From a virus, in the IMG/VR virus record IMGVR_UViG_3300023082_000250, positions 1 to 50,177 of that record: a stretch of DNA of 50,177 nt. The stretch is one strand, 5' to 3'. This document shows, piece after piece, positions 1-50,177 of this stretch. Position 1 is the first letter of the stretch. Each line of letters begins with the position of its first letter. The position numbers were made by a program, and so were the translations under genes. The notes beneath the pieces are model-generated. The model made no database searches. It had not been told where the DNA came from and saw only the letters and a list, made by a program, of their open reading frames with translations.

Positions 1-192
1 TTGACCACGGCAGGTAATTACTGCTTCAGCTCGAACGATGCCCTGACATCGATCAGCTTACCGGCATTGACCACGGCAGGTAATTACTGCTTCAGCTCGA
101 ACGATGCCCTGACATCGATCAGCTTACCGGCATTGACCACGGCAGGTAATTACTGCTTCAGCTCGAACGATGCCCTGACATCGATCAGCTTA
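1..192 (+). repeat. Perfect 66-bp tandem repeat
   Basis: Copies start at 1, 67 and 133. The first two are identical over 66 bp, and the third matches for 60 bp before changing at about 193. The unit is a multiple of three, so copy-number change keeps the frame. The array probably continues to the left of the window. Confidence 0.95.
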
Positions 193-651
193 CGCAATAA
201 AGAATATAATGTGAAATCAGTTGACGGTACCTGCTATGTTGTTGTTGCCGAAAAAAGTTCCAAAGGAATTAAAATTTATACTGGTTACAACCTGGTTAAC
301 ATTTCAAATGGAATCCTGAACAAACAGGCCGCATTCGTTGCCGAGAAGGAAGGATTCTATGCGCATGGTGAGACGGTCAAAAAAGCGATATCCGATTTGC
401 AATTCAAGATTGTTGCTGAGAAACTTAGTAAAGAACCTATTCAGCCGGACACAATTATCACTGTCAATCATTATCGGCTGATCACGGGTGCATGTGAGAT
501 GGGAGTGAAGTCGTGGATGCAAAGCACGTTTACCGACAAGGAGTTCCTTGATATCTCCGAGAATGGTATAAAAGCCGAATTGTTGCTGCCGTTATTAAAG
601 CGAAATAAAGCATACGGGTTAGACAGGTTCAAATCTATGATCACCTTCTAA
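1..651 (+). CDS. Leucine-rich-repeat phage protein, 5' end missing
   Basis: The frame is open from the first base, so the true start lies outside the window and the TTG there is only a codon in a repeat. Residues 1-64 are almost three identical 22-residue repeats (TTAGNYCFSSNDALTSISLP), which fit the BspA-like/LRR_5 leucine-rich-repeat class. The remaining 150 residues form a separate domain without repeats, containing HGETVKKAISDLQFKI and ITGACEMGVKSWM. I associate this type of tail with Bacteroidota phage proteins but know no function. LRR_5 repeats usually bind proteins or cell surfaces. The next gene starts on the A of its stop codon (TAATG). Confidence 0.7.
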   Translation: MTTAGNYCFSSNDALTSISLPALTTAGNYCFSSNDALTSISLPALTTAGNYCFSSNDALTSISLRNKEYNVKSVDGTCYVVVAEKSSKGIKIYTGYNLVNISNGILNKQAAFVAEKEGFYAHGETVKKAISDLQFKIVAEKLSKEPIQPDTIITVNHYRLITGACEMGVKSWMQSTFTDKEFLDISENGIKAELLLPLLKRNKAYGLDRFKSMITF

Positions 652-785
652 TGGAAGATATCAAAGAATACGCTGCGCTGGTTGAGCGCATGCGGATTGC
701 TCAAAATGAGTATTTCCGAACCCGGGCCGGTAGCATACTGGCTGTCTCAAAAAGCATTGAGAAAAAAGTGGATGAGGCCACTTAA
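651..785 (+). CDS. Small hypothetical protein, 44 aa
   Basis: The start overlaps the preceding stop (TAATG), a common coupling in this genome. The 44-residue product begins MEDIKEYAALVERM, is charged and probably alpha-helical, and has no membrane segment or recognised motif. The tight coupling to the LRR gene is the main support that it is real. About 50 non-coding bases follow before the next gene. Confidence 0.55.
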   Translation: MEDIKEYAALVERMRIAQNEYFRTRAGSILAVSKSIEKKVDEAT

Positions 786-833
786 GATATCCTCGGACCA
801 GACAGAATTAAAAACCAAACTAAACTATTTTAA

Positions 834-1283
834 ATGAATATCCAAGAACTCGAACGCTCGCAAAAAATTTATGCCCAGATCAAAACTCTGAATACCGAAA
901 TCATCGAAATTGAAAAGGTTGCCATACTCATTGCAAACGGTAATGCTGAAGTGAACCTTTCTCTAAAAGTCACAGATACCACTCCAAAAAAGGATGACAA
1001 AGAAAAAGTTGAGTTTGATGAGGATGTATCCTTTAAATCATCTTTGGGGTCGGGTCTGAATTTTAGAATGGGGATCATAAATCCATGGGGGACTCAGGAA
1101 TCGTTATTTGAAAAAATGTATGGTAAAGGTGCAATATCTGAAGAGAAAGAATCTGGTACCAACTTAAAGGCATGTCTTTCTGAAAACCTATCACTGAATG
1201 TACTGGCAATTCTCCTGTACGATAAGCAGACCAGGAGAGACAAATTAATCAGGAACCTTAAACGCATAGGAGTAACTATATGA
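834..1283 (+). CDS. Hypothetical phage protein, 149 aa
   Basis: Not recognised. The first 40 residues look like a helix or coiled coil (LERSQKIYAQIKTLNTEIIE), followed by a Lys/Asp/Glu-rich stretch and a Gly-containing centre (SSLGSGLNFRMG). No signal peptide or catalytic motif is visible. Its end overlaps the next start by 4 nt, so the two are probably co-translated. Confidence 0.7.
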   Translation: MNIQELERSQKIYAQIKTLNTEIIEIEKVAILIANGNAEVNLSLKVTDTTPKKDDKEKVEFDEDVSFKSSLGSGLNFRMGIINPWGTQESLFEKMYGKGAISEEKESGTNLKACLSENLSLNVLAILLYDKQTRRDKLIRNLKRIGVTI

Positions 1284-1690
1284 AAACAATCACTCTTCAC
1301 AGCGGCATATATGCTGTAGATCCTATCCTCGACGGATTTGATATAGTTGAACGGCCATCAAGCAATGTATCTTTTATAGCGGTCTCCATGCTTGAACACA
1401 AGATGTATGTTCAGTTCTTACGAGGATCCGGATACATGTATTCAGAAGTGGATTACGATACGCTCTCATTTGCTCCAAAAGCCGCTAGTTTAGGTACATT
1501 TGTCAGGGCTAAATTGGTAAATCATTTTCCGAGCAATAAGCAGGAAAAGGCCTTGATTGAACTGATACCTCCGCTGATTATTACCGGTCCCATTACTGAC
1601 TTCCCTGATAAGTGCGAAAGGGGTAAGGTATTCGTAATGAGCGAAGGTGCAACGATCACATATATAGAACCGGAACAACCAGAATCATAA
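1280..1690 (+). CDS. Hypothetical phage protein, 136 aa
   Basis: Not recognised. It starts inside the last codons of the previous gene (ATGA overlap). The sequence looks beta-rich (HKMYVQFLRGSGYMYSEVDY) and soluble, without membrane segments or obvious catalytic residues. The central aromatic and glycine-containing strands could suit a small binding domain, but no function can be given. Confidence 0.7.
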   Translation: MKTITLHSGIYAVDPILDGFDIVERPSSNVSFIAVSMLEHKMYVQFLRGSGYMYSEVDYDTLSFAPKAASLGTFVRAKLVNHFPSNKQEKALIELIPPLIITGPITDFPDKCERGKVFVMSEGATITYIEPEQPES

Positions 1691-1709
1691 ACCTAAAAAC
1701 CACAATAAA

Positions 1710-2399
1710 ATGGGCTGCGATATCCATATGTACGCTGAAACGCGTAAAGACAAAAATTCCCCTTGGGAAAAAGTAGGGAGAGTATTTCCGAATGAGTACT
1801 ACAATCCAAAAGAAGTGAATACCATTGATGATGATGGATTTCAGTGGAACGCTGAATTTACTGAACATCCTTATGATGGACGAAACTACGATCTGTTTGC
1901 GATCCTTGCCAACGTGAGAAATGGACGCGGCTTTGCTGGAATCAAAACCGGTGAGGGATTCAATCCGATAGCTTTCCCAAAAGGCATTCCAAGTGATGTA
2001 TCTAATGAGGTGAGAGTAAATTTAAACAGTTACGGTGATGATGGTCATTCACATAGCTTTTACACACTACGGGAACTTAAGGATTTTGATTGGGGTCAAT
2101 TAACAATGCATAGAGGTGTAATAACATTGGAGGAATACCAAGCTTTAAAGTCTTCTGGTGAATCTGAACCAACATCATGGTGTGGAAGTGTTACAGGGCC
2201 AAAGATCGTAACTATCGACGAGGATGAAGTATTGGATTACACAAAAAAGCCATCCAATGATCTCATAATTTACGTCAATTATCATTGGGGAAGCATGTAC
2301 CATGAATCATGCGAGGTATTTATTACGCAAACCATCCCTGCTCTGGAAGCACTTGGTGATCCTGAGAATGTCAGGATTCTATTTTTCTTCGATAATTAA
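1710..2399 (+). CDS. MGCDIH-family phage protein, 229 aa
   Basis: The N-terminus MGCDIHMYAE, together with DLFAILANVRNGRGFAGI at about residues 60-78, marks a phage protein family I recognise but whose function is unknown to me. Cys3, His6 and several later His residues (HSHSF, HWGSMYHESC) hint at metal binding, which is inference. It stands alone between short gaps and is about 230 residues, in line with relatives as I remember them. Confidence 0.8.
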   Translation: MGCDIHMYAETRKDKNSPWEKVGRVFPNEYYNPKEVNTIDDDGFQWNAEFTEHPYDGRNYDLFAILANVRNGRGFAGIKTGEGFNPIAFPKGIPSDVSNEVRVNLNSYGDDGHSHSFYTLRELKDFDWGQLTMHRGVITLEEYQALKSSGESEPTSWCGSVTGPKIVTIDEDEVLDYTKKPSNDLIIYVNYHWGSMYHESCEVFITQTIPALEALGDPENVRILFFFDN

Positions 2400-2411
2400 T
2401 TAATCCAATAT

Positions 2412-3065
2412 ATGAAGTCAACAAAATCAATTACAAAAGAAGAGCTGAGCGATAAGATCGACGCAGCTGAGGAAAGTCATGAACTGGTGGCCGGTACCAA
2501 GATCAAAATCACTAAGGCTTCACTGGGTAAATCAGGTGTAAATGTGGAGTACTGGAAGGTCATTACCCGGGAGTTCCCAAACATTAAAGGAGAACTGGAA
2601 TTGAGACAGTATGAGAACCCTGGTAAAGAGCCTATTCCTTTTCTTCCACATCCGGATCTTTACGATGCATTTGATTTACTACGGGCACACCTTATTTTAG
2701 CTTGTCAGCAGAAAGAGGCATATGACACCTACGGTGAGTACATTTCTCCAAGCACATTTGAGCATTTCCAGGGTGAGGATTACGACAACCCATTGAGCAA
2801 ATTCAAAGTTACCGGTTTTGCCATCAATGACAGTGAGACTGGCGTAACGCTCACCGGCCACCGCTACACGCGTGGTAAAGGAAAGCTACCACTTGAGCAG
2901 TATGCAGACTTCCATGGCGGTGATGACGCCTATGAGTTCGGTGATGAGCTTTACCATGTGATCAAACACGTTCGCTCTGAAGTCCTGGCTTACTATCTGG
3001 GTAAAGTTGCCCCGGATAACCAGTACAGCCTTGAATTCGATGAAGCTGGTGAAGACATGAATTAG
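2412..3065 (+). CDS. Hypothetical phage protein, 217 aa
   Basis: Not recognised by function. It is a soluble, acidic protein. The middle (ERYEN-like region, then DLYDAFDLLRAHLILACQQ) is probably helical, and the second half carries FKVTGFAINDSETGVTLTGH, which reads as beta strands. It is the last gene before the first ATGCAT-type intergenic site and probably ends the leftmost transcription unit. Confidence 0.75.
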   Translation: MKSTKSITKEELSDKIDAAEESHELVAGTKIKITKASLGKSGVNVEYWKVITREFPNIKGELELRQYENPGKEPIPFLPHPDLYDAFDLLRAHLILACQQKEAYDTYGEYISPSTFEHFQGEDYDNPLSKFKVTGFAINDSETGVTLTGHRYTRGKGKLPLEQYADFHGGDDAYEFGDELYHVIKHVRSEVLAYYLGKVAPDNQYSLEFDEAGEDMN

Positions 3066-3080
3066 TCTATTCTTTAAAAC

Positions 3081-3116
3081 GGTAATATGCGTAAAGGTGA
3101 CTTAACGCATATTACC
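3081..3116 (+). promoter_or_regulatory. ATGCAT-type operator with perfect 12-bp arms
   Basis: GGTAATATGCGT (3081-3092) and ACGCATATTACC (3105-3116) are exact reverse complements separated by 12 nt. The core ATGCGT-N12-ACGCAT (3087-3110) matches five other intergenic sites at the same 18-bp spacing. It sits just before the helicase operon. No TAnnTTTG follows. It could act as an operator or as an RNA hairpin. Confidence 0.75.
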
Positions 3117-3131
3117 TTAAACCAATCCAAA

Positions 3132-3356
3132 ATGACTACATACCATTTAGAAACAAAAATTGAAACACTTCTTTGCTGGACTGATTCCGAGCTGCAAGAA
3201 GTGTTTGGCGGCTTCGGTCCTGATATCAGATTGGAACTTAGAATAAGATTGGCCGCTGGTGAAAAAAAGATTGGTTCGATTGATTGCCAAGGTTTTGATC
3301 CAGTAACAGGTTGCCCTGGCCACGAAGCAAAGGAGGTGTTAGATGGAACAGCATAA
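3132..3356 (+). CDS. Small hypothetical protein, 74 aa
   Basis: The open frame extends upstream to 3087, but that would translate the palindrome, so the ATG at 3132 (MTTYHLETKIETLLCW) is chosen. The same spacer wording (TTAAACCAA..) precedes the ATG at 5324. The product is helical at the N-terminus and then glycine-rich, with two Cys residues in the last third (IDCQGFDPVTGCPG). No function is recognised. It overlaps the next gene by 14 nt. Confidence 0.65.
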   Translation: MTTYHLETKIETLLCWTDSELQEVFGGFGPDIRLELRIRLAAGEKKIGSIDCQGFDPVTGCPGHEAKEVLDGTA

Positions 3357-3579
3357 AAGGCCATGGAACCCGACACTGATTGTAGTGGCAAAAGAACCCG
3401 ATGAAGATCTTACCGGAAAAGAAAGAAGAGCACTACAAGCCGACGTTCGTTACTGGAAGGATTCATCCAAGCATAAAGATGAGGATCTGAAATACAAAAA
3501 TAATCAAATCAGGGGCTTAAAGGCCCATATAACCAGGCTGCAAGCGGCACTTCACAAGAAAGGAGTTTACAAAATATGA
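3343..3579 (+). CDS. Small coiled-coil protein, 78 aa
   Basis: Most of the sequence after residue 25 is charged and helical (KERRALQADVRYWKDSSKHK, then NNQIRGLKAHITRLQAALHK), consistent with a coiled coil. It overlaps the genes on both sides: 14 nt upstream and an ATGA overlap with the helicase downstream. It is therefore probably translated with the helicase and may be an accessory, although that is inference. Confidence 0.65.
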   Translation: MEQHKRPWNPTLIVVAKEPDEDLTGKERRALQADVRYWKDSSKHKDEDLKYKNNQIRGLKAHITRLQAALHKKGVYKI

Positions 3580-5285
3580 GCGTAGGAACCATCATGCAAG
3601 TCGGCAACGTTTACCAGATAGAATTTGCCTACCGACCAAAGATCACCGATGCCGTGAAGTTGCTGCCAGATCGTAGGTTCATTTATGATTCAAAAATATG
3701 GACGGTACCCGTTCAGTATTCTGCAGTAGTAAGGGAGTTCGCCAAAAAGTACGATCTGGAGTTTAATGTTGAAACCGGCATAGAACCTGAAACCAACTTC
3801 GTTATTCCTGATCTTCCTGAATTGGAAATCGATATTCCTACCAAAAGGCCGATGTTGCCATGGCAGCCGCCCGGTGTAGCTTACATATTAAAGCACCGCA
3901 GGGTTATTGTAGGTGATGATATGGGCCTCGGGAAAACCAGTCAGGCGATCATAGCAATTGAAGGACTGAGCCAGATGGGTGAGGCTTCTTATCCATGCCT
4001 GATCATATGCCCATCTGCTGTAAAAGAGAACTGGGTAAAGGAAATCAACCAGAATATCAACAAAAAGGGATTGGTACTCCAAAACAGCATCAAGAATACT
4101 TTCATGGAATATTTTAGGGTAGGGATGAGCCAGTTCTTTGTGGTAAATTTTGAATCCCTTAAAAAATACTTTGTTGACCATATTGATGATCCTGGCACTG
4201 ATAAAAATGGACGTAAGCTTCCACTGAAGCTGGCACACATTCATTTCAAGCAGAAGTACGTGGAGTTTTTCAAGGCAATTATTATTGATGAGTCCCATAA
4301 GATTAAAAGCATCAACACGCTGAACTGTAAATTAAGTAAGGGCTTGAGTATTGGTAAAGAAACCATTTTGCTGCTGACCGGTACCCCTATTGTAAATAAG
4401 CCTATGGATTTGGTTTCACAGCTTGGAGTAATGAATAGGATGGGCGATTTTGGAGGCTTCACATACTTTAAAAAGCGTTATTGCTCTGGTCCAAAAGAAG
4501 CAAGTAATTTGAAAGAGCTCAATTACAAGCTGAACATGATCTGCTTTTACCGCCGAAACAAAACTGATCCGGATATCAAAAAATTCTTACCGGATAAAGC
4601 GCGCCAGGTTATTCAATGTGAACTGGATCCTGTGCACCGGAGGGAATACAACCACGCTCAGGCTGATTTAGAATCTTATATGATCAATATCAAAAAGCAG
4701 TCTGAAGAATCGGTACAGAAGTCCATGAAGGGGGAGGTGATGGTGAGAATCGGGATCCTGAAGAATATCAGCGCGCGGGGAAAACTGCAAGATGCATTTT
4801 CTTTCATTCAGGATATCATCGACAATGGACAGAAGATCGTCGTATTTGCCAGTCTGAAGGAAGTAATTGCCAAGGTGCAGGAGAAGTTTCCGAGATCAGT
4901 GCGTATCACAGGTGCCGAGGATGGAGTTCAAAAGCAAGCTGCAGTGGAACGTTTCAAATCAGATCCGAAAATTGATGTCATTGTATTGAATCTGAAAGCG
5001 GGGGGTACCGGCGTTGATGGCCTGCAGAATGTATCCACTCAGATTTGCTTCATTGAATTTGGATGGCATGCTGCAATCATGGATCAGGCAGAAGATCGCT
5101 TATACCGTACCGGCCAGCACTCCAATGTCATGTGCACCTATTTCCTCGGAAAGAATACGATCGATGAGTGGAACTACAAGCTGATTAACAGCAAACGTGA
5201 AATTGCCAATACGGTAACTGGCAGTGAAGATATGACTGAAGAGACGCTTGTTGATAGCGTAATGTCCCTTTTTTCAAAGCAGTAA
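3576..5285 (+). CDS. SNF2-family DNA helicase/translocase
   Basis: This is a superfamily 2 ATPase of the SNF2/SMARCAL1 kind, 569 aa. Walker A is DDMGLGKT (114-121), motif II is DESH (238-241), motif III is LTGTP (267-271). The C-terminal RecA-like domain has LNLKAGGTGVDGL (471-483) and the motif VI arginine pair in QAEDRLYRTGQ (504-514). Residues 10-65 resemble the small HARP-like domain that precedes such ATPases. Proteins of this class move along or remodel duplex DNA. In phages they occur in replication and recombination blocks. It overlaps the coiled-coil gene by 4 nt and lies upstream of a second, divergent helicase. Confidence 0.9.
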   Translation: MSVGTIMQVGNVYQIEFAYRPKITDAVKLLPDRRFIYDSKIWTVPVQYSAVVREFAKKYDLEFNVETGIEPETNFVIPDLPELEIDIPTKRPMLPWQPPGVAYILKHRRVIVGDDMGLGKTSQAIIAIEGLSQMGEASYPCLIICPSAVKENWVKEINQNINKKGLVLQNSIKNTFMEYFRVGMSQFFVVNFESLKKYFVDHIDDPGTDKNGRKLPLKLAHIHFKQKYVEFFKAIIIDESHKIKSINTLNCKLSKGLSIGKETILLLTGTPIVNKPMDLVSQLGVMNRMGDFGGFTYFKKRYCSGPKEASNLKELNYKLNMICFYRRNKTDPDIKKFLPDKARQVIQCELDPVHRREYNHAQADLESYMINIKKQSEESVQKSMKGEVMVRIGILKNISARGKLQDAFSFIQDIIDNGQKIVVFASLKEVIAKVQEKFPRSVRITGAEDGVQKQAAVERFKSDPKIDVIVLNLKAGGTGVDGLQNVSTQICFIEFGWHAAIMDQAEDRLYRTGQHSNVMCTYFLGKNTIDEWNYKLINSKREIANTVTGSEDMTEETLVDSVMSLFSKQ

Positions 5286-5286
5286 T

Positions 5287-5310
5287 ATGCATAAAAGTTA
5301 ATCATTGCAT
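5287..5310 (+). promoter_or_regulatory. ATGCAT-N12-TTGCAT operator site
   Basis: ATGCAT at 5287 and TTGCAT at 5305 keep the 18-bp spacing of the set. The site starts right after the helicase stop codon and lies 13 bp before the next ATG. No TAnnTTTG element is visible after it, so it may act within an operon or with a weaker promoter. Confidence 0.65.
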
Positions 5311-5323
5311 TAAACCAAATCAA

Positions 5324-7972
5324 ATGTTATACGAAGATTATTTAAAAAGCAAGGTACGCCTTGCACAAAGTACAGGCTTTACGATTGAAGACAGCGAAAT
5401 AAACCCAGCTCTCAAACCTCACAATAGGTTGATGGTAAAATGGATGGTTGAGGGAGGAAGGAGAGCATGCTTCGCAAATTTTGGTCTACACAAAACTGTC
5501 ACTCAGTTAGAAGTCAACCGGATTATTTTAACCAAAACAGGAGGAAGAGGTTTGATAATCGCCCCTTTAGGTGTTCGTGCTGAATTTATCAAGGATGCAA
5601 TTAATATTCTGGGATGGGAAACGCCACCAAAGTTTGTTCGCAGAATTGAGGAATGTGAGGAAACAGGGATCTATCTGACGAATTATGAAACTGTCCGTGA
5701 CGGAAAATTAGACCCGCGCCTATTCAGCGTAGCCTGCCTTGATGAAGCGTCAATACTCAGGGGTTTGGGCGGCTCAAAAACATTCAGGGAATTCATGAGA
5801 TTATTCACCGGTGATGCCGGTCCTAACCGAAACAGGCGAGGTACTGATGTGGTACCCTATCGTTTTGTTGCAACTGCTACACCATCACCAAACGAATATA
5901 TTGAGTTGCTGGCTTACGCTGATTTCTTAGGGGTGATGGATGTCAGCCAGGCTAAAACCAGATTCTTCAAACGCGACAGTACAAAAGCCGATAACCTGAA
6001 GATCTATTCACACAAGGAAGAAGAGTTCTGGTTGTGGGTTGCCAGCTGGGCGCTATTCGTTACAAAGCCTTCAGATCTTACTGGTGATAATAAAGATGAT
6101 GAAGGGTACATACTTCCACCTCTGGATGTCCGCTGGCATGAGATATCATCGGATCATTCAAAAGCTGGTGTGGAACGTAGCGGCCAGTTCAAAGCATTTG
6201 CCGAAACAGCGATCGGGCTGGAAGGATCTGCCAAAGAAAAGAGGCTAAGTCTGACGAATCGTATTGCTAAAATGTATGACCTGTACCAGGAAGATCCTGA
6301 AGCACATATAATCCTATGGCATGATCTGGAAGACGAGCGTAGGATGATAGAGAAGATGTTTCCAGACTCCAAATCTGTTTTCGGTAGTCAGCCGCTGGAG
6401 ATCAGGGAAGTTATTGTTTCTGATTTTTCAACTGGCAATTTAAAGCAGTTGGCAGGTAAACCGTCCATGCTTGGTTCAGGTACGAACTTGCAGAAGTTTT
6501 GCAGCTGGGCAATTTACTCAGGTATCGGATTTAAGTTCAATGATTTCATCCAATCAATTCACAGGCTATTGCGCTTCGGACAGCCAGGTATCGTTCGAAT
6601 AGATCTGATTTATACAGAATCAGAGAGACAAATCAGGAAGCAGCTTGAAAGAAAATGGCAGCAACACAATTTAATGGTTAACAAGATGATTGATATCGTA
6701 AAACAATACGGCCTGTCCCATGCGGCTATGGCCCAAATGCTGACCCGGAAAATGGGCGTAGACAGACTCGAGGTTTCCGGTGACAGTTTCACTTATGTAA
6801 ATAGTGATAACGTTCTGGAACTTCCGAAAATAGAATCAGACTCAGTGGGATTGATCTTGACTTCTATACCATTTGCTACCCAATACGAGTATTCCCCAAA
6901 CTATGCAGATTACGGGCATTCTGAAAGCAATGAGGAGTTCTTCCAGCAAATGGATTACTCAACTCCAGAAGCGTTGCGCGTTTTAATGCCGGGGCGGATT
7001 GCAGCCATACATGTGAAGGACCGCATCATCCCGGGCGGCATCAATGGTCTTGGATTTCAAACGGTATACCCATTTCATATAGACGTAATACAGCATTACA
7101 CGAAACATGGTTTCAACTACATTGGAATGAAAACCATTGTTACCGATGTAGTTCGAGAAAACAGCCAGACCTACCGGTTAGGATGGACTGAACAGTGCAA
7201 GGATGGTTCCAAAATGGGAGTAGGGATGCCTGAATACCTGCTGCTATTCCGTAAGGCCCCAACGGACAATTCAAATGCCTATGCGGATATCCCTGTCGTG
7301 AAGCAAAAGAGAGAGTTCGACAAGAAAGCTGGGGACTTTACCAGTAAAGGATATTCACGGGCCAGGTGGCAGATGGACGCTCATGGATTTACCCGCAGCT
7401 GTGGGGATCGGCTTTTGGATCCTAATGAGGTTGCAAAGCTGGAATCTGATGCTATATTCAAATTATTCAAAACACATAGCTTAACTGAAATATGGGATTT
7501 TGAACAGGTTGTAAAGATAGCGGAAACTGTTGAGGCTCAGGGAAAGTTGCCCCCGGGATTTATGCTCCTGCAGCCTCAAAGCTGGACGACAGAGGTGTGG
7601 ACTGACGTCACACGGATGCTTACCTTAAACGGTTCCCAATGGAGCAATGGCCGGGAAGCACACGTGTGCCCGATGCAATTCGATATTGCCGATCGCGTGA
7701 TTGAACAGATGAGCAATCCTGGTGATCTTGTTTTGGATTACTTTGGTGGTTTGGGGACCGTGCCGCTTAGGGCGATTAAGAAAGGTCGCAAAGGTTACGG
7801 TATCGAATTGAACCCTATATATTTTCTTGATGCTGTCAGCTATTTGAAAGCAGAGGAATTGAAGCAGAATATCCCTACACTTTTTGATATGATTGAAGAT
7901 CTGAAAGATGACGGTGAAGAGGCGATGATCAGTGCTTTCAGCGATGCAGTTAAACAGGAGGGAGCAGCATAA
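5324..7972 (+). CDS. Helicase-like ATPase fused to an amino-DNA methyltransferase
   Basis: 882 aa in two parts. Residues 35-430 look like an SF2 helicase: FANFGLHKT (50-58) in the Walker A place, DEAS (140-143), TATPSPN (184-190) and HRLLRFGQ (413-420) as motif VI. The usual glycine before the Walker A lysine is His56, so ATP binding may be altered. Residues 485-840 are an N6-adenine/N4-cytosine methyltransferase: TSIPF (513-517) as a variant of the (D/N/S)PP(Y/F) catalytic motif, and DYFGGLGT (805-812) plus GIELN (826-830) for AdoMet binding. The order catalytic motif first, AdoMet motif last fits the beta class. It may couple translocation with methylation to guard phage DNA. TAATG links it to the next methyltransferase. 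Confidence 0.87.
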   Translation: MLYEDYLKSKVRLAQSTGFTIEDSEINPALKPHNRLMVKWMVEGGRRACFANFGLHKTVTQLEVNRIILTKTGGRGLIIAPLGVRAEFIKDAINILGWETPPKFVRRIEECEETGIYLTNYETVRDGKLDPRLFSVACLDEASILRGLGGSKTFREFMRLFTGDAGPNRNRRGTDVVPYRFVATATPSPNEYIELLAYADFLGVMDVSQAKTRFFKRDSTKADNLKIYSHKEEEFWLWVASWALFVTKPSDLTGDNKDDEGYILPPLDVRWHEISSDHSKAGVERSGQFKAFAETAIGLEGSAKEKRLSLTNRIAKMYDLYQEDPEAHIILWHDLEDERRMIEKMFPDSKSVFGSQPLEIREVIVSDFSTGNLKQLAGKPSMLGSGTNLQKFCSWAIYSGIGFKFNDFIQSIHRLLRFGQPGIVRIDLIYTESERQIRKQLERKWQQHNLMVNKMIDIVKQYGLSHAAMAQMLTRKMGVDRLEVSGDSFTYVNSDNVLELPKIESDSVGLILTSIPFATQYEYSPNYADYGHSESNEEFFQQMDYSTPEALRVLMPGRIAAIHVKDRIIPGGINGLGFQTVYPFHIDVIQHYTKHGFNYIGMKTIVTDVVRENSQTYRLGWTEQCKDGSKMGVGMPEYLLLFRKAPTDNSNAYADIPVVKQKREFDKKAGDFTSKGYSRARWQMDAHGFTRSCGDRLLDPNEVAKLESDAIFKLFKTHSLTEIWDFEQVVKIAETVEAQGKLPPGFMLLQPQSWTTEVWTDVTRMLTLNGSQWSNGREAHVCPMQFDIADRVIEQMSNPGDLVLDYFGGLGTVPLRAIKKGRKGYGIELNPIYFLDAVSYLKAEELKQNIPTLFDMIEDLKDDGEEAMISAFSDAVKQEGAA

Positions 7973-9768
7973 TGATAACGCCTCAACATTTTCTATATAC
8001 AGAAGGCGGTGGATTTCGGCCGGCCTTAGTGAAAAATCCGTTAGCTATAGAGTTCCTGATCATTGATTTATTCTGCGGCGCTGGCGGTACCTCGACAGGT
8101 TTCCATAATGCCATGTTTCATGGTAACCAGGTTGCGCTGGTGATGGCGTGTATCAATCATGATTTCAAGGCCATAAAATCACACTGGTTAAATCATCCTG
8201 ATATATTGCATTTCGAAGAAGATATCCGCACAGCCAATTTACAGCCGCTGGTTGATCTGTTAGCAAGGTACCGTATCATTTACCCCAATGCTAAAATAAT
8301 TCTTTGGGCGAGCCTTGAATGCACCAATTTCAGTAAAGCTAAAGGTGGTCAGGCACGTGATGCCGACAGCCGAACCCTTGCCGAGCATTTGGATCGCTAT
8401 ATTCTTGCCCTTGATCCTGATTATGTTCAGATTGAAAACGTAGTAGAGTTTCAGAGCTGGGGCCCGCTTGATGCTAAAGGTAAGCCTGTAAGCCGTAAGG
8501 CTGGTTCAGATTGGCTGAGGTGGTGTAAATACATTGACAGCCTCGGTTATAGAAATGAGTGGAAAGAAATGAACAGTGCTGATTTCGGTGCATATACTTC
8601 CCGTAACAGGTTATTCGGTTGTTTTGCAAAGGATGGGTTACCAATAGTATGGCCTGAAACTACTCATGCAAAAAAGCCTGGTCTTGATGGAATGTTCGGT
8701 GTGCAGCAGAAATGGAAGGCAGTAAAAGACGTTCTTGATTTCGATGATGAGGGATTAAGTATCTTCAACCGCAAGAAGCCGCTCGTTGATGCGTCACTCG
8801 AAAGGATTGAAGCGGGGCTGCACAAATTTGTTGCCGGCGGCAAAGATGCTTTTTTACTGAAGTATAACTCCATGGCGAAGAATGGAGACAGGAAACAATC
8901 GGTTCAATCCTTAGAAAAGCCTGCTCCCGTAATCCCTTGCCAGAATAGAACTGGTTTATGCTTCATATCAAAAAGCTTCAGCGGGAAACCTACTGGTAAA
9001 GTAATCCCTGTAACAGGTCCAGCCGGAACAATTACAACTTTTGGTGGTCAGTCCGTGGTAACTTGTAAACCATTTATTCTGAATACCAACTTTAAAAACG
9101 TTGGAAGTTCGATTGAAGAACCCGCAAAAACATTGCTTGCTAGCAGACATCACCCATACGTTGTCAGTCCGGCTTTCCTTGCTAAATATTATGGCAATGG
9201 CGATAATACCAGCTCGATTGAAGAACCGGCCGGCACGCTCGTGACTAAAGATCGTTTCTCTAAGATCCAGCCGATATTCATAAGCCGTGAATATAAAACA
9301 CCTACAGTATCTTCAATAAATGATCCTTTGGGTGCGTTATTAACCGTTCCCAAAGCAAATATTGTTAATTGCCAACCGTTCATACTCAACCCGTCACATG
9401 GCGGGCACTGCACCGGTACCGATGTTCCATGCGTTGTGATCGTTGCCAGGCAGGATAAAGCGCCGCTGTATTTAATACAATTTCAAGTTGATAGGCATGT
9501 AAGTGTTCCCATCTACGAGGATGATAGCGCTGTGATGATACGGATCAAAGAATTCATGGCGTTGTACGGCTTATCTGATATCAAAATGAGAATGCTGAAG
9601 GTCTCAGAACTCCTGCCTATTCAAGGATTCCCCCGGGATTATAAGCTATTCGGTAACCAGACTGATCAAAAGAAGTTTATAGGCAACAGCGTAGTTCCGC
9701 ACGTGGTAACTGCCTGGTGCGAGGCCATGGCAGATCGTACAAGAAGTTTAAGGATGGAGGTTGCATAA
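7972..9768 (+). CDS. C5-cytosine DNA methyltransferase
   Basis: 598 aa, with the ordered motifs of Dcm-type enzymes: motif I IDLFCGAGGT (31-40), motif IV LECTNFS (115-121) with probable nucleophile Cys117, motif VI ENVVEF (155-160), motif VIII TSRNRLFG (209-216) and motif X GNSVVP (571-576). Motif IV has ECT where PCQ is usual. The region between motifs VIII and X is long and holds several SIEEPAGTL-like repeats, where the target-recognition region is expected. It would transfer methyl from AdoMet to cytosine in a specific site. With the neighbouring adenine/N4-type enzyme it forms a modification block, probably against host restriction. No partner restriction enzyme is visible. Confidence 0.92.
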   Translation: MITPQHFLYTEGGGFRPALVKNPLAIEFLIIDLFCGAGGTSTGFHNAMFHGNQVALVMACINHDFKAIKSHWLNHPDILHFEEDIRTANLQPLVDLLARYRIIYPNAKIILWASLECTNFSKAKGGQARDADSRTLAEHLDRYILALDPDYVQIENVVEFQSWGPLDAKGKPVSRKAGSDWLRWCKYIDSLGYRNEWKEMNSADFGAYTSRNRLFGCFAKDGLPIVWPETTHAKKPGLDGMFGVQQKWKAVKDVLDFDDEGLSIFNRKKPLVDASLERIEAGLHKFVAGGKDAFLLKYNSMAKNGDRKQSVQSLEKPAPVIPCQNRTGLCFISKSFSGKPTGKVIPVTGPAGTITTFGGQSVVTCKPFILNTNFKNVGSSIEEPAKTLLASRHHPYVVSPAFLAKYYGNGDNTSSIEEPAGTLVTKDRFSKIQPIFISREYKTPTVSSINDPLGALLTVPKANIVNCQPFILNPSHGGHCTGTDVPCVVIVARQDKAPLYLIQFQVDRHVSVPIYEDDSAVMIRIKEFMALYGLSDIKMRMLKVSELLPIQGFPRDYKLFGNQTDQKKFIGNSVVPHVVTAWCEAMADRTRSLRMEVA

Positions 9769-10709
9769 TGTGTGAATTAACAGTATTATCATTTGGCGCT
9801 GGGCAGGACAGTACTTATATCCTGTACAAGATTATCAGGGATTCAGAATACAGAGCGGAATTTGTGAAGGGTAGATTATTGGTTCTAATGAGTGATACCG
9901 GTAATGAGCATGCTTATACTTATGAGCATATTAGCTTTATCAGACAGCTTTGCATTGATAATGAAATCGAGTTTTACCTGATTACGCCGGATATGGGTTT
10001 CCATTGCAAAACATGGCCTACTCTGGAATATCAGATGATAAAGAACAATTCGATCATGTCCATGATGATGCCTCGTAGCTGTACTGATAACCTTAAGATC
10101 AAACCATTCTATAATTTTCTGAATGTTTGGATTGCCACAGTTATTTATAATCAGGATATCCCAAACGAAACTCGCAATAGGGCTTGGATCAGTAGATTTT
10201 TCGCAGATCATGGAAAGATTAACGTAATCATAGGAATCGCTGCAGGTGAAGAAGGGCGTGTTGCAGTGACAAAGGCCAGCAAGAAAGCTGCCCAGATGGA
10301 TTTGTTCCAGAAGCCAAAAAAACGCAGCAACGTCTGGATGTCAACTTGTATCAACCGGTTTTATCCTATGATAATCGAAGGGATTGATCGGCAAATGGCC
10401 CAGGATTATATCAATGTTACACCATGGCCGCTACCTCCACCATCCAACTGCAAATTCTGCCCTTTCTTAACGAAGCAGGAACTACTATGGATGTACCGAT
10501 TTCACAGAGATGATTATAATGCTTTCGTGATCTATGAGATCAACAAGCTGAACCGTAATCCAGGTGTGCCGCGCAACCTGGGAGTAAAAGGCATGAAGTA
10601 TCTGCCGGAAGTCCTTGCCGAAGCAATTGAAGAGTACGGACACTGGACCGATGATCAGCTAAACGAATACAAAATGAGTCACGGGCACTGTGTTAAATCT
10701 CAATACTGA
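9768..10709 (+). CDS. PAPS-reductase-like PP-loop protein
   Basis: The ATG at 9768 overlaps the methyltransferase stop (TAATG), preferred to an upstream in-frame ATG at 9717. 313 aa. The PP-loop is SFGAGQDST (8-16), followed by a typical MSDTGNEHAYTYEH segment. A CKFCPF pair lies in the C-terminal third. This is the PAPS reductase/DndC-like ATP-pyrophosphatase superfamily, often found in phages beside methyltransferases. True sulfate reduction is unlikely because no assimilation genes are nearby. Adenylation during DNA or nucleotide modification is more plausible, as inference. Confidence 0.82.
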   Translation: MCELTVLSFGAGQDSTYILYKIIRDSEYRAEFVKGRLLVLMSDTGNEHAYTYEHISFIRQLCIDNEIEFYLITPDMGFHCKTWPTLEYQMIKNNSIMSMMMPRSCTDNLKIKPFYNFLNVWIATVIYNQDIPNETRNRAWISRFFADHGKINVIIGIAAGEEGRVAVTKASKKAAQMDLFQKPKKRSNVWMSTCINRFYPMIIEGIDRQMAQDYINVTPWPLPPPSNCKFCPFLTKQELLWMYRFHRDDYNAFVIYEINKLNRNPGVPRNLGVKGMKYLPEVLAEAIEEYGHWTDDQLNEYKMSHGHCVKSQY

Positions 10710-10888
10710 TGGGAACATTTGAAGAATGGGCAGCGGGTTTACTGGATTATGAAGAGATCCAGGAAGCAATACATTTCCGGGAGCGGCACGTGGCCATGAT
10801 CATGTCACCAGAAAAACTGAAAGAGAGATGGGAGAAGATCGGCTACAAGCCGGCAAAGGTAAAACCAGAACAATTAAAGCTATTTTAA
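10709..10888 (+). CDS. Small hypothetical protein, 59 aa
   Basis: The start overlaps the previous TGA (TGATG). The product begins MGTFEEWAAGLLDYEEIQEA, is charged and helical, and ends PEQLKLF. That ending resembles a clamp-binding peptide (QLxLF) at the extreme C-terminus, which would let it bind the host sliding clamp (DnaN). This is a motif-level inference. A different-frame open reading frame overlaps the 3' part and is rejected here. Confidence 0.65.
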   Translation: MGTFEEWAAGLLDYEEIQEAIHFRERHVAMIMSPEKLKERWEKIGYKPAKVKPEQLKLF

Positions 10889-10890
10889 GG

Positions 10891-11265
10891 ATGATAAGTA
10901 TAAAAGATAAAAAGCCGGTAAAGATAGGTGAGAAAGAGATTGCCTATATTATTGCTAATTACCAGGATTATTCCAATGTCAAATTAGGGGCAATTTTTAA
11001 TTGTTCAGCAGATACAGTAGCCAGAGTAATCAGAAAGTTGGGACTAAAAAGACCAGTGACCGACAGACGAAAGGTAGTAGAAATGCTTGAGGATTATTGG
11101 TGCAATAATTTAGCAGTGACAGTCGCTGCTAAGAAACATGGATTTATTGATGGTACTGCTAGTGGCTACATCTCACATTTGTTCTTCAGGAAGTTGTCCG
11201 ATGATACAAAGATCATTGTGATGCAGTCTAAAATGAATGATGACTGGCGTTTTTTGAGCGGTTAA
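10891..11265 (+). CDS. HTH DNA-binding protein, 124 aa
   Basis: The ATG at 10891 is chosen, because the longer frame from 10828 would overlap the coupled 59-aa gene. Residues 30-55 (LGAIFNCSADTVARVIRKLG) form a helix-turn-helix of the homeodomain-like/resolvase type. A second helical segment (NLAVTVAAKKHGFIDGTASG) looks like another HTH repeat. It may bind DNA in replication, recombination or transcription control. Directly downstream lies an ATGCAT-type operator, making it one candidate for the protein that reads these sites (inference). Confidence 0.72.
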   Translation: MISIKDKKPVKIGEKEIAYIIANYQDYSNVKLGAIFNCSADTVARVIRKLGLKRPVTDRRKVVEMLEDYWCNNLAVTVAAKKHGFIDGTASGYISHLFFRKLSDDTKIIVMQSKMNDDWRFLSG

Positions 11266-11266
11266 T

Positions 11267-11290
11267 ATGCATAAAAGTAATATAATGCAT
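11267..11290 (+). promoter_or_regulatory. ATGCAT-N12-ATGCAT operator site
   Basis: Two perfect ATGCAT words at 11267 and 11285, each followed by AAA, lie directly after the HTH gene. About 10 bp downstream an AT-rich TAATTATT (11301-11308) stands where other sites have TAnnTTTG. It probably drives the structured leader and the replication genes. Confidence 0.75.
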
Positions 11291-11311
11291 AAATAGAAAA
11301 TAATTATTAAA

Positions 11312-11428
11312 TTAGCGGTCCCGGTTGTCAGCCGCAAGACATTCAATAATATCCCTGTAGACCTCCTTTGTGCCATACCCGGCACCGGAAACGAGCTGAC
11401 GACCTTAATGGTCTACAGGGATATTATT
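11312..11428 (+). ncRNA. Candidate structured leader RNA with 19-bp stem
   Basis: AATAATATCCCTGTAGACC (11345-11363) pairs perfectly with 11410-11428, a 19-bp stem enclosing 46 nt. A second helix, GGTTGTCAGC (11323-11332) with GCTGACGACC (11395-11404), has one G-U pair and crosses the first, so together they form a pseudoknot topology or alternative states. A small GTGCC/GGCAC hairpin lies between. It ends 19 nt before the initiator start. It shares TTAGCGGT and AAGACATT with the element at 15457-15541. No U-run follows, so it is not a plain terminator. Confidence 0.6.
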
Positions 11429-11447
11429 ACCTCAATTCAATACAAGT

Positions 11448-12233
11448 ATGGCTAAAACCAATGATTCTAAACCCAACGGGTACGCACTTAGCCGCGCGTG
11501 GTTTGACTTCGCTTTTGAAAATCAAGAGTTGATTACGCCAACGCATACCGCGATGTACGCGTGGTTTATTGAGTTGAATAACAGGATGGGCTGGTCAGTC
11601 AAATTCACTTCACCTGCGTCACAGACAATGATAGCTATCGGCCTGAAATCTTATAATACTTATAAAAAGGTATTTAATGATTTGGTTTCGTTTGGCTTTG
11701 TAAAAGTGATAATGGAAAGCAGAAATCAGTACACGGCTTGCATAATTGCCCTATCAAATTTTGATAAAGCACAGTATAAAGCACTAGACAATGCACTGTC
11801 GGAGCACGTGACAAAGCACTTGACAAAGCACTTGACAAAGCACACATCAAAGCAAGGTGAAAGCACAGGTGAAAGCAATGATAGTATAAATAAACAAGAA
11901 ACCTTAAACCTTAAACCAGAAACCAATAAACCTATAAGTGGGAAAACTACATTTTCCCCTCCCACACACATTGATGTCTGCAACTATTTCTCTGAGAAAG
12001 TCAATGAGACAAAATGGACTGATCATGACTGCAATTTCCAAGCGAAAAAGTTCATCGATTTCTACAGTTCGAAAAACTGGATGGTCGGAAAAAATAAAAT
12101 GGCAAACTGGAAGTCAGCTGCATCAGGATGGATCAACAGGTCACTTGAAACCAAAGTAACAATTGTGGAAGGACAGAAACCACAGAAAGGTTTTCAGGCT
12201 GCCATGGACATGTACAATAAACTAAAACTTTAA
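11448..12233 (+). CDS. Probable replication initiator (lambda O-like position)
   Basis: 261 aa. The N-terminal ~105 residues look like a winged-helix replication protein (ALSRAWFDFAFENQ, then LKSYNTYKKVFNDLVSFGFV). The middle (about 110-165) is low-complexity with EHVTKHLTKHLTKHTSKQ, encoded by DNA iterons. The C-terminal part has FIDFYSSKNWMVGKNKM and NWKSAASGWINR, a motif I associate with Bacteroidota phage DnaD/replication-like proteins. Iterons inside the initiator gene match lambda O logic. The downstream gene starts 4 nt later and would hold the lambda P position. Confidence 0.72.
   Translation: MAKTNDSKPNGYALSRAWFDFAFENQELITPTHTAMYAWFIELNNRMGWSVKFTSPASQTMIAIGLKSYNTYKKVFNDLVSFGFVKVIMESRNQYTACIIALSNFDKAQYKALDNALSEHVTKHLTKHLTKHTSKQGESTGESNDSINKQETLNLKPETNKPISGKTTFSPPTHIDVCNYFSEKVNETKWTDHDCNFQAKKFIDFYSSKNWMVGKNKMANWKSAASGWINRSLETKVTIVEGQKPQKGFQAAMDMYNKLKL
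11763..11876 (+). repeat. 12-bp iteron array, candidate replication origin
   Basis: About ten repeats with core AAAGCAC occur every 12 bp (one step is 11 bp). Two adjacent copies, ACAAAGCACTTG at 11811 and 11823, are identical, and the outer ones are more diverged. The array lies within the probable initiator gene. An A/T-rich stretch with AAACCTTAAACCTTAAACC-type repeats follows at about 11880-11935 and could be the unwinding region. Confidence 0.65.
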
Positions 12234-12236
12234 GAT

Positions 12237-13025
12237 ATGGAAAATCAAACTCAAATCACAACAACCAAATCAGCAGAGGTGCAACATGTGCTTCAAAATC
12301 AACCAGCATTTCTTGACGATTACAAAGAAGTGCACAATGAGGTTCTTGCGCAAGTCATGAAGTCAATAACACATCTGAACTGGAATGTTCCTGAACAGTC
12401 GGCGATGACCATCCTGGTAAGTGAAATCAGCAATAGCATACGGAACAATTACAAGCAACTCCGAAAAGATGAAATTGCCACGTGTTTTTCCAAAGGTATC
12501 CGAGGCGAATACGGTGAATTCATGGGGCTCAGCGTTGTCACATTTGAAAAGTTCATCATGGGATATCTGGCCAGCGATTACCGCGCAACACTCGGAAAGA
12601 CTCTTCCAGTAGCACATATTGAACAAAGAGCCGAACCTACGCCTGCAGAACAGTGGGATAACTTTGTCAAAAGGCTTTGTGTAATCTATGCAGAGTATCT
12701 AAAAGGAACAAGAGTTCACCCATCGGAAGCTTCCTTTTGCTATACAGTTCTTAAAAGAAATGGATTTTTAAAGCTTGACCAACAGCGCAAAGAAAAAATT
12801 CAACAGAAAGCATTTAATCAAATAAAAACCGAAACTGATCCCAAAAACGCGCTCAATATTCCTGAAAAAAGAAAGATGAATGCCGCTTATGAGCAATTAC
12901 TCAGCAAATCTGGGGATGATAGTAGGGTTATAAATCGTGCAAAAGCACTGGGGCTCTATGAATGGTTTGATGATTTGAGAATCATGGAAATATCAATCGA
13001 AGAAGCAGTTAGGGAAGATTTCTAA
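12237..13025 (+). CDS. Replication-associated hypothetical protein, 262 aa
   Basis: Not recognised with certainty. It starts 4 nt after the initiator gene. Sequence is helical and charged throughout, with no Walker A, so it is not a DnaC-type ATPase. FMGLSVVTFEKFIMGYLASDYR (about 95-116) is a notable hydrophobic helical block. The C-terminal half (RKMNAAYEQLLSKS onward) is helical. By position it could be a helicase-loading or primosome partner, which is inference only. An 80-nt AT-rich gap with no clear signal follows. Confidence 0.65.
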   Translation: MENQTQITTTKSAEVQHVLQNQPAFLDDYKEVHNEVLAQVMKSITHLNWNVPEQSAMTILVSEISNSIRNNYKQLRKDEIATCFSKGIRGEYGEFMGLSVVTFEKFIMGYLASDYRATLGKTLPVAHIEQRAEPTPAEQWDNFVKRLCVIYAEYLKGTRVHPSEASFCYTVLKRNGFLKLDQQRKEKIQQKAFNQIKTETDPKNALNIPEKRKMNAAYEQLLSKSGDDSRVINRAKALGLYEWFDDLRIMEISIEEAVREDF

Positions 13026-13106
13026 CTCACACCAGTCTTTCAAATACAAATTTATCTCCCTTTTAAATTTTCACCAATTACACAACAATAAAGAAAACAG
13101 ACAGTT

Positions 13107-13388
13107 ATGAGTAAAATAAACCTAAAAGTGAATGATGAAACCATCGTTCCTATCTACCAAAATAGTAAGCCGATCATGACCGATCTACAGCAGTTCATGG
13201 ATCAGTATCAGCCGTGGAAGTTCAAAGAATTGAAAAATGGCATTGAGGTGCGAGGTGTGTATGATTTAAACGGCGCTATGAATAAAGCCCGTGACTTGAT
13301 TATTGACCTGGCTCTGGGGTTAGAGGTCGTTCATAATGCAGACATGGCAGCATATCGCGCCTTTGAAGTTCGGGAGGTTGTATCATGA
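13107..13388 (+). CDS. Hypothetical protein, 93 aa
   Basis: Not recognised. The first 30 residues are beta-like (INLKVNDETIVPIY), followed by an amphipathic helix (MNKARDLIIDLALGLEVV). Soluble. It overlaps the next gene by 4 nt. It begins a run of small, tightly packed genes extending to 20 kb. Confidence 0.65.
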   Translation: MSKINLKVNDETIVPIYQNSKPIMTDLQQFMDQYQPWKFKELKNGIEVRGVYDLNGAMNKARDLIIDLALGLEVVHNADMAAYRAFEVREVVS

Positions 13389-13918
13389 ATAATACTTTCA
13401 ACCAGGATCAGAATGATCCGTTATACTCGGACCGCAAAATACTTCATGGCGAATTTGATTACGCTGATGGAAAGTTATCATTCACTTGCACAACGCAAAA
13501 TGTTTCGTTTGATGAGGTACTGGCAGCAATCACTGCGATGAGGGATGAGTGCCAAAGGCAGATTGACAACCAGAATCTGTGCCCGCATCACGTTACTGCC
13601 CCTGTTAAATCAACCGTTTCAAGCGCTTGTAAGGAAGTTAAGACAATGTTGGAATTACTTGATGAAGAATCAAAAAGATGCGAATGGAATAATTGGTATG
13701 AAGCTGCAATGTATGGGACTATTGATCAAATAAATGATATTCCTCAAACAGCTGGCAGGATGTACGCTTCTCAATTCAAGTCACCCCCTGCCAGTACGGA
13801 AATACCTGAGATATCGGATGAGATTGAGATAGAATTTATTAAGAAAATCCGATCCGGTATTAGTTCTAAAAAGGTAATCAAATGGGTTTATCAAGAATTA
13901 AAATCAATATCATGCTAG
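13385..13918 (+). CDS. Hypothetical protein, 177 aa
   Basis: Not recognised. After a beta-like N-terminus (HGEFDYADGKLSFTCTTQNV), a helix covers about residues 38-60 and the C-terminus ends in a Lys-rich helix (SGISSKKVIKWVYQELKS). It overlaps the previous gene by 4 nt and the next by 7 nt, which supports it as a real member of the operon. Confidence 0.65.
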   Translation: MNNTFNQDQNDPLYSDRKILHGEFDYADGKLSFTCTTQNVSFDEVLAAITAMRDECQRQIDNQNLCPHHVTAPVKSTVSSACKEVKTMLELLDEESKRCEWNNWYEAAMYGTIDQINDIPQTAGRMYASQFKSPPASTEIPEISDEIEIEFIKKIRSGISSKKVIKWVYQELKSISC

Positions 13919-14130
13919 ACGCTCTGACATTATTTAAAAAGCAATGGATCGGCAAGACGGTAGTCGTTGTTGATCGCAATCATCCTCATTTCGGCACAAT
14001 GGGTGAAGTTACTGAAGTAGAACGTACAATGGCCGGCTGGGGCATGAAGATCAAGAACACCGATAACACCAGTATCATGTACGGTGAAGAATTCTACATT
14101 TTCAAGGGCAATCAAATTAAAGTGCTATGA
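13912..14130 (+). CDS. Small SH3/KOW-like protein, 72 aa
   Basis: The ATG at 13912 is chosen over 13882, which would overlap the previous gene by 37 nt. The sequence WIGKTVVVVDRNHPHFGTMG followed by alternating strands to GNQIKVL looks like a small beta-barrel of the SH3/KOW type, suited to nucleic acid or protein binding. This is a fold-level impression. It ends with an ATGA overlap. Confidence 0.6.
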   Translation: MLDALTLFKKQWIGKTVVVVDRNHPHFGTMGEVTEVERTMAGWGMKIKNTDNTSIMYGEEFYIFKGNQIKVL

Positions 14131-14195
14131 ACAAACCTTGGAAAACAATCAAATTTTGGTACTACATCTTCCGGATATGGCTAAAACAGAAATAA
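14127..14195 (+). CDS. Possible 22-aa peptide
   Basis: An ATG overlapping the previous TGA opens a 22-codon frame, MNKPWKTIKFWYYIFRIWLK plus two residues. It is basic, aromatic and probably membrane-associating. The only support is the ATGA overlap and the absence of another gene in the 50 nt before the next start. It could be chance. Confidence 0.25.
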   Translation: MNKPWKTIKFWYYIFRIWLKQK

Positions 14196-14374
14196 CTAAA
14201 GATCAGCTCATCCAAATGATGATGGATGACTGGCAATACAGCTGGGAGCAGATGGCTGCCAGAGATCGAGAGGCTGAATTCGAATTGGTTCACTGGCTGC
14301 TGAAGTCTTATAACAGGCACCACGCAATGAGACGGTATTACAACAGAACAAAAGTATGGATAAGTACGAATTAG
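14177..14374 (+). CDS. Hypothetical protein, 65 aa
   Basis: The ATG at 14177 (MAKTEITKDQLIQMMMDDWQ) gives a helical, acidic-then-basic small protein. The upstream start at 14084 would overlap the previous gene by 47 nt and is not used. It overlaps the following gene by 19 nt. No family recognised. Confidence 0.55.
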   Translation: MAKTEITKDQLIQMMMDDWQYSWEQMAARDREAEFELVHWLLKSYNRHHAMRRYYNRTKVWISTN

Positions 14375-14736
14375 ATTGGACCAGGTATTATCCTGATAAC
14401 CATCACTACACCGTTATAGCTATTTTGACAGGTCTACCATTGGAAGAAATCAAGGCGGTATCACCAGCAGCAGACTGTTGGGGTGGACAGAAGTTTGTTC
14501 AAGTGTTTCGAAGCTTAGGATTTAATGTAAATCCAAGATTTAAAAAGTTCGATATAAACACTGATCATCCGTGCCTGATGAGGTACAAGCTGACTGACAT
14601 TAAGGAGCCGTACTGGTACCTGGCTGTTTATTACGATGGTCAGGTTTACGATGGCAACAGTATGCAAACTTTAGATAACTGGATACTCTGTAATCCTAAC
14701 TGCAAAATAACATCCATGCTGCAGGTCTGGATTTAA
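14356..14736 (+). CDS. Hypothetical protein, 126 aa
   Basis: Not firmly recognised. The order ADCWGG (about 37-42), then HPCLMRYKL and WYLAVYYDGQVYDGNS, slightly recalls C39/papain-like peptidase folds (Cys in a helix, later strands with D-x-N/S), but a catalytic His cannot be assigned. It is Tyr/Trp-rich and soluble. It overlaps the previous gene by 19 nt and is followed by an 10-nt gap. Confidence 0.6.
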   Translation: MDKYELDWTRYYPDNHHYTVIAILTGLPLEEIKAVSPAADCWGGQKFVQVFRSLGFNVNPRFKKFDINTDHPCLMRYKLTDIKEPYWYLAVYYDGQVYDGNSMQTLDNWILCNPNCKITSMLQVWI

Positions 14737-14746
14737 CAATTATTTT

Positions 14747-15373
14747 ATGACAACACGTGAAGTACATGAGGCTGTGCGCAGCTTCTTTGGGAACTATGAG
14801 TACCCTTTGTTCAATACTTTCATATTTGACTGGGAGAGCGACTTCTTTGCGATCAGCAAATCCGGCTACAGCGTAGAGGTAGAAGTTAAGGTAAGCAGGC
14901 AGGATTTCAAAAAGGACTTTACGCATAAGACCGGCAAGCATTTCATTTTTGGCAGTCACAAAAAGAGCTCGATCATTGATCCTGGTTACCGCTGGCAGGA
15001 AAAGCATTGGGATGAACAGATCGATCTCCCTGATGGGACAAGGCACCTACCTGTAAGTACCATCATCAAGTGGGCAAAGCCATGCGAGAAGCTGCCAAAC
15101 AAATTCTTCTATGCTTGCCCTGAAGGACTGATCAGCCCAGGTGAGGTACCGGCTTATGCCGGCCTAATCTATACCACGCAATTCGGTAGCCAGATAGTCA
15201 AACCTGCACCGTTCCTGCATAAGGAGAAAAAATGCTTTGACAAGATCCTGCTTGGCAAATACTACCATCGTAATACTGAGATCAAACATTTGCTTTACAT
15301 GTATGGCAGGTACAATAAACTGAACGATGAGCAGAAGATAAACCTGAATAAGTTGATCGACAGAATGCATTAA
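14747..15373 (+). CDS. Possible PD-(D/E)XK-like nuclease, 208 aa
   Basis: The N-terminal third has FDWESDFFAISKSGYSVEVE followed by VKVSRQDFKKDF. The spacing Asp...Glu-x-Lys with a trailing SRxDF is like MmcB-type and other PD-(D/E)XK nuclease-fold proteins that I recall. The rest includes CxxG and many Lys/His residues. It would act on DNA in repair or recombination, which is inference from the fold pattern. It is the last gene before the regulatory region at 15.4 kb. Confidence 0.6.
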   Translation: MTTREVHEAVRSFFGNYEYPLFNTFIFDWESDFFAISKSGYSVEVEVKVSRQDFKKDFTHKTGKHFIFGSHKKSSIIDPGYRWQEKHWDEQIDLPDGTRHLPVSTIIKWAKPCEKLPNKFFYACPEGLISPGEVPAYAGLIYTTQFGSQIVKPAPFLHKEKKCFDKILLGKYYHRNTEIKHLLYMYGRYNKLNDEQKINLNKLIDRMH

Positions 15374-15396
15374 AAAACATTTTTTTAAATAAAATT

Positions 15397-15436
15397 ATGC
15401 ATAAACGTAAACATGTGCATAATTTATATATATTTG
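15397..15436 (+). promoter_or_regulatory. ATGCAT-type operator plus TATATTTG promoter
   Basis: ATGCAT (15397) and GTGCAT (15415) keep the 18-bp spacing. TATATTTG at 15429-15436 fits the Bacteroidota -7 consensus TAnnTTTG and starts 8 bp after the operator. The operator thus covers the -33 region. Transcription would begin near 15442, just before the structured leader. Confidence 0.75.
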
Positions 15437-15456
15437 AATTATCAAACAGCTGCATA

Positions 15457-15541
15457 CTTCGACTTAGCGGTTTAAAGACATTTTAAGAGGGTTTATCTCT
15501 GGGGAGCGAGTCGAAGCGCAAACTGGGGACAAACCCTTTTT
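15457..15541 (+). ncRNA. Candidate structured leader RNA, pseudoknot topology
   Basis: CTTCGACT (15457-15464) pairs perfectly with AGTCGAAG (15509-15516). AGGGTTT (15488-15494) pairs perfectly with AAACCCT (15531-15537), followed by TTTTTCT. The two helices cross. A CTC/GAG mini-hairpin lies at 15497-15506. The second helix plus U-run resembles an intrinsic terminator with a long loop, so the first helix could control it. It contains TTAGCGGT (15464) and AAGACATT (15475), also present at 11312 and 11336. It sits 20 nt before a small membrane protein gene. Confidence 0.6.
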
Positions 15542-15560
15542 CTATTTAAACACTTATCGT

Positions 15561-15734
15561 ATGAAAAAGCTCAAAGAAAGAGTATTCGCGGCAATGTTCG
15601 CGCTGTTCATCCTTATGATAGGATCCGGATGTCTGTATGCTATGGCTAACCAGCTGGACAAAGCGGCACTGGCCAGATCTGTGGAGTCGTTCCCTGACCA
15701 CTCTGAAATCACTGCTCAAACTTTAAAACACTAA
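15561..15734 (+). CDS. Small membrane protein, 57 aa
   Basis: MKKLKERVFAAMFALFILMI begins a basic N-terminus and a single hydrophobic segment (about 8-29) containing GSGC, which could be a membrane anchor or a lipobox-like signal (Cys24). The rest is short and polar. It is the first gene after the structured leader and is followed after 3 nt by another membrane protein. No function recognised. Confidence 0.65.
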   Translation: MKKLKERVFAAMFALFILMIGSGCLYAMANQLDKAALARSVESFPDHSEITAQTLKH

Positions 15735-15737
15735 GAT

Positions 15738-15920
15738 ATGATCCCACAAATTCTTTACTTATCGCTCATCATGTTATCATTAGGTATCAATATAGCTAAA
15801 CATGGCCAGCCAAGAAAGCCCGGAACTGAGAACGCATGGCACACATTAGTCGGTGCTGCCATTAGTCTTACAATTATGTATTACGGCGGTTTTTTCGCTG
15901 TATTTGGATTGATGCCATGA
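15738..15920 (+). CDS. Small two-helix membrane protein, 60 aa
   Basis: Two hydrophobic segments, about 2-19 (IPQILYLSLIMLSLGINIA) and 37-58 (LVGAAISLTIMYYGGFFAVFG), flank a polar HGQPRKPGTEN turn. I recall similar small phage membrane proteins from Bacteroidota, of unknown role. Holin function is possible by topology, but the lysis genes are far away at 49 kb. ATGA overlap with the next gene. Confidence 0.7.
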   Translation: MIPQILYLSLIMLSLGINIAKHGQPRKPGTENAWHTLVGAAISLTIMYYGGFFAVFGLMP

Positions 15921-16081
15921 ACTGGTCGGCCATAATAATGTGGACAGCAATAGTCACAGGCATCCTGTGGTTCCTACTGATATTCTTCTATTTATTCATG
16001 ATGGGAGAAACACCAGATGTGGATGACGAGATTGATACTATCATAGGCAGGAAGGAGGATGATGATCATGAAGCTATTTAA
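15917..16081 (+). CDS. Small single-helix membrane protein, 54 aa
   Basis: The start overlaps the previous TGA. One strong hydrophobic segment (MNWSAIIMWTAIVTGILWFL and onward to about 29), followed by an acidic tail (VDDEIDTIIGRKEDDDHE). It overlaps the next gene by 14 nt. Three consecutive tiny membrane proteins suggest an envelope-directed function such as exclusion. Confidence 0.6.
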   Translation: MNWSAIIMWTAIVTGILWFLLIFFYLFMMGETPDVDDEIDTIIGRKEDDDHEAI

Positions 16082-16310
16082 CAAGTGGTATCTGTTCAAG
16101 GCCAGATTCTTACCGCTAAATGTAACCCGGGATTATTATCATCAAGATCTCAATCCAGATTACGATCACATTCAAAAGCAATTACTAACCAATGGGTTTG
16201 AAGATGGGTACATCCAGTGCCTGAAAGACTTCGGAATAAACCCCAAAGATCACCCTAAAGGAACAAACTTATGCGTAAACAATCACCGAATTAATTCATC
16301 TAAACAATAA
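16068..16310 (+). CDS. Hypothetical protein, 80 aa
   Basis: The ATG at 16068 (MKLFNKWYLFKARFLPLNV) is preferred to 16059, giving less overlap with the preceding gene. Basic and aromatic at the N-terminus, polar later. NGFEDGYIQCLKDFGI is helical. No family recognised. Confidence 0.55.
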   Translation: MKLFNKWYLFKARFLPLNVTRDYYHQDLNPDYDHIQKQLLTNGFEDGYIQCLKDFGINPKDHPKGTNLCVNNHRINSSKQ

Positions 16311-16317
16311 ACTAAAT

Positions 16318-16518
16318 ATGGAAAAGAAAATGTACTTCAGAGTATGCGATAACGCTGATCTGGACTTAACAGTTGATGACCTCAAAACAGCAGCTGATGT
16401 GATCGATGCTGAACTTTCAGGCGTAGACGAGACCACGGAAGATGAATACGAATTCACAATAACGCCGGTATTCATGACAGAGTCCGAATATGCTGATCTC
16501 TGCGATAAAACAATTTAA
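16318..16518 (+). CDS. Acidic hypothetical protein, 66 aa
   Basis: A strongly acidic, soluble small protein (DLDLTVDDLKTAADVIDAEL, then DETTEDEYEF). Such highly acidic small phage proteins sometimes mimic DNA or inhibit host enzymes, but nothing here proves that. Its own ATG follows the previous stop by 7 nt. Confidence 0.6.
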   Translation: MEKKMYFRVCDNADLDLTVDDLKTAADVIDAELSGVDETTEDEYEFTITPVFMTESEYADLCDKTI

Positions 16519-16531
16519 CCACTAAAACATT

Positions 16532-16846
16532 ATGAAATCAATCAAAAACGAACAATTCAATCAGCCGTTGGCTGAGAACCAGGATGAATACAATACGTTA
16601 TTCATCAATTTAAATACTCAGGATCCGATGTGCCCTGCTACAGCATGTTTCGAGTTAAGCCTTCAAGAGCTGGAAATCATTAACCAGACAGGTAAGATCT
16701 ATTATAACCAATGCCTGTTCTTGAAGCCTATTTATGGTGGTCTGAATGAAGAGACAGGTTTACCTGAAGTGATCGGCTTCGGGCCCCGCGAGAAATTTCA
16801 CCCGATGAATATCAGTGTTGTCAATCCTTTAGATCAGCAGTCATGA
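16532..16846 (+). CDS. Hypothetical protein, 104 aa
   Basis: Not recognised. Soluble, with a beta-type middle (QTGKIYYNQCLFLKPIYGG) and conserved-looking GFGPREKFHP near the end. It overlaps the next gene by 4 nt. Confidence 0.6.
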   Translation: MKSIKNEQFNQPLAENQDEYNTLFINLNTQDPMCPATACFELSLQELEIINQTGKIYYNQCLFLKPIYGGLNEETGLPEVIGFGPREKFHPMNISVVNPLDQQS

Positions 16847-17067
16847 AAACAATCATACCAGGCATTATCACATTCATTGTGTGCCTGCTCGTTTACCTTT
16901 TCGCTTCCTCTGCGATAAATATTGAAAAACAAAGATCTTATAAATTAGGATATCTGGACGGGTTCAAAGTAAAGACCCAAATCGAGGCAGATTCTCTGGA
17001 TTCTGAATTAAAGAAGCACAGGGCTAATTTGGACAGTCTGTTCAATGAACTTAAATCGATGAAGTAA
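16843..17067 (+). CDS. Membrane-anchored coiled-coil protein, 74 aa
   Basis: One N-terminal transmembrane segment (IIPGIITFIVCLLVYLFASS, about 4-23) is followed by a charged helix with heptad-like spacing (DSLDSELKKHRANLDSLFNE). The ATG overlaps the previous gene by 4 nt, and the stop is shared with the start of the next (TAATG). Topology alone would fit an i-spanin, but there is no lysis gene nearby. Confidence 0.6.
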   Translation: MKTIIPGIITFIVCLLVYLFASSAINIEKQRSYKLGYLDGFKVKTQIEADSLDSELKKHRANLDSLFNELKSMK

Positions 17068-17495
17068 TGAAAGCGCTTAGCATAAAACAACCATGGGCGA
17101 CACTGATTGCTCATGGAATCAAAGATATCGATAATAGAACATGGTATACAAAGCATAGAGGCATGATCTATATCCATGCATCATCCAAGAGTGCTATTTA
17201 TATGTTCTCAGACGCACAGACAGAGATCTTACATAATACACCAACAATTTTCAGGGATAACCATGATGACCACGTCTTCTCTGCGATCATAGGTGAGGTT
17301 GAAATCATAGACTGTGTTCAGGGGCATAACTCTGTATGGGCTGAACAAAGGACCTATGCCATGAGGAAAGTCAAAGGTGTTATGATTGAGGTAAACGTGC
17401 CGGTATGGAACTGGGTACTGGCAAACCCTGTGCTTTATGATAAGCCAATCGAGAACGTTAAAGGGGCGCTTAGCCTGTGGGAGTATAATGGATAA
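17067..17495 (+). CDS. ASCH/PUA-like domain protein
   Basis: 142 aa. The N-terminus LSIKQPWATLIAHGIKDIDN followed by RTW and HRGMIYIHASSK is the signature of the ASCH (PUA-superfamily) domain, a small beta-barrel that binds RNA or modified nucleotides. The product spans a typical ASCH length. In phages these proteins occur in accessory blocks, with roles in RNA regulation or nucleotide/base modification proposed but not settled. Overlaps its two neighbours by 1 nt and 8 nt. Confidence 0.85.
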   Translation: MKALSIKQPWATLIAHGIKDIDNRTWYTKHRGMIYIHASSKSAIYMFSDAQTEILHNTPTIFRDNHDDHVFSAIIGEVEIIDCVQGHNSVWAEQRTYAMRKVKGVMIEVNVPVWNWVLANPVLYDKPIENVKGALSLWEYNG

Positions 17496-17718
17496 GGATC
17501 GATTCAATTCACTTAAATATAGAGCTTTTATGGAGGTGGATTACATACATAGTCGATTACCTGATGGGTATTTACCCTGTATGTTGATGGCTGTCGATTT
17601 TGATAATGATGTAGTTAAGTTGCTGCCATTTCCTAATAGCTATTATGAAGAGAAAGAATTTTGGGTATCAATCGATTACTTCGATTTGCCAAAGAAACGA
17701 TTAAGAGTATCTAAATGA
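17488..17718 (+). CDS. Hypothetical protein, 76 aa
   Basis: The ATG at 17488 overlaps the ASCH gene by 8 nt, preferred to 17437. Content is beta-like (LPCMLMAVDFDNDVVKLLPF, then EFWVSIDYFDLP), soluble. It may be a small beta-barrel. No family recognised. ATGA overlap with the nuclease gene. Confidence 0.6.
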   Translation: MDKDRFNSLKYRAFMEVDYIHSRLPDGYLPCMLMAVDFDNDVVKLLPFPNSYYEEKEFWVSIDYFDLPKKRLRVSK

Positions 17719-18224
17719 AATCAGCATCGATCTTAAAAGCCGTTTACAAAGATTGCCTGCAACGCGGTTACATCCTAATCGGTGACCAGCTGCTGCCGCC
17801 GGCAGTGGCCGCTGCCCGGGGACTGAATAAGCCGAAAAAGAAATCGAGGGTAATTACCCACAAAACCGGATGGATTGATGATGATCGTAATATTAAGAAT
17901 AAATCCGCAGCCATGGACATGTTCATACGACTGGTAAATATTGAACTGAGCGTAGATATCTGGCCTGAGTTCTTCTTCAGCACACAGCGGCTGTACCGGT
18001 TCGATTACGCTATACCAGAATACAAGATCGCTATAGAGCAGGAGGGAGGCATTCACCTTAAAGGCAACAGCGGGCACAGCTCGGGCACCGGCATCCAGCG
18101 CGACATGGATAAAAACAACCTGGCCATTTCTCAAGGCTGGGTGATCATCAGACGGACACCTGATCAAATGTGTACCATTGAAACAATTGAATTAATTAAA
18201 TCAGTAATTAAACAAAGAGTATGA
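17715..18224 (+). CDS. PD-(D/E)XK/Vsr-like endonuclease
   Basis: 169 aa. The core RFDYAIPEYKIAIEQEGGIH (95-114) holds Asp97 and Glu108-x-Glu110, and the following GH..., QRDMDKNNLAISQGW and IIRRTP match the very-short-patch-repair/DUF559-type fold in which Asp and Glu bind the metal. Phages use such proteins as Holliday-junction or structure-specific endonucleases in place of RusA, which is inferred here. It overlaps both neighbours by 4 nt. Confidence 0.75.
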   Translation: MKSASILKAVYKDCLQRGYILIGDQLLPPAVAAARGLNKPKKKSRVITHKTGWIDDDRNIKNKSAAMDMFIRLVNIELSVDIWPEFFFSTQRLYRFDYAIPEYKIAIEQEGGIHLKGNSGHSSGTGIQRDMDKNNLAISQGWVIIRRTPDQMCTIETIELIKSVIKQRV

Positions 18225-18721
18225 AAATAGAAATCAATTCAGAAAGCAAAGCAAAGTTTTTTGCTCATTATTGGGGCTTCGAAAAAATAGGCAGCGACCT
18301 TTATGGAGAAATGATGCCTGATCCTTGGAGTGACTTCCCAAATTATATTAAAGACCAATATCTGATTTTAAAACCTTTTTCATCTGTAACTGATGAAGAA
18401 GCCGTTGAAGTTGCCAGAATAGCGCTATACGATCCAACAATTGAAGACTGGAATGCGGATGAGGTATGGACAGGTGAAGGAGATTTTATAGGGAGCAGAC
18501 ATTCACTTGAAGTAGGGATGAGATGTTGGCAAGGATTGCTGGCAATTGACGATCAATCCGGGCTAATTAGTTTGCATGATGAAGAAGGCGAGTGTCAAGA
18601 GATAAATAGCCTGATGTACATTGTAGATCATCTACGCTCAAAAGGTTATGCTCTTCCTTGGATGGGATTATCTGTTGATCAAATGGTTGAAGCCGGATGG
18701 ATTAAATTAAAGAATAGCTAA
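18221..18721 (+). CDS. Hypothetical protein, 166 aa
   Basis: Not recognised. Acidic and rich in Trp, Asp and Glu (YWGFEKIGSDLYGEMMPDPW, WNADEVWTGEGDF, DDQSGLISLHDEEGE). The C-terminal 30 residues have a helix and LPWMGLSVDQMVEAGWIK. Soluble, no metal or nucleotide motif seen. ATGA overlap with the endonuclease gene. Confidence 0.6.
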   Translation: MKIEINSESKAKFFAHYWGFEKIGSDLYGEMMPDPWSDFPNYIKDQYLILKPFSSVTDEEAVEVARIALYDPTIEDWNADEVWTGEGDFIGSRHSLEVGMRCWQGLLAIDDQSGLISLHDEEGECQEINSLMYIVDHLRSKGYALPWMGLSVDQMVEAGWIKLKNS

Positions 18722-18731
18722 TTGTAAAATC

Positions 18732-18902
18732 ATGGGGAAATACATAATTATAGCTCTCTGGATCCTGTGGACATACTTTGTCCTTCGTGATTTAAACTCG
18801 AAACGAGGGGATTATACAGAGTATAAATTTATCACCATTTGTTGGATCGCAATGCATCTTGCAGCATTGATCTGTTGGGCAATAATAAATTTCCAATCAT
18901 AA
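18732..18902 (+). CDS. Small two-helix membrane protein, 56 aa
   Basis: MGKYIIIALWILWTYFVLRD gives a first membrane helix, then a polar NSKRGDYTEYK turn and a second helix (FITICWIAMHLAALICWAII). It fills the only gap in this operon. Strong two-helix hydrophobicity and frame continuity argue that it is real. Function unknown. Confidence 0.6.
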   Translation: MGKYIIIALWILWTYFVLRDLNSKRGDYTEYKFITICWIAMHLAALICWAIINFQS

Positions 18903-18908
18903 AATAAT

Positions 18909-18916
18909 TATATTTG
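18909..18916 (+). promoter_or_regulatory. Possible TATATTTG promoter element
   Basis: Matches TAnnTTTG in a gap between genes, but without an upstream ATGCAT pair or a clear -33 box. If used, transcription would start at about the ATG. Confidence 0.3.
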
Positions 18917-18919
18917 AGT

Positions 18920-19363
18920 ATGGAAGCGAAAGAACTACGTATCGGGAATTTGGTGTTAACCAAAACCGTAACCATGGATATGTATGGAACAGAATTTGGT
19001 CAGGTTGAAACCGAAGTAAAAGGGATAACTGCTACAGGAATAAATCCATACGTTTTTAAAGGGGCTTATGTTGCCGATATTCGAGATATGCATTCATTTG
19101 TCAATTTAAAACCAATTCCCCTTACAGAGGAATGGCTGATCAAGTTGGGGTTTCGGTTATCCAGAGACTGGTATGACTATCCGTTAAATTATAGCCTTGA
19201 GTATCACCCCAAAGAAAAGTTATTGGTTATCTGGCCGGAGGATTCACACGGAGGCGGGGACATGGACAGGGTAAATATTCCTTGTGAATTTGTTCATCAT
19301 CTTCAGAATATAATCCATGCCCTGACCGGTGAAGAATTAACCATTAAAGAACCTGTAAAATGA
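18920..19363 (+). CDS. ELRIGN-type phage hypothetical protein, 147 aa
   Basis: The ATG at 18920 (MEAKELRIGNLVLTK) is preferred to TTG at 18914. The N-terminal MxAKELRIGN pattern recurs in Bacteroidota phage proteins I remember, of unknown role. It ends with FVHHLQNIIHALTGEELTI, a common end for that family. A TATATTTG word at 18909-18916 lies only 3 nt before the start and could drive a leaderless message. ATGA overlap with the next gene. Confidence 0.7.
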   Translation: MEAKELRIGNLVLTKTVTMDMYGTEFGQVETEVKGITATGINPYVFKGAYVADIRDMHSFVNLKPIPLTEEWLIKLGFRLSRDWYDYPLNYSLEYHPKEKLLVIWPEDSHGGGDMDRVNIPCEFVHHLQNIIHALTGEELTIKEPVK

Positions 19364-19692
19364 GAATAGTAAATTTAAAAGAATTTTTGACAATGCCCGA
19401 TGGAACGATTTTCTGTAAATTTGAGCCATCCGTATTTGATTCAATGTGCATTAAAATAGAATCGATATCACCGGTGGATTTCTATTATTGTTCGCTTATT
19501 GGCGAGATCGCCGGTTCAAGATATTCCGCTCTTGAGGAGCCAGAGTACCCGTCTTTCAGCTTTGACTTAAATGTAGTTCGCAGAGATGGATGCTTTGATG
19601 AGAATCAACTGTTTGCCGTTTATGAAGACAGTGATATTGAAAATTTAATATCTACGTTACAAAGGTCTTTAACCAGAAAACCTGCAGTATGA
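19360..19692 (+). CDS. Hypothetical protein, 110 aa
   Basis: Not recognised. It starts within the last codons of the previous gene. Soluble, with a mixed alpha/beta look (LKEFLTMPDGTIFCKFEPSV) and acidic tail (YEDSDIENLISTLQRSL). ATGA overlap with the next gene. Confidence 0.6.
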   Translation: MRIVNLKEFLTMPDGTIFCKFEPSVFDSMCIKIESISPVDFYYCSLIGEIAGSRYSALEEPEYPSFSFDLNVVRRDGCFDENQLFAVYEDSDIENLISTLQRSLTRKPAV

Positions 19693-19955
19693 ATTATACC
19701 GATCAAGAGGAATTCAGAAAAATAGACGGATACCGAGAAATAAAGGAATATGTATCTACAATTGGATTTGAAGAAAATTACTGGGGGTTCGGTAATAAGA
19801 ATCTTAGTATATACTTCAATGCCTCATTTAAACAATGGAGAATAAGAGATACAACCAATTATTCGGGAATGGATATTACCTCTATCAGCATCCCCTTGGA
19901 TGAATCTGAAAAACAGACAATATGGAGAATGTGTTCCCGTTTCTACGTTCAATAA
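19689..19955 (+). CDS. Hypothetical protein, 88 aa
   Basis: Last gene of the rightward block. A short soluble protein with aromatic beta-like centre (GFGNKNLSIYFNASFKQWRI). No family recognised. An intrinsic terminator lies 28 nt after its stop. Confidence 0.6.
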   Translation: MNYTDQEEFRKIDGYREIKEYVSTIGFEENYWGFGNKNLSIYFNASFKQWRIRDTTNYSGMDITSISIPLDESEKQTIWRMCSRFYVQ

Positions 19956-19983
19956 AGACCTGAGATTACCAGATCTGTTACCG

Positions 19984-20009
19984 GCCCTGCAGCAATGCGG
20001 GGCTTTTTT
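19984..20009 (+). terminator. Intrinsic terminator
   Basis: GCCCTGC (19984-19990) pairs with GCGGGGC (19997-20003) with one G-U, a 6-nt loop, followed by six T. It ends the rightward operon and also overlaps the end of the converging repressor gene. Confidence 0.85.
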
Positions 20010-20241
20010 ATGCGTCAACCAATTCCCCAACTGTCACACCTAATCCCCTGGCAACTATAACGACCATTGACAATGATGGATCGTTGGTGCCGAGTTCCAT
20101 ATTGGATATTTGCTTATAGTCAACGTCACATTTAGCGGCCAGCTCCGTCATTGTTAGGCCGAGCGCCATACGGTGCTTTCTGACATTACTGCCAAAACGA
20201 TTTATTGCATCGTCTTCCCGCTTATTCTTCTTTGTCGTCAT
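20008..20241 (-). CDS. XRE-family Cro/CI-like repressor, 77 aa
   Basis: The HTH is clear: GSNVRKHRMALGLTMTELAA, then CDVDYKQISNMELGTNDPSL. It is a single-domain regulator without a RecA-cleaved peptidase part, more Cro-like than full CI. Basic N-terminus MTTKKNKRED. It is transcribed leftward. The 18-bp palindrome 38 bp upstream of its start lies in the divergent gap with the next gene and probably is its operator. With no integrase in the window, a lysogeny role is plausible but not shown. Confidence 0.88.
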   Translation of the reverse strand: MTTKKNKREDDAINRFGSNVRKHRMALGLTMTELAAKCDVDYKQISNMELGTNDPSLSMVVIVARGLGVTVGELVDA

Positions 20242-20278
20242 TGCGACTCCTAAAGAATAGAAAAAATTCGGTTAAGCA

Positions 20279-20322
20279 TATGAAATATATTTCATAATTT
20301 TAATTCACCAAATATGAAATAT
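20279..20322. promoter_or_regulatory. Repressor operator region
   Basis: TATGAAATATATTTCATA (20279-20296) is a perfect 18-bp palindrome. A half-site TATGAAATAT (20313-20322) repeats it and overlaps the start codon of the rightward gene. The pair lies between divergent genes, the usual place of a phage repressor operator. Confidence 0.75.
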
Positions 20323-20665
20323 GAGTAATTATACTATAAAAGTTAAGCGACTGGAAAAGCCCCTGTCTAAATGGATACTGTGTTTTTTAGCTGATTCAGA
20401 GATTGATATTAACAATATTGATCCGAGACATTACCTGCGTGAAGGCTTATTTTGGATATTTATTAAGCCACGATTGGACCAGTTAATGGAAGAATTTGGT
20501 GACGTAACAAAAGTGATTGATTACGAAAGGGGACGATTTAGGCGAACATACCTGTCCAGGATAATCGAAATAGGCAAAGAAGGCCGTAGAATGCAAGCTG
20601 GTAAAATGATCGTGACTGTGGAGCGGTTCATTCACGATACCATTACACAAGCTTATGCATCATGA
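20321..20665 (+). CDS. Hypothetical protein divergent from repressor, 114 aa
   Basis: Starts inside an operator half-site, so binding there should block it. A basic, helical product (LEKPLSKWILCFLADSEIDI, then YERGRFRRTYLSRIIEIGKE). Not recognisable as Cro or antirepressor, although the location suggests a switch role. Its end overlaps the converging gene by 13 nt. Confidence 0.6.
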   Translation: MSNYTIKVKRLEKPLSKWILCFLADSEIDINNIDPRHYLREGLFWIFIKPRLDQLMEEFGDVTKVIDYERGRFRRTYLSRIIEIGKEGRRMQAGKMIVTVERFIHDTITQAYAS

Positions 20666-20880
20666 CTTTCTATCGCCCTGCCTATCATAGCCACAATGTA
20701 AGGATCTATGTTATCGTTTGATTTCCATTCTATAAACGCATCTTCCGTATCAGGATAAACTTCCCCATGATATTTGCCATCAATCGACAGCTGGTAAGCG
20801 CTGATCTCGTCCCGCTCCCTGATCGGCAGTACTTGAATCGATATTCCATCAGCCAGGGTGATTGTAAATTTCTCTTCCAT
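20653..20880 (-). CDS. Hypothetical protein, 75 aa
   Basis: Leftward, converging on the previous gene with a 13-nt overlap. Beta-strand-like start (FTITLADGISIQVLPI) and acidic middle. No family recognised. It is probably transcribed with the upstream 20882-21217 gene, one nt away. Confidence 0.6.
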   Translation of the reverse strand: MEEKFTITLADGISIQVLPIRERDEISAYQLSIDGKYHGEVYPDTEDAFIEWKSNDNIDPYIVAMIGRAIESHDA

Positions 20881-20881
20881 A

Positions 20882-21217
20882 TTATTTTGTTTTATCCTGG
20901 TAATGTTTCACAACCATTTTTGAGAACTCAGCTAATCTATCCAAGTCCCCCTGTATATCGGATCTAAATTTCTCTACTCTATCGTTGATCTGCTTATGGG
21001 CAGCATTGATACCTGCGATAGGATCTCGTACACTCAGTTCTTCAAGTAGGCCGGTAACCTGGTTATGCCTTAAATCAGTGCCCTCGTACTCCTTTTTAAA
21101 CTGCTCCGGGGTAAACCACCGCCTCTGCTCTTTGTGATAAATCAGGCATTTATTCCTTATAGCCTCCTTGTAAATGTGAGACAGCCGGTAAAATCCTGCT
21201 TTAGGGTCGAAGTCCAT
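20882..21217 (-). CDS. Hypothetical protein, 111 aa
   Basis: Leftward. A tyrosine- and histidine-rich N-terminal region (FYRLSHIYKEAIRNKCLIYH, then KEQRRWFTPEQFKKEYEG) followed by a long helix (AAHKQINDRVEKFRSDIQGD). Not recognised. It lies opposite the packaging promoter, so the ATGCAT site at 21277 could serve both directions. Confidence 0.6.
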   Translation of the reverse strand: MDFDPKAGFYRLSHIYKEAIRNKCLIYHKEQRRWFTPEQFKKEYEGTDLRHNQVTGLLEELSVRDPIAGINAAHKQINDRVEKFRSDIQGDLDRLAEFSKMVVKHYQDKTK

Positions 21218-21276
21218 TTTGCAATTATACTAAAATAATTAGTAAAACAATACAAATGTCTTTAGTAAAAAATATT

Positions 21277-21317
21277 ATGCATGAAGGTAAACTTATGCAT
21301 AATTGTGTTTATCTTTG
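21277..21317 (+). promoter_or_regulatory. ATGCAT-type operator plus TATCTTTG promoter
   Basis: ATGCAT (21277) and ATGCAT (21295) at 18-bp spacing, then TATCTTTG (21310-21317) starting 9 bp later. The next ATG is at 21324, so the mRNA may be nearly leaderless. It stands in front of the packaging operon. Confidence 0.8.
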
Positions 21318-21323
21318 AATTGT

Positions 21324-21782
21324 ATGAGAGAATACAGTGCAGCATTGGTTATCGACATCTTTCGTAAAGAGTATCCTGAAATCGAATCCAGTATCAGGCA
21401 GAGGCTTGATGACGACTTACCACAAAGATTGCAGGACCTTAATTTCATACCTGAAATCATCAGTTCTTTTAAATCGATCAAGGGCATATCTGGGAACAAC
21501 TGGACAAACAAATCTGGCACAAGGGTAATCAGTGAAAACCGTGAGTTGATCATGGCTGTGATCTTACTACTATACCAACCTGAGAAGATCATGCGGATCA
21601 GCGATCTCAGACTGAAACGATTTATTCTGAGTAAGGTGTCCGCTGAACTGGGATGCTCCCGGGACGTGCTAAAGATGAGCCTTGCCGGTATTATAGTAGC
21701 ATTCAGGGCATATAAAGAATTCAGGGAAGAGACCTACAGGATTTATGAGCTGATCAAGGAGAAACATCAATTTTTTAAATAA
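21324..21782 (+). CDS. Hypothetical protein, 152 aa
   Basis: The ATG at 21324 (MREYSAALVIDIFRKEYPEI) follows the TATCTTTG element; the open frame from 21303 would cover the promoter. Helical throughout. SELGCSRDVLKMSLAGIIVA looks like a helix-turn-helix-like segment. Not recognised. First gene of the packaging block, followed after 1 nt. Confidence 0.65.
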   Translation: MREYSAALVIDIFRKEYPEIESSIRQRLDDDLPQRLQDLNFIPEIISSFKSIKGISGNNWTNKSGTRVISENRELIMAVILLLYQPEKIMRISDLRLKRFILSKVSAELGCSRDVLKMSLAGIIVAFRAYKEFREETYRIYELIKEKHQFFK

Positions 21783-21783
21783 T

Positions 21784-21975
21784 ATGGCAAAGAAAAGCAA
21801 ATACCCTGCAGACAGGGCAAAAACCAGTGAGGCTTTCATTAATGGCCTCGTGAGCGTTGGTATCTACCACACCAATCCGAAACTGGTCATTGAGATTCCC
21901 GGTACTTATTCAGAAGCCGCCGTCAATGACGTACAGAACGCTGTCGATGAGGTGTTAAAAAATCACGGTCACTAA
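21784..21975 (+). CDS. Hypothetical protein, 63 aa
   Basis: Small basic-then-neutral protein (MAKKSKYPADRAKTSEAF) ending in a helix (AAVNDVQNAVDEVLKNHGH). No family recognised. TAATG overlap with the next gene. Confidence 0.6.
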   Translation: MAKKSKYPADRAKTSEAFINGLVSVGIYHTNPKLVIEIPGTYSEAAVNDVQNAVDEVLKNHGH

Positions 21976-22112
21976 TGAAAGGGCATTTCATAGCGCTGGG
22001 TATAGGCATTAACCAGTTTATCATGGAATATTTCTTTATTCAACCTAAAGAGGTGCCGGTTAAATATGAACAGACCTGCAGCCGAAAGAAGGGCAGGGGA
22101 TTTATAAAATAA
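21975..22112 (+). CDS. Hypothetical protein, 45 aa
   Basis: Coupled by TAATG to the previous gene. MKGHFIALGIGINQFIMEYF starts a short product ending in a basic tail (SRKKGRGFIK). A weak hydrophobic stretch at the start. Last coding region before the 400-nt non-coding region. Confidence 0.55.
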   Translation: MKGHFIALGIGINQFIMEYFFIQPKEVPVKYEQTCSRKKGRGFIK

Positions 22113-22114
22113 AT

Positions 22115-22252
22115 AGACTGGTGGCGGAATGGTAGACGCTGGCCGTGGGAGCATAGGATAGGTGAAAGGCCTATAGGGAAGATGGGTTGAAAAGTAATCA
22201 CACATAAAGGCCCACGGTTTCCATCATTCAGGTTCGACTCCTGGCAGGTCTA
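22115..22252 (+). tRNA. tRNA-like element (Leu-type arms) with oversized middle
   Basis: An acceptor stem (22115-22121 with 22245-22251, one mismatch), U8/G9, D-arm GCGGAATGGTAGACGC (22124-22139) in tRNA-Leu style, and a T-arm CAGGTTCGACTCCTG (22229-22243) with A as discriminator are all present. Between D- and T-arms are 88 nt, too many for a plain tRNA. CCGTGGG (22143-22149) pairs with CCCACGG (22211-22217), and ATAGG/CCTAT makes a hairpin with a 7-nt loop (22158-22174). I cannot assign an anticodon. Alternatives: intron-bearing tRNA, tRNA pseudogene, or a tRNA-like structured RNA. Confidence 0.5.
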
Positions 22253-22475
22253 CTGCGTTTGTCTGTTTCAACTGCAATAAATGGAAACAGGATTTATATG
22301 ATTGTGTGCTTAAATATCGGAGGAGTAGGGCAAAATAAACCCGAGCCGAAAGTTCCCGAGCAATCATTTAAAAAAGATTAAAGTCCTGTAGCGATCGGGA
22401 ATCCAGCTGCTCAGGCATAGCATAAAAACCCAGATGACAATACCGGATTTAATGGCCGGTCGAAACAATGACGAT
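22253..22475 (+). other. Non-coding region between tRNA-like element and terminase
   Basis: No convincing reading frame. Several inverted repeats: TTCCCGA (22353-22359) with TCGGGAA (22395-22401), and ACCGG/CCGGT around 22442-22460. It may be one long structured RNA together with the tRNA-like element, or hold the packaging recognition site for the terminase, which lies directly downstream. Neither is shown. Confidence 0.4.
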
Positions 22476-22500
22476 AACCCCGGGCACGAGTCCCGGGGTT
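22476..22500 (+). terminator. Strong GC hairpin before terminase
   Basis: AACCCCGGG (22476-22484) and CCCGGGGTT (22492-22500) form a perfect 9-bp stem with a 7-nt loop. Only TTTAAT follows, so it may be a weak terminator or the 3' end of the non-coding RNA. It lies 16 nt before the TerS start. Confidence 0.6.
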
Positions 22501-22516
22501 TAATAGGTAAAAGACG

Positions 22517-23020
22517 ATGGCAAAATCTAAAGCTAAACCAATACAGGTACCACCGGGAACGAAAGGAGTGATCAAGCGCATGGAGAAATCTATGAAAGAC
22601 AAGAAGGAAGCGTTCCTAAAAAAATGCAATGCAGATCCAGATTTCAAGGAGTTTGAGAAAAAGAAGAAGATCGTCCTGTATGCGGTTAAGTTATGTCGTG
22701 GCCATATCACCAATGCATGTAGAATGGTGAACATCACCAGAAAGACATTTCATAACTACTGCAATCAGGATCCTGATTTTGAAGAAGCATTTCTGAACAT
22801 AAAACTGGGCATGTTAGATCATGTGGTAGGTAAACTGTTTGAACGTATTGATGCCGGCAGTGATTCAAGTATTCAGTTCTACTTGGATAGGCAAGGTAAG
22901 GATCAGGGGTGGGGCAATTCACTTAAAGTGGATGGCAAGATGAACAATATCAACTACAATGTGCCTGTAACCCCTGAAGAGGTGAAGGAGATTGCCAAAG
23001 CGTTAGAGGAAAAGTATTAA
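22517..23020 (+). CDS. terS: Terminase small subunit
   Basis: 167 aa, directly upstream of TerL. A Lys-rich N-terminus is followed by an HTH region (AVKLCRGHITNACRMVNITR, then KTFHNYCNQDPDF), as in small terminases that bind the packaging site. The middle (FLDH-like GMLDHVVGKLFERID) is helical for oligomerisation, and the C-terminus (VPVTPEEVKEIAKALEE) would contact TerL. It binds phage DNA and presents it to the large subunit. Confidence 0.85.
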   Translation: MAKSKAKPIQVPPGTKGVIKRMEKSMKDKKEAFLKKCNADPDFKEFEKKKKIVLYAVKLCRGHITNACRMVNITRKTFHNYCNQDPDFEEAFLNIKLGMLDHVVGKLFERIDAGSDSSIQFYLDRQGKDQGWGNSLKVDGKMNNINYNVPVTPEEVKEIAKALEEKY

Positions 23021-23023
23021 ACG

Positions 23024-24583
23024 ATGCTCACCCAGGAAGAAATAAAAGAAATCAAAGTGGCTACTGTAAAAAGTAAGTCAGAACTTTTGTTTCAAACGAG
23101 GTACCTGTTTAAGAAATCCCAAAACAGGAAGTTCGTGATCGGTGAGCACCACAAGCAGATCTGTGAAGTTCTGGAAGCCGTTCTTAGATGTGAGTTAGTA
23201 AAGGTGATGATCAACATTGCGCCCAGGTACGGTAAAACTGAACTGGCTGTAAAAAACTTTGTTGCACATGCACTGGCCCTAAATGCATCAGCAAGTTTTA
23301 TCCATCTGTCTTACTCAGACGATTTGGCGCTGGATAATTCTGAAGCTATCCGCGATATGGTAGAATCAGAAGCCTATCAGCAGATGTTCCCACATGTGCA
23401 AATTAAGCAGGATTCTGATGCGAAAAAGAAATGGTACACCACTGAAGGTGGCGGAGTATATGCCAGGGCCGCCGGAGGACAGGTTACTGGTTTCGGTGCT
23501 GGTAAGGTAGATGAGGAGCTCAGTGACGCAGAGAAGGAAGAGGAAGCAGCATTCATGGTGGAGTTGGATGGTATTCTTTCTGATCTGGATATTAAGTCAG
23601 GTTTCAACGGTGCCCTGATCATAGATGACCCGATCAAGCCGGACGATGCTGATTCAGAAACGATCAGGGAAAGGATTAACAATCGTTTTGATTCCACTAT
23701 CCGGAACAGGGTAAACAGTAGAAATACGCCGATCATTATCATTATGCAGCGCCTGCATGAAAATGACTTATGTGGGTACCTGATGGCCAATGAGGCATAT
23801 ACCTACGATCTGGAAGAGGCGAAAGCTGATAAAACTAAATGGTACGTTCTGAGTATTCCTGTCATTCAAAATTACGGTGAGGAAAATGAGCATGCCCTAT
23901 GGCCATTCAAACATACGCTGGAGGAGCTGAAGGAAATGGAAGAAAAGCGCCCGATAGTATTCGGCCGGCAATACATGATGAATCCACAGCCGAAAGAAGG
24001 GTATTTGTACAAAACGTTTAAAGAGTACACTCCTGGGTTTCTGCCTTACTCATCAAAGAAGATCCGAAAAGCATACATCGATACAGCTGATACCGGTACC
24101 GATTACTTATGCTCAATTACCTATGATGAGCTTGATACCGGCATATTCGTCACAGATGTGGTATATACGCAAGAAGCTATGGAAACGACTGAGCCGATGG
24201 TAGCGCAGCAGCTTGCTCGGGAGGAAGTTGAACGGGCATTATTTGAGAGTAACAACGGGGGGAGGGGATTTGCCCGCAATGTGGAACGTGACTTAAGGCT
24301 AACAGGTAATACAAAAACAGTGATCGAGTGGTTTCACCAGGTGAATAACAAGGATGTTCGTATTTATACGAAATCAGCCGATGTCAATAACATGATTCAC
24401 TTTCCTGTAGGATGGCAAACCAAGTGGCCGAAGTTCTACAAGTCGGTTAAAAACTATAAAGCAGCTGGCAAGAATGCTAATGATGATGCAGAAGATTGTT
24501 TGACCGGAGCTGTGGAGGATTTTGGAAACTACGTACCATCAATGCTGCAGGGATTAACTAAAGAAGATTTAGGAGTTTATTAA
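23024..24583 (+). CDS. terL: Terminase large subunit
   Basis: 519 aa packaging motor. ATPase: Walker A APRYGKTE (66-73) and Walker B ALIIDDP (197-203). The nuclease domain begins near KAYIDTADTGTDYL (about 349) with metal-binding Asp, and ends with NDDAEDCLTGAVED, carrying the last acidic residue. It cuts concatemers and pumps DNA into the procapsid through the portal. Between the two Walker motifs lies an acidic insert (VDEELSDAEKEEEAAF, 162-177), longer than I expect. Confidence 0.93.
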   Translation: MLTQEEIKEIKVATVKSKSELLFQTRYLFKKSQNRKFVIGEHHKQICEVLEAVLRCELVKVMINIAPRYGKTELAVKNFVAHALALNASASFIHLSYSDDLALDNSEAIRDMVESEAYQQMFPHVQIKQDSDAKKKWYTTEGGGVYARAAGGQVTGFGAGKVDEELSDAEKEEEAAFMVELDGILSDLDIKSGFNGALIIDDPIKPDDADSETIRERINNRFDSTIRNRVNSRNTPIIIIMQRLHENDLCGYLMANEAYTYDLEEAKADKTKWYVLSIPVIQNYGEENEHALWPFKHTLEELKEMEEKRPIVFGRQYMMNPQPKEGYLYKTFKEYTPGFLPYSSKKIRKAYIDTADTGTDYLCSITYDELDTGIFVTDVVYTQEAMETTEPMVAQQLAREEVERALFESNNGGRGFARNVERDLRLTGNTKTVIEWFHQVNNKDVRIYTKSADVNNMIHFPVGWQTKWPKFYKSVKNYKAAGKNANDDAEDCLTGAVEDFGNYVPSMLQGLTKEDLGVY

Positions 24584-24592
24584 AATACAGAT

Positions 24593-25030
24593 ATGAATTT
24601 ACAAGAATTAATCGGGGCAGAACTGAAAACAAACATTGTTGAGGCCCGTAAAAATCCAAAGTACAAGGATCCTGCAACCAGTTTGCGAGATGCAAAGATT
24701 GTGTCTATTGCAGATGTGATCAGGATAGCCGAAAAATGGGCAGAAATGTCCGTTGCTGATATTGTGCCTGAAGTGAAGCAACTTACAGTTGAGGAATCCC
24801 GCGAATGGAAAGGTATGGATATTGAACCTGATGATGTAGGTGTTTACGATGTGTTCAATGATTATGTTGGAATCCAATTCCCTATAGAACGCGCTTACTG
24901 GGATGGTACCATGTTTCGGCCGATCAACGATCATGGCCAAATTTTGAGTAACGACGGGTTTCTTAGCTTAAAGTGCTGGACTGAACAAATGCCACACCCA
25001 GTATTGGAAGAAATCACCGACAATCAATAA
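24593..25030 (+). CDS. Hypothetical protein, 145 aa
   Basis: Between TerL and portal. Acidic, soluble, with PDDVGVYDVFNDYVGIQFPI in the middle. Not recognised. May be an accessory to packaging or a moron. Short gaps of 9 and 3 nt separate it from its neighbours. Confidence 0.65.
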   Translation: MNLQELIGAELKTNIVEARKNPKYKDPATSLRDAKIVSIADVIRIAEKWAEMSVADIVPEVKQLTVEESREWKGMDIEPDDVGVYDVFNDYVGIQFPIERAYWDGTMFRPINDHGQILSNDGFLSLKCWTEQMPHPVLEEITDNQ

Positions 25031-25033
25031 GCC

Positions 25034-25357
25034 ATGAGAGGATTCAGATTAAAACCGACTTTACAGGCAATGGATTTTGCTGTCATCCTGCCGAAGGACA
25101 TTGAGTATATCTGTACCACTCAGGTGTTAGATAAGATCATATGCAGCAGAAAAGGAATTGACTGGAATCAGGAGATCGCAGACAAACTGGAAGAAGATGT
25201 GAAGCATTACTTCGTAGTCAAAAAGAACTACGATTACAATGTAGTGTCCAGCGTTATTCTGGACGAGTATCTGGAACGCAATACCATCACACTTCCTATG
25301 GCCAAATCCGACAAGGCGAAGAAGTGCATTGAACATTATATAAAAGCTTTGAGATGA
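25034..25357 (+). CDS. Hypothetical protein, 107 aa
   Basis: Not recognised. Soluble and charged (KLEEDVKHYFVVKKNYDYNV). It overlaps the portal gene by 4 nt, so translation is coupled with the portal. Confidence 0.65.
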   Translation: MRGFRLKPTLQAMDFAVILPKDIEYICTTQVLDKIICSRKGIDWNQEIADKLEEDVKHYFVVKKNYDYNVVSSVILDEYLERNTITLPMAKSDKAKKCIEHYIKALR

Positions 25358-26745
25358 GCATAATCAGCAAAATTAAAAACCTATTAGGGATGGAGGAAGA
25401 AGACAAAGACCTGGTAACTCTGCTTATCGAGGGTTCAATTGAAAAGGCAAAGCAGCAATTTAGTAGCAGAACAGATCTGGTCGACAAATGCTTGAAGCAA
25501 TGGAATGCCAGTGAACATAAGGTTATGGATCAGCAATCCAAAAAGCTCATTAAAGGCGAAATCGTTGAGAACTGGAAGTTGCCTATTGCGTATCAGCGTA
25601 AAATCGTTGGGATGGCTGTTGCATTTCTTTATGGTGAACCTATAAAGCTAAAACAGGATAGTAAGGATACTGATGATGCCTTTGCATTGTTGGAAAGCCT
25701 GCGAAAGGATATGCGGATGGCAGCCAAGGATCAGGAGTGTGCGAAAATACAGATGTCCGAAACTGAAGTTGCCAAATTATTCGTCGCATACCGCGATGTT
25801 GATGCAGACCCGGAGGATACATCAGTTTACAACAGCATGAAATGTATTATACTTGCCAAATCAAAAGGTGATATTGTACATTATCAGTTTGACCATTACG
25901 GTGTTTTAAAAGCTGTCGGCCGGGAATATAAAATTAAATCCAATAAAAGGGATATTGATCATTTTGATGTATATACGGCTGAAACATATTTTTTCTGTGA
26001 AAAGATAAACGGCAATTGGGTTACCAGAACAGAAGACAATCTCATCGGAAAGATACCCATAGTCCTTAAGCAACAGGATGAGTCTGAGTCCCAGGTGGTA
26101 GAAGAGGTGATCGAAAGGAGGGAGTTCCTTACCTCTGATCGGGCAAATGCAAATCAGCGCTCAGGTGATCCCATCCTTGTGCTGGAAGGTGAGCCTGTCA
26201 GTCTTCCGGGAGCGAAAGAGGTTGGGAAGGTCATTGTCTTGAAACAAGGATCAAAAGCCTCATACCTGGTGCCACAAATGTCTGTAGATATGGTGAAGGA
26301 TGAAAAGGAAGATTTGAAGGAGATCATCAGCTATATTACCGATACTCCCGACCTGAGCATGGACAAAATGACCAGCATGGGACTGACTTCCGGCAAAGCA
26401 ATTGAAATGGCATTCTTGGGACCTACCCTAAAGGCAAAAAGCAAACGCGGCTATGAGTCCGAAATGATTGATAGGGAAATCAATATTATCAAGGCCTTCA
26501 TGACTAAGGTCATAGATAAGAGTAGCAAGATGGCTGAACAGGTGAAAAAGTTAAAGGTCAGTGTTGAGTTTGGCAGTCCTCTTCCGGATAATGCAGAGGA
26601 CTTCATTACTACCTTGGTTGATGCTGTTGGTGGCAAGCCTATCATGAGCCAGAAGACTGCAGTCGAATTGAACCCACTTGTTAAGGACGCGGATGCTGAA
26701 AATTTACAGCTACAAAACGAGTCAATTTCCGCAATTGAAGATTAA
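25354..26745 (+). CDS. Portal protein (SPP1 gp6-like)
   Basis: 463 aa. The N-terminal wing has WKLPIAYQRKIVGMAVAFLY then GEPIKL, and the clip and crown part has ITDTPDLSMDKMTSMGLTSG followed by KAIEMAFLGPTLKAKSKRGY. These are SPP1 gp6-like portal features. It forms the dodecameric ring at one capsid vertex, through which TerL pumps DNA and to which connectors attach. Position after TerL and before the Mu F-like gene supports the call. Confidence 0.9.
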   Translation: MSIISKIKNLLGMEEEDKDLVTLLIEGSIEKAKQQFSSRTDLVDKCLKQWNASEHKVMDQQSKKLIKGEIVENWKLPIAYQRKIVGMAVAFLYGEPIKLKQDSKDTDDAFALLESLRKDMRMAAKDQECAKIQMSETEVAKLFVAYRDVDADPEDTSVYNSMKCIILAKSKGDIVHYQFDHYGVLKAVGREYKIKSNKRDIDHFDVYTAETYFFCEKINGNWVTRTEDNLIGKIPIVLKQQDESESQVVEEVIERREFLTSDRANANQRSGDPILVLEGEPVSLPGAKEVGKVIVLKQGSKASYLVPQMSVDMVKDEKEDLKEIISYITDTPDLSMDKMTSMGLTSGKAIEMAFLGPTLKAKSKRGYESEMIDREINIIKAFMTKVIDKSSKMAEQVKKLKVSVEFGSPLPDNAEDFITTLVDAVGGKPIMSQKTAVELNPLVKDADAENLQLQNESISAIED

Positions 26746-26749
26746 TAAT

Positions 26750-26790
26750 ATGCATAAAGACAAATAATCGCATAAATGTATTTATCTTTG
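26750..26790 (+). promoter_or_regulatory. ATGCAT-type operator plus TATCTTTG promoter
   Basis: ATGCAT (26750) and TCGCAT (26768) at 18-bp spacing, then TATCTTTG (26783-26790) starting 9 bp later. It begins 4 nt after the portal stop. Start of transcription is expected near 26796. Confidence 0.75.
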
Positions 26791-26832
26791 GTTTTCCATA
26801 AAGGTATTTGGTTTCATAGTTTGGTTTAGGTT

Positions 26833-26867
26833 AGGCTAAGGGCGTGGTTTCCCTTAGCCTTTTTTAT
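26833..26867 (+). terminator. Intrinsic terminator in leader
   Basis: AGGCTAAGGG (26833-26842) pairs with CCCTTAGCCT (26851-26860), 10 bp, loop 8 nt, followed by TTTTTTA. It lies only about 40 nt downstream of the TATCTTTG promoter and 14 nt before the next gene, so it could end a tiny RNA or act as an attenuator. Three TTTGGTTT repeats (26787, 26807, 26820) precede it. Confidence 0.85.
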
Positions 26868-26880
26868 TTAAAAATCCATT

Positions 26881-27927
26881 ATGCCCAACAATATAGAAAG
26901 GGAATATGAGGCCAGACACCTGGCAAATATTCAAAAGGCGCAAAAGAAGGTTGATGCCATTTATAGGGCTGTAATTGACAAAATATATCAGAGAGCTGCC
27001 GGTCTCAAACTTAAAGGAACGGTGTTCCGTATTTCAGATTATCCAGAGTTCAACAAAGAGGTTGACAGGATCCTAATCACCTTCCGGAAAGATGTAGATA
27101 TTACCCTGGTAAACGGTATTAAGGGTGAATGGGAACTGTCCACTGAAAAGAATGCAAATGTGATTCATAAGGCCTATGGAAACATCATTGATCAGGTAGA
27201 TCGCATGTTGTATGATCCACAGGCGGCTGCCATGAAGGAGTTCACCGAGCGGAAGGTAGTTGGCTTAGGCTTGTCTGATCGGGTGCATAGATACACCAAT
27301 CAGTTTCAAAATGAAATCGAGCAGAATCTCTTTGCAGGATTGAATGAGGGGCGGTCTGCTGCTGAAATGGCCAGGGATCATCTCCAATATTTACAGCAAC
27401 CGGATAAACTATTCAGGAGGGTTAAAGCAATTACAAGATCTGGTAAAGCGATTCTCAGGTTATCCAAAGCGGCGCAGGAATATAAACCAGGGAAAGGTAT
27501 CTACCGCTCCAGTAGACGCAACGCTATGCGATTAACCCGCGATACTGTAAACGATAGCTACCGTCAAGCTGATATGAACAGGTATCAGACTTTACCCTTT
27601 GTCCTTGGCTATGAGGTTAACTTATCAAATAATCACCCTCGTACCGACATCTGCGATGATCTGAAAGGTACCTATCCGAAGACCTTCGTATGGCTGAAGT
27701 GGCACAATCAATGCATTTGCTTCTGTACCACAAAAATGGCCAGCCCAGAAGAGTTCGATAGATACCAACAGGCCCTGATCGATGGCACCGCTGATAATTT
27801 CAAGTTCACCGGGGGAGTAATTTCACTGCCAAATAACTTTGATAACTATGTGGCGAACAACCAGGGTAAGATGGATAAGTGGAAGCGTAAACCGGACTGG
27901 GTACTGATGAATGATGTTCAGATTTAA
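26881..27927 (+). CDS. Head morphogenesis/minor capsid protein (Mu F/SPP1 gp7-like)
   Basis: 348 aa. The C-terminal region holds the typical motif: LSNNHPRTDICDDLKGTYP then KWHNQCICFC, a His/Cys pattern as in Mu gpF-like proteins. The N-terminal two thirds are helical. Proteins of this family associate with the portal or procapsid and help assembly and genome ejection. Position after the portal fits. Its stop overlaps the end of the opposite-strand gene by 4 nt. Confidence 0.87.
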   Translation: MPNNIEREYEARHLANIQKAQKKVDAIYRAVIDKIYQRAAGLKLKGTVFRISDYPEFNKEVDRILITFRKDVDITLVNGIKGEWELSTEKNANVIHKAYGNIIDQVDRMLYDPQAAAMKEFTERKVVGLGLSDRVHRYTNQFQNEIEQNLFAGLNEGRSAAEMARDHLQYLQQPDKLFRRVKAITRSGKAILRLSKAAQEYKPGKGIYRSSRRNAMRLTRDTVNDSYRQADMNRYQTLPFVLGYEVNLSNNHPRTDICDDLKGTYPKTFVWLKWHNQCICFCTTKMASPEEFDRYQQALIDGTADNFKFTGGVISLPNNFDNYVANNQGKMDKWKRKPDWVLMNDVQI

Positions 27928-28319
27928 TTTGTAGAAGACACCATCTTATATCTAGTCACCATAACTGTTTTATTAGTAAATCCGTTGTTTGTCGTTATCG
28001 GTTCATTCCAAACGCTAAATGTATCGTTGTTAACTGTAATCCTGATATCACGGATATTGCCTTGCTGAGATATTATAGGTGTAATCAAAGATGAAATCTC
28101 ACTAATCTCACTTTTCAGGGTTTCTTTTTCTTCTTCTAAACCTTTAAGAAATAGAAATTGATCGTACACTTTTTGAGCGGTATCTACTGATATAGTCTGG
28201 TGACTGTTAGCGATTTGTAATGTTTTATAAGCCCTAGATTTTTCTTTATTTTCGATATCGATGTCGCCGATCCTATTGGTTTTTATTATTAAGTCGTAGA
28301 ATAAATCTTGTAAATCCAT
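27924..28319 (-). CDS. Reverse-strand hypothetical protein, 131 aa (moron-like)
   Basis: The only reverse gene inside the head block. A helical first two thirds with a coiled coil (LFLKGLEEEKETLKSEISEI) and a beta-type C-terminus (IRDIRITVNNDTFSVW). It appears more AT-rich than its neighbours. Position and orientation suggest a moron that is expressed separately, perhaps from the prophage. It is opposite the late promoter module at 28352. No function recognised. Confidence 0.65.
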   Translation of the reverse strand: MDLQDLFYDLIIKTNRIGDIDIENKEKSRAYKTLQIANSHQTISVDTAQKVYDQFLFLKGLEEEKETLKSEISEISSLITPIISQQGNIRDIRITVNNDTFSVWNEPITTNNGFTNKTVMVTRYKMVSSTN

Positions 28320-28351
28320 CTTTTTAAATTTTCTCTCAATATAGTCAAGTA

Positions 28352-28413
28352 TTTACCAATCCACAACGGTAAATACTAAAAAACGGCTGCAAATCATATC
28401 CTACCTAATTTTA
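28352..28413 (+). promoter_or_regulatory. Late promoter module 1
   Basis: The palindrome TTTACC-N10-GGTAAA (28352-28373; arms extend to 10 bp, 28348-28377) is followed after 32 bp by TAATTTTA (28406-28413), one mismatch from TAnnTTTG. The other two modules have the same spacing. It drives the scaffold/capsid operon. No -33 box is seen, consistent with activator dependence. Confidence 0.75.
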
Positions 28414-28445
28414 TGGCTATTCAAACAATAGCATAATAAACTACT

Positions 28446-29096
28446 ATGTACGAAAAGATTCTTGCACAACTGATGGCTAAAAACCCAGGGGTGCCTAAAG
28501 CAATTCTGGGACTTCTTGCGACCAAATTAGCAGCAAAAGTAACAGAAGAAGATCAAATTGAAGGGGCTATCACAGACTTTGAAAGCAACTCACTTGTATC
28601 CGTTGCCGATTACGCTGCCTTACTTCAAAAGGATGGTGATAAACGCGTTGCAGACGCTTTGAAAAAAGCAAAAAAAGAAGCGGGTATCGAAACTGATGAA
28701 GATCCTGAAAAAGGAAAAGGTGGCAACCAGGCTGATATCAGCAAATTGATTGCAGATGGAATAGCAGCAGCTATGAAACCTGTATTGGAAACTATCGGAA
28801 CATCCAAGGTCAAAGAAACTAAAGAAAGCCTACGGGCAGCTCTGAAGTTGAAAGGTGTACCTGAAGACTGGGCTGATGATATCCATATCAGTGAAGACTT
28901 CGATTCTGAAGCTACAGTCACACGTCTGGAAACTAAATGGAACAATGCTCAGCAAGTAGCCATCAATAAAGCTGTTGGTGATGGAACTGTCTTCCAGAGT
29001 AATGGTCGATCGACCACTAAAATTGAAGATTCCATCAAGGAATTTGGTAAAACGGTAACACCAAAAGATGCCGGATTTAACATTGTAGAAGTTTAA
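28446..29096 (+). CDS. Scaffold-like head protein, 216 aa
   Basis: First gene of the capsid operon. Helical, charged sequence, with AKKLK-rich middle (KKAKKEAGIETDEDPEKGKG) and a low-complexity hinge, as in scaffold proteins preceding the major capsid. A scaffold would fill the procapsid interior and leave before or during packaging. No protease motif is visible. Function is inferred from position and composition. Confidence 0.65.
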   Translation: MYEKILAQLMAKNPGVPKAILGLLATKLAAKVTEEDQIEGAITDFESNSLVSVADYAALLQKDGDKRVADALKKAKKEAGIETDEDPEKGKGGNQADISKLIADGIAAAMKPVLETIGTSKVKETKESLRAALKLKGVPEDWADDIHISEDFDSEATVTRLETKWNNAQQVAINKAVGDGTVFQSNGRSTTKIEDSIKEFGKTVTPKDAGFNIVEV

Positions 29097-29101
29097 CAAC
29101 T

Positions 29102-29719
29102 ATGAGTTTATTCAATTCAAGTAGAGCAGACGTAGCTGGCAGACCAATGTTCCCGTCACCTCAACACCTTCAGGATTATCCTGGTGGAGGAACGCTGGAC
29201 AAAGATCAGTTTCCTGATGGAACAGTCTTAAGGACTTGCACGTTTCTGGCCATTGATGAAGCAACAAGCATCGTCAAGGTTTTAAAGACTGCTACCATTG
29301 TGGAAGCAGCAGCGGCCGATGCAGTCGCTTATAAAATTGCAAAGACCGTTAATGATAACGATCAGGCGAATTTGATTTTGAAATCAGATATCATGGCTAA
29401 ATCTGTAGGCGGTGCGTCATATGCTATTTCAGCAATTGACCAAACAAATGCAGGTTACGATCTGATCACATTCGGTACGACCCTTGGCGCAATGGCTGTA
29501 GGTGACGTATTGTTTCAATCGAAAACCTCTGGTGCGACTGCCGGAGCACTCTTCGTAACGCCAAATGGTGTACTGAGAAATGATGTGATTACCGGTCCAA
29601 ACACATTTGTCCCTATTATCCGCGTAGGTGCTGTTTACAACAGACGCTTACCGTTTAAAGCACCTCAGGCGGTGAAGGATGCCCTGAAAGGTTTCATATT
29701 TTTCTCTGAACAACGCTAA
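29102..29719 (+). CDS. Head decoration-like protein, 205 aa
   Basis: Beta-rich, Ala/Gly/Thr-rich sequence (VLKTATIVEAAAADAVAYKI, VGGASYAISAIDQTNAG) just before the major capsid gene. This is the place and composition of capsid-decoration or stabilising proteins. It is not certain: it could also be a minor structural component. Confidence 0.55.
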   Translation: MSLFNSSRADVAGRPMFPSPQHLQDYPGGGTLDKDQFPDGTVLRTCTFLAIDEATSIVKVLKTATIVEAAAADAVAYKIAKTVNDNDQANLILKSDIMAKSVGGASYAISAIDQTNAGYDLITFGTTLGAMAVGDVLFQSKTSGATAGALFVTPNGVLRNDVITGPNTFVPIIRVGAVYNRRLPFKAPQAVKDALKGFIFFSEQR

Positions 29720-29725
29720 TAAAAA

Positions 29726-30817
29726 ATGGTAGGATCAGTAATTTCAGAACTTGCAGAAAAGAAAAGTCTGCAGGTCTACATCGATGAGACAAAGGCAAAA
29801 TACGCAGGTATTTTCTGGCCGTCTCTATTAGCGGTAAAACCTTCAGACAACCTGAAGTGGAGTGCTGTTATCGGTGACAAAAAAGCCGGTGTGGCCGGTA
29901 ATGTAACTGCGTTCAATGTGTCTGCTCCTTTGCATACACGTGATGCCTTACGTGAAAAAGACGGTAGGATTCCTTCGATTCGTGGTGCACGTACCATGGA
30001 TGAGAATGATCTTCATAAATACCTGGAGCTATCAAAACAAAATAACCTTGACATTAATCGTGTCTTAGGTTTACTGTTCGATGATATCGAATTCTGTTCG
30101 ATCGCTCCGCACAAACGTATTGACTGGATGGTAGCGAAAATGATTTCCAATGGAGGTTACATATCATTCCAGGCAGACAACAACGTAGGTGTAACTACCC
30201 AGTACAACGTTGATTTTGGCATGCCATCTTCACATAAAACAGGAACTGTTGGTGAGGTTTGGAGCAATGCTGCAGGATCAACTCCACTGACTGACTTAAA
30301 GAAAAACTTCTTTGAGCCTTTAGCGGATTTAGGTGTGGGTGGTGGAGTGATCAGGATGCATCCAACTAAGGTATTCGATCTGTTGAACTCCACAGAGGTG
30401 TTGACCAAATTCGGTCTGCTTTCTAATGGTAAAACCAATGGAATAGATTTATCACTGACAACCGTTAATGGTTACTTACAGCAAAACAGCTGGCCGACGA
30501 TTCGCCCGTTCAATGCTTCCGTAGGTATTGAGGTGGATGGTAAAGTGACCTATTCAAACCCATTTGAGAAAGATAATATTATCTTCACTCCTGATGGTCT
30601 GATTGGTTCACTTCACGTTGCTCCAATCGTAGAAAGGGATCGCCCAGTTGCTGGTGTGACTTACGCTGAATACAATGGTAACCTGGTGAAGAAATACAGC
30701 CAGACAAACCCTGTGGTTGAGTTTACGGCATACGAGTACAATGCTTTCCCTTCATTCGACACTATCGATCAGTCTTTCATCATGAATACTGCCCGTAAAG
30801 GTTCATTCTCAGCATAG
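29726..30817 (+). CDS. Major capsid protein
   Basis: 363 aa, the expected size and position for the shell subunit. KADNNVG-type turn and FVKLW-like pattern are not strict, but the sequence order of scaffold, decoration, this gene and connectors is standard. FDDIEFCSIAPHKRIDWMVA and GGVIRMHPTKVFDLL are typical of capsid proteins of Bacteroidota siphoviruses as I remember. It should adopt the HK97 fold. Confidence 0.78.
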   Translation: MVGSVISELAEKKSLQVYIDETKAKYAGIFWPSLLAVKPSDNLKWSAVIGDKKAGVAGNVTAFNVSAPLHTRDALREKDGRIPSIRGARTMDENDLHKYLELSKQNNLDINRVLGLLFDDIEFCSIAPHKRIDWMVAKMISNGGYISFQADNNVGVTTQYNVDFGMPSSHKTGTVGEVWSNAAGSTPLTDLKKNFFEPLADLGVGGGVIRMHPTKVFDLLNSTEVLTKFGLLSNGKTNGIDLSLTTVNGYLQQNSWPTIRPFNASVGIEVDGKVTYSNPFEKDNIIFTPDGLIGSLHVAPIVERDRPVAGVTYAEYNGNLVKKYSQTNPVVEFTAYEYNAFPSFDTIDQSFIMNTARKGSFSA

Positions 30818-30824
30818 AATACTA

Positions 30825-31151
30825 ATGGATATCACTGTAAGAGAAGCCCTGAAAAGCACAGTCAATTTTCCTATACCGGTTGAACGGGTAGAAATGGCGC
30901 TTATCAATTCTGAGTTAGATGGCGAGGCTATCTATGCTAAAACAGATGAGAAAGCAGTTGACCTTGCTATGGCAGGGCTCCTCAAAACATTGATCACCAG
31001 CGGCACTGTTCGAGAAGGAGGGTTCACCAGGGAGATGCCAGCAGCTGCTGTTTTGCGTTCCTTACGGATTGATATCCTGAACAAATGGGGCATTGATGAA
31101 TCATTGCCTGTTGCGAAGCCTGAAATATACGATGGTACTGGATTATGGTGA
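30825..31151 (+). CDS. Head-tail connector protein, 108 aa
   Basis: First of four small genes between capsid and tail tube. Helical (MAGLLKTLITSGTVREGG), as expected for the adaptor that binds under the portal (gp6/gp15-like). It overlaps the next gene by 7 nt. Assignment rests on gene order, as no strong motif is seen. Confidence 0.65.
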   Translation: MDITVREALKSTVNFPIPVERVEMALINSELDGEAIYAKTDEKAVDLAMAGLLKTLITSGTVREGGFTREMPAAAVLRSLRIDILNKWGIDESLPVAKPEIYDGTGLW

Positions 31152-31477
31152 CACAATATCCAGATATCTTAAAGTTTGACATCATCAACGGTGGCGGCAC
31201 TTCTGTAGATGAAAATGGTGATACAGTGATCATCCCAGGATCCAAAGTTACGATCGGCATCAAATGCCGGTTTGAGGTAAATGCTGAAGGGAAAACCTTT
31301 CCATCGAATGATGGTGAGCAGACGCTGTACAACTGGGACGTATTCGCTCCGCTTGATCAGCAGGATGTTCCTGAAGGAATCTCCTTCACAGGGTTTGATA
31401 AGGATTTGAAATTGATTGCTACAGGCGTTGTGAAACGCTTTAAGCGTAACCAGATGAATCTTAGCATTCAAGTATAA
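31145..31477 (+). CDS. Head closure/stopper-like protein, 110 aa
   Basis: Beta-rich small protein (DTVIIPGSKVTIGIKCRFEV), placed second in the connector set, where the stopper that plugs the channel is expected. It overlaps its left neighbour by 7 nt and shares 1 nt with the next (TAATG). Function inferred from position and fold type. Confidence 0.6.
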   Translation: MVTQYPDILKFDIINGGGTSVDENGDTVIIPGSKVTIGIKCRFEVNAEGKTFPSNDGEQTLYNWDVFAPLDQQDVPEGISFTGFDKDLKLIATGVVKRFKRNQMNLSIQV

Positions 31478-31929
31478 TGGGAATCAAGGCAAGGTTTACA
31501 CCGGCTGACGTTAGAAAGATGATCAAGGAAAAAACGGATAGGATTGAATCTGCAATCATTGCCAGACTTCAGTATATAGGTGAAACATTTGTCAACAACG
31601 CCAGAACGAATGGTGCATACCTGGATCATACCGGTAACCTGAGAAGCTCGATAGGATATGTGATTTTGAAGGATGGAAAAGTCCTTTTTGAAAACTACCA
31701 GGCGGCATCTAAAGGAACTGACAAGGAAAAGGGTGTAGCTACCGGTAAGAAGCTGGCAAAGCAAGTGAGATCAGGATTGAGCAAAGGGTATGTTTTGATT
31801 GTCGTGGCCGGTATGGATTACGCAGCTGCAGTAGAGAGCATGGGAAAGGATGTGTTAACGGCCAGTTCGATTATCGCAAAAAAGGATTTACAAAGGGCAG
31901 TCAAAAGCTTTAAGAACTCACTTAGATAA
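31477..31929 (+). CDS. Neck/tail-completion protein (HK97 gp10-like)
   Basis: 150 aa. RIESAIIARLQYIGETFVNN and the later YLDHTGNLRSSIGYVI and VVAGMDYAAAVE are features of the HK97 gp10-like family (helix, then the TGxLRxSI strand and a Y-A-x-x-VE element). It joins the neck to the tail. Basic C-terminal helix. Confidence 0.82.
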   Translation: MGIKARFTPADVRKMIKEKTDRIESAIIARLQYIGETFVNNARTNGAYLDHTGNLRSSIGYVILKDGKVLFENYQAASKGTDKEKGVATGKKLAKQVRSGLSKGYVLIVVAGMDYAAAVESMGKDVLTASSIIAKKDLQRAVKSFKNSLR

Positions 31930-31931
31930 CT

Positions 31932-32372
31932 ATGGGATTTACATCAATTGAGGTTGTTAATATGCTTAAAGATCACATTGTGCATAGCGCGCTGATGACT
32001 GATCCAAATAAACCCAATGGTAAGCTGTGCAAGTACAAAAGGCCTAAGAATTCAGTACTGGAAGATGTCGTGATTAACGGATTGCCTCTGATACAAGATG
32101 ATATCGATGAGGCGGTATTGAATGTCAATATCTATGTGCCTAATCTGAACTTTCCAAATGATCCGGATGACAAAACGCAGCCAGATAACGCGAGGCTTCT
32201 GGTGCTGTCAAAACTTGGAAACAAGGCATTTACAGAGGGTGCTGATAGTGAGGGTTGCATCTGGGATGAGAACGGAGATTACTGCTTTAAATACCAACAG
32301 GACAGTGTGATTGAGGACGATAACAATCAACACTACATAAATTTTAGAATCGAGTTCTACTCATCAATTTAA
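31932..32372 (+). CDS. Tail terminator-like protein, 146 aa
   Basis: Directly before the tail tube gene. Beta-type pattern with VNINIYVPNLNFP-like strand and final RIEFYSSI strand, as in gpU/tail-terminator proteins that cap the tube and set its end. Based on position and strand pattern. Confidence 0.65.
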   Translation: MGFTSIEVVNMLKDHIVHSALMTDPNKPNGKLCKYKRPKNSVLEDVVINGLPLIQDDIDEAVLNVNIYVPNLNFPNDPDDKTQPDNARLLVLSKLGNKAFTEGADSEGCIWDENGDYCFKYQQDSVIEDDNNQHYINFRIEFYSSI

Positions 32373-32378
32373 ATAATT

Positions 32379-32882
32379 ATGGCAAAGAAATTTTATGCCT
32401 TAAAGGCAATTACAATGGGGCCACCTGCATCTGATGGAGGAATGGGACAAACCCTGACAGAGGTTCTTGGTGCCACCGTAAAAGGAACGGCAACATTAAC
32501 ATCCACCACTCCAGAAACAGCTGAGATCGAGATCGAAGAATCAGACGAGCTGTATGATGAGATTGAAACAAAAGCTGCAGTATGGACTTTAGCGGCCAGT
32601 ACATATAACGTATCTGCTTTATCCATGAAACAGTTTTTCGGCGGATCAATCACTACAGGTGTATGGTCACCTCCTGTAGATGGCGCAACTGTTCAGGTGT
32701 ATCAATCGGTTTTAGTTGAAACAAGGACCGGTATTAAAGTGAGCATCGTGAAAATGAAACTTACTGGTACCGCAAACCTGGCTTTTGATAAAACCAAGTT
32801 AGGTCAGATTGATTGGACAGGTAAGATCTTGAAAGCAGATAAAGCTGCCACACCATCTTTTACTATCGATTTCGGTGTATAA
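32379..32882 (+). CDS. Major tail (tube) protein
   Basis: 167 aa. Alternating strands and Thr/Ala-rich (TLTSTTPETAEIEIEESDEL, FDKTKLGQIDWTGKILKADK), common for tail tube subunits, and positioned before the chaperone and tape measure. It forms the stacked hexameric rings of the tail. A hairpin terminator follows directly. Confidence 0.78.
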   Translation: MAKKFYALKAITMGPPASDGGMGQTLTEVLGATVKGTATLTSTTPETAEIEIEESDELYDEIETKAAVWTLAASTYNVSALSMKQFFGGSITTGVWSPPVDGATVQVYQSVLVETRTGIKVSIVKMKLTGTANLAFDKTKLGQIDWTGKILKADKAATPSFTIDFGV

Positions 32883-32887
32883 CCTCA

Positions 32888-32911
32888 TAAGCCCCTCTAA
32901 CCGGGGGCTTA
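32888..32911 (+). terminator. Hairpin after the tail tube gene
   Basis: TAAGCCCC (32888-32895) pairs with GGGGCTTA (32904-32911), 8 bp. The loop is 8 nt. No U-run follows, so leaky termination or mRNA stabilisation is more likely. It would keep tube protein in excess over downstream tail proteins. Confidence 0.6.
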
Positions 32912-32921
32912 ATATTCTCAT

Positions 32922-33434
32922 ATGACAGAGTTTGAAAAGTTACAAGCACTTTCCCTGGTAGGTGAGGTAATCACTGAGAAAAGTAAAAGTGTGACGATCA
33001 AAGTGAAGCCTGATAACCTAATTGAAAAGCTATTGATGAAAATTGGATTGATGAAAACCGAGCGGGTGTTTGAGATCAGCCCAATTTTAGTTGGCAACAG
33101 GTACAGAGTTTCTTCGGTCGCTAACAAGATACCAGAAGACCTTTTTGATAAAGGCAGGATCAGTGAGACTAAAGCGTGGAAAGCTGTTCAGGAATACACA
33201 GACTATTTTATTTACATAGTGGCTGTATGTATCCAGAACAACAAGAAGGAGCCATCAAAGGCACTTTTGAAATACCTGCGATGGGTGGAGGACCGGGAGT
33301 TCTTCGATCTTCTGGATAAATCTCTCACCCTTGCCGGTGTAGAGCTTTTTATGAAATCTATCATCTTGATCAAAGGCCAAAGTGTCTTGAATGTGCCGGA
33401 GAAGGTTGCGACAAGTGCAACGGATCCGGATTAA
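32922..33434 (+). CDS. Tail assembly chaperone (gpG-like)
   Basis: 170 aa, placed between tail tube and tape measure. Helical second half (KAWKAVQEYTDYFIYIVAVC, LLDKSLTLAGVELFMKS), as usual for the gpG type chaperone that coats the tape measure. A second open frame in -1 phase overlaps its end and runs to just before the tape measure, as in gpG/gpGT pairs. Confidence 0.75.
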   Translation: MTEFEKLQALSLVGEVITEKSKSVTIKVKPDNLIEKLLMKIGLMKTERVFEISPILVGNRYRVSSVANKIPEDLFDKGRISETKAWKAVQEYTDYFIYIVAVCIQNNKKEPSKALLKYLRWVEDREFFDLLDKSLTLAGVELFMKSIILIKGQSVLNVPEKVATSATDPD

Positions 33435-33685
33435 CACCTGATGAGTCCACTGATGCCGAGGGAGATCATAGCCCTTGGAGATTACTAAACGATTACCGGA
33501 AGTATTGGCCGGGAACGAACAGAAAAGAGTTGCTGTGGGAAACCAGCTGGTTCAATTTTACAATGGATCTGGCAACAATCCCAAAACCTAAAACTACCAA
33601 ACCAGGTGAACCCAATGAACAGGATGGTATCATGATATCACCCGAAGATGAGGAAGCAGAATTAAGAAAAGATTTAGGACTATAA
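33320..33685 (+). CDS. -1 frame extension of tail chaperone (gpGT-like) with Cys motif
   Basis: This frame is open from 33320 (after TAA at 33317) to TAA at 33683, is -1 relative to the chaperone, and has no good start codon in its first part. It should be reached by a -1 frameshift in 33320-33434. It encodes CLECAGEGCDKCNGSG, two adjacent CxxCxGxG units as in DnaJ zinc fingers, then a Pro/Glu-rich tail. The slip site could not be pinned. No classical XXXYYYZ heptamer was found in the proper phase. Confidence 0.6.
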   Translation: MSHPCRCRAFYEIYHLDQRPKCLECAGEGCDKCNGSGLTPDESTDAEGDHSPWRLLNDYRKYWPGTNRKELLWETSWFNFTMDLATIPKPKTTKPGEPNEQDGIMISPEDEEAELRKDLGL

Positions 33686-33686
33686 G

Positions 33687-36600
33687 ATGGCATTATCAAC
33701 AACAGGCGGTGGATTATACTTCGATTCGACTATAGACGATAGCCAGTTCGGTGCGGCTATCAACCGCATGAACAATGAAATCAATGGCCTGTCAAATAAT
33801 GTCAAAAAACAGGGTTCTGATTTAGAAAACTTTGCCAATCGTGCAGCCAAAGCTGCTACTGCTTTTTTCTCCTTACAAGCTGCTGAAGGATTCATCGAAA
33901 AAATGATCCAGGTTCGCGGAGAGTTTCAACAACTCGAAGTAGCCCTTACTACCATGTTAGGCAGCAAAGAAGCTTCCAACAAGCTGATGGGCCAAATGGT
34001 TCAGCTGGCTGCTACCACTCCATTTACACTTACTGAAGTTGCAAAATCTGGTAAGCAATTGCTTGCCTATGGATTCGCAGCTGATACAATAACTGATACG
34101 CTCACCAAACTGGGAAGCGTTGCCGCTGGTGTATCTGCACCGATTGGTGATATTGCTTATCTATTTGGTACCCTCAAAACTCAGGGCAGGGCATTTACCA
34201 AAGATATCCGCGAGTTCTCTGGCCGTGGTATTCCTATTATAGCCGAACTGGCCAAAGTACTTAAAACCTCTGAAGCTAATGTAAGCACTTTGGTTGAGGC
34301 TGGAAAAGTCGGATTCCCGGAAGTAGAGAAAGCATTCAATAACCTGACCAGTTCAGGTGGCATGTTCTATAACCTGATGAAAGAGCAGTCAAAAACATTG
34401 ACTGGCCAATTGAGCAACCTTTCAGATGCCTGGGACAATATGTTGAACAGCTTAGGTAAGTCTCAGGAAGGAATATTCTCCAGCGGAATAGCAGCAGTTA
34501 CCGAACTGGTTCAGAATTACGATAAGGTTCTTTCCATCATCACTGTACTAACCGCTGGATATGGCGTATATAGAGCCGCACTCCTGGCTACTGCTGCCGT
34601 TGATAAAATTGGCTTAACCAATGCCGGCAACATGGTCGTTGCGTTGAATGCTGAAAGCGTGGCAAGGATTGCCAAGGCTGGTGCTGAAGCTGAAGAAATG
34701 CGCGTTGAGGTGAGTAATCTGGCTGTGAAGAAAGCCGCAGCTATCCATTCCTATCAGAATGCTCAGGCAACTTTGGCCGAATCAGAGGCAAAACTTGCGA
34801 ATCTATCCACCGGTGCACTGACTGCTGCACAGGAAAGAGAAAGCCTCGCCCGTAAGGCGGCTATCGCTGCATCATCCGCTTTCTACACCGCTAAATTAGA
34901 ACTTGAAACTGCTGCTAAAGGCGGGGCGACTGCCGCCGAGCTATCTTCAATGAGAGCGGAAGTGGTTAGTTTGAATGTTAAACGGGAAACAGCTTTACAA
35001 ACCGCAATCAATGCAGAAGCAAACCTAAAGAACGTAGAATCTAAAACATTGGCTTCTGCTCAGGAGAAAGTTATAGCTGCTCAGGAACAGGCTGCTATCG
35101 CAAGAAAGGCAGCCATCGCTGCCGGCGCCGAATTCAACACTGCAAAAACCGAATTGGAAACAACTGCTAAGATTGCCAATAGTGCTGCTACAGTCGAACT
35201 TACTGCTGTAGAGAGCCTGCAAGCAGCAAATAAGCGAATACTGATTGCATTACAGCAAGCATACAATGCTGTATTAGCTGCTACACCAGCTGCAGCATTT
35301 GCTGTGGTTCTAACTGCACTCGGAGTTGCGATCTATGCTTTAACCCAAACGACCTCTGCTGCAGTGGTGGCTACCAGGGCATTGAATGATATTCAGGCAG
35401 AGATTGCAGGTAAAATCGCTGAACAAAGGCTGGCTGTAACGGATTACGTTAAAATAATTAAAGATGCCAATTCCACTGAGAACGAAAGAACAACTGCCTT
35501 AAAGAAATTAACTGATCTCAGCCCAAAGATATTGGGGGCTCTCAACGCTCAGAATATATCCACAAGGCAAGGATCCGACGCAATAAAAGAATACTTGAAA
35601 TGGTTAGATGCCAAACTTCAGGGAGAGGCCGCGTATGTAATCAAGTCTGATGCAGTACGTCGAATCGCTGAACGAAATATCAAAGCGTCCGCGGAGGGCG
35701 AGGAAAAAACCAAAGGACTGGATTGGACAAAGAGGTTGGGGTACAGTCTCAGGAACTTCATTACTGGCAATAGTAAATTATCCAGTGCAGATGAATCCCA
35801 GCAGATTGTTGATGAATTGAACAAGCATGATCAGGCTATTATCAATGCTGTAGACAAGAAATATGGCGCTGCATTAAAACAGCGTGCGTTGGATGGAGTA
35901 ACCCGCACTGATGCGACTATACCAGATGTAAAAAATAAGGCTTACTATGATGCGATAATTAAAAAGAATACCGAAGATCTGGAAGCGCTGGACAGCGGAG
36001 CGAAAGACTTTGAGGCAAGATCTAAACCTTTGATCGCGAAAATAAATGCTGCTCGTAAGGCATTACTGGCATTTGATTCAACCGGCAAGCAGGCAAAAAC
36101 AGATGCTAAAGCTGATAATCTTGAAAACTCAGCCTTAAAACGCCAGGCAGAAATGCTGCAGAAGATCTATGAATTGAATGAAAAGTACAATAATAAATCC
36201 TTAACTGATGACGAGCAGAAGCTTGCCGATATCAGGGCAGAATTTAAATCCCTGCAGACGGATATTGATCAGTACAATAAGGATCCTAAGAATAAAAAGG
36301 TTAATCCAAATCTGAAACCGGCACTTGAAAAAGCTCTGGATAATCAGGAATATGAAAATGAGACTAAACGTCTGGCTGCACAGCTCGATAAACAGAAAAC
36401 TTTATATGCTGATTTCGAGGCATACAAAGTGCTGTTTGGTGAAGATAAGGCCAAACAACGTTTTGGGGAGGAATTAACCAGTACCGATCAGTTTATCGCT
36501 GATCTGGAAGCAAGACGTGCTAAGTTACTTGAAACAGATCCTCTCAATATGAGCGGTATTCAGAAGGACAGACTGAAGTTGTATGATGACTCGATCAATG

Positions 36601-38342
36601 GCCTTGTGGAGGCGCAAAAGAAAGGATACGATCAATTGTTGCAGGATAATCTTTCTTACCTGGAACAACGGAAGGTGACCACTGACAACTACAATGCGGA
36701 GATTGCCAGACTGGAAGGCAATCCTGTTGCACAAGCTGAGGCCACCGCCAGGTATAAAGATCAGATTCAAACTCTGGATGATACCAACGTGCAGAAGCTT
36801 GGATCCTACAAAAGGCTTTTTGATGGTGTAGATCGACTTTCAGATGACAACGCTAAAAAGGTGGTTAACGATGCTCAGGTAATGCTTGATCAATTGGTAA
36901 AAAACGGGACAATATCAGCTGAACTTGCAAAGCAGATCAAAGATAAACTGAAGGATACCAATGATTCAATTGAACAGCGGCTCCCGGCAAACCTGAACGC
37001 TTTAGCGAATGAACTCCGCAACCTATCCTCCGCGGTAAGCGGTATAGATGCAGGTTTCTCTGCATTGTTGTCTACAGTATCTGATGTGGTTAAGGGGGTA
37101 GCTGATATCAAAACGGGACTGAAAGATTACAAGGAAGCCGGCAAGAAGGATGATACTTTGGGACAGATCACAGCTGGGTTGGGCGTACTATCTGCCGGTG
37201 TCGGGATTGCAAAATCTGTGATCGGCGGTGTTGTAGGTTTCTTCAAATCTGCAAAAGAAAGCGCAAAAAAGGCCGCTGCAGAATTACAAACGTTCCAGGA
37301 TAATACAGTAAAGGGTGAGATCGCATACAATCAGTTGCTCAGGGAACGCGAACGCACGTTAAAAACAATAAGTGAATTATCACTATCTGAGTTGCGTACG
37401 CAGGAGGCTTTGCTTAAAACCCAGACTTCCGCTGCCCAGGCAGATTATAACCGATTACTGGGGCTGATCAATGCAAGCGGTCAGCAGATCACTGGTACCC
37501 ACATCGAAAAGAAAGGTGGTTTCTTAGGTATTGGAAAGAAATCAACAACTGTTCAGGATACGGCAGGCGTAGCTGGTTTGACATACGATCAGCTTGAGGC
37601 CCTGTTCACTCAGGGTAAACTGACTGACTCCACGAAAGCATGGTTCAGTGAATTACAGAAAGCAAAATCTGAATTGGACGCTATCGGTGTAAGCGGTGAT
37701 GATGTGCTGGATGCCATCAATCAGGCTGCCACCGGTACCACAGCCTCAAGTATCGCTGATGCCATTATATCTGGCTTCAAGGAGGGAAAACGATCAGCAG
37801 CAGACTTTGCTGACAGCTTTAAAGACTTGATGTCTGATGCTGCTTTGAGTGTGTTTAAATCCAACTTCCTGAACAAGGCTATTGATGGATTTTACAAACA
37901 GTTTGCAGCCGCCTCTGAAAACGGGCTATCCGAAGATGATATCAAGACATTGAGGGATGCGTATTCGAAAATCATTACCGATGGCGCGGCTCAGTTGGCT
38001 GACTTTGATAAAATCATAGGTACCGACAAGAATGAATCCGCAACTAAAACAGGCGTATCTGGTGCAATTGTAGGTGAGGCCATAACAGAAGGTACAGCAA
38101 ACAGGGGGTTGGGTATATGGATATCACAGTATGATGAGATCAAAAGGCAGGGAATCATTACTCAGAACTATTTTTCAATGTCGGCCAATAGCTTTAAAAA
38201 TATTGAAGCCTACACACTTAGGACTGCGAATAATACTGACGGACTAATTAGTAAGCTCAACCAGATCATAGAGAACCTGGGCGGTGATCCCGGTGATGAT
38301 TTAGGTCAGGACTTAAGGAACGGGGGGGTGAGAGCAGCATAA
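33687..38342 (+). CDS. Tape measure protein
   Basis: 1551 aa. The N-terminal part has FQQLEVALTTMLGSKEASNK and LAATTPFTLTEVAKSGKQLL, then FTKDIREFSGRGIPII, the phage tape-measure N-terminal domain. Ala-rich coiled-coil blocks follow at about 310-500, then hydrophobic stretches (about 505-560 and 1165-1190) and a helical C-terminus. It sets tail length. At roughly 1.5 A per residue it would give a tail of about 230 nm, an estimate. The stop shares one base with the next gene (TAATG). Confidence 0.92.
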   Translation: MALSTTGGGLYFDSTIDDSQFGAAINRMNNEINGLSNNVKKQGSDLENFANRAAKAATAFFSLQAAEGFIEKMIQVRGEFQQLEVALTTMLGSKEASNKLMGQMVQLAATTPFTLTEVAKSGKQLLAYGFAADTITDTLTKLGSVAAGVSAPIGDIAYLFGTLKTQGRAFTKDIREFSGRGIPIIAELAKVLKTSEANVSTLVEAGKVGFPEVEKAFNNLTSSGGMFYNLMKEQSKTLTGQLSNLSDAWDNMLNSLGKSQEGIFSSGIAAVTELVQNYDKVLSIITVLTAGYGVYRAALLATAAVDKIGLTNAGNMVVALNAESVARIAKAGAEAEEMRVEVSNLAVKKAAAIHSYQNAQATLAESEAKLANLSTGALTAAQERESLARKAAIAASSAFYTAKLELETAAKGGATAAELSSMRAEVVSLNVKRETALQTAINAEANLKNVESKTLASAQEKVIAAQEQAAIARKAAIAAGAEFNTAKTELETTAKIANSAATVELTAVESLQAANKRILIALQQAYNAVLAATPAAAFAVVLTALGVAIYALTQTTSAAVVATRALNDIQAEIAGKIAEQRLAVTDYVKIIKDANSTENERTTALKKLTDLSPKILGALNAQNISTRQGSDAIKEYLKWLDAKLQGEAAYVIKSDAVRRIAERNIKASAEGEEKTKGLDWTKRLGYSLRNFITGNSKLSSADESQQIVDELNKHDQAIINAVDKKYGAALKQRALDGVTRTDATIPDVKNKAYYDAIIKKNTEDLEALDSGAKDFEARSKPLIAKINAARKALLAFDSTGKQAKTDAKADNLENSALKRQAEMLQKIYELNEKYNNKSLTDDEQKLADIRAEFKSLQTDIDQYNKDPKNKKVNPNLKPALEKALDNQEYENETKRLAAQLDKQKTLYADFEAYKVLFGEDKAKQRFGEELTSTDQFIADLEARRAKLLETDPLNMSGIQKDRLKLYDDSINGLVEAQKKGYDQLLQDNLSYLEQRKVTTDNYNAEIARLEGNPVAQAEATARYKDQIQTLDDTNVQKLGSYKRLFDGVDRLSDDNAKKVVNDAQVMLDQLVKNGTISAELAKQIKDKLKDTNDSIEQRLPANLNALANELRNLSSAVSGIDAGFSALLSTVSDVVKGVADIKTGLKDYKEAGKKDDTLGQITAGLGVLSAGVGIAKSVIGGVVGFFKSAKESAKKAAAELQTFQDNTVKGEIAYNQLLRERERTLKTISELSLSELRTQEALLKTQTSAAQADYNRLLGLINASGQQITGTHIEKKGGFLGIGKKSTTVQDTAGVAGLTYDQLEALFTQGKLTDSTKAWFSELQKAKSELDAIGVSGDDVLDAINQAATGTTASSIADAIISGFKEGKRSAADFADSFKDLMSDAALSVFKSNFLNKAIDGFYKQFAAASENGLSEDDIKTLRDAYSKIITDGAAQLADFDKIIGTDKNESATKTGVSGAIVGEAITEGTANRGLGIWISQYDEIKRQGIITQNYFSMSANSFKNIEAYTLRTANNTDGLISKLNQIIENLGGDPGDDLGQDLRNGGVRAA

Positions 38343-39244
38343 TGTACAGCTTAAACAATATATCGCTAGAGGGAATGGGATTCGTTGCCGGCAAGCAACA
38401 GGATAGCAATATCGCCCTGTCCGGATTTTTAAATATGCCGGCACGGATTGGTAAAACCGGGCATGATTGGGCTGAAGAACCAGGTATAGAGGCTTATGTT
38501 TCCGCGGGCGATATATTTTTTGGCGGCCGTGACCTTTCATTGGTTGGATATATCCGGGGAACTGACAGATACGATACAGAGGAAAAGAGAATATCAATCA
38601 ATGATACTGTGGATAGCTTTACGGACCTGGTGCCATTAACCAGTAAATGGGGAACAAGCAATGTTTATGTGAATGGCGCTATTGTGTGCGATTGGTTGAG
38701 TGCTACGACTTTGAGAATAGTAATCCCGATAAGAGAGCCGATTGTACCCATGACAGGAATTGTGCCGGTCGGCGATGGTTCTGAGTTCGGCATTGATGGC
38801 ATTTCCTTTAAGTCTCTCGGAGGGTATCAGTTGGAACTATCTGGCGACCGGAGAAATAGACCGGAACCTAAGGCTCAGGATTATACCGCATATGGACGTG
38901 AGGGTCATTCTATCACTAAAACGATTGCGCCTGAACTGACCCTGAGGCTGTACATCAAGCAACCGAATTACACTGCATTTAAGCAAAAGATAGATAGTAT
39001 TCAAGCGCTATTCGGAGCGCCAGGATATAGGTCACTCACCGCAAATAACGATAAGCTAAGAAGCTTCTTTGTAAAGGACGGCTTCGCTATGAGTATGCTT
39101 TATTCAAAGCCCGACTTTTTCGCCGGGATACTTACATGCAAGTTAACAGAATCTGGTGTAGCAGGCACATTCGTGGACTTGATTGATAGTCTGGGCAATT
39201 TAATTATGGATACCAACGGTAATCAAATAACAGTAAGAATATGA
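38342..39244 (+). CDS. Distal tail protein (Dit-like)
   Basis: 300 aa, between tape measure and receptor-binding genes. Beta-rich. The C-terminal half (ELTLRLYIKQPNYTAFKQKI, GYRSLTAN, LYSKPDFFAGILTCKLTESG) fits the Dit/ORF46-like pattern. It forms the hub ring to which side fibres attach. Its last 20 residues (LIDSLGNLIMDTNGNQITVR) resemble the small protein encoded at 39575. ATGA overlap with the next gene. Confidence 0.75.
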   Translation: MYSLNNISLEGMGFVAGKQQDSNIALSGFLNMPARIGKTGHDWAEEPGIEAYVSAGDIFFGGRDLSLVGYIRGTDRYDTEEKRISINDTVDSFTDLVPLTSKWGTSNVYVNGAIVCDWLSATTLRIVIPIREPIVPMTGIVPVGDGSEFGIDGISFKSLGGYQLELSGDRRNRPEPKAQDYTAYGREGHSITKTIAPELTLRLYIKQPNYTAFKQKIDSIQALFGAPGYRSLTANNDKLRSFFVKDGFAMSMLYSKPDFFAGILTCKLTESGVAGTFVDLIDSLGNLIMDTNGNQITVRI

Positions 39245-39573
39245 AGAATATAAATTATGACATCAGCCTTGGGAATAAGGCTCTTGTGAGAGGTCAGGCG
39301 CTGAATACTACCCTCTTTTTTCAAGCATGGTTTACCGATGTCGTCGACACTAATGTCAATATCGAAGTATGGGTATCAGCTTCTGCATATATGCCATTTT
39401 ATAAAATAGACGCAGCCACTAAGACACTAATCCCGGGTGATGGGACCCTGATTATTTCACTCAACAGCTTATCATTTGCATTTGTGGAGTTCAGGCTTGT
39501 AGCGGCAAATGGACTAGCTGGTAAACTCACATCTATTGAGGTTCTCAGTTCTGCCAATATTAAATATCTGTAA
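39241..39573 (+). CDS. Hypothetical tail-region protein, 110 aa
   Basis: Beta-rich, soluble (ALVRGQALNTTLFFQAWFTD, then LNSLSFAFVEFRLVAANGLA). Lies between Dit and the fibre, so it is probably a small baseplate or fibre-attachment component. Not recognised otherwise. Starts within the Dit stop codon. Confidence 0.65.
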   Translation: MKNINYDISLGNKALVRGQALNTTLFFQAWFTDVVDTNVNIEVWVSASAYMPFYKIDAATKTLIPGDGTLIISLNSLSFAFVEFRLVAANGLAGKLTSIEVLSSANIKYL

Positions 39574-39574
39574 C

Positions 39575-39700
39575 ATGGATGTGGTAATAGACATAGGCAT
39601 CGACATAGCCGCATTACTGGCACCCTTAAGAGGAAGATTGACCGACAGCGAAGGAAATCAACTAATGGACAACAATAACAACATTATACAGACAAGATGA
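39575..39700 (+). CDS. 41-aa tail-region protein with Dit-like end motif
   Basis: An ATG at 39575, one base after the previous stop, opens 41 codons ending by ATGA overlap with the fibre gene. The product (MDVVIDIGIDIAALLAPLRG, then RLTDSEGNQLMDNNNNIIQT) matches the end of Dit in the pattern (L)xDSxGNxxMDxNxN.I..R. It may compete for, or extend, the same assembly contact. Real-gene support: position, coupling and this similarity. Confidence 0.6.
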   Translation: MDVVIDIGIDIAALLAPLRGRLTDSEGNQLMDNNNNIIQTR

Positions 39701-42183
39701 GTATATTCCCTGATAATTACACAAAGTTAACTCCGACCGGCACAGAAAAGCTGATGGCGGCTAGACTGAGTGACGGCAAGATGTTTTACATTCAGCTATC
39801 TGATCTCGCTCAGTTATTTGTCACACCGGCAGGACTTACAACGGCTTTAGGCGGGTATCAGGCTAAATTGGTCAGCGGTACAAATTTGAAAACCATAAAT
39901 GGGGAATCTATTTTAGGGAGCGGGAATTTCAATTTACCGGTTCAGGATCTGTCACCTTACGCCTTAAAGGTTGATTCTCTTGCTAAATCACTGGTATTTT
40001 CATCTTTTATAGATAAATCGAAACAGCTGAGTACTTCTGTGCTTACTGGTTTCGGGTACGATTCTGCCGGAACCTTGATAACTTCGGCTAATGCTACTGC
40101 TACGGAAAAAGTCCCTGTGATCATCCCAGCAGGAGGTAGATATTTTACCGTATTGGGATTATTATCACCAACAGCAGCGGGCACAAGTTTAAGACTTATG
40201 AATGCTGCAGGTGTCCAGATCGGCACGATTGCAGGCGCAACAGGAACGTTCGTTCAGGATGTAGAATCAACCAGCAACGGTTACAAGGTTCAGGTTACTG
40301 ATACCACCGTTAAATTCATTGCTCTACAAACGAATACGGTTAATGTTAATTCTGCAAACTTTGCAATCTGGGACGGCCCGTTTGTGCGAAATGATTCACG
40401 AACCATTGACCCGAATTTACTGCCGACATTCGCAAAGAAAAGCGATATCCTGGTTTATCAAGAAAATCTGGCAAAGATGCTGCCTACCGGCTATAGATAC
40501 TCCGGAACAGGTGGTTCTTTATTGGGAGGACAAAACTTTACAGGCACTGAAAAAGTTCCGTGTGCTGCCGGTGACGTGTTCTTTATTGGTATTAATACAT
40601 TGGGTACAAATGCCAACGTAGGAGCTTATTTTACTGCAACAGGTGCGGGAGCTGGAGCGATATTGAAAACTGCCTTAGTTTTAGTGAGTGGCGGATGGAC
40701 ATTGACCATCCCAGCTGACGCAACTATAGCGTATTTCTATCTTTTCTTCATTACCACTGAGGTGAACTTTTCCACGCTGCTGATTGTAAAGGGTTCAACC
40801 TATGTGGCGCCAAAACTTAAGCCGGAGATTATACCAGATGGCAAGTCAAAACTATCTGATTTCACGAATGATGCTGGTTTTGTGGGAAATGCTGATATTC
40901 TTCAAAATTATGATACGCTTGTAACGAATGTCTATCTCGCTTCTATATGGGCCGCCGGCGCGGCAACTGCGTTACCAAGTGCTAATGCTTCGTATGTAGC
41001 TATAAATAAAATAACATCTACTCCAGGTTCGTCGGTAGCAATTCAGGGTATAACATCTGGATTTACCGCTCAAACGCAGGTCGGTCGTGCATGGGATGCA
41101 TCCGGGACCCTAATAGGTGGCATTTTACCTGCAGAATTTGTACCTATTGTTGGCGGGTATAAATATGTTTTCCCTGCCGGCGTATACATGGTTGGATTTA
41201 ACTTTTTAGCGACGATAATTGCTGATACTACTAAGGTAATTATTCAGACAGGCGCTGTTGTCAGAGCCAAGGGGATAAAGTCATCGTTGCTCCCTTCATT
41301 CTCTTTTTATGAGACAGATGCAGCTGCATTGGCTTGGTATAATACAGGAATACTACCGAAGGTATATACTACCAGAGGTAAAATAGTTAAGGTAAAATCT
41401 CAGTCTCAAGGAAACGGAAGATATACATTCCCTGGTATCCCCCTGCCTGCTGATTTTGTAGCAAATGGGAATACTATTCCCGGCGTACTTATCAATAATA
41501 ATGTTGATAATACTATTTATAACGACATCCATGTTTATGGAACTGGTAATAAAGAATATTCAACGTCTGGCACGCAATGGAGCCCACTGATCCTACTATT
41601 TCAAAGAATGATAGCGAATTACAGGGCCCAGGCGGGCAACTCTGCAAAGAACCTGTATGCGGTCCAAACCTCGTTGGGAGGTACCTCTTTCGATCCTGTA
41701 AATGGAGACCTTGGTGGCCCCTGGAATGTTGATACCGATGCTATAAACAGGAATAATCCTTTAGCCCAGAAATTGAATGTTACAGACGAGCGTAGGACAC
41801 GCGCCATGATGGACACTTATCCAGACGCAGACGTTTGTGTCATAATTTACATTTTCGGTGAAGGGGACCGTAATCCGTTGGCAGCAGCTAAGTTCTATCA
41901 AAACGTCAAAAATAGCATCATGTATGATCGCGGTGTTGCCAAAAATCCAATGTTACCGGTAATTTTAGTAGGCGTGAATGCTGCTTCAACACAGTACAGC
42001 CCAATCGTTGAGCAGGCAAAAATTGATCTTGCAGCTAATGTTCCAAATGTTAAATATATCCCCGTTACCGGCTCTACTACCTTGGACGGAATTCACTGGG
42101 ACCTCGCTACCGGCACTACAGTAATGAATGATATCTATAACGAGATCTTAAATAATCCCATTACATATAAACTATTAGCATAA
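39697..42183 (+). CDS. Tail fibre with C-terminal SGNH-like esterase domain
   Basis: 828 aa. The N-terminus (residues 1-80) resembles a fibre attachment part. The middle is repetitive beta-structure with two similar modules (GGQNFTGTEKVPCAAGDVFF; earlier TATEKVPVIIPAGGRYFTV). The C-terminal ~270 residues hold SGNH blocks: SQSQGNG (about 569, nucleophile-Ser region), SLGGTSFD (about 658), FGEGDRN (about 719) and DGIHWD (about 797, Asp/His). Such domains de-acetylate surface polysaccharide. It would trim host capsule or exopolysaccharide during adsorption. Confidence 0.78.
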   Translation: MSIFPDNYTKLTPTGTEKLMAARLSDGKMFYIQLSDLAQLFVTPAGLTTALGGYQAKLVSGTNLKTINGESILGSGNFNLPVQDLSPYALKVDSLAKSLVFSSFIDKSKQLSTSVLTGFGYDSAGTLITSANATATEKVPVIIPAGGRYFTVLGLLSPTAAGTSLRLMNAAGVQIGTIAGATGTFVQDVESTSNGYKVQVTDTTVKFIALQTNTVNVNSANFAIWDGPFVRNDSRTIDPNLLPTFAKKSDILVYQENLAKMLPTGYRYSGTGGSLLGGQNFTGTEKVPCAAGDVFFIGINTLGTNANVGAYFTATGAGAGAILKTALVLVSGGWTLTIPADATIAYFYLFFITTEVNFSTLLIVKGSTYVAPKLKPEIIPDGKSKLSDFTNDAGFVGNADILQNYDTLVTNVYLASIWAAGAATALPSANASYVAINKITSTPGSSVAIQGITSGFTAQTQVGRAWDASGTLIGGILPAEFVPIVGGYKYVFPAGVYMVGFNFLATIIADTTKVIIQTGAVVRAKGIKSSLLPSFSFYETDAAALAWYNTGILPKVYTTRGKIVKVKSQSQGNGRYTFPGIPLPADFVANGNTIPGVLINNNVDNTIYNDIHVYGTGNKEYSTSGTQWSPLILLFQRMIANYRAQAGNSAKNLYAVQTSLGGTSFDPVNGDLGGPWNVDTDAINRNNPLAQKLNVTDERRTRAMMDTYPDADVCVIIYIFGEGDRNPLAAAKFYQNVKNSIMYDRGVAKNPMLPVILVGVNAASTQYSPIVEQAKIDLAANVPNVKYIPVTGSTTLDGIHWDLATGTTVMNDIYNEILNNPITYKLLA

Positions 42184-42189
42184 TATACC

Positions 42190-43461
42190 ATGGCAACAAA
42201 TTCATTTAAATACGGAGACAAGACAGTGACCTTTACCAAGAAAACGGTCACCACCACAACTGCAACACTGTCCGACGGGACTGTAATCCCATTTGTAGGA
42301 TCCGCATCATCAGCGGTGACCAGTGCAAAGGTTTCTGAGGCATATGTGAAACTGAAGGGCGCGTATGTGCCGCCAGTTACAGTGCCAACGCCGCCTGTGC
42401 AAATTCCTACACCGCCGGTGATCATCATTCCTCCATCACCGGGAACGGCAAAGGAGATCAGTCTCTCCGACTTCGCCCAGTTGCGTGATGTGGCCGATAT
42501 GAAGTTTGCGTTAAAACCAGGATCATGGAGCGGAGGGGTTTACATTTCGAACCTCAAGAACGTCACTATTGAGGGTGCCGGTAAGGCGCAGCTAACAGAA
42601 GACGGGATTGAGTTATCGGGTAAATTATCAGGATTGGTCCTGTCCGGATTGAACCTTAAGAATATAGAAGGAAGGCAGATTGTCGCTGTTGGCGTGGATA
42701 AGGTTAAGTATACCGGTAAGGCCGGGACATTCATTGATGGGCTGACATTGCAGAATCTGATCTCAGATAATTGCGGACGTCTATTCCATGCTGACGGTAA
42801 TCTGAATAATGGCGTGTATGACGGGGTCATCAAAGATTTCAGGCTATTGAATTCAGCGTTGACCAATTCACCGGAACCTGGTGATTACGTTTACCTGGGA
42901 AATGCAATTGACGCTCTTGTACAGGGTAATAGGTTCGACAGGATCAATACCAGATTCAGTAATCCAGATAAGCCCAACGGAGAGCATAACGGGATTATCT
43001 TCATGAAAGGTAACGGTATTATATCTGATAATATTTGTACCAACCATCAAGGTAATTTCGGCCGTATTTGGCTGCACAGTATCGATGGATTGAAAACTGT
43101 GCAGATCCTTAGAAACTTTGTATATAACTCGCTGAAATACTCGGCATTCGAATTACAGCGCAGCGTTGAATCTGTAGCCAGAGGTTACAAGCCAGCCAAT
43201 GCAATTGTTAACGGTAATATTGCTGGGCACCTGTCCGCTTTAAAAGATTGGGACGGTCAATTGCTGGATCTATACAATACTGGGGGAACCCTTGAGTATA
43301 TGGGAAATAAAGGATTCGACCTATACGGCACCAAGTTCCCGATTTCCAATATGATCAATAACATGAGCGATGTGAAGATCACTGAAAAGGATAACCAGTA
43401 CTTCGCCACACTGGCAGCTGCACTTGCAGGCATACCAACACTAAAGGCTTTGATGGCCTAA
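42190..43461 (+). CDS. Beta-helix tailspike-like protein
   Basis: 423 aa. Residues 1-60 form a beta-type attachment part, a Pro-rich linker (VPPVTVPTPPVQIPTPPV) follows, then a right-handed parallel beta-helix: VTIEGAGKAQL, GLVLSGLNLKNIEGRQIVAV, NGIIFMKGNGIISDNICTNH, VQILRNFVYNSLKYSAF. This is the pectate-lyase-like fold of tailspikes and depolymerases. No catalytic set could be named. It probably binds or cuts a surface glycan. A terminator follows. Confidence 0.78.
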   Translation: MATNSFKYGDKTVTFTKKTVTTTTATLSDGTVIPFVGSASSAVTSAKVSEAYVKLKGAYVPPVTVPTPPVQIPTPPVIIIPPSPGTAKEISLSDFAQLRDVADMKFALKPGSWSGGVYISNLKNVTIEGAGKAQLTEDGIELSGKLSGLVLSGLNLKNIEGRQIVAVGVDKVKYTGKAGTFIDGLTLQNLISDNCGRLFHADGNLNNGVYDGVIKDFRLLNSALTNSPEPGDYVYLGNAIDALVQGNRFDRINTRFSNPDKPNGEHNGIIFMKGNGIISDNICTNHQGNFGRIWLHSIDGLKTVQILRNFVYNSLKYSAFELQRSVESVARGYKPANAIVNGNIAGHLSALKDWDGQLLDLYNTGGTLEYMGNKGFDLYGTKFPISNMINNMSDVKITEKDNQYFATLAAALAGIPTLKALMA

Positions 43462-43468
43462 AATCTTA

Positions 43469-43492
43469 AAGCCCCGACATCTGCCGGGGCTT
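43469..43492 (+). terminator. Intrinsic terminator after tailspike
   Basis: AAGCCCCG (43469-43476) pairs with CGGGGCTT (43485-43492), 8 bp, loop 8 nt, followed by a T-rich CTTTCCCTTTT. It separates the tailspike gene from late promoter module 2. Confidence 0.8.
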
Positions 43493-43500
43493 CTTTCCCT

Positions 43501-43562
43501 TTTACCATTGGCTAATGGTAAATTCAAACCTCCGTCCGCGCCCCGCACCTCCGGTAAATTTG
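43501..43562 (+). promoter_or_regulatory. Late promoter module 2
   Basis: TTTACC-N10-GGTAAA (43501-43522; the inner arms extend to TTTACCAT/ATGGTAAA), then 32 bp, then TAAATTTG (43555-43562), a full TAnnTTTG match. CGGTAAATTTGTG around the element is identical to module 3. The hub start at 43568 follows closely. Confidence 0.8.
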
Positions 43563-43567
43563 TGGTA

Positions 43568-46500
43568 ATGGTAGGCAAACTGGATATTTATAGAGCAGGA
43601 GCGTTATTTGCGACAGTAGATATCGATGAGAGTACAGTATTTACAGAGAAACTTCCAGGTACAGACTTCATCGCTTGCCCTATCAAAACACTGCGCGCTG
43701 TTGACTTTCAGGAAGGTGATTACATCACTCACAAGGGAACAAACTACAAGATCAACATCATCCCTGAGTTTGGCAAGGCTAGTTCCACTAAAGCCAAAAG
43801 TTACAAGATCAATTTCGAGGCTCCTTTCTATGACCTGATCGATATATTCATTGAGAACAGTCAGGGCGCACATACCTTTCCGTACTACGCAAATGCCCGC
43901 GACCATGCTCAGATGGTAATTGATAATGCTAATCTGGAAGGGTCAGGTTATACATTAGGTGCCATCGAGGATACTGAGGCTGTACTTATCAACTATGACT
44001 GGAGTTATGCTCGGGCATCGCTGGATGATATTGCCAAAGCCACCGGTTTAGAATGGAAATTTAACGGCAAGGAACTGACCATGGTCAAAGCCATCGGCAG
44101 AGATACTTCGCTTGTTTTCCAGTATGGCCGGGGCAAAGGTCTGCATGAGATTACCCGGGCACCAGATAATAATAAAGCGATCGTCAATAAAGTATATGGT
44201 GTTGGAGGTACCAAAAATATCACAGCGGCATATCGTAACGGTACTGAATCTAACCTGGTATTCGAAGAACGTTTTGTTACTACACCGGGAGTGCTGGCGC
44301 GTACTGAGCGACCCAAACATGGTAAATATGAAAACTTAGAAATATATCCTCGCTTCGAGGGAACCGTTACTGCTACCACACTGATCAGGGATGAGGCCAA
44401 TGTTATAACTGGTGCTACAATCACCGATACCTCCATTAATTTCGATCTTAACCTGCATCTACAGGAAGGTGTAAAGGCTAAAGTATCCTTCAGGACCGGC
44501 CCACTTGCTGGTGTGGAAGGTGGTTTTGAAATTGAGAATATCAATTACGCAACCAAGACCGTTACCATCATCGTCAATACCGATGCGAATAATTATACAT
44601 TACCAAATGAGCTCAATTTTCCAGAGGTAGGTCATAAGTTCACGTTTTTAGATGTGATAATGCCGCCCGAGTATGTCGTGGCCGCCGAACTGGAATTGAA
44701 AACAGCATCAGAATTGTATCGTGACCAGAACAAAGCACAGCGTTTGAATTACAGCGTTGTATTGGACGAAAAGCAATTGCGAGATAATCTCATACAACTA
44801 CATGCCGGTGACAGGGCAAACATGATCGATGTGGATCTGAATGTTGATGAGATACTCAGGTTTACTGAGATCAGCTACCCTCTGGTAAACGAATACAAGG
44901 TCACCGGCACGATAGGTAATGAGATAACTTACAGCCGTGAGGTGAAGCTTTATGCTGATGTACTGAACAATACGCAACAGATGGCATCTATTGATCGCAG
45001 AGGTCAGGAGATTGCCAAGCGTGGTGCACAGAACCTACGTGTGCTTGCTGAAAGTATATTTGACGTTGAGGGAAACTTTGACTCAGCCAAATTCAATGTC
45101 GGGGTACTTTCTGCATTGCTGGGCATCTTCGGAATCAAGTCTGCAAACTTCCTGCTCAACAGGGTCTTTATCACCGCTAACTTTGGCAGTGATCCCAATG
45201 CAGTTAATATATCTACAGGGGAACTGTTCCATTTGGAATATTCTAATCCAGGTGATCAGAACATCTGGCAGATGCAGGCGGTTACGCAATCAGGATTAGT
45301 GCCGGGGCAGGAATACTATGTTTATTCCAAACTGAGTAAATCCTCACAGGTAGGTACATTTCTGATCACCACTGATCAGATCAGACCGGATGATATTCCG
45401 GGGTTCTACACGGTGCGTACCGGTATCATCTATCCACAGATCAATGGATGGAGGGATGTTGACTTTACTTATGGTATCACCACTGTAAACGGGCGCCAGA
45501 TCAAAACCGGTATCATTCAGGGTAACACCGGGGCATTGATCATCAATCTGGATACAGGTGAGATATTCGGTAAGGTAACTTTCCGGTCTTCCAATGGATC
45601 GGTTAAAGATGTGGCCGATCTTCAGGATCAGGTAGACAAATTGCCGATCCAGGGAAGGAACTACTATGGGCGTACAAGTCCTTTCAATTCTATGGGCCCA
45701 GGATCAACCGTGGCCTCACAAACGAGCAACGGATTCATTCTCCGCGGTGTTGTAAATAATGATGGGTTTGCCAGGGTGAGTAATGTGATTACCTCAAACG
45801 GCGACTGGACGATTAGCTTTGACGTTTTTGTTGATGGAGTAGCATGGAGCGGCACATTTATAGATGTATGTGATGGAGCTGCAGTATATCTTCCTGGCAT
45901 TCCTTTAAACGGCACTGTAGGATCGCCAAAGCATTTCGAGTTTACAGTAAATGTTCAAAATTACACTCAGGAACTCTATAATTTTATTGATTTCAATGCG
46001 CTGTCAAGCCAAAATTATTATTTCTCAAATTTTAAGGTTGAAAAGGGAACCAAGGCGACACCATGGACGCCTGCTCCCGAAGATACTCAGGCAGATCTGG
46101 ACTTGGCAATTGCACAAGCCAGCGAAGCATTAGCCGAAATTGATAATATATCCAATGATGGCATTCTGGATGTTTCGGAGAAAACTTCGCTGTACCAGCG
46201 TTACCTGACTATTTTAGCGGAGAAAGATATTTTAGTTGCTTCGGCTGCGCCTTTTGGAGTATCTACCGGGGATTATGTGGGCAACTGGAATGTGGTACGA
46301 TCTCAATTAGAAACAAATTGGCTCCAAAACCTCGCAATAGCCACGCCCGTTGACCGGATATATTTCGATACCGTATTTACCAATTACTATAACAGCAAAG
46401 TAAATCTACAAAAGTCAATCACCGATGCAGCGAATGGCAAAATCAACAATATACAAACCGGAGGCAGGAACTATATCAAAAACTCAAATTTTGCCAGAGG

Positions 46501-48040
46501 TCTTGAAGGTTGGTATACTAACGGAGGAACAGCAACCCCTACTGTTAAGGATGGAAAAACATGCTTATACATTGAATCATTGGCTGCGTATAACGGTATC
46601 TTCGGAGGTAACGCCGGGCAAAGTTTAATAGCCGGAGAAACCTATACAATCAGTTTTGATATCCAAGCCGCTTTTTATCAAACTTCCGAAACTTTTATTG
46701 TTGGTTATAATCAAGCGGGTTCTAAAGCCATTGCTGTACCGAATGAACCGCAATGGCGAAGGGTGAGTTTTCAAATTGTATCAGGATTCACGGGGCAGGA
46801 TAGTTTGATATTTTACGGATTTGCGAATACTCAGACATTCTACCTAACTAATTTGCAGGTTGAGAGAGGTACACTGGTCACTGACTGGAAGCCTGCTCCG
46901 GAGGATGTTTCGCAATATGCTGACCAAGTTGCTTACAATGCCCTGGTACAAGCCAATGCCACAGCCGAAAGCATCGCAACGAGCAAAGCTAATGCCGCTC
47001 AAGCTGCTGCACAATACAACGCTGCAAATGATGCTCAAGCAAAAGCGGACGCTGCTTACAATGCTTCTGTTGCCGCTTCGAATGCTTATTCAAATAATAT
47101 TGGTAGTGTTGCAGCTGCCGATGCGAGCAATAAAGCTACTGCAGCTTACAACAACGCTCAAGCCGCTGCCAATGCTCAGTACAACGCTCTGACAGGCACA
47201 TTGAAAACGTTGGCATTCAGAGATATTCAGACAGCAGGGAGTAATGGCGTCATAGTTGTTGATGGGGGAAATTTTATCGCTTTTTCAGTTGATGCTGCGT
47301 ATATCCGGGCCAACGTCATCAATGCTGGGTACATAAATACATTGTCATTAGACGCAGTTACAGGAACTATAGGTGGATGGGTTATAAACTCTGAAGGATT
47401 ATACAGTCCTCAGCCACCGTCTACACCGATTGATCAATATCAAAGCATAAAACTGAGAGCGGCAGGGAATGCAATTGTTATGGAGAGAGGTGTTTCCGGT
47501 AAAATATGGGACGTTGGATCCCAATCTTGGATAAACAGCGGAGGATATGTTATTCAATCCAGTTATATGAGCCCTAACGGCCTCGTCGTGAGGAGTAGTG
47601 GACAGAATGCAGGAGTGAACGGGGTGATATCTGCAGTTCACATTGAAGGGTCTGGGAGTGCAACTCATGGGTTGTATGTTGGTATAAGCGATACCCCGGG
47701 TAATTATGCTGCATGGCTAAACGGTAACGTGAAAATGTCAGGATCGCAAACATTAAAAGCAACAAGTGTCGGCTTGCCGTATTATGTAAATGAATTCGAC
47801 TATCAGATATTTGTGAGTGCTGGAAGTGGAGCTGTCAATCTCCCCTCGGTATCCGAGGGGCGTACTATAGAAGTTATAAACCTACTATCCGGCGCTATAA
47901 GCATATCATATGGATCATCCAATATAATTTCAAGTTTAGTAACTGCTAATGCTGTACCGGTATCTTCGTTTTCCCTACCAGGTTTTGCTTCAGTAAAAAT
48001 GATGGCTACCGGGAGCTATTGGTTCGCGGTAGGCAGATAA
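43568..48040 (+). CDS. Tail hub/endopeptidase-like protein with fibre modules
   Basis: The ATG at 43568 (MVGKLDIYRAGALFATVDID) is preferred to TTG at 43508, whose 20 codons run over the late promoter. 1490 aa. The N-terminal ~400 residues (YDWSYARASLDDIAKATGLE, NKAIVNKVYGVGGTKNI) resemble the hub part of Tal/prophage-endopeptidase-type tail proteins. Two carbohydrate-binding-like modules follow at about 700-845 and 965-1120, ending WTPAPED and WKPAPED. An Ala-rich coiled-coil shaft (about 1120-1210) and C-terminal receptor-binding part come last. Protease activity was not demonstrated by motif. Confidence 0.78.
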   Translation: MVGKLDIYRAGALFATVDIDESTVFTEKLPGTDFIACPIKTLRAVDFQEGDYITHKGTNYKINIIPEFGKASSTKAKSYKINFEAPFYDLIDIFIENSQGAHTFPYYANARDHAQMVIDNANLEGSGYTLGAIEDTEAVLINYDWSYARASLDDIAKATGLEWKFNGKELTMVKAIGRDTSLVFQYGRGKGLHEITRAPDNNKAIVNKVYGVGGTKNITAAYRNGTESNLVFEERFVTTPGVLARTERPKHGKYENLEIYPRFEGTVTATTLIRDEANVITGATITDTSINFDLNLHLQEGVKAKVSFRTGPLAGVEGGFEIENINYATKTVTIIVNTDANNYTLPNELNFPEVGHKFTFLDVIMPPEYVVAAELELKTASELYRDQNKAQRLNYSVVLDEKQLRDNLIQLHAGDRANMIDVDLNVDEILRFTEISYPLVNEYKVTGTIGNEITYSREVKLYADVLNNTQQMASIDRRGQEIAKRGAQNLRVLAESIFDVEGNFDSAKFNVGVLSALLGIFGIKSANFLLNRVFITANFGSDPNAVNISTGELFHLEYSNPGDQNIWQMQAVTQSGLVPGQEYYVYSKLSKSSQVGTFLITTDQIRPDDIPGFYTVRTGIIYPQINGWRDVDFTYGITTVNGRQIKTGIIQGNTGALIINLDTGEIFGKVTFRSSNGSVKDVADLQDQVDKLPIQGRNYYGRTSPFNSMGPGSTVASQTSNGFILRGVVNNDGFARVSNVITSNGDWTISFDVFVDGVAWSGTFIDVCDGAAVYLPGIPLNGTVGSPKHFEFTVNVQNYTQELYNFIDFNALSSQNYYFSNFKVEKGTKATPWTPAPEDTQADLDLAIAQASEALAEIDNISNDGILDVSEKTSLYQRYLTILAEKDILVASAAPFGVSTGDYVGNWNVVRSQLETNWLQNLAIATPVDRIYFDTVFTNYYNSKVNLQKSITDAANGKINNIQTGGRNYIKNSNFARGLEGWYTNGGTATPTVKDGKTCLYIESLAAYNGIFGGNAGQSLIAGETYTISFDIQAAFYQTSETFIVGYNQAGSKAIAVPNEPQWRRVSFQIVSGFTGQDSLIFYGFANTQTFYLTNLQVERGTLVTDWKPAPEDVSQYADQVAYNALVQANATAESIATSKANAAQAAAQYNAANDAQAKADAAYNASVAASNAYSNNIGSVAAADASNKATAAYNNAQAAANAQYNALTGTLKTLAFRDIQTAGSNGVIVVDGGNFIAFSVDAAYIRANVINAGYINTLSLDAVTGTIGGWVINSEGLYSPQPPSTPIDQYQSIKLRAAGNAIVMERGVSGKIWDVGSQSWINSGGYVIQSSYMSPNGLVVRSSGQNAGVNGVISAVHIEGSGSATHGLYVGISDTPGNYAAWLNGNVKMSGSQTLKATSVGLPYYVNEFDYQIFVSAGSGAVNLPSVSEGRTIEVINLLSGAISISYGSSNIISSLVTANAVPVSSFSLPGFASVKMMATGSYWFAVGR

Positions 48041-48053
48041 TAAATATATATAT

Positions 48054-48386
48054 ATGAGAACAGAAAAAATAAACCTAAGAGAGGTAAATGTATTCGATTT
48101 AATGGATGAGCCGGTTTTATTACCTACAACATTTGTCATGGATTTAGGGAACGGTATTTACGTCAAATACAGGGATATCGAAAGGCAAGATTTAGGCCGT
48201 AAAATATTCATGAGTGAAAAAGAACAAAAGGAACTGGTTATGGATGAGAGGGAGTTAAGTATGTTCATCTCATTGTTTGAAGAGACGGTTTTCCTTCCGG
48301 GGTTGTTGCAAAATGCAATAATGGAATACTTAAACAAAAAATTGAAAAACTTAAAAAAAGAAGAAGATGGCAACAGCAACAAGTAA
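48054..48386 (+). CDS. Hypothetical protein, 110 aa
   Basis: Just after the fibre gene. Soluble with a beta-type first half (VLLPTTFVMDLGNGIYVKYR) and a Lys-rich helical end. Might be a fibre chaperone by position, which is inference. It overlaps the next gene by 20 nt. Confidence 0.6.
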   Translation: MRTEKINLREVNVFDLMDEPVLLPTTFVMDLGNGIYVKYRDIERQDLGRKIFMSEKEQKELVMDERELSMFISLFEETVFLPGLLQNAIMEYLNKKLKNLKKEEDGNSNK

Positions 48387-48642
48387 AAGGATATTGGTAT
48401 CCGAATCACAGAAAACAATAGCTACCTTAGAAGTGGGTGACTGGAAATTAAACATAACTTATGAGGGGGAAGCGGGGAAGCAGGTGTCTCAAGTTACCGT
48501 AAATGGAAATAAGGGGAACGCCTTTGTCAACTTCAACAGGAGTGCTCAACAAATAAATGTAAATTTTAACGGTTCTGATTATGATACCGATTTAATTGCC
48601 GCAATTCTTATTGAGGTTTCGGATATCACAAAGCCAGTATAA
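48367..48642 (+). CDS. Hypothetical protein, 91 aa
   Basis: Beta-rich small protein (TLEVGDWKLNITYEGEAGKQ, then VTVNGNKGNAFVNFNRSAQQ). Not recognised. Ends just before a bidirectional hairpin. Could be an accessory fibre or virion surface protein. Confidence 0.6.
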   Translation: MATATSKRILVSESQKTIATLEVGDWKLNITYEGEAGKQVSQVTVNGNKGNAFVNFNRSAQQINVNFNGSDYDTDLIAAILIEVSDITKPV

Positions 48643-48645
48643 GAT

Positions 48646-48673
48646 GGTGCCGGTAACCATTCCGGCACCTTTT
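48646..48673. terminator. Bidirectional intrinsic terminator
   Basis: GGTGCCGG (48646-48653) pairs with CCGGCACC (48662-48669), 8 bp, loop 8 nt. TTTT follows on the + strand. It separates the rightward fibre unit from the leftward lipoprotein gene, whose stop is at 48672. Confidence 0.8.
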
Positions 48674-49112
48674 AGTATTCTTTTTCCAAATTGGTATTAT
48701 TTCCTCTTAGCGTAATTCTGTTGGTTTCGTAATCTTCCGGGAGTATAGTATGAGTTAAAGTATATGTATAAGCCCCTGTACGAATGAAAGTAAAGGCTAT
48801 TTTTCCATTTGAGAATAAAACAGCCTTGTCATATTCCAGGCGATAGGCAGTTCTGATCGTTTCTTTAGATCCCGGTAAAGATCCGTCTGCTTTATGATAA
48901 ATTTGATCAAAATAGAAATCATAGAAGCTACCTGTAATAGTAACTGTTCTTATGTTGCCGCTTTTGACAGCAGTAATGCTGGCCGCAGGTACTGGGGCGC
49001 TTGGATTTTCTTTCTTGATTTCTGTATCTGTTTGTGGATCTATGTCATCATTGGACTTAGAACATCCTACGGCCAATGATGCCAGGATTATGAGAGCGTA
49101 TATCTTTTTCAT
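48672..49112 (-). CDS. Lipoprotein (moron-like)
   Basis: 146 aa, leftward. MKKIYALIILASLAVGCSKS has a basic N-terminus, hydrophobic core and lipobox (LAVGC, Cys17). After Cys comes a Ser/Asn/Asp-rich stretch (CSKSNDDIDPQTDTE), like Bacteroidota lipoprotein export signals that direct proteins to the cell surface. The rest is beta-rich. It stands alone with an opposite orientation between late units, so it is probably a moron expressed in the lysogen or early, perhaps blocking superinfection. A TACCTTTA element lies on this strand at 49128-49135. Confidence 0.75.
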   Translation of the reverse strand: MKKIYALIILASLAVGCSKSNDDIDPQTDTEIKKENPSAPVPAASITAVKSGNIRTVTITGSFYDFYFDQIYHKADGSLPGSKETIRTAYRLEYDKAVLFSNGKIAFTFIRTGAYTYTLTHTILPEDYETNRITLRGNNTNLEKEY

Positions 49113-49127
49113 AGGTAGTGATTGACA

Positions 49128-49135
49128 TAAAGGTA
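49128..49135 (-). promoter_or_regulatory. Possible promoter of lipoprotein gene
   Basis: On the reverse strand TACCTTTA is one mismatch from TAnnTTTG and lies 15 bp upstream of the lipoprotein ATG. No ATGCAT or TTTACC-type palindrome is paired with it in this direction. Confidence 0.4.
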
Positions 49136-49208
49136 AATAATTTATACAGTAAAACTAATTCCTTTAAAACAATAAAAAAATAGTAACAAGTTACTACGGG
49201 TTCCCGTA

Positions 49209-49270
49209 TTTACCATTGCCCATTGGTAAAGTGTAAAACAAGATGTCCGCACATACGGGCGGTAAATTTG
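49209..49270 (+). promoter_or_regulatory. Late promoter module 3
   Basis: TTTACC-N10-GGTAAA (49209-49230), then 32 bp, then TAAATTTG (49263-49270). CCCGTAT (49203) and ATACGGG (49253) also form an inverted repeat around it, and TACGGG/CCCGTA (49195-49208) just upstream is a compact hairpin. It drives the lysis genes, with the endolysin start 25 nt after the -7 element. Confidence 0.8.
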
Positions 49271-49295
49271 TGATACACATAACAATCAGTGTATT

Positions 49296-49880
49296 ATGGC
49301 AGATTTTAAGATTGCAGATAAGATTACGGGAATAAATGAGGGAGGATATGCCAATAATCCCAGCGATAGAGGAGGGGAAACCTATGCCGGTATTGCGCGC
49401 AAGTTCTGGGGAAGCTGGCCTGGGTGGAAATACATTGATAAATATAAAGCAGATTATGCTAAAGCCAAAATGGCTGGCAAAACTAAGCTATCTCTTGCTG
49501 GATGGATTAATGCTTCTGCCAGGGTTCCATCCGAACCTGTACGAGATCTGGTAGTAGGTTTTTACAAGAAAGAATTTTGGGATGCAAACAAACTGGATCA
49601 GATCAATGATCAGCAGTTAGCAAATTCTATCTACGACTTCGGGGTGAACTCTGGAAAAGGTAGGGCTGTTCAATTCCTTGAATCCATTTTTGGAGTTATC
49701 AAAGACGGAATTATGGATCCAACGGTTATTAAACTCACAAATGCTGCCGATTCTGAAAGAACACTTACTGAATATAATGCAATGAGAAGGGCCGCTTACC
49801 TATCATGGGCAAAGGGCGATCAGGCTCAATTTTTAACCAGCTGGCTGAGACGACTTAAGCCATATCAGAATGTAGCTTAA
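49296..49880 (+). CDS. Endolysin, GH108-type muramidase
   Basis: 194 aa. The N-terminal motif INEGGYANNPSDRGGETYAG holds the predicted catalytic Glu15 in EGGY, a signature of glycoside hydrolase family 108 (N-acetylmuramidase). The DQINDQQLANSIYDFGVNSG segment is also family-typical, and the C-terminal half resembles the peptidoglycan-binding-type end. No signal peptide is evident, so release should need a holin. It cuts murein at lysis. The next gene starts 3 nt downstream. Confidence 0.87.
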   Translation: MADFKIADKITGINEGGYANNPSDRGGETYAGIARKFWGSWPGWKYIDKYKADYAKAKMAGKTKLSLAGWINASARVPSEPVRDLVVGFYKKEFWDANKLDQINDQQLANSIYDFGVNSGKGRAVQFLESIFGVIKDGIMDPTVIKLTNAADSERTLTEYNAMRRAAYLSWAKGDQAQFLTSWLRRLKPYQNVA

Positions 49881-49883
49881 GGT

Positions 49884-50177
49884 ATGGATATTAAAATACC
49901 GACCGCGGAAAAGATGCAGAAGTACCCATGGGGGGTAACAGTGGTTTCACTGTTCGCCGTCGTGGTATTGCTGCTATACACAGTTTTGAAGAAGAATGAC
50001 TGTGAGGAATGTGAAAGGCGTTATGAGGCGGAGCGTACCAAGAATGATGTGCTCACCACCGCTTTGTTAATCAAAAATGGAATTATCCTGCAGCAGGAAG
50101 TTAAGGCCAATAAGAAGGACAGCACCATCAATGAGAAATTAAATAAATCAAAGGATATAGTAGTTAAAGATAAATAA
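49884..50177 (+). CDS. Membrane-anchored lysis-associated protein (holin/spanin-like), 97 aa
   Basis: One N-terminal membrane helix (WGVTVVSLFAVVVLLLYTVL, about 16-35) followed by a CEEC element and a charged helix with coiled-coil character. The topology (short cytoplasmic start, one helix, long outer helix) suits an i-spanin (Rz-like) better than a classic holin. It follows the endolysin by 3 nt. The stop ends on the last base of the window, so the protein is complete. Confidence 0.65.
   Translation: MDIKIPTAEKMQKYPWGVTVVSLFAVVVLLLYTVLKKNDCEECERRYEAERTKNDVLTTALLIKNGIILQQEVKANKKDSTINEKLNKSKDIVVKDK

Follow-up and report, generated by a model that had tools for sequence, protein, structure and literature searches.

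Several known RNAs offer points of comparison for the element described here. The put sites of HK022 are two simple hairpins and the nut sites of lambda a short hairpin, and both are promoter-proximal and occur in several early operons per phage. The pseudoknot operator of T4 gene 32 is small and specific for its own protein. The CI/seqA leader of P4 and the IsrK leader of Gifsy-1 each head a phage operon, which in P4 contains the replication genes; the IsrK paper describes premature termination and read-through forms of these leaders, and an action through pairing between molecules, at sites that include seqA and seqC (PMC4825925). The pistol ribozyme, which also occurs in bacteriophage DNA, has a hairpin loop pseudoknotted with a strand inside a second helix, and is defined by ten conserved nucleotides and a cleavage site (PMC4604425). 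STAXI is a pseudoknot motif arranged as a tandem array; it neighbours genes whose proteins handle DNA, and a structured-RNA catalogue lists it for Enterobacteriales (PMC2864571).

The locus analysed here lies in a viral DNA of 50,177 nucleotides, an IMG/VR virus record, the whole of which we call the window. Its first structured leader, element 1, and the features around it are as follows.

11268..11292, no strand assigned: putative operator 5' of element 1, with two TGCATAA half-sites (11268-11274, 11286-11292)
11304..11314, plus strand: conserved AT-rich stretch that runs up to P1, reading TAATTAnTAAWTTAG in relatives and kept in the nine-sequence alignment
11315..11335, plus strand: P1 hairpin, GCGG (11315-11318) with CCGC (11332-11335); A sits in its loop
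11323..11332, plus strand: A (GGTTGTCAGC), 5' strand of the crossing helix, with compensatory changes and all (100%) cells paired
11333..11344, plus strand: L1 loop, CGCAAGACATTC, near-invariant in close relatives
11345..11363, plus strand: B, 5' strand of the 19-bp stem, with both-side changes at 9 of 19 pairs
11370..11385, plus strand: C hairpin within the B loop, GTGCC (11370-11374) with GGCAC (11381-11385)
11395..11404, plus strand: A' (GCTGACGACC), 3' strand of the crossing helix
11410..11428, plus strand: B', 3' strand of the 19-bp stem; the ATG lies 19 nt beyond its end
11448..12233, plus strand: first gene after element 1, 261 aa, a probable replication initiator

As the preliminary description had proposed, B and B' form an exact 19-nt inverted repeat with 46 nt between its arms, a 10-nt helix (A/A'; 9 Watson-Crick pairs and one G.U) crosses it in pseudoknot order, and the GTGCC/GGCAC hairpin lies in the middle. 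The P1 hairpin and a second element at 15429-15540 are features of the window that it did not contain. C11332 belongs both to P1 and to the final pair of helix A. The RNA fold of 11300-11440 reaches -46.2 kcal/mol (z = -4.95), a stability that none of 200 shuffles attains; this value leaves out the crossing helix, as the folding program does not handle pseudoknots; computed as a duplex, that helix comes to about -16.3 kcal/mol. With a short L3 (2-10 nt) and an L1 of 12-28 nt, a geometric argument, not a model, would allow both helices to coexist, packed side by side. A strict, promoter-free scan of the whole 50-kb window returned element 1 as its sole match, together with the minus-strand mirror reading. 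The AT-rich stretch at 11304..11314 is a possible non-canonical promoter, the exact TAnnTTTG box being absent. L1, whose AAGACATT recurs in the L1 of element 2 and of the related loci L345 and L351, is the best available candidate for a binding site of a protein or another RNA.

The structure is conserved in related phages. Among relatives of the downstream protein, leader homologues are clear in two loci (L115 and L122). A pattern taken from the conserved 5' part of the leader brought up further examples both in viral contigs and in named genomes, where the matches came from Pedobacter antarcticus and P. metabolipauper. Nine distinct sequences of these Pedobacter-phage homologues, the close family, align end to end, with 99.6% of cells paired over P1, A and B and double-sided changes at eleven pairs, nine in B and two in crossing helix A. 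In pairing percentage, count of doubly changed pairs and covariation score alike, no shuffle equals the observed value, and shifting the partner columns by 1-3 lowers pairing to 32-52%. The compensatory pattern that the preliminary description had suggested looking for is therefore found in both crossing helices among nine homologues and, together with the loss of pairing on sliding, indicates that the structure is conserved as a pseudoknot. P1 is paired in 9 of 9 homologues with a near-invariant sequence, and so shows little covariation; other families have a short P1 of their own, with modest support, since an average of 21% of shuffled flanks score as high as the real ones. The C hairpin varies between relatives and is missing from many families.

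A second alignment, of twenty elements from a freshwater clade, is likewise paired in 99.6% of its cells; its 17 doubly changed pairs are distributed over the crossing helix (7/9), B (3/11), a bulged extension of B (3/4) and the inner hairpin that is the counterpart of C (4/4). Flanks and loops vary little in sequence in this clade, and A is its most varied strand, with 14 variants against 4 for B and pairing retained. Over the two alignments, non-Watson-Crick cells comprise 67 G.U on the plus strand and a single A.C. As A.C is the appearance of a G.U on the opposite strand, this asymmetry points to a plus-strand RNA and not to a DNA cruciform. That element 1 is a real plus-strand RNA pseudoknot is well supported by these sequence comparisons.

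The window holds a second copy of the same design.

15429-15540, plus strand: element 2, whole, followed by a small unrelated gene
15429..15436, plus strand: exact Bacteroidota-type promoter box of element 2, TATATTTG
15457..15464, plus strand: A of element 2, CTTCGACT
15485..15499, plus strand: B of element 2, AAGAGGGTTTATCTC, with two wobbles and one mismatch against B'
15509..15516, plus strand: A' of element 2, AGTCGAAG
15526..15540, plus strand: B' of element 2, leading into a T-rich tail
15561..15734, plus strand: small open reading frame after element 2, 57 aa with a hydrophobic N-terminus, read from the sequence

The counterpart of this B in L351 pairs without mismatch, and the L1 of element 2 includes AAAGACATTTT, comparable with AAGACATTC in element 1. 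Whole-genome scans located extra elements away from the rep gene, and two other genomes (G003 and G004) carry the same element as element 2 with a different gene behind it. The TGCATAA repeat that precedes element 1 also precedes promoters at 15429 (sites 15398 and 15416), 21310 (21296) and 26783 (26751). Within one genome, the upstream repeats are phage-specific and common to elements 1 and 2, being TGCATAA pairs in the window and sites like GTTCTAAAATAGAACATATAGAAC in G004. Two of the four TGCATAA promoters of the window have pseudoknot leaders, one has a plain hairpin leader and one is nearly leaderless: at 21310 the ATG follows with almost no leader, and at 26783-26881 the box TATCTTTG is followed by a terminator-like plain hairpin (GGCTAAGGG/CCCTTAGCC) and T-run, directly 5' of the ATG and with no crossing helix. 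This arrangement suggests that one phage regulator controls all four putative promoters.

The genes behind the element are diverse. The 261-aa protein shares phrog_15768 with the protein at locus L145, which also matches replication-initiation PHROGs; the 261-aa protein itself has no Pfam match. Within the close family the following gene is a PHROG replication initiation protein (L160 type), a Lin1244_N replication initiation protein (L148), an O-like replication initiation protein (L145) or the probable initiator type of the window and L115, which has a C-terminal family in common with L145. A model built from the nine-sequence alignment (R1) found two more loci in genomes of the close family: one element (L254) precedes a DUF6291 protein carrying that same C-terminal family, and the other (L255, one genome) precedes a PIF1-like helicase. 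Replication initiators of at least four kinds thus lie downstream of the element, and a DnaA-domain or HTH gene is frequent upstream of it. Since several unrelated initiator families and a PIF1-like helicase follow, the element is not tied to one protein. The preliminary description had placed it in the leader of the replication initiator; the position 5' of that gene stands, but the association is not specific to the initiator, given the unrelated initiators, the helicase and the small gene behind element 2. Element 1 may plausibly control initiator synthesis. Elsewhere in the window, a large protein with DNA helicase and DNA methyltransferase family matches (5324-9768) is followed by a C5 cytosine methyltransferase and next by a PAPS-reductase-like gene (9717-10709).

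The same helix order was seen by eye in leaders that R1 had missed. A purpose-written scanner, requiring TAnn(T/C)TTG, an A strand starting 8-34 nt past the start of the box and then B, A' and B', found 36 distinct elements in the 547 kb that surround rep relatives, a number that does not measure prevalence because the thresholds were fixed after examples had been seen and the loci were picked for rep relatives. On the reverse strand the scanner gave 2 elements. Dinucleotide-preserving shuffles (1.09 Mb) and other viral contigs (537 kb) gave none, and 400 kb of Pedobacter chromosome gave one weak, AT-rich match. About a dozen of the 27 relatives of the downstream protein have the element in some form. 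Most families have a Bacteroidota-type promoter just 5' and an ATG just 3' of the element, 2-32 nt past B' in most families other than the freshwater clade. In 60 distinct freshwater cases the ATG lies 9-13 nt past B' and the first genes belong to many unrelated families; such constant spacing within a clade may come from the leader being inherited whole, and not from function. A T-rich tail stands behind B' in most divergent families, and the Pedobacter-phage form has neither a clear T-run nor an exact promoter box. No convincing element was found in Cellulophaga phi10:1, Croceibacter P2559S or Flavobacterium 11b and 6H, so the class is not universal. At about 7963-7800 of the Flavobacterium phage 6H record (L380), minus strand, the A/B/A'/B' order is strongly represented 5' of the tape-measure gene, its A helix being 17 bp long. 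R1 detects none of the freshwater or marine families, which may therefore be convergent; what supports a common origin of the Pedobacter, freshwater and marine forms is their architecture, position and A-rich L1, not a profile match, and convergence is possible.

Known RNA families do not account for the element. At gathering thresholds, no Rfam 15 match in the window and 20 element loci overlaps an element; the sole match is a DUF805b RNA (RF02914) at L134:1777-1809, which a freshwater element follows 0.8 kb downstream. When the two window elements, L126 and L272 were scanned with relaxed settings, pistol did not come up, and HDV had no match even at relaxed thresholds. The earlier impression that no known ribozyme or riboswitch fits is thus borne out by Rfam at gathering and relaxed thresholds. 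STAXI, a tandem array, likewise had no Rfam match here, and in the parts drawn on here of the catalogue, which includes Bacteroidetes motifs, no motif was recognised as the element; selected motifs of that catalogue were submitted to Rfam (PMC2864571). Comparison of the leader with phage records by blastn gave only short AT-rich chance matches.

Several other leads were tried and rejected. A pattern of the stem alone matched 111 viral stretches of no evident relation. For a hammerhead, the window has both CUGACGA and GAAA, but their order is wrong, and L115 does not retain CUGACGA. Hairpin C might mask the start codon, as its GCCATAC could pair with the GTATGGC there, but L115 does not retain this complementarity. 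G006 and G007 have a third element (L348:2138, L353:19572) whose GAATGTCTT is complementary to AAGACATTC, the conserved L1 motif of element 1 in these same genomes, and this was treated as probably chance: such a 9-mer does not occur outside their own elements in the window and G004, and the remaining copies, in G003 and G006, belong to a single stretch common to both.

On balance, we consider the element probably to be a structured 5' leader that acts in cis on early phage operons and belongs to a class outside Rfam. Transcription would start near the 5' edge of P1, A' would pair with A on emerging, and the knot would decide between two outcomes, closure of B to form a terminator or roadblock and an accessible start codon. 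The leader would thereby set or gate the output of its operon, that of the replication initiator for element 1 and of the 15561 gene for element 2, and a phage regulator would probably govern the promoters through operators common to both copies. The regulatory step, control in cis, is what we infer from the arrangement of these parts. The ATG is so close that a gene transcript from the upstream promoter must traverse the element, and the T-runs past B' in many families suggest conditional or leaky termination. A terminator scan restricted to loops of 3-8 nt did not include element 1, whose stem is not trailed by a T-run. Because the Pedobacter-phage form has no clear T-run or exact box, a single mechanism for all families is an assumption, and what the families have in common may be control of translation, or stabilisation.

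The promoter immediately 5', the T-run past B' in many families and the placement independent of the gene would also suit a stand-alone small RNA of about 100 nt, with its own promoter and terminator, that acts in trans on phage or host targets while the gene is served by read-through. We regard this as rather unlikely, since in nearly all cases the short distance from B' to the ATG leaves no space for a second promoter and points to a leader, and the Pedobacter-phage form has no T-run. An mRNA-stabilising or translation-enhancing 5' end without a switch, in which helices at both ends of the leader protect the message, fits the gene-independent location at the very 5' end, but alone would leave the near-invariant L1 and the T-runs unexplained, and we assign it a low probability.

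Slightly lower still is the chance of an immunity RNA like P4 CI or c4, in which a prophage would use its short terminated leader to shut down the replication operon of an incoming relative, by pairing with the nascent leader of that operon; A/A' would determine the specificity. The location before replication genes agrees with it, as does the variety of the freshwater A strand despite retained pairing, and P4 is described as operating so in the IsrK paper (PMC4825925). However, no exact further copy of A or A' exists in the window, where one-mismatch matches fall only at chance-like sites, so that no pairing target like seqA or seqC was found; the A sequences differ between the two copies of one genome; the inner hairpin and B extension covary as strongly as A, so that a special diversification of A is not established; and fold and host group differ from those of P4 CI and IsrK.

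The preliminary description had also raised a part in the origin. DnaA-domain and initiator genes adjoin the element, yet a replication origin or primer RNA is very unlikely, given that the same genomes carry second copies before non-replication genes, that the G.U pattern is strand-specific and that more origin-like repeats lie inside the initiator gene. These direct repeats at 11813-11845, about three TTGACAAAGCAC-like copies, recall an origin within the initiator gene as in lambda O, or could merely encode a protein linker. A self-cleaving ribozyme is hardly credible: the connectivity in the window and other P1-bearing families, a P1-loop pseudoknot into an enclosing second helix, is near that of pistol (PMC4604425), but pistol and HDV matches are absent, the pseudoknot strand follows the inner hairpin here and precedes it in pistol, B is far longer, and the pistol helix between pseudoknot strand and cleavage side is missing.

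The cis-acting leader thus resembles put and nut in being promoter-proximal and present in several early operons of one phage, and differs from them in that a pseudoknot adjoins the start codon. As in T4 gene 32, a pseudoknot lies in the leader of a phage replication gene, but here many unrelated genes follow. More tentatively, and at somewhat long odds, the families may form a single ancestral class, mostly in Bacteroidota phages, in which a multi-copy, portable promoter-plus-knot leader serves as a phage-specific expression switch, acting on read-through or translation in answer to a phage or host factor. If true, such a switch would have a role comparable to nut or put with a new architecture. 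A recurrent, covarying pseudoknot leader absent from Rfam can supply a covariance model for annotation and a portable leader open to direct reporter assays. Early gene control in Bacteroidota phages is poorly understood, and this pseudoknot leader offers a concrete handle on when their DNA replication starts.

Follow-up and report, generated by a model that had tools for sequence, protein, structure and literature searches.

Probable palindromic operators and a candidate activator of late transcription in a phage related to Pedobacter phages and prophages

The record analyzed here, from a phage of Pedobacter-like bacteria (IMGVR_UViG_3300023082_000250, the whole 50,177 nucleotides of which are referred to as the window), contains three copies of the palindrome TTTACC-N10-GGTAAA, each at the same distance upstream of a promoter for capsid, tail or lysis genes. 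These palindromes are probably (with a probability of roughly 0.7) the operators of one dimeric late activator encoded by the phage, most likely the product of the gene at 21324-21782, with the capsid operator possibly acting in addition as a toggle.

The exact palindrome is found, with no strand assigned, at 28352-28373 (operator 1, capsid promoter), 43501-43522 (operator 2, tail promoter) and 49209-49230 (operator 3, lysis promoter), each supported by comparative palindromy, and nowhere else in a scan of the 50-kb window, for which a single-base expectation predicts 0.0045 exact copies by chance. Only this exact form is informative; the relaxed form, with up to two mismatches, has 7 matches versus 2.24 expected. 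As the original prediction had it, every palindrome ends exactly 32 bp before a -7 box on the plus strand: TAATTTTA at 28406-28413 for the capsid promoter (predicted start near 28418), TAAATTTG at 43555-43562 for the tail promoter (near 43567) and TAAATTTG at 49263-49270 for the lysis promoter (near 49275), the starts following the convention of Flavobacterium johnsoniae, which puts position -12 at the first T of the -7 box (PMC6847099). The identical sequence noticed earlier in two of the three promoters was recovered as CGGTAAATTTGTG at 43552 and 49260, and the reported lack of a -33 box also held, TTG at that spacing being absent from all three. By the same F. johnsoniae convention, the palindrome is predicted to span -66 to -45 (centre -55.5), which agrees with the activator position first proposed. 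Between operator and -7 box, the TAAAA of a TTAAAA tract is present on the plus strand at 28377-28381 (capsid promoter) and 49234-49238 (lysis promoter). A second small palindrome, AGTAACAAGTTACT, is located beside the lysis promoter (49182-49196), and also beside the lysis promoter of relative G001.

The first gene behind the capsid promoter (28446-29096, +) belongs to PHROG 5824, of unknown function, and is followed by genes at 29102 and 29726, the latter encoding the major head protein (PHROG 29). The tail promoter precedes a gene for a large tail or host-recognition-like protein of 1490 aa (43568-48040, +), the predicted start near 43567 adjoining its ATG at 43568, and the lysis promoter precedes a GH108 endolysin (49296-49880, +). 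The earlier assignment of capsid and lysis genes to these promoters stands, but the label of hub gene for 43568 was not established. The mRNAs of the tail gene (43555-43570) and of the candidate activator (21310-21326) look leaderless, with predicted starts no more than 2 nt from the start codon, and this spacing recurs in several relatives.

Comparison was made with phages and prophages of Pedobacter and other Sphingobacteriales, some of them located inside Pedobacter chromosomes, which have a gene order in common with the window. Five records (G001-G005) were found by terminase and capsid queries and seven (G006-G012) by a query with the candidate regulator, which is therefore shared by construction in the latter; G008 duplicates the promoters of G005, and the 4-kb fragment G012 has no late promoters. 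The comparative set consists of 23 late promoters from 11 phages (the window plus ten distinct related phages or prophages), chosen by eye by their -7 boxes, a choice that was loosest for G010, where the case is weakest as well. With palindromy measured at every offset, for even and odd centres, and with the -7 box as sole anchor, a single peak of 6.96 of 11 pairs appears 43 bp upstream of the -7 box, whereas the background averages 2.98 and no value from 1000 dinucleotide shuffles exceeds 4.30. The peak persists among G001-G005 alone (7.0), which were found without the regulator, among capsid promoters only (7.0) and among lysis promoters only (6.8); symmetry is weak in G010, at the lysis promoter of G004 and at a few others. 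The conservation of palindrome and spacing that had been proposed as a check is thereby borne out.

The aligned consensus of the 23 promoters is TTACCA-N8-TGGTAA, then TTAAAA (-29 to -24 relative to the first T of the -7 box), then GGTAA(A/T)TTT. Their -7 boxes match the TAHHTTTG element of Bacteroidota housekeeping promoters, as TAAATTTG at the tail promoter and nearly all lysis promoters, and those of the capsid promoters compared end in A. The -33 element (TTTG/TTG) of the housekeeping promoter is missing from 22 of the 23, which have no TTG at that spacing. This motif is weak in the F. johnsoniae promoter set, and has been reported necessary for full promoter activity (PMC2483708), so promoters without it plausibly need help.

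A DNA pattern scan of viral contigs for the palindrome plus TAAATTTG had no matches because the relatives use other letters, and when 64 loci encoding a related virion protein were scanned for palindromes, the matches outside the families described here were only scattered and uninterpreted. Rfam and tRNA scans were empty. Four more distant phages have remote regulator homologues (E 1e-16 to 1e-22), and their capsid promoters (TAATTTTA or TAATTTTG) have a palindrome of their own with its centre at 54-54.5 bp, further out by one turn of the helix; these are suggestive, two of the four phages being near-identical and the capsid promoter alone being concerned. On inspection of seven phages that have related virion genes and no detectable regulator homologue, no such palindrome arrangement was seen.

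Half-sites are written in different letters in different phages, for example TTTACC in the window, GTTACC in G001, TTTACG in G002 and G006, TTCACC in G005 and CTTACC in G009. Agreement between the half-sites of capsid and lysis operators, which are separated by roughly 13-19 kb (and by roughly 21 kb in the window), is 0.79 within a phage and 0.59 between phages (permutation p=5e-5). Near-identical downstream leaders in G002, G004, G006 and G007 are preceded by three different operators, that of G002 being the same as that of G006. Conserved spacing and symmetry together with matched, phage-specific letters indicate, as far as sequences can, a phage-encoded dimer acting in trans, and the late switch postulated originally gains support from a centre that is fixed across phages and letters that agree within each, as would be expected of a phage-encoded activator. 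Operator similarity correlates only weakly with regulator similarity (Mantel rho 0.19 and 0.28; p=0.14 and 0.03).

The best candidate for the activator, and most likely its identity, is the 152-aa product of 21324-21782 (+), predicted to be all-helical with a fold like that of DnaA domain IV. Its gene sits behind a middle promoter (-7 box TATCTTTG, 21310-21317, +) of a different operator class, TTATGCAT-N12-ATGCATAA, and directly 5' of terS (which begins at 22517) and terL (together 22517-24583, +), an order that is the same in the relatives having a terS homologue. Among the proteins of the window, it alone was found in each of the 11 relative records, part of which were found with it (G001-G005 were not), and homologues are present even in G009 and G010, which have few other genes in common with the window. 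Directly after it, 21784-21975 encodes a 63-aa protein kept in 9 of 11 relatives.

The candidate has no Pfam or PHROG match at E<=0.001, and a PDB sequence search returned nothing usable. The top PDB neighbours of its all-helical AF2 model (mean pLDDT 75.7) are complexes of DnaA domain IV with DNA (3pvp; Foldseek probability 0.99, target TM 0.76, E about 0.7), and its top viral structural neighbours include 'DnaA C-terminal' proteins, among them proteins from phages of Nonlabens and of other Bacteroidota, marine or freshwater. When profiles were compared with DnaA domain IV, the closer set of homologues gave no significant result; with the deeper set, residues 42-78 align with the first helices (helix-loop-helix) of domain IV (P=0.0018, probability 15). 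The candidate has no match above cut-off to the domain IV profile (PF08299), and Nonlabens phage P12024L, whose DnaA-like protein is among the structural neighbours, has no homologue of it above threshold. The modelled fold is a suggestive lead that falls short of significance. Identity among candidate homologues is lowest in segments 93-109 (0.28), 110-126 (0.36) and the 54-66 loop (0.36), versus 0.47-0.67 in the other segments; helices 95-126 are among the most variable parts, and such variability at 93-126 is what would be expected if operator specificity drifts.

It is unlikely that these are late operators served by some other phage protein (for example the small product of 21784, 13107 or 17715) or by a host factor. 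The gene at 21324 is linked to the site by comparison only, 21784 accompanies it in most relatives, and 9 of the 11 also have 13107; however, 21784 was not found in G009 and G010, 13107 was not found in G010 or the short G012 fragment, and the 17715 product was not found in G009, G010 and G012. A host factor, moreover, leaves unexplained why operators differ between phages of related hosts yet agree within a phage.

The window also contains a second class of promoters (-7 boxes at 15429, 21310 and 26783), in which the inverted repeat TTATGCAT-N12-ATGCATAA or a similar one overlaps the -33 region; these precede early or middle genes, the candidate activator and a head-morphogenesis gene, and relatives carry their own versions of the repeat, such as ATGTTCTAA..TTAGAACAT in G001. 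A small XRE-type regulator, possibly a prophage repressor, is encoded at 20008-20241 (-), with a similar minus-strand gene in the same place in G001, and 5324-7972 encodes an 882-aa protein with a DNA methylase domain.

Upstream of the capsid promoter lies a divergent accessory ORF of 131 aa (27924-28319, -), for which a -7-like box, TATATTGA, is located at 28336-28343 (-) and a -33 TTG at 28364-28366 (-), inside operator 1. A divergent ORF begins just past the operator at 7 of 10 capsid promoters. All seven promoters with such an ORF have a TAnnTT-type box on the opposite strand 7-8 bp past the operator, and in five of these a TTG lies 19-20 bp beyond that box, inside the operator; the full divergent -33/-7 arrangement is also present at one other promoter, in G004. 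A post hoc Fisher test of the association gave p=0.003 and 0.0005, in which the lysis promoter of the window was counted as being without a divergent ORF although it faces a more distant one on the minus strand. The divergent genes are short and encode mostly weakly related proteins; G002 has an unrelated 291-aa ORF at the place of 27924-28319, which therefore looks like a cargo site. A capsid operator lying over a divergent -33/-7 promoter in most phages suggests a two-way toggle.

That overlap with a divergent -33 box, and the residence of relatives as prophages in Pedobacter chromosomes, would also suit operators at which a repressor silences the late promoters in the prophage. Such a role is improbable, since the late-promoter site spans -66 to -45 and leaves the -7 box clear, since promoters without a -33 box would be weak unaided, and since the second promoter class, with its other inverted repeat over the -33 region, suits a repressor better. 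It is very doubtful that the inverted repeats are RNA hairpins or terminators of the preceding operons and not protein sites: they do sit in intergenic gaps, and a GC-rich, terminator-like repeat is found just 5' of operator 2, but no T-run follows the repeats, their distance from the -7 box is constant to the single base, and across phages the inner 8 bases pair poorly and positions 5-10 pair well. Chance palindromes near promoter-like words, for all that matches with two mismatches are common, are scarcely credible given three exact sites against so small an expectation and 0 of 1000 shuffles near the comparative signal, and are refuted by the comparison across phages.

From the palindromes, their spacing, the absent -33 box, the agreement of operators within a phage and the conservation and position of the candidate gene, all of which are read directly from the genomes, we infer how a late activator encoded at 21324-21782 would work. 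It would be made from the middle promoter just 5' of terS and terL, and its dimer would bind at a site centred near -55.5, upstream of a weak Bacteroidota promoter with a -7 box and no -33 box. Once bound, it would recruit or activate the host RNA polymerase at the capsid, tail and lysis operons; at the capsid operator it would also cover the divergent -33 box, so that the accessory gene is turned off and the capsid operon on. The analysis provides an operator that can be tested, a candidate activator and a spacing rule, along with a natural set of phages with matched operators of different specificity; it allows study of an activator that would work with the unusual RNA polymerase of Bacteroidota, and could supply orthogonal regulators for Bacteroidota hosts.

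A limited literature search turned up no late switch described in this group of phages. The late activator sites of phage P2 are near -55, and the arrangement proposed here likewise has a dyad site near -55 at several late promoters (predicted centre -55.5, 43 bp from the -7 box). As with P2 Ogr, P4 delta and 186 B, one small phage activator (here the candidate) would serve several late operons through a dyad site. The operators differ: Ogr serves four late promoters of P2 via TGT-N12-ACA (PMC3931495), in contrast to TTACCA-N8-TGGTAA with letters that vary by phage. The candidate, with a single Cys and no Pfam match, also lacks the CX2CX22CX4C zinc finger of Ogr, and the host sigma factor is of the Bacteroidota type, unlike that of the Ogr group. 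The C protein of phage Mu activates several late promoters site-specifically, from positions that lie upstream of the -35 region or overlap it (PMC4461284). It resembles the proposed activator in serving several late promoters from an upstream site, but host promoter type and spacing differ. In lying shortly before terS (21324-21782 before 22517), the candidate gene resembles those of the small regulators RinA and Ltr, rinA being located upstream of terS (PMC13123087). Those regulators govern one long transcript from one promoter beside their own gene, unlike the three distant promoters here; phi13 Ltr binds repeats at the 3' end of its own coding sequence, unlike the operators here, and no PHROG or Pfam match at E<=0.001 connects the candidate to RinA or Ltr. 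The top structural neighbours of the candidate model are DnaA domain IV (Bac_DnaA_C, PF08299) and the phage 'DnaA C-terminal' proteins, from which it differs in having no Pfam match, GRDHTTV signature or ATPase domain and in a proposed role in transcription. Possibly, and only tentatively, a DNA-binding module of the DnaA domain IV type, akin to the one in the replication initiator, has become a family of late activators in phages of Bacteroidota; their operator specificity would diverge fast, and a toggle would switch the capsid operon on and a prophage-expressed accessory gene off. By the features tested, the candidate is a member of neither the Ogr nor the RinA/Ltr group; it would work like Ogr, and its gene is placed like those of RinA/Ltr.
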